NCBI GenBank assembly: GCA_023128695.1
Contig: JAGMDK010000160.1
Span: 1 to 33,032 of the forward strand
DNA: 33,032 nucleotides
Direction: 5' to 3'
Source: Phycisphaerae bacterium
GTDB taxonomy: Bacteria; Planctomycetota; Phycisphaerae; UBA1845; Fen-1342
Of the stretch, positions 1-33,032 are shown piece by piece (within the stretch, counting starts at the first letter, position 1; the number at the start of each line of letters is the position of its first letter). The notes beneath the pieces were generated by a model, which was not told the origin of the DNA, searched no databases, and was given only the letters and a program-made list of their open reading frames with translations. Made by a program: the position numbers and the translations under genes.

Positions 1-18
1 CCGGAGTCAAGCAGAGAA

Positions 19-969
19 TCAGTTCGCATTAAACAACTCTCGGTACTTCTCGGCGCGTTCCTTCTTTGAGTACCAGAGAATCGTGTCAGCCACGGAACCT
101 AGAACTTTTGAAGAACCTGATGGCCCCCCGGCGCTCGTTGTCTTTTGAACCGTGATTGCAGCTAGAGCGTTGTCCTCCCCAAACAACTCATCCATCACGG
201 CCCGAACGCGGTGGACGTTTTCGTCCCCGATCTGGACGAAGATGGAGCCGGATTCGTGGAGCAGGTCGCGGGCGGCGGTGAGGCGATCCCGTAGGTAGGT
301 GAGATACGAGTGAACCCCATCCCGCCAGGTGTCCCGAAACGCCTTCACCTGTTCCGGCTCGCGGGTGATGTGGTCGACGTTGCCGTCCTTGACATCGCGG
401 CTCGTCGTTGACCATTGGAAGTTCGAGTTGAACTTGATGCCGTAGGGCGGGTCGATGTAGATGCACTGGACCTGGCCGCGGAGGCCCTCGCGTTCGGCGA
501 GCGACGCCATCACTTGCAGGCTGTCGCCGAGGATCATGCGGTTGGTCCAGTTGGCGTCGTGCTGGTAGAACTCGGTCTTGGCGTCGGTGTCCGGCAGGCC
601 GTTGAAGTCGGCGTAGAGGTCCTGGAACAGCAGCGGCGCGGCGTCTTCCTCCTGCCGCCGCTGCTCTTCCTGTGTCCGCCGCAGCAGGTCGTCGATCAGC
701 ACCTTGGGGTGGACTTTCTCCTGGATGAAGAGCGGCGGAGCCTGCGTGACGAGGTCGGACCAGTCCTGCTCGTCCTTGCCACGCCAGACGAGCTGCGGGT
801 CGAGGTCGCGGTTGCGCCGCTCGTAGGCCACCCGAATCGGGCTCTGGTCGTCCTTGGCCATGACCGACTGAAACTCAGCGGTCGGAATGTTCGGCCGCTT
901 CGCCTCGTCGTGCGTCAGCGTCTCGACCTTCTTCTTCGTCTTCTTCCTGGTGGTCTTCTTCTTGGCCAT
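19..969 (-). CDS. Type III-like restriction-modification DNA methyltransferase (Mod), truncated
   Basis: This is the N-terminal third of a beta-class adenine methyltransferase of the Mod type, which would protect host DNA from the neighbouring Res subunit. The catalytic motif IDPPYGIKF lies near residues 173-181, followed by the conserved stretch with NFQWSTTSRDVKDGN and by IFVQIGDENVHRVRA. In this class the target-recognition region and the F-x-G-x-G AdoMet site lie C-terminal to DPPY. Here the frame ends at a TGA (19-21) after 316 residues, and a second in-frame TGA follows four codons later, whereas family members are usually about 900 residues. The product should therefore be inactive unless the remainder is supplied separately. 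The N-terminus is very rich in Lys. The start ATG at 967-969 is the first in frame. It is the last gene of a minus-strand operon with res. A frameshift just upstream of the stop, or an insertion outside the window, are both possible. Confidence 0.85.
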   Translation of the reverse strand: MAKKKTTRKKTKKKVETLTHDEAKRPNIPTAEFQSVMAKDDQSPIRVAYERRNRDLDPQLVWRGKDEQDWSDLVTQAPPLFIQEKVHPKVLIDDLLRRTQEEQRRQEEDAAPLLFQDLYADFNGLPDTDAKTEFYQHDANWTNRMILGDSLQVMASLAEREGLRGQVQCIYIDPPYGIKFNSNFQWSTTSRDVKDGNVDHITREPEQVKAFRDTWRDGVHSYLTYLRDRLTAARDLLHESGSIFVQIGDENVHRVRAVMDELFGEDNALAAITVQKTTSAGGPSGSSKVLGSVADTILWYSKKERAEKYRELFNAN

Positions 970-1097
970 GCTGCATTCCTGCCTTGCGGGGCGACTGGAT
1001 CAAACGGTCGTCAAATAGGCCGAGGGTCGCTGAACCCCAACATATTGTGGTCGGCAGCTCCCTCTCGTCCATATTTGGAGGCGTTCGTCGCCCCGGT

Positions 1098-1126
1098 CAA
1101 ATAGCCGTCAAATAGCGAGCAAATAG
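1098..1126. repeat. Three phased CAAATAG direct repeats (11-bp period)
   Basis: The heptamer CAAATAG occurs at 1098-1104, 1109-1115 and 1120-1126, exactly 11 bp apart, with a further copy at 1012-1018. The cluster sits in the 183-bp gap between the AlbA-type gene and mod, i.e. in the mod leader on the minus strand (CTATTTG). Spacing of one helical turn suggests a protein-binding array or iteron-like operator; no function can be proven from sequence. Confidence 0.5.
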
Positions 1127-1152
1127 GGCCGACGGCCGAGGCGGCTATCGCC

Positions 1153-2622
1153 CTAAGCCCAGTAGGGTACGTAACTTGCGTGTCTCTTCGACTCGCTTTC
1201 GGGGTTAGCGGACCTGATAACGCCGGCCTCGACGGCGTCCCGGATCACCCGGGAGACCTGCGATGCATTCTGCTTGTCGATCCCGAACCGCCCGCGCAGA
1301 GTGCCGTTGGTCATGCGCTTGCGCTGAACGTATTGCAGGCAGGCGTGCAAGTAGCAGGCCCGCGTGCGGTCGGCCGTGTCCATGCCGGCAAACGCCTTGT
1401 GGGCGAAGAGGACCGCGCGGGTATGCCCGCCCACGACCTCGAACAATGGCGCTGGCAACTGGTACAGCTCGGTCTGGAGCACGATCTTGTCGACGCCGCT
1501 GCCGCGTTCCTCGCAGATGCCCACGCGCCGCAGGAAAGACGCCAGCGCTTCGTTGCGTGATTGTGGCGGGCTGTCGAGAAACCGCCGAGTGTCGACCAGC
1601 GGTTCGCCTGGGTTGGTGATCTCCAGGCGCCCGTCGAACACTTCGACCATGGGCCCGGTCCCGCTGATCGTGAAGTCCTGGTGGATGAGGACGTTTGCGA
1701 CCAGTTCGCGGATGGCCAGTTCCGGGTACATGGGGACGGTCTTGCGGAGCGCCTCGCCGATTACTTCGTTCTCGGGCAGAATGCCCTTGAGGGAACCGAT
1801 CAAGCTCTCGAAGCCCGCGGCGTATCCCTTGTGGCTCTCATGCTCGCGTTTTGTTCTCACACGCCCTTCGCCGTCGTACTCGATGACACGCACCGCCTTG
1901 CGCGCGAGGTGTCGGAATTTCGACAGATCGGACGCGAACAGAAGCGCGCCGAGGTTCAGGACGTTCCACCCCCCGCCCTGGCAGGTCTCGATCATGTGAT
2001 CGTCAGCCAGGCGTTGGAGTATCCCGTCGCGTGATTCGGGCAGCGGCATGTCCAGGAGTTTGAAGTAAGCGGGATAGTCCAGCAGGTTCAACACCTCGGT
2101 GGCTTCGATCCGCTCTGCCGCCACCAGTTGCTCGAACGGTGTCACGTCGAAGGTTCGCCAAAGCTCTCGCTCTTTCTCCGGATGGTCCTTGAGTTTCTTC
2201 TTGTACGAACCGACGCGGATGTACTCCACCCCTTGGAACTGGACGGGTTGGTGCCCAGCGCGGGGGATCTCGATCATCGCGATGTGCTTGCCATCCACGT
2301 CAAACTCGATAAAGCGGAAGTGGATTCTGGGGCTGAGCAAGCGAACGAGCCAGTTCTCAAGCTCCTCGTTGCCCTTCTTCGCTTCGGTTGGCCGAAAAGA
2401 CGTCCCGACGACTTCGTGCGATTCATCCGCGACGCCCCAGACCAGGTAGGCGTTGGTCTTGCCCTTCAACGCAGCGGAGTTAGCCAGCGCCGAGATGTAC
2501 TCGCCGATTTCCACGGGGTTGTCGTTGTTGCACTTGAACTCCACCCACTCTGTCTCATGCGGCAGTTGGCACAACTCGTTGAGTAGACCGGCGAGATACT
2601 CGGGATTGTCAGACCTTGCCAT
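1153..2622 (-). CDS. AlbA/Schlafen-type putative DNA-binding ATPase (AlbA_2 plus HATPase_c_4)
   Basis: The 489-residue protein has an N-terminal AlbA_2 domain (roughly residues 10-120), seen in the pattern ETEWVEFKCN followed by EIGEYISALANSAAL and YLVWGVADESHEVVGT. A C-terminal GHKL-like ATP-binding module follows, with the signature AIRELVANVLIHQDF, then GRLEITNPGEPL and the glycine motif GICEERGSGVDKIV, and a winged-helix-like tail. Proteins of this class are usually annotated as transcriptional regulators or RNA/DNA-binding proteins and often travel inside restriction-modification operons. I chose the ATG at 2620-2622 (MARSDNPEYL), which overlaps the end of res by 14 bp; an upstream GTG at 2640 is in frame but less likely. 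Its position between res and mod suggests an accessory or regulatory role in that system (inference). Confidence 0.85.
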   Translation of the reverse strand: MARSDNPEYLAGLLNELCQLPHETEWVEFKCNNDNPVEIGEYISALANSAALKGKTNAYLVWGVADESHEVVGTSFRPTEAKKGNEELENWLVRLLSPRIHFRFIEFDVDGKHIAMIEIPRAGHQPVQFQGVEYIRVGSYKKKLKDHPEKERELWRTFDVTPFEQLVAAERIEATEVLNLLDYPAYFKLLDMPLPESRDGILQRLADDHMIETCQGGGWNVLNLGALLFASDLSKFRHLARKAVRVIEYDGEGRVRTKREHESHKGYAAGFESLIGSLKGILPENEVIGEALRKTVPMYPELAIRELVANVLIHQDFTISGTGPMVEVFDGRLEITNPGEPLVDTRRFLDSPPQSRNEALASFLRRVGICEERGSGVDKIVLQTELYQLPAPLFEVVGGHTRAVLFAHKAFAGMDTADRTRACYLHACLQYVQRKRMTNGTLRGRFGIDKQNASQVSRVIRDAVEAGVIRSANPESESKRHASYVPYWA

Positions 2623-5600
2623 CGGCCACCCCCTGAACACGTTCCGCCGTGACTGTGTCGATCATCTTGTTGAACTCAGCTTCGACTTTCGCCTCGAAGT
2701 CGGCCTCCATCGCGTAGACATCGCAGAACTCGGCGAACGACCAGCGGCCGTAGCTGTTCAGATTGTTCACGCCGGGGATCCAATAGTCCTTCATGGTACC
2801 GGCTTTTTCCTTGGCGTCCTCCCGGCGAAAACCCTTGATCTCGACGACAAGCTGCAGCAGGTCGGGCGTGCCGTCCTCGTTTGGCTCGCGGCCGTCATCG
2901 ACGAGCACGATAAAGTCGGGCCTGTACTTCCGCGACTCGGAACCGTATCGGTAAGGAACTTCGAGCCCGAGATTGTGGTTCTTCACGTAGGCGACGACCT
3001 TGGGGTGGGCCTCGGCGACGCGGCAGAACTCGGCCTCCCAGTCGCTGTCGAGGATGACCCAGTTAATATGGCAGCGGCGGGCGTCGGTCTGCCAGCGGTC
3101 CTTCTTCGACGTGTTGAAGTTCACGAACGACGTGGAGCCGGTCGGGTTGTACGGGTCGAGCACGGCTTTGATCGGGCACTCGCCGACAAGCTTGCTGACG
3201 ATGCCGCGGGTGATGCGCTCGCAGGCCATGTCGGCAAGCGTGAGATACATGAGCTGTGCGGGATAGGTTTGGCCTTTGCAGACGAGGTGGTTGTCGAGCC
3301 ATTCCTTGGTGACGCGTTTCAGTTGGCCGAACAGGTGGAGCTTGGGATCCTCGCCGGGATCACGCCACTTCGTGTAGAGCAGCCGTTGCGTGAGGTGGAA
3401 CAGCAGCGTCGAGCGGCGGAGGTCGCCCGTATGGACGAGCGTCAGATCGACGCCTTCACCAATGATGCCCTCGTTGCGAGTGACGGACGGGCCGACGAGT
3501 TCCGGCGTGAGTTCGAGCGTCGAGTCGCCGTCGAACTTGGCGGTGAGGCGCTCCTGCGGCAGTTCGACGCGATAGCCCTCGACACGCGGGAAGCGGATCT
3601 CGAGCTCGTCGCGGTCGGGCCGGATGGCCTTGACGTGAATGGTCTCGCGGGGCGGTTGCGGAGGCGCGACGACAGGTTTGGCGGTGAAGTCGAACGGAAT
3701 GCCGAGCACGTCGGCGTACTCGACGTTGAACAGGCCTTCTTCATTCAGGTCGTACGACTGGCGGCGAAGCGCACGCCCTATGACCTGCTCGCAAAGAAGC
3801 TGCGTGCCGAACGCACGGACGCCAAGCACGTGGGTGACGGTGTTGGCGTCCCAGCCCTCAGTCAGCATCGCCACGGACACAACGCAGCGGATCGACCCGC
3901 CAAGCCGATTCTTCTTACCGACTGTGTTCATGACCTCGCGGAGCAGGTCTTGGTCAGAGATGTTCTCGGCTGCTTTCCGGTCGCCGGTGCGTTCAATGAT
4001 CTCGCGGCGGAACCGTTCGATTTCGTCGGAGGCCATGTCGCGGAACTTGGTGTCGAGGGCGTCGCCGGATTCAAGTTGTTCGCTATCGATCAGCAATGTG
4101 CGCGGGCGTGCGAGCGGGTTGCCGTGTTCGTCGAAGTTCCGGAAGAGCTTCAATCGACCTTCGACAAGCCGGCCGGTCCCGTCGTCTTCTTCACGGACGA
4201 AGCCGGAAACGAAATCGTAGATCAGCTTCGAGATGGCCGTGTTCTGGCAGACGACAATAAAGCATGGCGGAACCGCAATCTTCTCCTGCTCCCAGAGCTT
4301 GTACGTCTTGTCGTAGTGGCCGTAGAGCGCTTCGAGGGCGGTCTGGAGCTCCACTGGGATTGCGAGCGGATCGAGCTTGCCGCCTTTGCCGCGACCTTTC
4401 TTCGGCATCTTCTTGCCGACGTGCTTCCAGAGTTCGCGGAACTTGGGCACGTCGCCGCCGGGGATATTGTCGGCGACGGGCACGCGGGGCAGTTTGACAA
4501 TGCCGCACTCGATCGCATCCATAAGTGAGAAATCGCACATCGTCCACGGGAACAACGTGCCTTCGGCATAGCCGGATCCGCGCAGGAAGAACGGCGTCGC
4601 CGAAAGATCGAAGAGGCGTTCGATGCCTAGCTTGCGATTGACCATCTCTAGGCCAGAGATCCAGACGCGGGCCGCCTCACGGTTCTTCTCAGCCTCTTTC
4701 TTGTCGTCGCCTTTGAGGTCACCTTCGTCGTCTTCGCCGGGCTTCTCCCGGTAACAGTGGTGAGCCTCATCGTTGAGCACAAGGATGCTCTTCATGCCCA
4801 TAAGGTCCGGCATGACGCGCTGGAGCATCTGCCCTTCAGTCTCAAGTGTCCGCAGCTCTTCGCCGCGTCCCTGGAGGAGCGAGCGACCGCCTTTGGAGAG
4901 GTCAAGCGTCTCGCGGAGTTTGAACGCGTGGTAGTTGGTGATGACGATCTTGGCTCGGTCCAAGTCGCCGAGCATGTCGTTCGGGACCAGTTCGCGGCTC
5001 TTGTAGTACGCGTCGGGATCGTTCGGCTTCAGCACGCGGAGTCGGTCACGGATGGTGATGCCCGGCGTGACAACCAGGAAGCCTCTTGTGAATTTCTTAC
5101 TGCCAGGTCGACGTACGGCGTTGACGGTCTGCCAAGCGATGATCATGGCCATGACGGTTGTCTTGCCGGCGCCGGTGGCGAGCTTCAGGGCAAGCCGGGC
5201 CAGCCCCGGATTCGCGGCTTCGTTCGACGCGTCAAGATGTTCGAGGAACGTGCGGCCCTCCTTGCCGAGTTTCGGAGCGACCTCGGTAAGCCAAATGGCG
5301 GCTTCGATGGCTTCGACCTGACAGAAGAACGGGCGGATGTTGTTGAACGGGTGGTGTCGCCAGTGCTGCAGGAGACGAGCGGTCTCAGGAGTCACTTTCC
5401 AATCGGCCGAATTGGGTAGCTCCCGCCATCGGTCGACGCGGCGGCGAAGCTCGTTAATGTGCCCGGTGGGGTCGTATTGCTGCTCTTCGGTTGAGAGGCC
5501 CTTGCCCTCATCGAAGACCAACTCGCGCTGTTGGGCCTCGCCACGACGCTTCTTGGGCTTGGGGATCGGCGTGATGAACTCGGCGCGGCGGCGGTTTTCG

Positions 5601-5704
5601 ATGATCCGGTTGGTGGGTTGCCCGGACGCATCAAGTTCCCAGTGCCGAGCCGGGTAAGCATACGGCGCATTCAGGATTGGCTTCTCGAAGAATTGGTCGG
5701 TCAT
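2609..5704 (-). CDS. Type III-like restriction endonuclease Res subunit (BPTD_3080-like)
   Basis: The 1031-residue protein combines a superfamily 2 helicase/translocase with a nuclease. It opens with FFEKPILNAPYAYPARHWEL and PIPKPKKRRG, a pattern I associate with the BPTD_3080 restriction endonuclease family. Walker A is ATGAGKTTV near residue 177, Walker B/DEAH-box is LVLNDEAHHCY, motif III-like SATPF follows in LFDLSATPFF, and motif VI is QVIGRALRR. The C-terminus has RPDFIVLVDDG followed by LQLVVEIKGFR, a PD-(D/E)XK nuclease core with D, E and K present. It would translocate along DNA and cut, guided by the Mod partner. The start ATG overlaps the upstream small gene as ATGA, and its 3' end overlaps the AlbA-type gene, so the operon is translationally coupled. 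The gene is intact although mod is truncated. Confidence 0.93.
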   Translation of the reverse strand: MTDQFFEKPILNAPYAYPARHWELDASGQPTNRIIENRRRAEFITPIPKPKKRRGEAQQRELVFDEGKGLSTEEQQYDPTGHINELRRRVDRWRELPNSADWKVTPETARLLQHWRHHPFNNIRPFFCQVEAIEAAIWLTEVAPKLGKEGRTFLEHLDASNEAANPGLARLALKLATGAGKTTVMAMIIAWQTVNAVRRPGSKKFTRGFLVVTPGITIRDRLRVLKPNDPDAYYKSRELVPNDMLGDLDRAKIVITNYHAFKLRETLDLSKGGRSLLQGRGEELRTLETEGQMLQRVMPDLMGMKSILVLNDEAHHCYREKPGEDDEGDLKGDDKKEAEKNREAARVWISGLEMVNRKLGIERLFDLSATPFFLRGSGYAEGTLFPWTMCDFSLMDAIECGIVKLPRVPVADNIPGGDVPKFRELWKHVGKKMPKKGRGKGGKLDPLAIPVELQTALEALYGHYDKTYKLWEQEKIAVPPCFIVVCQNTAISKLIYDFVSGFVREEDDGTGRLVEGRLKLFRNFDEHGNPLARPRTLLIDSEQLESGDALDTKFRDMASDEIERFRREIIERTGDRKAAENISDQDLLREVMNTVGKKNRLGGSIRCVVSVAMLTEGWDANTVTHVLGVRAFGTQLLCEQVIGRALRRQSYDLNEEGLFNVEYADVLGIPFDFTAKPVVAPPQPPRETIHVKAIRPDRDELEIRFPRVEGYRVELPQERLTAKFDGDSTLELTPELVGPSVTRNEGIIGEGVDLTLVHTGDLRRSTLLFHLTQRLLYTKWRDPGEDPKLHLFGQLKRVTKEWLDNHLVCKGQTYPAQLMYLTLADMACERITRGIVSKLVGECPIKAVLDPYNPTGSTSFVNFNTSKKDRWQTDARRCHINWVILDSDWEAEFCRVAEAHPKVVAYVKNHNLGLEVPYRYGSESRKYRPDFIVLVDDGREPNEDGTPDLLQLVVEIKGFRREDAKEKAGTMKDYWIPGVNNLNSYGRWSFAEFCDVYAMEADFEAKVEAEFNKMIDTVTAERVQGVADGKV

Positions 5705-5892
5705 ATGCGGTCTCGCTTCCGGGCCAGCCCTCCGCGCAACGAAAGTTGGTCGTCCTCGTACTCGACGCGAACGAGGTTCAACCTGCCTGTGTCGCCATCG
5801 AAAGGCTCAATCGATGCAACGATGCCGCGCGGGTTACGCACCGTGGCGACCATGCCGACGCGGGGTGGTGAACTTGTCTCAGCTACTGGCAC
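5701..5892 (-). CDS. Small protein upstream of res, probably the 3' part of a frameshifted gene
   Basis: The frame starting at GTG (5890-5892) encodes 63 residues, MPVAETSSPPRVGMVATVRN and onward, ending in TGA that overlaps the res ATG as ATGA. The same frame stays open upstream to a TAG at 6010-6012 and still reads like protein (for example AWFVPLRWLG and HLPYPFALREG), but has no ATG. An ATG at 6026-6028 overlaps the stop of the HTH gene, again as ATGA, in the neighbouring frame. A one-base indel between about 5990 and 6010 would join the two into a gene of about 109 codons with coupled junctions at both ends. The VGMVATVRNPRGIV region resembles, from memory, a beta-rich segment in front of some SNF2-type helicases; that is weak. 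Function unknown. Confidence 0.6.
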   Translation of the reverse strand: MPVAETSSPPRVGMVATVRNPRGIVASIEPFDGDTGRLNLVRVEYEDDQLSLRGGLARKRDRI

Positions 5893-6027
5893 GGCTTGTC
5901 CTTCCCGAAGCGCGAAGGGATACGGGAGATGCAGTCGGGCGCCCAGCCAGCGGAGCGGAACGAACCAGGCCTCTTCCAGGTTCGGCGGGTATTGAGACGG
6001 CCCTCTGGTCTAACGCCTGGCTCATCA

Positions 6028-6240
6028 TCATCTCCCTTGCTCGTTGTCGTCCTGGACTTGGTTGCCCTTGCTGGCGCCACCGGCTCTTACCCAATCGTCC
6101 ACTTCCGCCTTCTTGAACTTCCATAGCCGGCCGAGGCGGTGCGCGGGTATGCCCTTCTGGTCGATCCACTTGTACACCGTGTCTCGAGACACGCCGAGGT
6201 GGGCGCAGATTTCGTCGACCGAAAGCCAGCGGTCGTCCAT
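6028..6240 (-). CDS. Excisionase-family single HTH DNA-binding protein (HTH_17)
   Basis: The 70-residue protein begins MDDRWLSVDEICAHLGVSRD and continues TVYKWIDQKGIPAHRLGRLW and KFKKAEVDDWVR, the classic helix-turn-helix plus wing of the HTH_17/MerR-like excisionase family (residues 5-52). A charged tail ends at a TGA. Such proteins commonly head restriction-modification and mobile-element operons and act as regulators or directionality factors. It is the first gene of the minus-strand operon and its stop overlaps the next start (ATGA). No integrase is present nearby, so a regulatory role for the operon is more likely than excision (inference). Confidence 0.88.
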   Translation of the reverse strand: MDDRWLSVDEICAHLGVSRDTVYKWIDQKGIPAHRLGRLWKFKKAEVDDWVRAGGASKGNQVQDDNEQGR

Positions 6241-6547
6241 GATGACTCTCCTGCCGCCAACCCGCGACCCGGCTCCGCCGTGGCGGTCGCAAACCTCTTC
6301 ACCAAAGCGGTTGCACGTCGCGCTGCTGTGCGAGGCGACTCATCCATGATGCACTGGTCTGGGCACGGCGTCAACTGACAGATGCCGACCATAACCGATA
6401 TAGCTTGATCTGTCCGGTTTTGGCCTGATTTAGACCCAATCTGAGCCGGATCGTCGGCGAAAACGGTTAGCACGCCAATCAGCTCTCGCCGCTAACGAAG
6501 GCGTCCAGGCGCTTCGGGATCGCCGCCTCGGAGGGTATGCTGGAATA
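6241..6547. promoter_or_regulatory. Divergent intergenic region with a GTTAGC/GCTAAC inverted repeat
   Basis: This 307-bp gap separates the minus-strand restriction operon from the plus-strand sigma factor, so promoters in both directions are expected here. I see one short inverted repeat, GTTAGC (6466-6471) and GCTAAC (6491-6496), about 50 bp before the sigma gene, which could be an operator. No strong -35/-10 pair is evident. I see no gene in it. Confidence 0.35.
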
Positions 6548-7180
6548 ATGACGAGTCCCGAGGATGAAATCACTTTGGTGGAGCGAGCGCGCCAAGGCGA
6601 CAGGACCGCGCTCAAGATCCTGCTCCTCAGAATCCGCGACCGTCTGAAACTCCACGTCTCGAACCGAATGCCTCCGGACTTGGCTAGCACCACGGAACCT
6701 GACGACATCATCCATGAGACCTGGCTGAAGGTCTTCCGGCGGATCGCTTCTTTTGAACCTAGGGGGCCGGGTTCCCTTTATGCCTGGACCCGCACGATCG
6801 CCGAGAACGTCCTGAAGAACGCCGCTGAAGCCGAACGCGCGGACAAGCGCGGCGGCAACCGACGCGTGAGCCAGGCTTACGCGGCGGGCACTGATTCCTG
6901 CCCTGGGCTACTGGATGGCACGGCCGGCAAGGAGCATACACCAACCTGGACGCTTCGCCGAAGGGAGGCAGATTTATGGGCAAAGGCAGCCGTGGGCCGT
7001 CTCCCGGACCACTATCGGCGCGCCGTGACGCTCGTAGACATCGAGGGCGAATCCAGGAAGGATGCGGCGGCCAAGATGGAGATAACCAAAAGGGCCTTGG
7101 ACGGTCTGCTGCGCCGTGGGCGCGAGATGCTGCGCGACGAGCTTGGTAGTCCTCTGCGATTCCTGAGTTCAGGAGGTTGA
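6548..7180 (+). CDS. ECF-subfamily RNA polymerase sigma factor
   Basis: The 210-residue protein has the two-domain layout of an extracytoplasmic-function sigma factor. Region 2 is seen in the N-terminal half, with DDIIHETWLKVFRRI and LYAWTRTIAENVLKN. A variable Gly/Thr-rich linker follows (about residues 95-135), then region 4 with GRLPDHYRRAVTLVDIEGES, DAAAKMEITKRALDGLLRRG and a basic end. The linker length and the adjacent kinase gene match the planctomycete groups of ECF factors that are encoded next to Ser/Thr kinases with large sensory parts (family knowledge). No anti-sigma factor is encoded next to it, so the kinase 123 bp downstream is the likely regulator (inference). It is also a candidate to read the four ECF-like promoter motifs at 26.9-31.5 kb. 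Confidence 0.88.
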   Translation: MTSPEDEITLVERARQGDRTALKILLLRIRDRLKLHVSNRMPPDLASTTEPDDIIHETWLKVFRRIASFEPRGPGSLYAWTRTIAENVLKNAAEAERADKRGGNRRVSQAYAAGTDSCPGLLDGTAGKEHTPTWTLRRREADLWAKAAVGRLPDHYRRAVTLVDIEGESRKDAAAKMEITKRALDGLLRRGREMLRDELGSPLRFLSSGG

Positions 7181-7303
7181 GATCTCGTCCAGTTGCGTGG
7201 TTTCCATGGGCGCACTTTCGCAATGTTCTGTTTGAGAAGTTGAGGAGTAGCGTGAGACGGGCGCCATTGACGACAGAAAAGTGCCGACCGAGGTAAGGCG
7301 AAC

Positions 7304-10300
7304 ATGGGGAGGCAGCCAACGCCGAGCAATAACGCAAGTGACGAACGGCTGGCGAACGTCCTGGAGGATCTTATCAGACGCCGGGATGCAGGCGAAGTAC
7401 TCTCGGATGAGATGATCATCTCGGAGCATCCGGAGTTGATGCCCAAGTTGGCCGAGCGACTTTCCGTCCTTCGGTCCATGGACGTTGTGGAGCGGCTTGC
7501 TGATACGGGAGCCACACCTCAAACCGGCGGTCACACCGATGACTACCACGTCGGGCTGCTGCCTGCGGCCGACCAGCTTGAGCTCCTCACAGGGTACGAG
7601 GTCCTCGGCGAGATTCACCGCGGGGGACAGGCCATCGTATACAAGGCGGCAGAGCCAAGTACGCGGCGCCTGGTGGCCATCAAGGTGGTCTACGGCGGGC
7701 AATTCGCCAGAAGTCGTGATAGGCTCCGCTTCGACGACGAAGTACAGATTCTTCGCCGACTCAACCACCCTAACATCGTAGCCGTCCGTCACAGCGGTTC
7801 TGCGAGGGGTCTCAGTTACTTCGTGATGGATTTTATTGAGGGCTCGTCGCTCGATGACTACACGTCCAACGGGCTTCGTCCGGCGCGCGACACCGTCGAG
7901 TTGTTTGCCAAGATCTGCGAGGCGGTCAGCGCGGCCCATCTCAAAGGAATAATCCACCGCGACCTTAAACCAGGCAACATCCGCATCGATAACGATGGCG
8001 AGCCGCATATCCTTGATTTCGGGTTAGCCAAGTACTTGCAGGAGGATTCGGATGACGCTCCGCTATTGCAGTGGGTGACGGCGCCGGGGGATTTTGTCGG
8101 GACGCTGCCGTGGGCTTCGCCAGAGCAGGTTATATCGCCGGGGGAAGCTGATACTCGCAGCGACGTGTATGCGCTCGGTCTAATCCTGTACCACATGCTC
8201 ACCGGGCAGTTTCCGTATTCGGTAAACGGGGACGTCCGCAGCGTGTTCAACAACATCGTGGAGGCTGAGCCTCGGAAACCCCGCACGTTTCGTCGCGAGA
8301 TCGGTAATGAGATCGAAACGATTGTCCTGAAGTGCCTGGCCAAGGAGCCCGAACGACGGTATGAGCATGCCGGTGCGCTCGCCCGTGACCTGCGTCGCTA
8401 TCTGGCGGGCAAACCGATCGAGGCCAAGCAGGACAGCGCATGGTACGTGCTGCGGAGACACGCGCAGCGTCATCGCCGCTTCGTCATGCTTGCGGCTATT
8501 TCCCTGCCGGTTGTCGTGTTTCTGCTCGCCCTGACTCTTGCCAAGGTGATGGAATCACAGGATCTGGCCCGTCAACGGGACCGAGCAATGTATGCGGAAG
8601 GGGAGGCCAAAGCCGCCCACCGTCTGGCTGAGCAACACGCGGAGAGGCTACGACGGCAGGACTATGTCAACCGGATTGGACTTGCCCAGCAGGCTTGGTA
8701 CGGCAATTCCGTCGGTCGAATGAAGCGTATGTTGTCGGAATGTCCGCAGGAGTTGAGAGGCTGGGAATGGCAGTACCTCGACTGTCTTTCGGATGGCAGC
8801 GCAGCGACTCTTCAGCAGCATGGAGCTCCCGTCCATTGCGTAGCGCTTCAACCGAACGGCAGCGTCCTTGCTTCAGGGCATAGTGACGGCACAATTACCC
8901 TGTGGAATGTGGCGACGGGCGAACCCGTATCGACATTTCAGGGTCACGCCTCTGGTATTAGCGCTCTCGCTTTCAGAGCAGATGGGGAATCGTTCCTATC
9001 CGCGGCGCACGACAAGCATATAAGCGTATGGGAGACGGACACGGGCCGGCTGCTTCGTACGCTTTCGGGGCACGCCAGCAATGTTACGGCGGTGGCTTGC
9101 AGCGCTGATGGTCGTTGGGTCGTATCCGGGGCCGCCGACCTTACCGTGATGCTGTGGGATGCGGTTACGGGTGATGTACGCGAGGTGCTGCGGGGCCATG
9201 ATGAAACCGTAAGCACGGTTGCAATCAGCCTGGACAGCAAGTTGATTGCCTCCGGCAGCTACGACCGGACGATCAGGCTTTGGAGGGCCCCGCCCGGTCA
9301 TGGAGTCCAGGTTTTGGTTGGTCATTCGGATCGTGTGGAATGCGTCGCTTTGAGTCCGAACGGTACACGCGTCGCATCGGGCGGGCGCGATCGCAGGGTG
9401 AGGATCTGGGACGTTGCTTCTGGTACGGAGCTGTCGACGCTGAGCGGACACAGCGATTGGGTGACGGGGGTGGCGTTCAGTTCCAGCGGCGAGCAGCTGG
9501 CATCGAGCAGTAACGATGGAACGGTAAGGTTGTGGGATGTCCGGTCCGGCTGCCTACTCGGGGTCCTTCGAGGGCACGAAGGGGCGGTACGATCGGTCGC
9601 CCTGAGCCCGCGCGATGACTCGATCTTTTCCGCTGGTGGGGACGGAGCGATCAAACGTTGGGATTACGCGAGGACCAGCGAAGCGCTCATTCTAACTGGG
9701 CACAATCGATATATATACTCTTTGTCTTTCAGCCCGGACGGCAAGTGGCTGGTCAGCGGTGGTCACAATTCGGTTCTCAAGATCTGGGACGTGCCGACGG
9801 GGCGAGAAGTGCGAACACTGCGTGACCCCGGAGGCGGGGTCATGGCGGTTGCTTTTGCCCCGGGCGGCCGAGAGCTCGCCTCCACCAGCGGAGACCGGGA
9901 TGTGGCGGTTTGGGATGCGGTTACGGGCGAGCGGACAATGACTCTCTCTGGCCACCTGGGCCGAGTGCAATCGTTGGCGTTCAGCCCGGACGGGGCCTGG
10001 ATCGTCTGCTCCGGCGGCGACCGGACGATCAGGGTGTGGGATGCCCAAAAGGGGGTTGAGCTGAGGACGCTGAAGGGTCACACCAAAGCGGTCAACGCAC
10101 TTGCGGTCAGCCCTGACGGCCTGCACATCGTCTCGGCAAGCACGGACGCGACAGTCAGGGTATGGGATTCCCTGACGGCTGAGGACGGGAGGCTTCTGGG
10201 TGACCATGAAGCTCCGATCTACTGCGCGGCGTGGAGCCACGATGGGATGCGCATCGCAACCGGTGACGCAGACGGCGTGCTCATCGTCTGGAATCACTCA

Positions 10301-11158
10301 ACCGGCGCCAAGGTAAAGACGATGCACGCCCACACGGGTGCCGTTTGCTCCGTGGCCTTTATGCCCGATGACAGGCGAATCGTGTCTGCTGGCAATGACC
10401 GGACAATACGGGTGTGGGACTCCGCTACGGGGGAGAAGGTCCTAACTCTCCGCGGGCACGCTGACGAGGTCACGTCTTTGGCAATCAGTCCTGATGGACA
10501 GCGATTCGCCTCCGGAAGTCGCGACGGCACGCTACGGTTGTGGGAATCCGCGGATGAATCGGCTGTCGCTCGCCAGCAACGACACATCAACGCGGCCGCT
10601 CGATGGAAGGTCGATGCACTCATGGAGAAACTGGTGTTCGCTGACCTCGTTCATGAACATCTGTTAGCGGATGCGACGCTGAGCGAAGAGATGCGAACGG
10701 CTGCCCTGGAGCTGGTGCACTGCCGTGGGGACGATCCTGTGCGCCTGAATAATCTGGCATGGGAGATCGCTCGTTCACCGAAACGCAGCGCGGAGGAGTA
10801 TCGCCGCGCTGTGCGCATGGCCGGACTGGCTGTGCAACTAAACTCCGAAAACGCCAGTCACTTGAACACGCTCGGCGCCGCCCAGTACCGCGCTGGTGCA
10901 TTCGCAGAGGCGATCGAAACGCTCGGCCGAAGCGACGCGATCGCCGTGGCGTCGGACGACGGAATGACTCACCGGATCAATCTGGCCTTCATCGGTCTCG
11001 CGCTGAATCGACTTGGCCGCGTCACGGAGGCAGCGGCGGCGCTATCGCGGTTGCGGGCGCTCATGGAAGTTCCGCCCTTCGCGACCGATAACCAGCTAAG
11101 GCCGTTCGTCTACGAAGCGGAGACCGCGATCATCACGCCAGGAGCTGGGGAAAAGTAG
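7304..11158 (+). CDS. Ser/Thr protein kinase with transmembrane segment, about 14 WD40 repeats and a TPR-like end
   Basis: The 1284-residue protein starts with a 90-residue cytosolic region, then a Hanks-type kinase (about residues 98-368) with a glycine loop HRGGQAIVYKA, catalytic Lys127 in VAIKVV, HRDLKPGN (218-225), DFG (238-240), SPEQ and DVYALGL, so it should be active. A hydrophobic segment at about 393-414 is a single membrane span. After a coiled region, about 14 WD40 repeats (about 500-1090) are visible from ends such as LWNVATG, LWDVRSG, VWDAQKG and LWESADES, enough for two seven-bladed propellers. A helical TPR-like domain closes the protein. The start ATG has GAGGTAAGG upstream. 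It lies behind the ECF sigma gene, a pairing known in planctomycetes, and probably senses an extracytoplasmic signal and controls that sigma factor (inference). Confidence 0.92.
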   Translation: MGRQPTPSNNASDERLANVLEDLIRRRDAGEVLSDEMIISEHPELMPKLAERLSVLRSMDVVERLADTGATPQTGGHTDDYHVGLLPAADQLELLTGYEVLGEIHRGGQAIVYKAAEPSTRRLVAIKVVYGGQFARSRDRLRFDDEVQILRRLNHPNIVAVRHSGSARGLSYFVMDFIEGSSLDDYTSNGLRPARDTVELFAKICEAVSAAHLKGIIHRDLKPGNIRIDNDGEPHILDFGLAKYLQEDSDDAPLLQWVTAPGDFVGTLPWASPEQVISPGEADTRSDVYALGLILYHMLTGQFPYSVNGDVRSVFNNIVEAEPRKPRTFRREIGNEIETIVLKCLAKEPERRYEHAGALARDLRRYLAGKPIEAKQDSAWYVLRRHAQRHRRFVMLAAISLPVVVFLLALTLAKVMESQDLARQRDRAMYAEGEAKAAHRLAEQHAERLRRQDYVNRIGLAQQAWYGNSVGRMKRMLSECPQELRGWEWQYLDCLSDGSAATLQQHGAPVHCVALQPNGSVLASGHSDGTITLWNVATGEPVSTFQGHASGISALAFRADGESFLSAAHDKHISVWETDTGRLLRTLSGHASNVTAVACSADGRWVVSGAADLTVMLWDAVTGDVREVLRGHDETVSTVAISLDSKLIASGSYDRTIRLWRAPPGHGVQVLVGHSDRVECVALSPNGTRVASGGRDRRVRIWDVASGTELSTLSGHSDWVTGVAFSSSGEQLASSSNDGTVRLWDVRSGCLLGVLRGHEGAVRSVALSPRDDSIFSAGGDGAIKRWDYARTSEALILTGHNRYIYSLSFSPDGKWLVSGGHNSVLKIWDVPTGREVRTLRDPGGGVMAVAFAPGGRELASTSGDRDVAVWDAVTGERTMTLSGHLGRVQSLAFSPDGAWIVCSGGDRTIRVWDAQKGVELRTLKGHTKAVNALAVSPDGLHIVSASTDATVRVWDSLTAEDGRLLGDHEAPIYCAAWSHDGMRIATGDADGVLIVWNHSTGAKVKTMHAHTGAVCSVAFMPDDRRIVSAGNDRTIRVWDSATGEKVLTLRGHADEVTSLAISPDGQRFASGSRDGTLRLWESADESAVARQQRHINAAARWKVDALMEKLVFADLVHEHLLADATLSEEMRTAALELVHCRGDDPVRLNNLAWEIARSPKRSAEEYRRAVRMAGLAVQLNSENASHLNTLGAAQYRAGAFAEAIETLGRSDAIAVASDDGMTHRINLAFIGLALNRLGRVTEAAAALSRLRALMEVPPFATDNQLRPFVYEAETAIITPGAGEK
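9155..10033 (+). repeat. In-register 756-bp duplication inside the WD40 region
   Basis: The 17-mer TGGGATGCGGTTACGGG occurs at 9155-9171 and 9911-9927, and the 16-mer CGACCGGACGATCAGG at 9262-9277 and 10018-10033. Both pairs are exactly 756 bp apart, i.e. six repeats of 42 codons. This supports block duplication or gene conversion of six propeller blades rather than independent drift. Confidence 0.6.
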
Positions 11159-11235
11159 GCGCGTCGCCCGATACGGTTCCTGGTCCCTGCGAGCCGCTGC
11201 AGATATCCCATTTGGCTAGGTCACATCCAACAACA

Positions 11236-11305
11236 CCGGCCAGCGAGGCACCCTCCCATTCCACAGATGTGCAGGAATCGGCCGCGGTGTCCTCACGCTG
11301 GCCGG
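11236..11305 (+). terminator. Long imperfect hairpin followed by TTTTG
   Basis: CCGGCCAGCG at 11236-11245 is the exact reverse complement of CGCTGGCCGG at 11296-11305, extended inward by AGG/CCT, CACC/GGTG and ATTCC/GGAAT pairs around a small apical loop, and followed by TTTTG. It lies 77 bp after the kinase stop and is a likely terminator; the length (70 nt) also allows a structured RNA or a small palindromic repeat element. Confidence 0.6.
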
Positions 11306-11339
11306 TTTTGCCCACCCCCTGACACGTATTCAAGGGTGA

Positions 11340-11385
11340 AGGAAGGAAAATCTCCCCCCGCGCGGGCGCGCAGCTGCTCCTTCCT
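11340..11385 (+). terminator. Second hairpin, AGGAAGGA/TCCTTCCT
   Basis: AGGAAGGA (11340-11347) pairs perfectly with TCCTTCCT (11378-11385) around a 30-nt GC-rich loop that can itself fold through GCGC pairs. A short GTTTA follows. It could be an auxiliary terminator or part of the leader structure. Confidence 0.35.
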
Positions 11386-11415
11386 GTTTAGGTAAGTAGC
11401 AGGGGCAAGAATCGC

Positions 11416-11439
11416 GGACTCGCAGTCCTTCCTTCTCTT
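11416..11439 (+). terminator. Third small hairpin with pyrimidine tract
   Basis: GGACT-CGC-AGTCC (11416-11428) forms a 5-bp stem with a 3-nt loop, followed by TTCCTTCTCTT. This is a weak terminator-like signal 127 bp before the JAB gene start. Confidence 0.35.
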
Positions 11440-11565
11440 GTCACGCACGTTTGGCCGTCGGGATCACACGCGGCGTAGCCATGTCGGTCCCCAGCCATGC
11501 AGTGCGCCTGCCGTAAGATGCGTCACTAGGTCTTGGAGTGTAACGGCAACGCCGGGAGCACAACC

Positions 11566-12690
11566 ATGAGCTCGGACTCGGGCCAGCCAGATAGGCACCA
11601 TCAATTCACCATCTACGAGTCGGAACTCCGAGTCTTGGCCGGCGTCTCCGCCTCGTGGGGCGACGTGGAGGCCGGTGGTGACCTCTCCGGACTCCTGTCG
11701 CACGGTGGTCATGCGGTCGTGCTGCTGGCCCTACCTCCCGGTCCGAACGCCCGGCATGAGGCCCTTCACTTCGCCCAGGACCTGGCGCATTTTCGCAGGA
11801 TTGCCAACATCATCGATCGCCGGTTCGGTCTACAGATCGTGGGCGGCCATCATTCCCACCATTCGCTAGGGATAGATCAGCCCAGCGGTGGCGATGTGGC
11901 GCAGGTACGCTCGATCACCAGCAAGAACAACATCCGGCGCTGGGTGGAGGTGATCACTACGCATCATCCGGTCGCGCCGGAAGGCCCGGGCCGAGGGAGG
12001 TGTACACGCGGCCGCCGCAAGGCTCGGCAAGGAGACTCCTGCAAGGACGGCGTCAACATACGAATCAACTCGTTCTCGTATCCGCATGCTCCTTCAGGCC
12101 GATACTGTAGATGTCCCATCAGGGTCATCAAGGGCATAAGCCCCATCCGGCAGGCGCTGGCCAGCGAGGCAGTGTTCAGTCCTGAGGAGTTGGGGGCCGC
12201 ATTCTGTGATTTCCCCTTGGAGCGAATCTCCTTCGACGACGTTGACTCTCGCACGAGAGACTGTGCCGCCGAGGTGTGCCTGCCCGGTGAGATTCAGGAA
12301 CAACTCGAAGAACTACCTTCCGACGTTGCCGAACTCGTTCGCGTCCGCCTGGAGGATCACCTCATCGTCATCGTGTTACCGCTGGATGGCGACACAAGGG
12401 CGCTGGTTGCTTATCATCGCAGGCGACCACATCGGATACGCTTCGTTTTTCTGTCGGGTGCGACAGGGGGCCCTCCAGAGGACGTCACCCACGAGATTCT
12501 CGATGAAGGGACGACCGCCCGTCTCGTCTGCGTTCGGCAGTGTATCCTTTCGCTGTATCACGGTCATGATTCTGGTGCCTCCATGGTTGAGACCGACTCT
12601 CAGCTCCACTGCCCCAGGAGCACACTGCCAAAGATAGCCTCGCGGCGTGGCCGCCCCCGAAGTAAGCAACTTGTCCCCGAGGAGGAGTAG
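11566..12690 (+). CDS. JAB/JAMM metalloprotease of a bacterial ubiquitin-like system
   Basis: The 374-residue protein carries a full JAMM zinc site in the first 120 residues: Glu35 in VEAGGDLSGL, His96-x-His98 in GGHHSHHSLGIDQPSGGD, Ser107 and Asp110. The eight-residue gap between the second His and the Ser is what I expect for the bacterial subfamily with the pattern HSHHxLGxxxPSGGD. Such enzymes remove ubiquitin-like tags or mature the C-terminus of a modifier. The C-terminal 250 residues contain a further alpha/beta region (for example EDHLIVIVLPLDGDTRALVAYH) and a basic tail with GRPRSK. I chose the ATG at 11566 because GGGAG lies 8 nt upstream; the frame is open to a TTG at 11533. The stop is three bases before the E2-like ATG, so the two are one transcript. 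Confidence 0.9.
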   Translation: MSSDSGQPDRHHQFTIYESELRVLAGVSASWGDVEAGGDLSGLLSHGGHAVVLLALPPGPNARHEALHFAQDLAHFRRIANIIDRRFGLQIVGGHHSHHSLGIDQPSGGDVAQVRSITSKNNIRRWVEVITTHHPVAPEGPGRGRCTRGRRKARQGDSCKDGVNIRINSFSYPHAPSGRYCRCPIRVIKGISPIRQALASEAVFSPEELGAAFCDFPLERISFDDVDSRTRDCAAEVCLPGEIQEQLEELPSDVAELVRVRLEDHLIVIVLPLDGDTRALVAYHRRRPHRIRFVFLSGATGGPPEDVTHEILDEGTTARLVCVRQCILSLYHGHDSGASMVETDSQLHCPRSTLPKIASRRGRPRSKQLVPEEE

Positions 12691-12693
12691 GCA

Positions 12694-13125
12694 ATGTGGA
12701 CATCTACACAACGACAACGTCTTGCATTTGAGCGGGCACTCCTGGCGAGCAAGATGCCGCAGTTCAGCTTTTGCGATCCGTTCGGTGACACATATGTATC
12801 CGGCGTGGCTACCACCAATTCCGGTAGCTCATACCTCCTGAAGCTCGAGCTGCCACCAGCGTATCCGTACGAAGAGCCGGACCTATACATCACCAGTCCG
12901 CACACGCTGTACCGATATGGGGGAGTCGGTACCATCAATTACGTTGGCACGTCACATGATTTCCACGTTTACAACAATCACGGTGGATGCGTGAAGATCT
13001 GCCACTTCGAGGAGTGGGATGCATCGAGAACCTGCCTTCTGGTCTTGCTCAAGGGGCATCTCTGGTTAGAGGCATATCACGCGCACTTGCGAACGGGCCG
13101 CGATCTTGCGGAGTTTCTGTGTTGA
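12694..13125 (+). CDS. E2 ubiquitin-conjugating-enzyme-like protein
   Basis: The 143-residue protein has an E2/UBC fold pattern: a beta meander with SSYLLKLELPPAYPYEEPDL (residues 45-64), then SHDFHVYNNHGGCVKICHFE and EWDASRTCLLVLLKGHLWLEAYHAHLRTG. The position of Cys103 in KICHFEEW matches the active-site Cys of bacterial E2-like families with the pattern C-x-x-H-P-x-x-W; Cys99 is a second candidate. It would accept an activated modifier from the E1 and pass it to a target. The start ATG follows GGAGGAG inside the JAB stop region by only three bases. No RING-type E3 is visible in the window, as is usual for bacterial systems. Confidence 0.87.
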   Translation: MWTSTQRQRLAFERALLASKMPQFSFCDPFGDTYVSGVATTNSGSSYLLKLELPPAYPYEEPDLYITSPHTLYRYGGVGTINYVGTSHDFHVYNNHGGCVKICHFEEWDASRTCLLVLLKGHLWLEAYHAHLRTGRDLAEFLC

Positions 13126-13154
13126 CCCGAGTTGATATTGAGAAGGAGTGTGCC

Positions 13155-13352
13155 ATGTGGAACGAAGAACAGAGCGTACATGAAATCATGCGAGATATCC
13201 AAGAGGGCGATAACATTGCTACCGGACTCAAATACGATCCGCAAACCAAGACAATTCGCCATGTGAACACCTACGATGACCCCGACCGCGGCATCGTGGT
13301 AACACCACACGACATGGAGCATTTTGGCGCGTGCGCGGGATGGATCCTATGA
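13155..13352 (+). CDS. 65-residue protein between E2 and E1, function unknown
   Basis: This short gene has a strong AAGGAG site six bases before its ATG, and its stop overlaps the E1 start as ATGA, so it is real and co-translated. The product (MWNEEQSVHEIMRDIQEGDN at the start, ending CAGWIL) is acidic, with a predicted helix, then a beta-hairpin-like stretch around TGLKYDPQTKTIRHV. The position between E2 and E1 is where a ubiquitin-like modifier is often encoded, but there is no C-terminal Gly-Gly and the length is at the lower limit for a beta-grasp fold. It may be an E1/E2 partner, a divergent modifier or an antitoxin-like small protein. I do not recognise the family. Confidence 0.8.
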   Translation: MWNEEQSVHEIMRDIQEGDNIATGLKYDPQTKTIRHVNTYDDPDRGIVVTPHDMEHFGACAGWIL

Positions 13353-14629
13353 TCGTCATCTCCAGCGACATTGTGGAAAGCGCCAAAGGCTGTGAAGCGT
13401 CGCGCGACTTGTTCCTGGGAGCCCGGGACAACGGCGACGTGTACAACGCGCTGATGAACGAGGATGGTCCGGGCGCCGTGCCTGGCACCCTGCATGTGTC
13501 CGAGTGTGACGCTACCGTGCCGGTCCAGACGATCGGCAAGCCAGCCGACCGGGTCAGGGTAATCGCCTTCCGGTCACCGGTGGCCGATGACGGATTACCT
13601 GCTGGGCCCACCGGTGCGGCCGGCGTTCGGCTTCAGGGATTCGTGCTCCGTGACGGCGGTTGGCAGGAGTCGCCGGTGCTGTGCGTTCCGGTGAAGCAGG
13701 AGTTACACTCGCGCATCAGCGGCCTCCTCGAGACGGATGTCCTCAAGGATAAGTGCGTGTTCGAAGGCGGTCTGGGCAGCGGAGGCGCACCGGCCATTAT
13801 GGAGTTGGCGAAGGCGGGGGTCGGGCGCTTCTTGCTGATGGACCACGACCGCCTTGAGGTTGCCAACATCACCCGACACATTGCGGGCCTCGCCGACGTA
13901 GGGCGCTACAAGACGAAAGTCATGGCCGAGTTGATTCGCGGAAAGAACCCGGACGCTGACGTTCAAGCTTGGGAAACGAAGATCTGCTGGGACAGCATCG
14001 AGCACGTGCGACAATGTGTGCGGACGGCTGACCTCGTACTCTGCGGCACGGATGAACCGGTCAGTCGGAATATCCTCAACAGTGTATGTGTTGAGGAAGA
14101 CACGCCTCTGATCATGGCCGGTGCGTTTCGCCGTGCTTATGGCGGCCAAGTGCTTCGGGTCCGCCCTCACCGATCGCCTTGTTACCAGTGCTTCGTCATG
14201 TCTCTGCCCGATCAAGCTCGTGATCACGAGATCGCAACGGCTGACCAGGCACAGCGGATAGCCTACTCAGACCGCGATGTACCAATCGAGCCGGGTCTGT
14301 CGACGGATATCGCCCCGATCAGCCAGATGGTGGCCAAGCTCGGCGTGCAGGAACTACTCCAAGATGAGCCCACGACAATGCGGTCGCTTGACGAGGATCT
14401 CGTGGCGCCGTGGTACATCTGGATCAATCGCCGCGAACAGGGAACGGAATATGAGAAGCTCCCGCCCTTGGGATTTAGCCTGGATGGCTTTCGCATCCTC
14501 CGATGGTACGGCATCGAACTCGAGCGCAGGCCAGATTGCCCTTGTTGCGGCGATTTCATTGGCCACGTGGCCCACGAGGAGGGGATCGAGGTTGCGGCGG
14601 AAGACCTGGCGGCGTTCGAGGCTAGGTAG
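13349..14629 (+). CDS. ThiF/E1-like ubiquitin-activating enzyme
   Basis: The 426-residue protein has an E1 adenylation domain from about residue 130. The nucleotide loop is GLGSGG (141-146), followed by LLMDHDRLEVANITRH (163-177) with the acidic and Asn/Arg residues typical of MoeB/ThiF/E1 enzymes, and DLVLCGTDEPVSR. Two zinc-binding pairs, CYQC (278-281) and CPCC (397-400), bracket the C-terminal part. The first 115 residues form a separate alpha/beta region, possibly a degenerate JAB-like domain, with RVIAFRSPVADDG and GFVLRDGGWQESPVL. It would adenylate the C-terminus of a modifier and hand it to the E2-like protein. I chose the ATG at 13349 because it overlaps the preceding stop as ATGA; ATG 13340 and GTG 13331 are in-frame alternatives. 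Confidence 0.92.
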   Translation: MIVISSDIVESAKGCEASRDLFLGARDNGDVYNALMNEDGPGAVPGTLHVSECDATVPVQTIGKPADRVRVIAFRSPVADDGLPAGPTGAAGVRLQGFVLRDGGWQESPVLCVPVKQELHSRISGLLETDVLKDKCVFEGGLGSGGAPAIMELAKAGVGRFLLMDHDRLEVANITRHIAGLADVGRYKTKVMAELIRGKNPDADVQAWETKICWDSIEHVRQCVRTADLVLCGTDEPVSRNILNSVCVEEDTPLIMAGAFRRAYGGQVLRVRPHRSPCYQCFVMSLPDQARDHEIATADQAQRIAYSDRDVPIEPGLSTDIAPISQMVAKLGVQELLQDEPTTMRSLDEDLVAPWYIWINRREQGTEYEKLPPLGFSLDGFRILRWYGIELERRPDCPCCGDFIGHVAHEEGIEVAAEDLAAFEAR

Positions 14630-14638
14630 GAACGTACG

Positions 14639-15982
14639 ATGAGTGAGTGGCGCAAGACATTTCGTGTACGCGAACTTCCCGACGCGGAGTACGTGCCGTA
14701 CCGGGTGGTGGCGGGCGGGGATGTGTGCGCCGCCATTTCACGCGACTGTGAACATTGGTTGCGCATCCTGGCGCAACTGCCTCCGGCCACCGCCGCCGCA
14801 GAGGTGCGTTTCGTTTACCAACCATCGGAACGTCGTGAAGCTCTTCAATCGCGTATACGCATCTACGTGAGGCTGTGGGCGCGCAGCGAATCGGTAGGCA
14901 GCTTACTGGAGTCGTTCGTCACGCGCGGACCGCTGGCTCGGTTCTACGAGCTTGTCGAGGAAAGCGAAGCCACAGTGCCCTGGAACCGCATGCGAGCTAT
15001 CTGCGACGTGGTTCGACGCGCCCAATTGGTACGTCCGCTGCACGGCCCCGAGTTTAACGCCAACATCCCCGAGTTCTACTACTCCATCGAGGCACTGGAG
15101 CCGAATGACGACAACGACTACTCGATGTTGGACCGTGTATTGGGCAACCTCACTGAATGCGTCGTCGTGTGCGTCGGTGTGGAGCCTGCGGACGTGTCGG
15201 AGGAGTTGGCAGCGCACACGGACTATTTGCGGCGGCTGGAGTCGGTCAACCGTCATTGGGATCAGGACGATGAGGAGGATCAAGCTGGGCTCGACTATGT
15301 TGGAGACGACTCGCCGCGGCCGTACACGTTCAGGAGCGGCCTAAGACCGCTGCGTCACAAGGATCCCCTTGCAGACAACATCCTGCGCCAGCAACAACGG
15401 TTCCATGACAGCCTGAGAACGGCGCACCTGTATTTCGGCGCCCGGGTCTTTGCGGAGTCGGGCGCGGTTGCCCGCATGGTGGGCTCGGTTCTGGGGGAGT
15501 CAGGTTTCTGCGACGGCAGCTATCGCCTCATCACAATCGAGCGCGGCGAACCCGGCTTCGACGACACCGTGGCGGCCGCCACGGGCGTGGGCGTGCATGC
15601 CATACCGGCTCAGGAACGACTCTGGGAGGGGAAGGACGCTCCGCGGTACGAGCAATTGCGTCGTCTCATTCACGTGGCCCCCGTAGAGGAACTGGCGGGG
15701 ATGTTTCGCCTGCCGGTTGCGGGTCACGCGTCGCCGTGCTGCATCAGGAAGAACACCGACCCCGTCCGGGATGCCGTGGACGACCTCATCGTCTTTGGGC
15801 GTGATCTGGAACCAAGCACCGGAGGCAAAACAGGCAGCTTGCCACGTGGTATTCGCTTCGATCTGCTCCTGAAGCACTGCTTCATCGCGGGAACCCCTGG
15901 CATGGGAAAGACCACCGCGATGATGCACCTGCTCCTGCAGTTGGCTGGCATCAACGTATTCGCAGGTGTGGAGGAGGATTAG
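14639..15982 (+). CDS. HerA-type ATPase, N-terminal half with Walker A
   Basis: The 447-residue product holds an N-terminal region of about 390 residues that I do not recognise, then the first strand and P-loop of a HerA/FtsK-type ATPase: CFIAGTPGMGKTTAMMHLLL with Lys424. The frame ends at TAG 15980-15982 just after the Walker A helix, so this half lacks Walker B, the sensor and the arginine finger. The next ORF is in the same frame and carries exactly those missing parts. HerA-type ATPases form hexameric rings that pump DNA, or in some conflict systems act with nucleases. The ATG follows AGGTAGGAA after the E1 stop. The two ORFs may make a two-chain ATPase, or the break may be bypassed in translation; see the separate finding. 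Confidence 0.85.
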   Translation: MSEWRKTFRVRELPDAEYVPYRVVAGGDVCAAISRDCEHWLRILAQLPPATAAAEVRFVYQPSERREALQSRIRIYVRLWARSESVGSLLESFVTRGPLARFYELVEESEATVPWNRMRAICDVVRRAQLVRPLHGPEFNANIPEFYYSIEALEPNDDNDYSMLDRVLGNLTECVVVCVGVEPADVSEELAAHTDYLRRLESVNRHWDQDDEEDQAGLDYVGDDSPRPYTFRSGLRPLRHKDPLADNILRQQQRFHDSLRTAHLYFGARVFAESGAVARMVGSVLGESGFCDGSYRLITIERGEPGFDDTVAAATGVGVHAIPAQERLWEGKDAPRYEQLRRLIHVAPVEELAGMFRLPVAGHASPCCIRKNTDPVRDAVDDLIVFGRDLEPSTGGKTGSLPRGIRFDLLLKHCFIAGTPGMGKTTAMMHLLLQLAGINVFAGVEED

Positions 15983-16006
15983 ATGGGGAATCACCGGCGA
16001 GAATCC
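15950..16006 (+). other. 57-bp in-frame insert carrying SD, stop and start inside a hairpin
   Basis: Removing these 57 bp (from one ATC codon to the next) would give LLLQLAG-IPFMVIETAKTEYR, the normal continuation of HerA-type ATPases. The insert contains AGGAGG (15972-15977), TAG (15980-15982) and ATG (15983-15985). TTCGCAGGTG (15959-15968) and CACCGGCGAG (15992-16001) can pair with one mismatch and one wobble, leaving a 23-nt loop that displays all three signals. Confidence 0.6.
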
Positions 16007-17476
16007 ATCCCATTCATGGTAATCGAAACGGCCAAGACCGAGTACCGCGCGCTCAAGATGCTCAAGGGAGATTCACGCAAGGCCGTGCGCCGTTTCGGGT
16101 CCGAACTTGAGGTGTACACAATCGGCGTGGAAACCGTGTCGCCGTTGCGGCTGAACCCGTTCGAGATTCCGCCTGGTAGTTCGCTTGAAGAGCATATCGA
16201 GACATTGGTCGTTTGTTTCGAAGCGAGCATGCCTTTGTTTGGGCCGCTGCCAGCGTTGCTACGAGAAGGTCTCGATCGCATGTACGAGAAGTACCCGGAC
16301 CCAAACGACCCGCCGGTCATGGCGGATCTGATGGCTGCCGTAGAGTGCGTCCTGGCAGAGAAACACTACTCAGACCGAATCGGCCCGGATATCCGGGCAG
16401 CGCTGGACGTGCGCCTGGGAATCCTTACACACGGCCTGATCGGCAGGATCTTCCAGTGCAAGCGGAGCATTCCGAGCATCCCGCATCTGATGGCGACCCA
16501 GTCCATTCACGAACTCGACCGACTGCCACGCGAGGCGGCATCGCTATATACGTTCTTCCTGCTCACCTGGATACGTCAGTATGTCAAATCGCTCGAACCG
16601 CAGCAGCGTGTACGGTTTGTCATCGTCATCGAAGAAGCCCACAACCTGGTCGGGCGTTCTACAGACACGACACCAGGTGAGGATGCCGTGGACACCAAGG
16701 CGCACGCCGCGGAGTTTGTATGCCGGATGTTGGCCGAACTCCGCGCCTTGGGGGTGGCACTCGTGATCGTCGACCAGTTGCCATCGGCGGTGGCCCCGGA
16801 GGTCGTGAAGAACACTGGGTCGAAACTCACGTTTCGCCTGGTGGCCAATCAGGATCGCACCGATCTGGGCGGGGCGATGCTCTTTGGTGAAACCGAGTTT
16901 GAAGAGGTCGCGCGACTACGGACCGGGGAGGCCTTCCTCTTCACCGAGGGGTACTACAGCCCTCGCAGGATCAAGGCGTCGAACCTCCATGCGGTTTTGA
17001 ACTTGACAACACCGCCGGTCAACGAACGGCTTGTTCCGTACATTCAGGACGATGTGTGGTTCCGGGAAGCCGCCATCTGTCGGCGGTCGGCCGAGCTGGC
17101 CGATCTGCGCAGGCATATTGATCGGTTTGATTCCGTTAGGCTTGAAATCGTGCGGCGGGTCGCACAGCTCATTGCGCGTCGCGTTCACATTCTCGCCACA
17201 GTCAGGCAAGCTGAATCTCGACGAACGCAGCTGTTGCGGCTGCAACGCGAGGCCGAGGGTTCCCGGCGGAAGCTCGTCGCCGCATTCGAGATGATGCAAC
17301 GACGACCCTACCGGATGCTCTTGGGGCCGGAGAACGTGCTGGAGCGTGATGACGGGGGCATCGAAGAGCTACGCGGCGTGCTCGAGAGACGCTTCGAGAA
17401 CGTCATCAAACCGGATACGCAAGCGTGCATAAAGAAAATCGATTCGCTGATCGCCGAATGCAGGCAAAGCAAATAA
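15983..17476 (+). CDS. HerA-type ATPase, C-terminal half with Walker B
   Basis: The 497-residue product continues the ATPase of the preceding ORF in the same frame. It begins MGNHRRES and then IPFMVIETAKTEYRALKML, the second strand of HerA-type ATPases, followed by SPLRLNPFEIP, Walker B VIVIEEAHN (213-221), the sensor-like VALVIVDQLPS (258-268) and EAFLFTEGYYSPRRI. A long helical, probably coiled-coil tail (about residues 355-497) follows. It has no P-loop of its own. Its ATG directly follows the TAG of the first half and has an ideal AGGAGG five bases upstream, so separate translation by restart is plausible. The conserved motifs on both sides of the junction argue against simple decay. Confidence 0.87.
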   Translation: MGNHRRESIPFMVIETAKTEYRALKMLKGDSRKAVRRFGSELEVYTIGVETVSPLRLNPFEIPPGSSLEEHIETLVVCFEASMPLFGPLPALLREGLDRMYEKYPDPNDPPVMADLMAAVECVLAEKHYSDRIGPDIRAALDVRLGILTHGLIGRIFQCKRSIPSIPHLMATQSIHELDRLPREAASLYTFFLLTWIRQYVKSLEPQQRVRFVIVIEEAHNLVGRSTDTTPGEDAVDTKAHAAEFVCRMLAELRALGVALVIVDQLPSAVAPEVVKNTGSKLTFRLVANQDRTDLGGAMLFGETEFEEVARLRTGEAFLFTEGYYSPRRIKASNLHAVLNLTTPPVNERLVPYIQDDVWFREAAICRRSAELADLRRHIDRFDSVRLEIVRRVAQLIARRVHILATVRQAESRRTQLLRLQREAEGSRRKLVAAFEMMQRRPYRMLLGPENVLERDDGGIEELRGVLERRFENVIKPDTQACIKKIDSLIAECRQSK

Positions 17477-17488
17477 GGAGATAGGGCG

Positions 17489-18001
17489 ATGGGTAGAAGC
17501 CGGGATGTGCCGAGTCGGCATGAGGTGGAAGAAAAAGTCGACCATACACGAGATACCATGAAGGAGAAGGAATCCGACATGGAGGAGTCCGTCTCGGACA
17601 TCGAGACGATCAGAGGCACGCTCGAGTCCTTGGATTTCAGCGGCACCATGGAAGGAAGCGAAGAGGTTGAAGCCTCCATCAACCAGGCTGACGACGTGAC
17701 CGTGGACGAATTCGACCGGCAGGATGGCGAGTTGGACGACCTTCAGGAGAAGAGCACCGAGTACGAGGGCGAGTTGCAGGAACGCTCTGAGACCGGTGAG
17801 GCCGACCTCGGGAAGCTGTCTGATGCCAGCGGGCAGATCGAGACTCCGGAGGCAGTCAATGAGTTGGTTCGCGCCAAGGAGGCTGCGCTTCGGGATATCG
17901 AGTTCCTGCAGGGCCAGGAAGAGCGCGCCCGTGACGCCCAGGAAGAAAGTGACCGAATCCAAAACGGGCAGCGAAACCGAGCCAGAGCCGGAGGGAGGTA
18001 G
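17489..18001 (+). CDS. Acidic coiled-coil protein, function unknown
   Basis: The 170-residue protein is very rich in Glu, Asp and Ser with heptad-like spacing, for example HEVEEKVDHTRDTMKEKESD near the N-terminus and LQEKSTEYEGELQERSETGE in the middle. It is probably an extended coiled coil and ends in a basic tail. There is no signal peptide or membrane segment. It follows the ATPase by 12 bp with AAGGAG upstream, and its own last codons (GGAGGGAGG) serve as the Shine-Dalgarno site of the next gene. It may tether or regulate the ATPase, whose C-terminus is also helical (inference). I do not recognise a family. Confidence 0.8.
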   Translation: MGRSRDVPSRHEVEEKVDHTRDTMKEKESDMEESVSDIETIRGTLESLDFSGTMEGSEEVEASINQADDVTVDEFDRQDGELDDLQEKSTEYEGELQERSETGEADLGKLSDASGQIETPEAVNELVRAKEAALRDIEFLQGQEERARDAQEESDRIQNGQRNRARAGGR

Positions 18002-18005
18002 GTCG

Positions 18006-18632
18006 ATGACGATCCATCGTGACGTGGACGTAGATAAGCTCCTGGAAACCAGTGATGTGCCTGTGGGCCCCGCACTGAAGTCCTTCCTGGGATTGGCTGA
18101 GCGTGACGTGGGCCACCTCCAAAGCTTGACGAACTCGCTACCCCTCGTTGAGGAGGACGGGAGCTCAGAGTGTCCGTTCGCCGAGAAGCTCTTTGCCGAG
18201 AAGGAAGAAGCGGAGGGGAAAGTCGCCGGACATGTTCAGAAGCTGTCTGGATGTCTGGCTGAACTGGGGCGGGAATTGGATCGCTGCCGCGGTAACCTCC
18301 AGCGGATTGAAGTTGATCAGCAGTCACTGCGCCTGACCAAGCCAATCAACGAGTATTCGCATGCAGCGTTGGCTCAGCGGGATCAATGTTACCACGCGCA
18401 AAACGATCAGGAGGCAGTGACAATTGTGTTGTCACGCGCCGAGGCAGTTCTGGAAGCGGCCCGCAACCATAAGTTCCCCGGTCGCGAACCCCGCAATCGA
18501 TCGTCGGCGCCGCCCCTGCCGACTCCCGATCGTGTTGGCAACGCAGGGGGTAATGCGAGCCTTGGCGGGGAGGTAAAGAACCTAATCTCGCTCGGACCGG
18601 TCCAAACCGGTGGTGGCTCCCATGCCGGATAA
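18006..18632 (+). CDS. Helical protein of unknown function with Pro/Gly-rich tail
   Basis: The 208-residue protein starts MTIHRDVDVDKLLETSDVPV and is mostly helical to about residue 150, with a likely coiled coil in AEKEEAEGKVAGHVQKLSGC and onward. A low-complexity tail rich in Pro, Arg, Asn and Gly ends TGGGSHAG. The frame is open far upstream, but the ATG at 18006 is supported by GGAGGGAGG seven bases before it. Its end overlaps the next gene by 11 bp. Together with the preceding gene it may form a small helical complex. No family recognised. Confidence 0.78.
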   Translation: MTIHRDVDVDKLLETSDVPVGPALKSFLGLAERDVGHLQSLTNSLPLVEEDGSSECPFAEKLFAEKEEAEGKVAGHVQKLSGCLAELGRELDRCRGNLQRIEVDQQSLRLTKPINEYSHAALAQRDQCYHAQNDQEAVTIVLSRAEAVLEAARNHKFPGREPRNRSSAPPLPTPDRVGNAGGNASLGGEVKNLISLGPVQTGGGSHAG

Positions 18633-20523
18633 ATCGTCCATGTTTGATGCGACAGACCCTGCGCTGGATCAACCGCTGCGCATGTACCTCGGCCGGGGGC
18701 ACAAGACCCCCGGGGTCTCGGTGTACGAACCTGTTTCGGGCGGCCTACACGACGTGCTTAACTTGCAGGCCACCGAGAGCGTGTACGCCCTTGTGGCAGA
18801 GGATGCTAACAACACCGCCGTGGTCGGGACAAAAGCGGGGCTGCTGCACTTCGCCCAGCACGTGACTGCTGGAGATTCGGGTGCATGGCAGGTGAACAGG
18901 AGTGTCGTCCACGGTGCACCCATACTGTCGCTCTGCTGGATTGGTGCCCCGCATGTGGTGGTCAGTGACACTGAAGGACGCTGCTATGTTTGGAATTGCA
19001 ATACGAAAGAGCCTCCACAGGCATTGCCGACGCGGCGCGAAGCCATTTGCGCGCTAGTGGCACGCGATCAGACTCACCTCATGGGCCTCTCGACCTCCGG
19101 GGAGTTGTTGACCTGGCACTTGCCAACGAGGCAGCTAACGGGATTGGAACACGGGCCGCCTCCGCCGGCAATCAGCGCCCTAGCCAAGCTTACGTGGTGG
19201 CCGGCTGCCGAAGCGATGGTCTATCCCGCTCGGGGCGGTCAACTCGTTACCTGGCGGCCGCTGGATGACGAGGTTCATACAGTCGACGCGCATGACGGCG
19301 AGTTCTACGCCATCGTTCCGTTGGAGGTCGAATTGCTGACGATCGGTCTCCGGGACAGATGCGCAAGACTGTGGCGCCCCCGTGGGTCCGTAGCCCGGTT
19401 CAAAGGGAAGGCGCCCGCCGGGATCACATCCGCGGCACTGGTGGGTTCGAATCCGGCGCGGATCATTGCGATCAACGAACGGGGCGAGGCGTGTGTGTGC
19501 CGCCTCGTTGAATGCCGATTGCACGTGGAAAGCCGGTTGCCGGGTGGCAATTATCGCGTTGTCGTCGGTCCCACCTGGGATGAGCTCAACAGAGATGAAA
19601 CACAGCGGCGCCGCGTGGAGGTGGAGGGGTTAGCCAATGCGATCCGGGAGCGCATGGCGTGCAACGAGTTGGACGAGGTTGGCATACTACATGAGCGTCT
19701 GGCCGCCCTGGGCTACCAGCACGTTTCGCTAGCGCTCCGTGCAGCCCAAGCCCGAGACGAAGGCGATCTGCTATCCGAGTTGAAGGCCTACGCGGCGCTG
19801 GTGCACGGGCTTCCACCCCATGCCGCCGAGTCGCGGGAATCGTTTGCGCGTTACGCCGGTCTGCTCGAGGCCACGTGGCAGTTCGAAGAGGCCCTGTTAT
19901 TCAGCCAGCGGGCCGAGGCCCTTGGTGCTGATCACGATGCCCCTGCTTCCCGGAGGCTGTCCACTGAATATGCAAAGATTCTGCGAGGCGGCGATTGGGT
20001 CGTGGAACCAGACCTCCCCCTCGTGTCGCTGATCGACGCGGCGACGGCAGCCGACAAGCCCTTCCAGGGTTTGTTCGTCTTGCGCACCCTTGGAGAATCG
20101 CGCAGCCGGGGTGCTCAACTGACTCCGCAGGCAATCGTCCAGAAGTACGATCAGGAACGCAACAAGGCTGGCCGCGAGCCGTTGCCGCGGGCACGGCATC
20201 GCACCGTCTGCTGGCTGACCCGAAATCGACGTGAGCACTTTGACCTGGTCTTGATTGAAGCTGGCCCGAAGGCGGGATTCGCGGGCCTTGTGTTCTGTGT
20301 GAAGGTGGTTAACGCCGGCCTGCAGACGGTCATGGTGCCGGCCGTGCTCTTCAAGGCCCCGAGTCGCAAGGCGACCACGTCGGCCGTACGGCACAACCAA
20401 CGTGTTCATCAACGCCTGAGCAATGTCAGTAGTGCAGCCCGAGCGAACGGGTGGCTGGACCGCGTAGACCGAGCGATGAGATGCGCCCTGCGCAGGTTGC
20501 TTACCGAAGAGCTGGTCCGGTGA
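18622..20523 (+). CDS. WD40-like propeller protein with helical repeat C-terminus
   Basis: The 633-residue protein has an N-terminal half (about residues 30-310) that reads as a degenerate seven-bladed propeller, with blade ends such as CYVWNCNT, LLTWHLPTRQL, LVTWRPLDDE and ARLWRPRG. The middle (about 330-480) is helical and TPR-like (LHERLAALGYQHVSLALRAA and FEEALLFSQRAEALG). The last 150 residues are a separate alpha/beta region with RTVCWLTRNRREHFDLVLIE and GLVFCVKVVNAGLQTVMVPA, which I do not recognise. It probably scaffolds protein partners for the kinase encoded next. I chose the ATG at 18622, overlapping the previous stop; GTG 18610 is an alternative. No membrane segment is visible. 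Confidence 0.8.
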   Translation: MPDKSSMFDATDPALDQPLRMYLGRGHKTPGVSVYEPVSGGLHDVLNLQATESVYALVAEDANNTAVVGTKAGLLHFAQHVTAGDSGAWQVNRSVVHGAPILSLCWIGAPHVVVSDTEGRCYVWNCNTKEPPQALPTRREAICALVARDQTHLMGLSTSGELLTWHLPTRQLTGLEHGPPPPAISALAKLTWWPAAEAMVYPARGGQLVTWRPLDDEVHTVDAHDGEFYAIVPLEVELLTIGLRDRCARLWRPRGSVARFKGKAPAGITSAALVGSNPARIIAINERGEACVCRLVECRLHVESRLPGGNYRVVVGPTWDELNRDETQRRRVEVEGLANAIRERMACNELDEVGILHERLAALGYQHVSLALRAAQARDEGDLLSELKAYAALVHGLPPHAAESRESFARYAGLLEATWQFEEALLFSQRAEALGADHDAPASRRLSTEYAKILRGGDWVVEPDLPLVSLIDAATAADKPFQGLFVLRTLGESRSRGAQLTPQAIVQKYDQERNKAGREPLPRARHRTVCWLTRNRREHFDLVLIEAGPKAGFAGLVFCVKVVNAGLQTVMVPAVLFKAPSRKATTSAVRHNQRVHQRLSNVSSAARANGWLDRVDRAMRCALRRLLTEELVR

Positions 20524-20546
20524 TCGGCATGGCGAGAGTCTGAATA

Positions 20547-22163
20547 ATGTCACGCAAGTATCCGAAGTGCCGCACATCCGTCAAACCCCGCAGCGGGAAA
20601 CGTGCAGCCACCAGCCAACCGGTGCACGGTGGCGATCCGCCGCGTCATTTCGTATCCGGGTATCCGGCTGCAAGAGGTCCACGGCTCGCACTGGAGCCTG
20701 GCACACTGTTGATGGACCGGTTCACGGTGAAGCAGCGCCTCGGCGATGGATGTCATGGAACAGTGTACTTGGCGGACGACGCTCTACGCGGCGAGGACGT
20801 GGCGATCAAAGTAGTGGAAGTCGGTCATTGCGCTTCGGAGCTAACGGACGCGCGGCTCTCCGGCGAGATCGCATTGCACGGCAAGCTTGCTGACTTCCGG
20901 TATGTACTGCGCATGCACGACGTCCACGTCCTAACGTGGGGTAGCAGTCGGTTGCTCTTGCTGTCGATGGAGTATGCCGACGGAGGGACATTTCGGGACT
21001 GGCTACGCCAGAACCAGGCCAACCTGGAAGTCCGCCACACCGCAGGGATAGAGTACTTCCAGCAGGTGTGTGAAGGAGTCGCATCAGCCCATGACGCCGG
21101 AATCGTACATCGGGATCTCAAGCCCGAGAACATGTTGTTGGTCGGCAACGTCTTGAAAGCGGCGGACTTCGGCGCTGCCGGGTTGGCGGACGTGGCCCAA
21201 GTCCCCCCCATCGCTGATCCAGGTGATTCATCACCTTGTTTGGGCACGCCGACGTACATGAGTCCCGAGCAGTTCACGGCCACCTACGCGGACGAGGTCG
21301 ACCACCGAGCCGACATTTATGCGCTTGGCCTGGTTCTCTTTGAGTTGGTGCATCCCAAGTGTCGACCGCCGTTCACCGGAACATTTCAGCGTCTGCGTGA
21401 CCGGCACGTCAACGTGGCGCCCCACACGCTACCGGATGCTCCGGAAAACGTGGCCCGCGTCGTGGCCCGCTGTTTGAAGAAGAACCCAGCTGACAGGTAT
21501 GCCAACGTCTGGACCCTTCTGGACGACTTGGAAGGGCGCGGTCAAGCCGACGATGTCGGATACAGCCAACAAGAATCGTCATGGAAACGAGCCCGCTCGT
21601 GCAAGTCGCAGGGCGATTTCCGTGCGGCTCTGCGGCATTGCCAGGACGTTCTCGAAACTGCGCCAGACCACTTTGAAGCCAAGGGAATGTTGGCAGATTT
21701 CGAGATGCGCCGGGAGCAGGCACAGCAACTGTACGCGACTGCAGAGCGGGACATGAATAGCCATACTCTCGCTGAGTCGGTGTTGCTGGTGCAAGAGGCC
21801 ATCCAGACCTTCCCCAACCATCCGGCAGGGCGGCTGGTGCAAGCCCGTCTGGCTGCCAGAGCTCGCGAGTACCGTGAGCATGTGGAGAGGGGCGCGGAAG
21901 CCGTGCACCAGGGTCACTGGGAGGCCGGCTTGGAGCACTTACAACAGGCCAAGGCGCTGAGTCCGAACGCACCGGGCTTGGCCCAGGCAATTGAGTGTGT
22001 CACGCAAACAACGCGGCACATCGAGGAAACGCGTGGATACATCCGTGATGCCATCAGCAACAGAGATCGTCGCTGGGCACTATCCCTGGCCCGTTCAGTG
22101 GATCGGTACGTCGCTGAAGCACGTAGACAGATCAGCAGCAGCTATGACAGGGACGTGACATGA
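20547..22163 (+). CDS. Soluble Ser/Thr protein kinase with C-terminal TPR-like repeats
   Basis: The 538-residue protein has a Hanks-type kinase domain (about residues 58-335). The glycine loop is GDGCHGTVY (66-74), the ATP Lys is Lys88 in VAIKVV, the catalytic loop is HRDLKPEN (188-195) and DFG is at 207-209, followed by GTPTYMSPEQF and HRADIYALGLVLFEL, so it should be active. A Cys- and Arg-rich start (KYPKCRTSVKP) may be a remnant of the zinc ribbon often found at the start of such kinases. The last 200 residues are TPR-like helices. Unlike the kinase at 7.3-11.2 kb it has no membrane span, so it acts in the cytosol. It overlaps the following gene by 4 bp and lies in the middle of the conjugation gene train, making E1, ATPase or propeller proteins possible substrates (inference). 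Confidence 0.92.
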   Translation: MSRKYPKCRTSVKPRSGKRAATSQPVHGGDPPRHFVSGYPAARGPRLALEPGTLLMDRFTVKQRLGDGCHGTVYLADDALRGEDVAIKVVEVGHCASELTDARLSGEIALHGKLADFRYVLRMHDVHVLTWGSSRLLLLSMEYADGGTFRDWLRQNQANLEVRHTAGIEYFQQVCEGVASAHDAGIVHRDLKPENMLLVGNVLKAADFGAAGLADVAQVPPIADPGDSSPCLGTPTYMSPEQFTATYADEVDHRADIYALGLVLFELVHPKCRPPFTGTFQRLRDRHVNVAPHTLPDAPENVARVVARCLKKNPADRYANVWTLLDDLEGRGQADDVGYSQQESSWKRARSCKSQGDFRAALRHCQDVLETAPDHFEAKGMLADFEMRREQAQQLYATAERDMNSHTLAESVLLVQEAIQTFPNHPAGRLVQARLAARAREYREHVERGAEAVHQGHWEAGLEHLQQAKALSPNAPGLAQAIECVTQTTRHIEETRGYIRDAISNRDRRWALSLARSVDRYVAEARRQISSSYDRDVT

Positions 22164-23344
22164 GCACAGCGTCACTCGGAATGTCGACTGCCCAAACCCG
22201 CCATGGACGATCCTTCGGCATGTGTTCGCTCGTTGACATGGTCACACGGATCGTGCGCCAAGGCGATCAGCAGGCGCTGCACGAGTTACACGAACATCGT
22301 ACGGTGTTTCAATTCGGCGCTGACCGGCGACTACTGTTTGTCGGATTCGTCAACCGGCTTCATGGCAGCTTTGTGGCGCGCGAATGGTGCGGCGGTAGTG
22401 CGGCGGTACTCGATGCGGCCCACGGGCTGACGGTAGACAAGTTCAGTCGTTTGCCGGTCCAGGCCGCCGGGGGAGCATCACGGCAATCCCAAGACCGATC
22501 GTTGAAACAAGGAGGCGTCGATTGTCGCTACTACTTCAGTGCTTTCCTCGATTACGTTGAGCGTAGGACGGATTCCTCGGCATCGGGTTCTCGGATCAAA
22601 CAGGAGGCTGTGGCTGCCCGGCTGTTGCAGACACACGTGTACAGGCACTTTCTGCTGTCGTGCCTCGAATGCGCACGGCGGGCTCGACAACTCGTCAAGC
22701 GGTACGCATGGAAACTCAACGGCGTAGCTATCAACCTGTGGTTCCCAACAGAGATGTCCGGCCGAGAGATCACCGCCTGGCTGTGTGCCAACGTGAATGA
22801 TCCGGATCCGTCCCGGCCGGGAGAACGAGAGCGCGTGCAGGCGATTGTCGACGGGCAGATGGTCAGACGAACGTTTGTGTCACTCAGCGACGTTGGCGAG
22901 TTGGCGAGTTGCTCCGACACGGCGCACCCCACTCTACCTTGGTCACTGCTACACGGGATGTCGGTCGAAGGACTGGCGGAGCAGGTAGCCGAGGAGAAGG
23001 CTGACAACCTCTCGCTGCAACGCCCGGCGATCCAAGCCTTGGGCCGTGAAACGCTCCGACAGATGATCCTGCGGATCTTCCACGAGCTCAGTTCTGGGGA
23101 GTACCGTGACGGGCAGGTTGCGGAGGCTTTCGGGTTGAGCAAATCCACCTTGTCGCGGTTCGCCGGCAGCCGCTGGGCTGAGCGGCACAAGGCTCCCAAT
23201 GGCTGGGCGATCCCCGACCTCTGGCGGAACACCGCTCGGACACTGGCCAGCCGACCGTCCTTCGTAGCGGCCGCCCAAGAAGCCGGCGTTTGGCATCGAG
23301 TCCGCGCTGTGCATCCCGATCGCCCGCAGGAGGACGAGCAATGA
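22160..23344 (+). CDS. Protein of unknown function with C-terminal helix-turn-helix
   Basis: The 394-residue protein is coupled to the kinase by an ATGA overlap at its start and to the next gene by another at its end. The N-terminal 290 residues include VTRIVRQGDQQALHELHEHR, reminiscent of the first helices of sigma-like proteins, but the rest does not fit a sigma factor. Residues of about 300-350 contain RQMILRIFHELSSGEYRDGQ followed by VAEAFGLSKSTLSRFAGSRW, a clear helix-turn-helix with the second helix in KSTLSRFAG. It may be a DNA-binding regulator of the island whose activity is set by the adjacent kinase. I do not recognise the family name. Confidence 0.78.
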   Translation: MSTASLGMSTAQTRHGRSFGMCSLVDMVTRIVRQGDQQALHELHEHRTVFQFGADRRLLFVGFVNRLHGSFVAREWCGGSAAVLDAAHGLTVDKFSRLPVQAAGGASRQSQDRSLKQGGVDCRYYFSAFLDYVERRTDSSASGSRIKQEAVAARLLQTHVYRHFLLSCLECARRARQLVKRYAWKLNGVAINLWFPTEMSGREITAWLCANVNDPDPSRPGERERVQAIVDGQMVRRTFVSLSDVGELASCSDTAHPTLPWSLLHGMSVEGLAEQVAEEKADNLSLQRPAIQALGRETLRQMILRIFHELSSGEYRDGQVAEAFGLSKSTLSRFAGSRWAERHKAPNGWAIPDLWRNTARTLASRPSFVAAAQEAGVWHRVRAVHPDRPQEDEQ

Positions 23345-24045
23345 ACAACGACCTCTATTTCGTGCCCATCATCGCCCAAGCCATGCAGGAGACGCACCCC
23401 GAACACGCCTTACGGCAGGCGTTCGTCGATATCACTGCGCTCGGCCGTCAGCCGGCGTACGCACGGGGATTCCAGCAATTCCAGGAATTCATGGCCGTGA
23501 GCGTGGACTACTTCAGGACGGTGGACGCGTTGGCCACGCGTGTGCGTATGGCCGAACTGGTGGCGGAGACAGCTGACACCGTCCAACTGGATCAAGATCC
23601 GGCGCTTGATCAGTTCCGGCGTGACCCGCGATGGCGAGCGGAATATGAACGGGTAATCGCGGAGATCGCGAAGTTCGGTGGGAAGCGCAGAGTCGAGCTG
23701 ACACTGATGGACAGCGCAGGCGTGGCAGTCGGTTCGATCCGACTTGCCGGGAGTGCGGGCAGCGGGGCGATCAGCAGGATCGCTGCCGGCACGTACTCGC
23801 TGACACTCGACACCGGTTGGGTTCTCTGGGAGGACACGCTGACGGAAGGCGATCTCGTTTGGGCGGCTGCGTTTCCCGGACGCCCACTAAAGCTGGCGGC
23901 TGACACCGGCGAGGCCACCGAGGAACCTACCAAGAAGATTGAGCTGCTCGACGGAGAGCTAACGCTGTGCGTGTTCCCGGGAGTTGAGACAGGCCGGATC
24001 GCGATCGAGTGGCGCGCTCCGGGTGGTGATGAAGACGATGGATGA
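23341..24045 (+). CDS. Beta-rich protein with a Gly-Gly tail, function unknown
   Basis: The 234-residue protein has a helical first half (MNNDLYFVPIIAQAMQETHP and onward) and a beta-rich second half beginning KRRVELTLMDSAGVAVGSIR and continuing GTYSLTLDTGWVLWEDTLTE, DLVWAAAFPGRPLKLAADTG and LLDGELTLCVFPGVETGRIA. It ends IEWRAPGGDEDDG, that is, two glycines followed by a five-residue acidic tail. A neighbouring JAB protease could expose such a Gly-Gly end, so this is one candidate for the missing modifier; that is inference only. The start ATG overlaps the preceding stop as ATGA and its end overlaps the next gene by 8 bp. Confidence 0.8.
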   Translation: MNNDLYFVPIIAQAMQETHPEHALRQAFVDITALGRQPAYARGFQQFQEFMAVSVDYFRTVDALATRVRMAELVAETADTVQLDQDPALDQFRRDPRWRAEYERVIAEIAKFGGKRRVELTLMDSAGVAVGSIRLAGSAGSGAISRIAAGTYSLTLDTGWVLWEDTLTEGDLVWAAAFPGRPLKLAADTGEATEEPTKKIELLDGELTLCVFPGVETGRIAIEWRAPGGDEDDG

Positions 24046-25717
24046 TGCAACGGCGATTGGTCGAGCCAGGACAGCGCTGGTCTTCGGCCAGGGAGATGAC
24101 GCCCAAGCTGTTACTACTGCCGTGGTTGCCAGCGTGCGTGATGACACCTCGCCGAAGCGCGTTCGTGTTCCCGGCCCGGTTGTCTTCGTAAGCCCGGTCA
24201 TCCGGCACGTCACAGAAGTAATTCTGCCGATCGTCGACCGAATCACCACGTTACTCGGCTTACCTCGGCTGAAGTTCACGCTCACTGCCGCCAACCTCGG
24301 CGCAGCCTCAACAGCCAATCTCGGATTCGAAGTGTCGGGCTTCTCGGCCGACTTGCCGGTTCTCTTGGCGCTGCTGTCCGCCTCCCTGCAGATGCCAATA
24401 CCCCTGGACATGGTCGCGACAGGCCACGTGGCCTCGAAAGCAGGGGACTTCGCAGCGGTTGAGGCGATTCCGGCCAAGCTGGCTGCCTGTTCCGGAGACC
24501 CCACGGTCCGGCGGTTTATCTACCCCGCACCGCCCAGCGACCGGTCACTTGAGACATTGGCGCCATCCGAATGGCAGCGTATCCAAACCGCGGTAGCGGA
24601 GGCTTCCGAGAAGATCCGAACGATCGTCGTAGGCAACGTCGCCGATTTGGTGCAAAAGATCTTCGATGACGACATGATCGTCATGGCGAGCTTGAGAGGC
24701 GGGTTTTATGTAGCGTCCGTTCCATCCGAAGACCATGCCGACGCCGTCGGGCGGGCCGCGCATCACCTGTCTCAGGGAAACGAGTGTCGTTTTTGGACCG
24801 CACTGGGGCGGTACCTGATGGCCGGTGACAGCGGCGCGGCGCATACGCTTCTCAAGGCATGGGCAGCGTACCACGTTGACAGGCAGAAGTACCCGGCGGG
24901 CTTTGGCAGCAGGCTGCTGCAACTGGTACGGTCCCTGCCTCCAGCGGTACGTCGGTTGCGAACCACGTTCCCGCTGCTGTCAGCCAGGGATTGCATTGCC
25001 TTGAGCCAGTTCGCGGGCGACTCCGACCATGAAGATATCAGCCCACTCTATGACGCGGCCTTGGGCAAAAACGCCAAGCCGCCGCCCGTATCGCCGACCA
25101 AACAAGACGCGGAGGGTGTACCCGATGGTGATACGGCTACCAAGACACTCGAGGTCGTCCTGGAGGCGATCGATCCGTTGCACGTGGCTGAGCAGGTTGC
25201 GGTTCCCATCGACTCCGCTCGTATTGGCTATACACTCGATTCAACCGTGGCGAGTTCCTACGACGAGTTCAGCGATGTGATCACCTCTTTCTACCTTCAT
25301 GTCCTGCGGCGTACCGGTGTAGTCGCGGGCTCCGTCATTCCTCAGTCGGTCGCCGCCGCCGCCTTGGATCTCCTCGACCGTGCGTTCACTCGCATCGGAG
25401 GCTCTCCCGCAGCCTTCGCTGAAGCCCGCGACGCAACACGCGGTGGGCTCCGTTACGTGTTGGACCTCATGGCAGATCGCTACAAATACGAAGAGCAAGC
25501 GAAGTATGTACGCGGTGTTCTCGCGGAAGCGCTGGACCCGCTCGATTGGAACATGAAGGTGGCCTTCATGCGCGCGCTGCTGAAGCGGCTTGCCCCGCAC
25601 CTGCCGTCCGAGATCCGATCGCAGCCACCCGCACGCTTTGCAAAGAACTGGGAGAAAATCGTTCAGGCCTACACGCAGTCATTCGGCCAGATACAGTCGC
25701 TGCTGCGTACGCTTTGA
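24038..25717 (+). CDS. Lon-type Ser/Lys peptidase without AAA+ domain, fused to a helical domain
   Basis: The 559-residue protein has an S16-type proteolytic domain near residues 45-165. The Ser of the dyad is Ser103 in VSGFSADLPVLLALLSASLQ, matching the Lon pattern GPSAG, and the Lys is Lys147 in AIPAKLAA, matching the Lon pattern GGLKEKLLAA. The 44-residue gap is close to the 43 residues of E. coli Lon (Ser679-Lys722), and MVATGHVASKAG matches the intervening MTGEITLRG segment. There is no Walker A, so it lacks its own unfoldase. The last 190 residues (about 370-559) are a helical domain repeated in three neighbouring genes. The start is uncertain: ATG 24038 or 24029, both overlapping the previous gene. 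It may cleave a conjugated or phosphorylated target, perhaps fed by an ATPase of the island (inference). Confidence 0.8.
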   Translation: MDDATAIGRARTALVFGQGDDAQAVTTAVVASVRDDTSPKRVRVPGPVVFVSPVIRHVTEVILPIVDRITTLLGLPRLKFTLTAANLGAASTANLGFEVSGFSADLPVLLALLSASLQMPIPLDMVATGHVASKAGDFAAVEAIPAKLAACSGDPTVRRFIYPAPPSDRSLETLAPSEWQRIQTAVAEASEKIRTIVVGNVADLVQKIFDDDMIVMASLRGGFYVASVPSEDHADAVGRAAHHLSQGNECRFWTALGRYLMAGDSGAAHTLLKAWAAYHVDRQKYPAGFGSRLLQLVRSLPPAVRRLRTTFPLLSARDCIALSQFAGDSDHEDISPLYDAALGKNAKPPPVSPTKQDAEGVPDGDTATKTLEVVLEAIDPLHVAEQVAVPIDSARIGYTLDSTVASSYDEFSDVITSFYLHVLRRTGVVAGSVIPQSVAAAALDLLDRAFTRIGGSPAAFAEARDATRGGLRYVLDLMADRYKYEEQAKYVRGVLAEALDPLDWNMKVAFMRALLKRLAPHLPSEIRSQPPARFAKNWEKIVQAYTQSFGQIQSLLRTL

Positions 25718-25732
25718 GAGGAGTCCTCTGTC

Positions 25733-26314
25733 ATGGTGTCCATCAACAGCTTACTGTCCGCGTTGGACGAGCGAGTAATGGCACAACGGATCGGCATCCC
25801 GCACGACGAGGCCCGAATGCGGTATACTCTCCGTTCCAATACGGTCTCCAGCTTCGACGAGTTCAGCAATATCCTCGCTGACTACTACAACTACCACTTC
25901 ACAACCTGCGTGTCGCGAGGAGGCGCGCTGTCGCATGCTGAAGCTGCTGGCCGTGCGAAAGAGCTGATAGAACAAGAATACCGTCGCCGCAATGGAGATA
26001 TCGCCTCGGCTTACCAAGATGCTCATGACGGAGTGAACGGGGGGATGCGTTTGGTGCTCGATTCGATTGCCGAAGGCCTGAAAACGGAGTCAGTCGAACG
26101 CTACATTCGTGAAGCGTTCGATCGACACGTGGCTCCGACCGATTGGCCGCAGAAAGTCTCGATCATCCGCCAGTTCATCGCCCAATGTGGGCAACCTCTC
26201 GCATCCTCGATCTCGGCACACCAGCCGGAGCGCTATGCTCAGGATTACCGCGATCTCATTCGTGCGTACGTCACGGGTCTGCAGCGCACGTCGTCGATCT
26301 TCCGCCGGCTATAG
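25733..26314 (+). CDS. Helical-domain protein, paralogue of the Lon-like C-terminus (copy 2)
   Basis: The 193-residue protein is a stand-alone copy of the C-terminal domain of the preceding gene. Matching segments are ALDERVMAQRIGIPHDEARM with AIDPLHVAEQVAVPIDSARI, YTLRSNTVSSFDEFS with YTLDSTVASSYDEFS, and APTDWPQKVSIIRQFIAQ with DPLDWNMKVAFMRALLKR, and both end in a basic R-L motif. It is entirely helical, without signal peptide or membrane span. GAGAGGAG lies before the ATG. It probably binds the same partner as the Lon-like protein, or oligomerises with it (inference). Family not recognised. Confidence 0.82.
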   Translation: MVSINSLLSALDERVMAQRIGIPHDEARMRYTLRSNTVSSFDEFSNILADYYNYHFTTCVSRGGALSHAEAAGRAKELIEQEYRRRNGDIASAYQDAHDGVNGGMRLVLDSIAEGLKTESVERYIREAFDRHVAPTDWPQKVSIIRQFIAQCGQPLASSISAHQPERYAQDYRDLIRAYVTGLQRTSSIFRRL

Positions 26315-26327
26315 GGAGCCTGATTCA

Positions 26328-26906
26328 ATGATGGGACTCGACCAACTGCTCGAGAGCATCGATCCGCAAAGGACCTTGGACGAGACCGATGCCCGCGTCG
26401 ACGAAGCGGTCAACTCGTTCCCCCTCAGGAATGCAGAGCTGAAGCAATGGGACGAGTTCAGATTGCACGTGATCAACTTCATGCGCCACACCGAGGCCGC
26501 CGTGCTTCACGTTCGCACGATGCCCGGCGCCTCGCTGGATTTCGAGTGGGGACGCTGTGTCCGCCTACTCATCCACGAGTACGGGCGAAACGGCGAGAAA
26601 GCAGCCTTCGAGATCGCCCGCACTGGGAAAGAAGGCGGTCTCTACGCCATACTGAAGAAGCTCGCCAGGCGGATCGCACAGCGATACGGCGAAAACGAGG
26701 TCGTCGCGAAAATCAGCACGTGGTGGGGTACCCTCTCCGTTGACGAGCAGTTCGCCGCCACCGACGAGTATCTCGAGAGGTATGGCCATCTCTTGCCCTC
26801 CGAGCTCACCGAAGGCACCGCCGTTCGAATCCGGGCCAACTTACCCAAAGCGCTGAAAGAGCATCCGCGGATGATCCAGCGCATGCGCCGGCTGGGGCGA
26901 AGCTGA
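26328..26906 (+). CDS. Helical-domain protein, paralogue (copy 3)
   Basis: The 192-residue protein shares the layout of the two preceding genes: an N-terminal LLESIDPQRTLDETDARVDE segment, then SFPLRNAELKQWDEFRLHVI, a central helical part, and a C-terminal DEYLERYGHLLPSELTEGTA followed by a basic end. It is more diverged from copies 1 and 2 and closer to copy 4 (29446-30048) in the RVDEAVNSFP motif. The start is ATG 26328 after GGGAG; a second ATG follows at once. It is the last gene before the first promoter-like motif. Confidence 0.8.
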   Translation: MMGLDQLLESIDPQRTLDETDARVDEAVNSFPLRNAELKQWDEFRLHVINFMRHTEAAVLHVRTMPGASLDFEWGRCVRLLIHEYGRNGEKAAFEIARTGKEGGLYAILKKLARRIAQRYGENEVVAKISTWWGTLSVDEQFAATDEYLERYGHLLPSELTEGTAVRIRANLPKALKEHPRMIQRMRRLGRS

Positions 26907-26933
26907 TTCTCCGGGCCGGATTTCCATGCCTAT

Positions 26934-26971
26934 CTGAAACGGCGGACGCCGGCCAGCCGCTTTATGGTCGA
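26934..26971 (+). promoter_or_regulatory. ECF-like promoter motif, copy A
   Basis: CTGAAACGGC, 11 bp, AGCCGCT, 7 bp, CGA. It lies in the 93-bp gap before the VirD4/TraG-like ATPase; the CGA is 29 bp before its ATG. TGAAAC with a 17-nt spacer to CGCT fits the -35/-10 layout of ECF sigma promoters. Confidence 0.65.
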
Positions 26972-26999
26972 TAGCGGTTGGCTGGAACGGAGAATCTAC

Positions 27000-29459
27000 A
27001 TGAGCATTGAGCGTGCGCTCCTAAACAGGGCCTACCCGCACATGCTTGCCGAGAAGGCCCGGCGAGCTGTCCACAATGAGGCCAGCAAGGGCTGTCAACC
27101 CGTCATCCGGACACAACCGGTTGCCCTGGAGCCCCGCTACGAACCTATCAGGAACATCAAGGATCTGCTCGCCAGCGATCCCGTGAACGACGCGGTTCCT
27201 GAACAACCGGTGTCTGCTGAGCACCTCGTTCGACTTCGGGCATGGATCCCGCGCGACTTCAGCGCCGACTGGCGCCGCGGCGAACGGTTTCTCAAGCAGC
27301 TCGTCGGCGTCAACCATCGCATCGGGTTCGAGATCATCGGCAACGAGGCGCACGTTGGCATCAGCATACTTTGCCACCAGCAAGACCTTCCGGTTCTATA
27401 CGCGGCCTTTTACGGCGAGTTCCCCCGGTGCGAGTTGACTATCGAGGGCCAGCGCACAGCATGGGGTCAAGGGGAAAGTGGAACAGCGGACACGCTGATA
27501 GAGGACTACTACCCCGCTCCGCCGTATTCGCATCTGCTTTCGCGCCCGGAAGAACTTCGCACGACACCGTTCGAGACCCTGCTAGCCACCCTGGCCCGCG
27601 TCCCTTCGCCGGCAGTTGCGACCTATCAGGTCCTGCTGCAACCTGTGCAACCTGACAACAACTGGCACCGCAACGTCGAGGTTCTGCAGGACCTGGAGTA
27701 CAACGTGAAGATGTTCGACGGCGCGCCAATGCCGCAGCGTGCACTCCAGGCGCCCTCGGGTGACCTGCGCCAGATGGCGTGGGAAGTGGAAAGCAAGGCC
27801 CACAACGACAAGCCGCTCTTCGCCGCCGCGGTGCGGATCGCTCTGTGCGGGGCCGACCGCCGCGGAAGTTGGATTCTGCGCTCGCTCGCAACGTTCATGC
27901 ATTTGTTCCAGCACGGTGGCCGGCCGCTCAACACCGTCACGCGGGACGATTTCACCGCCGTCCTGCCCGCAAGGAAAATCAACGGGATGCTGGCGTGTGG
28001 CGTGACGTATCGCCCGGGGTTCTTGGTGAACTCATGGGAACTTGCGGGCTTGGTTCACTTGCCACCGGCGAGTGTGTTAGACAACCGGCACATTCGATTG
28101 GAGACGCTTGATACGCTTCCTGTTCCCAACGAGGACCTATCCACGGGCACGAGGATTGGCACACGCGCACACGCCGGACACACGATCCCTGTCTGCATTC
28201 CCGACGAACTCCGTCGGCGCCACGTTCACGTCATCGGCCGGCCGGACACGGGCAAGTCCATGCTGCTGAAGCGGATGATTCTGGAGGACATGGAGCGCGG
28301 AGACGGCGTGGCCGTGATCGACCCCCATGGTGACCTGATCGAGCTGTTGCTGGATCGGATATCGGAGCGGGATGTCGACCGTACCATCTACTTCGACCCC
28401 GGTGACCGGGAGTGGGTCCCCCTGTGGAACCCGCTGTCGCTGGGCCCCGGCCAGGATCCGACCCGTGTGGCTGCCGACCTGGTGTCCTCTTTCAAGAGCT
28501 TCGTCACGGGCTGGGGGGACCGGTTGGAACGTTTCTTGCGCGAGGCGTTCTACGCGCTCTTACACCTGCCAGGTAGCACGCTCCTCGATGTGTCCACGGT
28601 GTTGAGCCGCAAGTCGGACGAGGGCCAGCGGTTGCGGGATGCGATACTCGCGGTTGTCGATGGCGAGGAGCCACGAAAGTTCTGGGCGCACGATTTCCCG
28701 GAGTATCGCAAGGACGACCTTGGGCCTCCGAAGAACAAGCTCAGCAAACTCCTGGTCGGCGGGACCGTTGCCTTGATGCTCTCCCAGCCGGACAGCGCCT
28801 TCAACTTCCGGAAGATCATGGATGACGGCATGATCCTGCTGGTTAACCTCAGCACGGTGGGCCCGGACGTGAGTGGGGTTCTCGGCTGTTTGATCCTATC
28901 CCTGGTGCACAATGCCGCACTGAGCCGCAGCGACACGGCGATCGAGAAGCGCCGGCAATTCCACAGCTATTGCGATGAAGCTCCTCGCTTCATGACCGAC
29001 GCGCTCGAGGAGATGATCGCCGAAACGCGTAAGTACCGGGTCAGCCTGACCCTGGCTCACCAGTTCCTCAGTCAGTTTAACCAACGCCGCGCCGACGCCC
29101 TCTCAGCCACGGGTTCGACGATCATCTTCAACGTCGACCGCAAGGATGCCGGACATCTGACCAAGGACCTTCGCGGACTCGCATCTGCCGATGATCTTAT
29201 TACCCTAAGCAAGTTCGAGGCCATCTTGCGTGCCGGGACCGATGTCGTACGAATCGACACTCCGGAGTTTCAGCCGGTGACCGGCAAATCTCACCGTGAT
29301 CAGATCATCACCGAGTCGCACCGCAAGTACTGTCGCCATGTTACCCAGGTGCGCAACATGATCCGGCACCGGCATGCAAACGAAGGTGCCGCCGCGCGGG
29401 TATCGTACCCTACGCCCGACGATCCACTGGAGGAGCTCGTCTACGATGAACTCCAATGA
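27000..29459 (+). CDS. VirD4/TraG/HerA-like type IV secretion-type ATPase
   Basis: The 819-residue protein has an N-terminal region of about 390 residues without clear membrane spans, then an ATPase domain. Walker A is GRPDTGKS (413-420), followed by GVAVIDPHGDLIELLLD and RTIYFDPGDREWVPLWNPLS, a pattern of the DUF87/TraG-type coupling ATPases. Walker B is HSYCDEAPRF (655-664), then RKYRVSLTLAHQFLSQF and GSTIIFNVDRKDAGHLTKDL. Such proteins bring DNA or proteins to a secretion channel or pump DNA. No other mating-pair gene is present, so it is either an orphan coupling protein of an integrative element or a motor for this island. ATG 27000 is preceded by a promoter-like motif; an upstream ATG at 26964 lies inside that region and is less likely. 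It overlaps the next gene by 14 bp. Confidence 0.88.
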   Translation: MSIERALLNRAYPHMLAEKARRAVHNEASKGCQPVIRTQPVALEPRYEPIRNIKDLLASDPVNDAVPEQPVSAEHLVRLRAWIPRDFSADWRRGERFLKQLVGVNHRIGFEIIGNEAHVGISILCHQQDLPVLYAAFYGEFPRCELTIEGQRTAWGQGESGTADTLIEDYYPAPPYSHLLSRPEELRTTPFETLLATLARVPSPAVATYQVLLQPVQPDNNWHRNVEVLQDLEYNVKMFDGAPMPQRALQAPSGDLRQMAWEVESKAHNDKPLFAAAVRIALCGADRRGSWILRSLATFMHLFQHGGRPLNTVTRDDFTAVLPARKINGMLACGVTYRPGFLVNSWELAGLVHLPPASVLDNRHIRLETLDTLPVPNEDLSTGTRIGTRAHAGHTIPVCIPDELRRRHVHVIGRPDTGKSMLLKRMILEDMERGDGVAVIDPHGDLIELLLDRISERDVDRTIYFDPGDREWVPLWNPLSLGPGQDPTRVAADLVSSFKSFVTGWGDRLERFLREAFYALLHLPGSTLLDVSTVLSRKSDEGQRLRDAILAVVDGEEPRKFWAHDFPEYRKDDLGPPKNKLSKLLVGGTVALMLSQPDSAFNFRKIMDDGMILLVNLSTVGPDVSGVLGCLILSLVHNAALSRSDTAIEKRRQFHSYCDEAPRFMTDALEEMIAETRKYRVSLTLAHQFLSQFNQRRADALSATGSTIIFNVDRKDAGHLTKDLRGLASADDLITLSKFEAILRAGTDVVRIDTPEFQPVTGKSHRDQIITESHRKYCRHVTQVRNMIRHRHANEGAAARVSYPTPDDPLEELVYDELQ

Positions 29460-30048
29460 GGCAGGTCAGGCTCAGGAGATTCTCGACTGTCTAACGGCAG
29501 AGCTTGATGAAGGGCATCTGCACCGGATCATCGATGCCCGGATCGACGATGCCATGAGCCGGTTCCCGTGGGCAGACGGCTCCTGCAAGTCACAGCGGGA
29601 CTTGCTTGAGATAGCGGGCAGGTTCATCGGACATCTGTACAGATATGGCCTCCGCACGCCACAAATACTGACCCGTGGTCAGGCCCGCGCTGAAGCCGTA
29701 TCTCTGCTGGAACGCGCTTATCGCAGCGCCGAGGACGCTGGCTACGAGGCCGCCTTGCTGGACGCGGTTGGCAGCGACGGCCCAGGCCTGGACGGGGTGC
29801 TGGCGCAGATCGCCGAAGCCGTCAAGCGGAAAGAACGAAGTAGCTACATCCGCTGGGTCTGCACCAAGCATCTCATACCGTGCGGGTGGTATACCCGATG
29901 CATGATCGCCGAGCAGCTGTTGGCGTACTACGGGCCGTTTCTGCCCAAGCGAATCCGTGAAGCGGATCCCGCTCAATGGGCAGATGACATCCCGGACCTG
30001 CTCGGAGTCGACTCGGCCACGAACCAATGGCTGAATCGGAGTTTCTGA
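29446..30048 (+). CDS. Helical-domain protein, paralogue (copy 4)
   Basis: The 200-residue protein belongs to the same family as the Lon-like C-terminus and the genes at 25733 and 26328. Shared features are LDEGHLHRIIDARIDDAMSR near the N-terminus, the FP motif after it, a central RAYRSAEDAGYEAALLDAVG, and LIPCGWYTRCMIAEQLLAYY followed by GPFLPKRI, which mirrors the LAPHLPSEI end of copy 1. It is translationally coupled to the ATPase by a 14-bp overlap, which suggests that this domain works with that ATPase. The stop codon lies within promoter-like motif D. Confidence 0.8.
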   Translation: MNSNEAGQAQEILDCLTAELDEGHLHRIIDARIDDAMSRFPWADGSCKSQRDLLEIAGRFIGHLYRYGLRTPQILTRGQARAEAVSLLERAYRSAEDAGYEAALLDAVGSDGPGLDGVLAQIAEAVKRKERSSYIRWVCTKHLIPCGWYTRCMIAEQLLAYYGPFLPKRIREADPAQWADDIPDLLGVDSATNQWLNRSF

Positions 30049-30082
30049 AACAGCGCACCTATTCATACCGCTATCCATCCGA
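30045..30082 (+). promoter_or_regulatory. ECF-like promoter motif, copy D
   Basis: CTGAAACAGC, 11 bp, TACCGCT, 7 bp, CGA. This is the most diverged -10 side of the four copies, but all spacings are exact. It overlaps the stop codon of copy 4 and lies 115 bp before the GTG of the next gene. Confidence 0.55.
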
Positions 30083-30196
30083 TGGGCGGGGAAGTTTCGT
30101 TCGCGTCCTTCGCGGCAGGGAGGGGGCGATGACCTGGAACACCAAGCTCCCGAGTTGCCGCGGGAAACGTGCGGCCTTGTCGCAAGGAGAGCATCT

Positions 30197-30784
30197 GTGC
30201 CACCTTATGATCCTCTGTATCGTGCTCTACTGGGCTGCCATCCATCCATCCCGTATCGGCGCGGGGCCTACACGCCGGCTGCAACCGGTCACGCGACGCA
30301 TGAGAACGCCCACGGGCGTCCTGCAACCGGAGAATCCTCGACGCTGTACGAGCCACCGCACTTGCTTTACGAAAGCGAATCGCAGGATTATGAGTTGGCT
30401 GCCCCGTGGAGCGAACCGGCCATGGGCTCAACTCCGCCCATTAGATTCTCCGCGCCCGTAGAAGATGACGTTCGTCCGCCAGAGTACGAAAACGCCCTTA
30501 TGGACGACTGGCTCATGGCTCGCGCGGTGGACGAGATTGACGGGCCAACTGAAACGCTTGACGACGTAGTCAACCGCAAAGACGACACATCACTAGCGCC
30601 TCACGATGCTGAGTTGGATCGTCTGGCCGCCGGAATGGACCCATCGGCCCCTGAGGCGTTCCGTAGGCTGTGCGATCTCCCTATTGACGATCTGGACGAA
30701 GATCAGTTGTTTTCCGCAGCCGCCATGCTGAGGTTGTTCGCGCCGTCCGGTGCGTTTGGCCCCGGGCCGGGTCCGCTGTTCTAA
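30197..30784 (+). CDS. Acidic, Pro-rich protein of unknown function
   Basis: I place the start at GTG 30197 because AAGGAG lies seven bases upstream; the open frame extends to 30155 without better signals. The 195-residue product begins MPPYDPLYRALLGCHPSIPY, has a low-complexity acidic middle (PVEDDVRPPEYENALMDDWL), and a helical end with ELDRLAAGMDPSAPEAFRRL and LDEDQLFSAAAMLRLFAPSG. There is no signal peptide or known motif. It follows promoter-like motif D and may be the only gene of that transcript. Confidence 0.65.
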   Translation: MPPYDPLYRALLGCHPSIPYRRGAYTPAATGHATHENAHGRPATGESSTLYEPPHLLYESESQDYELAAPWSEPAMGSTPPIRFSAPVEDDVRPPEYENALMDDWLMARAVDEIDGPTETLDDVVNRKDDTSLAPHDAELDRLAAGMDPSAPEAFRRLCDLPIDDLDEDQLFSAAAMLRLFAPSGAFGPGPGPLF

Positions 30785-30853
30785 TCGCAACTGGCTTGTG
30801 CCGATGTCTTACGCCAACACATGCCCTCTGTTCACCACTTGATTTCGTGGCAT

Positions 30854-30891
30854 CTGAAACAGCCTCTCTGATTCAGCCGCTTTGACTGCGA
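30854..30891 (+). promoter_or_regulatory. ECF-like promoter motif, copy B
   Basis: CTGAAACAGC, 11 bp, AGCCGCT, 7 bp, CGA. It is in the 199-bp gap before the gene at 30984, with the CGA 93 bp from the ATG. Confidence 0.65.
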
Positions 30892-30983
30892 AGACGAGGG
30901 CGTCCAACGGAAGCCCACCCGCTGGGGTTTGCGGTCGCTCTCGTACCGTTTGTTATGGCCGCCAAACAGAGGAGAACCGAACG

Positions 30984-31283
30984 ATGTCCCAGGAAAACAG
31001 ACAACCCGATCATGAGTTCCGGGCAGGGCGAGTGTGTGCTGCCCTATGGAGGCAGGAGATCCAGCGCGACGATCGGACGGAAGTGCAATGGTCTACAAAG
31101 ATCGAAAAGAGATATCGAGACGACGCGTCAGACAGCTGGAAATCCACCGATTACTACTACCCGTCGGAGCTCAGCGACCTGCTGATTGTGACGCGGCACG
31201 CGTTGGACTTCATCAGACTCCGTGAAAGAGCTCTGGATGGCTCTGAAGACCCGCCGGACCAAGCGGAAGAGGTGTCGTTCTAG
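30984..31283 (+). CDS. Small conserved-looking protein, function unknown
   Basis: The 99-residue protein begins MSQENRQPDHEFRAGRVCAA and has a beta-hairpin-like centre with VQWSTKIEKRYRDDASDSWK followed by STDYYYPSELSDLLIVTRHA and a helical, acidic end. I have seen small proteins of this build (KRYRDD, then W, then a YPxEL-type helix) annotated as hypothetical in mobile elements, but I cannot name a family. The ATG has GGAG upstream (CAGAGGAGAACCGAACG). The frame is open further upstream, overlapping the leader, and I did not extend it. Confidence 0.72.
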   Translation: MSQENRQPDHEFRAGRVCAALWRQEIQRDDRTEVQWSTKIEKRYRDDASDSWKSTDYYYPSELSDLLIVTRHALDFIRLRERALDGSEDPPDQAEEVSF

Positions 31284-31290
31284 GGGCAAA

Positions 31291-31364
31291 CTCCGTTCGT
31301 GCGGAGCCTGGATTGTCCGCGGGTTGACGCTCGGCGCCTTCGGCGGCAGGGGAAAGCAGCGTCA
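31291..31364 (+). terminator. Tandem hairpins after the small gene
   Basis: The first stem is CTCCG/CGGAG with a 6-nt loop; the second is TGACGCT/AGCGTCA with an inner CGCC/GGCG stem. Neither is followed by a clean T tract, so they are probably mRNA-end or attenuation structures rather than strong intrinsic terminators. Confidence 0.35.
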
Positions 31365-31485
31365 GCAGAAGTTCGTTGCTGAAGATGTGTCGCGCATTCG
31401 CCGCGACGATGGGATCCCGTTGCCGTCCATGGGCCCGACTTCGCACCCGATTCGCTTGTGAGTGCCAAGTGTTCGACCGCAGTAC

Positions 31486-31523
31486 CTGAAACGGCTGATC
31501 GGATTGAGCCGCTCTCGTAGCGA
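31486..31523 (+). promoter_or_regulatory. ECF-like promoter motif, copy C
   Basis: CTGAAACGGC, 11 bp, AGCCGCT, 7 bp, CGA, with the CGA 91 bp before the primase ATG. It is almost the same leader length as copy B (93 bp). Confidence 0.65.
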
Positions 31524-31613
31524 ATGATAGCAGCGCGAACCAAGTGCCGTGCGCCTCCGTCCGGCGCCGCGATCAGAGCCGTCCGGAGGCTGCACTGGGT
31601 GACGACGAACACG

Positions 31614-32633
31614 ATGAAAACGACAGCGGAGAAGATAGGGTTGTTTCGGATGTTCTTCACGGGCTTGCTGAATGTGTACGGAACGTACGACCTCGTCACG
31701 GGCCGAGCCCGGCAGGTCAAGCGAGCAGTTACCGATCGAGTCATCCTCGCCCATCTTCAGGGTAAACAGCCGTACGGAGTCTATCTGCTCGTTGGGGACA
31801 GAATCCGTGCGGTCGTTGCGGACTTCGACATCGATGACCTAGGACCACCGATGGACTTCCTCGCGAGCGCGGAGCGCTACGGCTTGGCCGCGTACATCGA
31901 GCGGAGCAAATCGAAGGGCTACCACGTGTGGATGTTTCTCGATGAGGCCGGCGTGTCGGCCGCGAAGGCTCGGCTTGTCGTGCGGCACGTTCTCGAGGAG
32001 ATCGGACAGCTCAACACGGAGGTGTTTCCCAAACACGACCGGCTCGACACACGAACCACGTACGGCAACTACATCTATGCGCCGCTGTTCGGCGCGTTGG
32101 TTACCAAGGGCCGAACCGTGTTCCTGGATCCGCGTCGCGGCCTGACTCCATCGGCAGACCAGTGGCAGTTCCTCGAGGAAGTCGTTCGAGTGAAAGAGGA
32201 GCGGCTCGACGAGATCATCGAGATCAACGAACTGGACCGGCCAAACGGCCGAGCAGCTGGGCTGCCACGAGAGGGGATACCACTACGACCGTCGGACAAG
32301 ACGCGTTCCGTTTTTGGCCTTCCACCGTGCGCGCAGCGGATGCTCACCGAGGGCGTCAGCGACTACCAGCGGGTAAGGTGCTTCCGCTTGGCGGTACAGC
32401 TGAAGAAAGCTGGTCTGCCTGAAGACCTTGTCGTCGCCGCACTCAACGCCTGGGCAGCAAAGAATCGGCCAACGGGCGAGAAACGCGTCATCACCGAGGA
32501 TGAGATCCTCGCGCAGGTGAACGGTGCTTACTCCAGGGACTATCGAAGCTGCGGATGCGGAGACCCGACGGTTGCGGCGTACTGCGATCCGGATTGCCCG
32601 CTGCAAAACGGGCGTCCGGGCAAGCCTGGATGA
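31614..32633 (+). CDS. Archaeo-eukaryotic-type primase (TOTE/AEP-like)
   Basis: The 339-residue protein matches the AEP primase domain known from TOTE conflict systems and mobile elements. It begins KIGLFRMFFTG, has VILAHLQGKQPYGVYLLVGD, the metal-binding motif VVADFDIDD (Asp70 and Asp72), then AAYIERSKSKGYHVWMFLDE with His104, TEVFPKHDRLDTRTTYGNYI and GRTVFLDPRRGLTPSADQWQ. The C-terminus carries a Cys cluster, SCGCGDPTVAAYCDPDC, a likely zinc site. It would synthesise primers or short DNA, for replication or repair of an element or in a conflict system. I chose ATG 31614 (MKTTAEK) because family similarity begins there; the frame is open to 31524 but that part reads as leader. Helicase and nuclease partners of a full TOTE system are not in the window. 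Confidence 0.85.
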   Translation: MKTTAEKIGLFRMFFTGLLNVYGTYDLVTGRARQVKRAVTDRVILAHLQGKQPYGVYLLVGDRIRAVVADFDIDDLGPPMDFLASAERYGLAAYIERSKSKGYHVWMFLDEAGVSAAKARLVVRHVLEEIGQLNTEVFPKHDRLDTRTTYGNYIYAPLFGALVTKGRTVFLDPRRGLTPSADQWQFLEEVVRVKEERLDEIIEINELDRPNGRAAGLPREGIPLRPSDKTRSVFGLPPCAQRMLTEGVSDYQRVRCFRLAVQLKKAGLPEDLVVAALNAWAAKNRPTGEKRVITEDEILAQVNGAYSRDYRSCGCGDPTVAAYCDPDCPLQNGRPGKPG

Positions 32634-32648
32634 CGATCGAAGTCAGCC

Positions 32649-32909
32649 ATGAAGAAGACAGAATCGCAATCCGAGCCCGAAAGAGCCCCCATTTGCTGGA
32701 TGCATGAGGCCATTGCCTACCTCGGCCTCGACCGGCTGGGGTTGGCCCGGCCTGACCTCGCCGTGCACCGATTGATCCGTAAGGGTGCACTACACCCCAG
32801 GAAAATCGGCGGACACCTCGCGTTCGACAAGTCCGAGTTGGAACGTGTGGCGGCCAACGGGGATCAGAAGCGTGGTCGTGGTCGCCCGAGGAAGCTGCCC
32901 CAGCTCTGA
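32649..32909 (+). CDS. Small HTH (excisionase-like) protein with AT-hook tail
   Basis: The 86-residue protein has a HTH_17-like part, WMHEAIAYLGLDRLGLARPD followed by LAVHRLIRKGALHPRKIGGH and LAFDKSELERV, and a basic tail KRGRGRPRKLP that fits an AT-hook (core GRP). It would bind DNA in both grooves. It follows the primase by 15 bp and is the last gene before the tRNA, the usual place for an excision or replication-control factor of an integrated element, but no integrase is present in the window. Confidence 0.75.
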   Translation: MKKTESQSEPERAPICWMHEAIAYLGLDRLGLARPDLAVHRLIRKGALHPRKIGGHLAFDKSELERVAANGDQKRGRGRPRKLPQL

Positions 32910-32978
32910 AGCCATTCTGCGTGAAAACTGCGTGAAAACAATTGCCGTTAATTCAGCGCCTTTTTCCCTGCCCATCAA

Positions 32979-33002
32979 AAAACCCCTTGAAACAGGGGTT
33001 TT
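32979..33002 (-). terminator. Intrinsic terminator of the tRNA gene, probably bidirectional
   Basis: AAAACCCCT (32979-32987) pairs perfectly with AGGGGTTTT (32994-33002) around a 6-nt loop. On the minus strand it is followed by a run of Ts (32977-32982 read in reverse), just downstream of the tRNA 3' end. It also faces the plus-strand genes. Confidence 0.8.
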
Positions 33003-33007
33003 CTGAA

Positions 33008-33032
33008 CTCCCCGAGTAGGACTCGAACCTAC
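33008..33032 (-). tRNA. tRNA gene, 3' end only (possibly tRNA-Asn)
   Basis: On the minus strand the last bases read GTAGG-TTCGAGT-CCTAC, a perfect T arm, then TCGGGGA as the 3' acceptor strand and G as discriminator base. CCA is not encoded. The 5' part lies outside the window. The predicted 5' acceptor TCCCCGA and G73 suggest tRNA-Asn, but the anticodon is not visible. Confidence 0.8.

Follow-up and report, generated by a model that had tools for sequence, protein, structure and literature searches.

The window, that is, the whole stretch of 33,032 nucleotides analysed, comprises positions 1-33,032 of contig JAGMDK010000160.1 (assembly GCA_023128695.1, Phycisphaerae bacterium). It contains a train of about 16 genes, all on the + strand, in the order JAB, E2, E1, HerA, two coiled-coil proteins, propeller, kinase, helix-turn-helix (HTH) protein, β-protein and Lon-like peptidase, followed by rep proteins, a TraG-type ATPase and an archaeo-eukaryotic-type primase (Table 1). 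A sequence-only reading had placed the JAB, E2, E1, HerA, coiled-coil, propeller, kinase, HTH and Lon genes close together on one strand, and every one of them was found there; its span of 11566-26906 holds for these genes but not for the end of the train, which continues with TraG and rep4 up to the primase (32633). Intergenic gaps between JAB and rep4 range from -14 to +57 bp in the window, and in the window and three relatives (G060, DESULF and GWF2) the genes from E1 to rep3 overlap or are separated by at most 23 bp, with looser spacing in the E2-E1 stretch and between rep3 and TraG; rep4 and the primase lie 93-113 bp apart in the same three relatives. Scans of the train for promoters and terminators returned sites no more numerous than in shuffled sequence. 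One helical domain, termed rep, is repeated in the C-terminus of the Lon-like protein and in rep2, rep3 and rep4. The most conserved gene of the train is rep2, and most TraG homologues carry a YDxF-like motif at the C-terminus. No confident match to the rep-domain, CC1, CC2, HTH or β-proteins was obtained in the family libraries searched.

Upstream of JAB lie genes for an ECF sigma factor and a WD40-kinase, the former of which we infer to be part of the train unit. Such gene pairs are common in Planctomycetota, and membership of the WD40-kinase is therefore uncertain. ECF-like genes, recognised by sequence, were also present upstream of the train in G693, G680, L030, G546 and the C63 copy of G683. 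At the other end, homologues of the HTH_17 gene are located elsewhere between the primase/RNR and an integrase or the contig end. A type III restriction-like gene set is present in the window as well.

Table 1. Genes of the train and its flanks in window coordinates, with supporting evidence.
Feature	Position	Strand	Evidence
ECF sigma factor, candidate upstream regulator	6548..7180	+	Pfam Sigma70_ECF 2.6e-10
Ser/Thr kinase with WD40 propeller, candidate upstream sensor	7304..11158	+	Pkinase 1.4e-45, WD40
JAB/JAMM peptidase	11566..12690	+	invariant E35/H96/H98/S107/D110; PADLOC JAB 1e-8
E2-like, Cys103	12694..13125	+	Cys103 invariant 9/9; weak RWD/UQ_con
Detached E1 N-terminal domain, 65 aa	13156..13352	+	fused to E1 in relatives
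E1-like adenylyltransferase, ThiF fold	13340..14629	+	ThiF 1.3e-33; GLGSGG at residue 144; two CxxC pairs
HerA-family N-terminal part, up to Walker A	14639..15982	+	first half of split gene; GGAGGAGG at 15970-15977
HerA-family C-terminal part with Walker B	15983..17476	+	family profile matches solved HerA proteins
CC1, acidic coiled-coil protein	17489..18001	+	11 homologues, 28-48% identical
CC2, helical, motif LPxVDEDGxSECPFAEELY	18006..18632	+	10 homologues
Beta-propeller (WD-like)	18622..20523	+	weak propeller Pfam matches; homologues in all full trains
Ser/Thr kinase with TPR repeats	20547..22163	+	Pkinase 1.5e-37, TPR
Helix-turn-helix-like protein	22160..23344	+	motif FGLSKxTxSRFAG kept in 10 homologues
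Small β-protein, C-terminal half beta-rich (read from sequence)	23341..24045	+	10 homologues
Lon-type peptidase domain (Ser103/Lys147) plus rep domain, without AAA+	24038..25717	+	profile and fold matches
rep2, stand-alone rep domain	25733..26314	+	mean pairwise identity 59%
rep3, divergent rep domain	26328..26906	+	weak match to Lon-like rep domain (1e-4); collinear homologues
TraG/VirD4-type ATPase	26964..29459	+	TrwB_AAD_bind 24.1 bits (cutoff 20.5)
rep4, rep domain	29446..30048	+	rep2 profile match 4e-16
Archaeo-eukaryotic-type primase (AEP-TOTE)	31524..32633	+	Pfam 4.1e-29
HTH_17, excisionase-like	32649..32909	+	Pfam 9.1e-6

The key residues singled out earlier proved to be intact: the five JAB residues were invariant in 8/8 train homologues, the E2 cysteine in all nine and the Lon-like Ser103 and Lys147 in 14/14, and the kinase of the train carries Lys88 together with HRD188 and DFG207. 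The JAB protein had no Pfam match and was recognised by the PADLOC JAB model. Pfam matches of E2 were weak (RWD 0.017, UQ_con 0.12), and its profile matched E2/RWD proteins in the PDB at E values of about 0.01-0.3. In the train E1s the two CxxC pairs are invariant at each of the four Cys, and these E1s form one clade (support 84/94) related to type II CBASS-like cassettes. The E1 N-terminal domain is a separate ORF in the window, G060, GWF2 and LENTI and is fused to E1 in DESULF, L027, L030 and a CBASS-type Bradyrhizobium E1; the small ORF in the window was therefore rejected as a ubiquitin-like modifier. CC1 was likewise dismissed as a Pup-like modifier, since conservation does not extend to its Gly-containing tail (which lacks Gly in G546) and CC1 is kept in trains without E1. 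No recognisable linked gene for a ubiquitin-like (beta-grasp) protein was found in the train, and a comparison of C-termini among E1-positive loci revealed a conserved C-terminal Gly/Ala in no train protein family. The nearest E1/E2/JAB relatives adjoin genes for a CD-NTase and a Cap4-type nuclease, or TIR genes: an NTase motif search detected a CD-NTase beside 13 of the 20 listed related cassettes outside the train (a count that includes two copies of one plasmid locus) and in none of the train loci.

The HerA-type ATPase stood as to its identity but not as a single ORF. Its family profile matches solved HerA proteins (8wiv, 1e-8), several of which are anti-phage HerA complexes, and PADLOC HerA models also match; a HerA_C query against the genome contigs gave no match. 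In the window, the gene consists of two ORFs in one frame, split between Walker A and Walker B by an in-frame TAG (15980-15982) immediately followed by ATG. The 16-residue insertion and stop at this site are absent from six homologues, and in the other aligned loci HerA is one ORF of about 900-940 aa. Train HerA proteins have Walker A and Walker B with a HerA-type C-terminal domain (distributed over both ORFs in the window), and Walker A deviates in the Desulfobacteraceae copy.

The Lon-like protein had no match in Pfam; its family profile matches the solved Lon protease domain 1z0c (1.8e-9) and its predicted structure matches Lon 1xhk (TM 0.73 on the target), and a viral fold library gave ordinary Lon-type matches only. 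Of the features of the Lon (S16) family, it has the Ser-Lys dyad in a Lon fold but not the AAA+ domain in the same chain, the remainder of which is helical and holds the rep domain. For the HTH-like protein, a fold search with the AlphaFold model (pLDDT 73) gave no match, and it was not assigned to a known fold. Matches to mad6 and mad8 had raised the possibility that the train belongs to MADS, which was discarded: the kinase matches were generic, mad8 was a weak ATPase match, and the Lon-like, rep2 and HTH proteins were unmatched.

The train was found collinear and on one strand on six single contigs (the window, G060, DESULF, GWF2, LENTI and G683a), with proteins mostly 20–65% identical; in a seventh locus the last three genes are inverted. 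Four of the six contigs are from Planctomycetota and a fifth is from Desulfobacteraceae, while the sixth is labelled Lentisphaerae. G546, G054 and G625 have the TraG-rep4 segment in inverted orientation, so that it need not be co-transcribed with the rest. Among 397 genomes, full-length train HerA was accompanied by rep2 in 11 of the 11 genomes carrying it (hypergeometric P about 1e-19, which is indicative only as the genomes are related). Wherever an E1 of the clade could be placed on a contig, train HerA comes next, and Lon or rep2 follows downstream wherever the same contig, or another of that genome, extends far enough. Thus, the E1/E2/JAB genes do co-occur with the downstream genes, as the sequence-only reading had held, and the finding it had named as counter-evidence, homologues that never do so, was not obtained. 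Moreover, sequence identities co-vary between E1 and Lon (r=0.79; 5/5040 permutations), between E1 and TraG (r=0.71; 19/5040 permutations) and between E1 and HerA. These data support the view that E1/E2/JAB forms a single unit with the HerA-kinase-Lon genes downstream of it, conserved and diverging together.

E1/E2/JAB is missing from at least four related trains, those of G693, G680, the C63 copy of G683 and G720, which retain the other genes (HerA, the kinase and Lon, or the neighbours of Lon where the contig ends). In G680 an AAA+ gene occupies the place of E1/E2/JAB, and in G693 and G720 a kinase is located immediately upstream of HerA instead. No E1 of the train family was found elsewhere in G693, G680, G720 or G054. 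Related E1/E2/JAB cassettes also occur without the train. Because at least four trains do without them, these genes are optional and look like an exchangeable front module.

Many relatives of the train adjoin a tyrosine integrase. The integrase lies next to the core or a few genes away in DESULF, GWF2, G693, G680, G054, G060, G683a and G625 (recognised by sequence in all of these but DESULF), with a tRNA gene within about 100 bp in DESULF, GWF2 and G054; the window does not show this setting, as its contig stops at 33032. The opposite flank carries element-type genes (Replic_Relax, ArdC, a second HerA and a PD-(D/E)XK nuclease). A search for att repeats found neither a tRNA-end repeat in the DESULF contig nor the left end. 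No relaxase and no mating or membrane channel was identified among the genes scanned, and transfer is therefore not established. The E1, HerA and rep2 families were absent from IMG/VR except for one distant HerA-like match, a plasmid collection contained only CBASS-type E1 relatives and generic ATPases, and a phage collection contained no relative of the Lon-like protein.

We tentatively favour, at slightly below an even chance, the reading that a new family of integrative mobile elements has the train as its conserved core operon, encoding a regulated DNA-handling machine that is tuned by conjugation. This reading draws on the kept gene order and close spacing, the intact active-site motifs, the co-divergence and the HerA-rep2 co-occurrence, on the integrase, tRNA and element-type genes at the flanks, on the exchange of the front module, and on the negative outcome for the train-specific proteins sought in IMG/VR, plasmid and phage collections. 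The HerA-family and TraG-type ATPases and the primase would form the DNA-handling engine, with the rep-domain proteins as the link between the Lon-like peptidase and the operon's TraG end. Sensing of the cell state may fall to the kinase, the propeller and the ECF sigma factor encoded upstream, and the Lon-like peptidase could turn the engine on or off by cutting a regulator, perhaps the HTH protein. The E1/E2/JAB plug-in might reversibly attach some protein or C-terminus to a component of the machine, for which relatives would substitute an AAA+ ATPase or nothing. A bolder reading, less likely but a real possibility, is that a ubiquitin-like conjugation without a classical ubiquitin-like modifier, together with the kinase and the Lon-type peptidase, controls the DNA-handling or transfer machine of an element whose relatives swap this module.

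The negative results for a relaxase, a channel, the left end and att repeats count against the element reading, as does the inversion of the TraG-rep4 segment in three loci. The E1/E2/JAB cassette has its closest relatives in immune operons, next to CD-NTase and Cap4-type nuclease or TIR genes, which also speaks against that reading and favours a role in defence. The train would then be an element-borne anti-phage or anti-plasmid system: foreign DNA would be sensed or handled by HerA together with CC1/CC2, the signal passed on by the kinase and the propeller, and the response tuned by E1/E2/JAB in the manner of type II CBASS, with the Lon-like peptidase acting as the effector or activating it. 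The matches of HerA to solved HerA proteins and PADLOC models and the type III restriction-like set in the same window agree with this role, which we regard as a real but lesser possibility. However, the train encodes nothing recognisable as an effector nuclease, TIR, phospholipase or pore, and in all complete loci seen the core occurs together with TraG, rep and primase, with which it co-diverges. Defence genes carried as cargo are usually exchanged between elements, so that this constancy counts against a defence role here. A ubiquitin-proteasome analogue, in which E1/E2 tags, an ATPase unfolds and the Lon-like protein degrades, would fit the joint encoding of all enzyme classes, their conserved active-site motifs and their co-divergence, but appears improbable: at least four trains keep HerA, the kinase and Lon (or its neighbours at a contig end) without E1/E2/JAB, HerA and TraG belong to DNA-translocase families, the Lon-like protein has no AAA+ domain, and neither a ubiquitin-like tag nor a conserved C-terminal Gly/Ala was found among the train proteins. 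For the same reasons, the conjugation genes are not supported as an obligatory part of the single pathway of activation, conjugation, phosphorylation and degradation suggested in the sequence-only reading, and the idea that the Lon-like protein degrades conjugates is speculative. That E1/E2/JAB is an independent conjugation cassette merely upstream of an unrelated element operon is in keeping with cassettes without the train and trains without the cassette, but seems equally improbable given the single clade of train E1s, the adjacency of E1 and HerA (spacing of -1 to +10 bp in the five full trains for which it was measured) and the co-variation of E1 with HerA, Lon and TraG.

Under the preferred reading of a mobile-element core, ubiquitin-like conjugation, protein phosphorylation and regulated proteolysis would be united in one bacterial mobile element. 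Maintenance of a 16-gene operon over large distances suggests strong selection on the machine, and the natural exchange of E1/E2/JAB makes the role of this module testable by comparing variants.

As had been supposed, no published system of this make-up was found, and the machine seems to be undescribed. Type II CBASS (Cap2 E1/E2, Cap3 JAB; PMC10097602) shares the JAB, E2 and E1 active-site motifs with the train, but has a CD-NTase gene, a joint E1/E2 protein (Cap2) in place of separate E2 and E1 genes, a conjugated protein with a conserved C-terminal Gly/Ala (PMC10097602) and entirely different downstream machinery. The FtsH-ternary MoxR-vWA conflict systems (Kaur et al. 2020, PMC7159879), which occur in planctomycetes and deltaproteobacteria, are likewise multi-gene operons with E1, E2, JAB, a beta-propeller and a peptidase; as described, they contain FtsH AAA+, MoxR-vWA, Ubl-E2, RING and caspase-like genes, whereas the train combines ATPases of the HerA and TraG types with a kinase, a Lon-like peptidase and a primase. 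Pfam matches to MoxR, vWA or a double FtsH AAA+ were absent from the window train, and the AAA+ gene of G680 replaces E1/E2/JAB. Among the bacterial E1/E2/JAB operons 6a-6e (Iyer et al. 2006, PMC1779556), one of which lies in an ICE, the type 6d E2 similarly has its active-site Cys followed by a downstream His; these operons are short, some with a ubiquitin-like protein, and none is described with HerA, a kinase or Lon. The HerA-SIR2 and HerA-DUF4297 anti-phage systems resemble the train in the C-terminal ATPase half of HerA; the train differs in the large family-specific N-terminal part of its HerA, its many additional genes and the lack of a SIR2 or DUF4297 partner. With integrative and conjugative elements, in turn, no relaxase or mating-pair channel is recognisably shared, but the train loci have in common with them a tyrosine integrase by a tRNA gene, a TraG-type ATPase, Replic_Relax, ArdC and an excisionase-like HTH protein, and are distinguished by a core with E1/E2/JAB, a kinase and a Lon-like peptidase.

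The window spans a single contig (33 kb) from a draft genome of 4.47 Mb, and all genes named in the sequence-only reading were found on its + strand, overlapping or separated by short gaps; the train does not end at 26906, as had been proposed, and runs on to a primase gene (32633). Pfam recognised the E1 as ThiF (1.3e-33), a kinase with TPR repeats (1.5e-37), a TraG-type ATPase and an AEP-TOTE primase; the E2, JAB, HerA and Lon sequences were too divergent for confident Pfam calls. The expected key residues were invariant in E2 (Cys103, 9/9 train homologues), JAB (E35, H96, H98, S107 and D110, 8/8 train homologues) and the Lon-like protein (catalytic pair Ser103 and Lys147, 14/14). The latter matched solved Lon domains by profile (1.8e-9) and Lon by fold (predicted model, pLDDT 82), and the HerA family profile matched solved HerA proteins (1e-8). 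One helical domain is common to the Lon-like C-terminus and to rep2, rep3 and rep4; rep2 is the best conserved train gene (mean pairwise identity 59%). The 65-aa ORF preceding E1 is a detached E1 N-terminal domain: three other trains, and relatives of CBASS type, have it as part of the E1 chain.

Coordinates of features in the window and at related loci
Locus	Position	Strand	Feature
Window	19-5704	-	Type III restriction-like set: N6/N4 methylase fragment, AlbA_2/HATPase protein, ResIII helicase-endonuclease
Window	13156-13352		65-aa ORF
Window	15970-15983		HerA split
Window	26964-29459		TraG-type ATPase; at most loci this family has a conserved acidic YDxF-like C-terminal tail, reminiscent of a partner-binding tail
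Window	30155-31283		Two ORFs of no assigned family between rep4 and primase, which other loci lack there; element regions of G060 and G054 hold weak relatives of the second
L104 (G546)	458-4736		TraG-rep4 segment inverted relative to neighbours
L114 (G625)	11006-15275		Same inversion
L012 (G054)	2600-6800		Same inversion
L025 (Bradyrhizobium plasmid)	19093-24426		CBASS-like locus: separate JAB, E2 and E1, Cap4-type nuclease, TIR gene; CD-NTase gene apparently frameshifted
L033 (Armatimonadetes MAG)	8239-12718		Related E1/E2/JAB cassette, then TIR-like genes, without CD-NTase

Scanning 84,980 species genomes with an E1 profile yielded 27 loci. The order JAB–E2–E1–HerA–CC1–CC2–propeller–kinase–HTH–β-protein–Lon–rep2–rep3–TraG–rep4–primase was complete and collinear in the window, Phycisphaerae Bin_018 (G060; most genes 27-65% identical to those of the window), Desulfobacteraceae (a 434-kb contig), Planctomycetes GWF2_41_51, G683 and a bin labelled Lentisphaerae, counted as complete although its β-protein and rep4 match only weakly; since this bin measures 14.1 Mb, its label may be wrong. 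Partial trains in four more genomes agreed in order, and in G546 the TraG–rep4–primase block lies inverted upstream of the rest. E1 pairwise identities correlate with the corresponding values for Lon (r 0.79, 5/5040 permutations), HerA (0.70, 21/5040), TraG (0.71, 19/5040) and primase (0.77, 5/5040). Rep-domain matches occurred in 16 of 397 genomes of the class (13 of them strong), and full-length train HerA in 11, all within these 13.

HerA was present in the window as two ORFs in the same frame, with TAG followed at once by ATG at the split. A ribosome-binding-like GGAGGAGG stands five bases ahead of this ATG. Among seven aligned loci a 16-residue insertion at the split is confined to the window, and in the others HerA is a single ORF, about 900-940 aa long. 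In G683 C63 and G647 C272 HerA is also split, elsewhere, just before Walker A, separating the N-terminal part from the ATPase; fission of this gene therefore recurs.

3' of the primase, some loci carry genes for an adenosylcobalamin-type ribonucleotide reductase (recognised by sequence; right behind the primase at L065, L069, L070, L104, L107 and L116), an HTH_17 protein and a tyrosine integrase, the last within about 100 bp of a tRNA gene in Desulfobacteraceae (tRNA-Asp), GWF2_41_51 (tRNA-Lys) and G054 (tRNA-Pro). On the opposite flank, G060 carries Replic_Relax, ArdC and another HerA, and Desulfobacteraceae a PD-(D/E)XK nuclease; G625, G680, G546 and G683 have genes there that are similar, judged by sequence. 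The search for att repeats gave none, the genes scanned included no recognisable relaxase or mating channel, and the train-specific proteins tested had no match in IMG/VR, plasmids or phages.

E1/E2/JAB is a common front module of the HerA-kinase-Lon train; it is exchangeable and not obligatory, since G693, G720, G680 and G683 C63 (a second copy) lack it. A kinase lies immediately upstream of HerA in G693 and G720; G680 has an AAA+ gene and small uncharacterised genes between propeller and kinase, and G683 C63 a small gene upstream of HerA, apparently related to those of G680 by eye. G625 has an AAA+ gene and lacks train HerA. No train-family E1 occurs anywhere in the draft genomes G693, G680, G720 and G054. 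Apart from G625, and from G054, whose contig does not show one, these loci retain a kinase.

With order, motifs, co-divergence, modularity and element context established, we tentatively propose, at just short of even confidence, that two DNA-translocase-type ATPases and the primase would form an engine, in which rep domains would connect the TraG end with the Lon-like peptidase; input would come from the kinase, the propeller and an ECF sigma factor encoded upstream, the peptidase would take away a regulator, and E1/E2/JAB would contribute reversible attachment of a protein. That E1/E2/JAB and the rest are merely adjacent is improbable. A proteasome-like pathway, combining conjugation with the Lon-like peptidase, is just as improbable; no train protein family has a conserved C-terminal Gly or Ala. 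Defence is a distinctly more plausible role, if still doubtful. Related cassettes outside the train mostly adjoin a CD-NTase gene (usual tail of the type LFGSxFG[AQV]) and resemble type II CBASS in which E2 and E1 are separate; the CD-NTase motif was found in none of the train loci searched, and train E1s form their own clade (support 84/94).

In type II CBASS conjugated cGAS ends by rule in a conserved Gly/Ala (PMC10097602), unlike any train protein family. The FtsH-ternary systems, the closest published idea, share only E1/E2/JAB and a propeller with the train and differ in their other components (PMC7159879), and the operons of Iyer et al. (PMC1779556) are indeed short and, unlike the train, without HerA, kinase or Lon. 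The Lon-like, rep2 and HTH proteins had no match in NCBIfam, PADLOC or PHROGs. The parts belong to known superfamilies; relative to the open-access literature (a description elsewhere is possible), we regard the train as new in system architecture.
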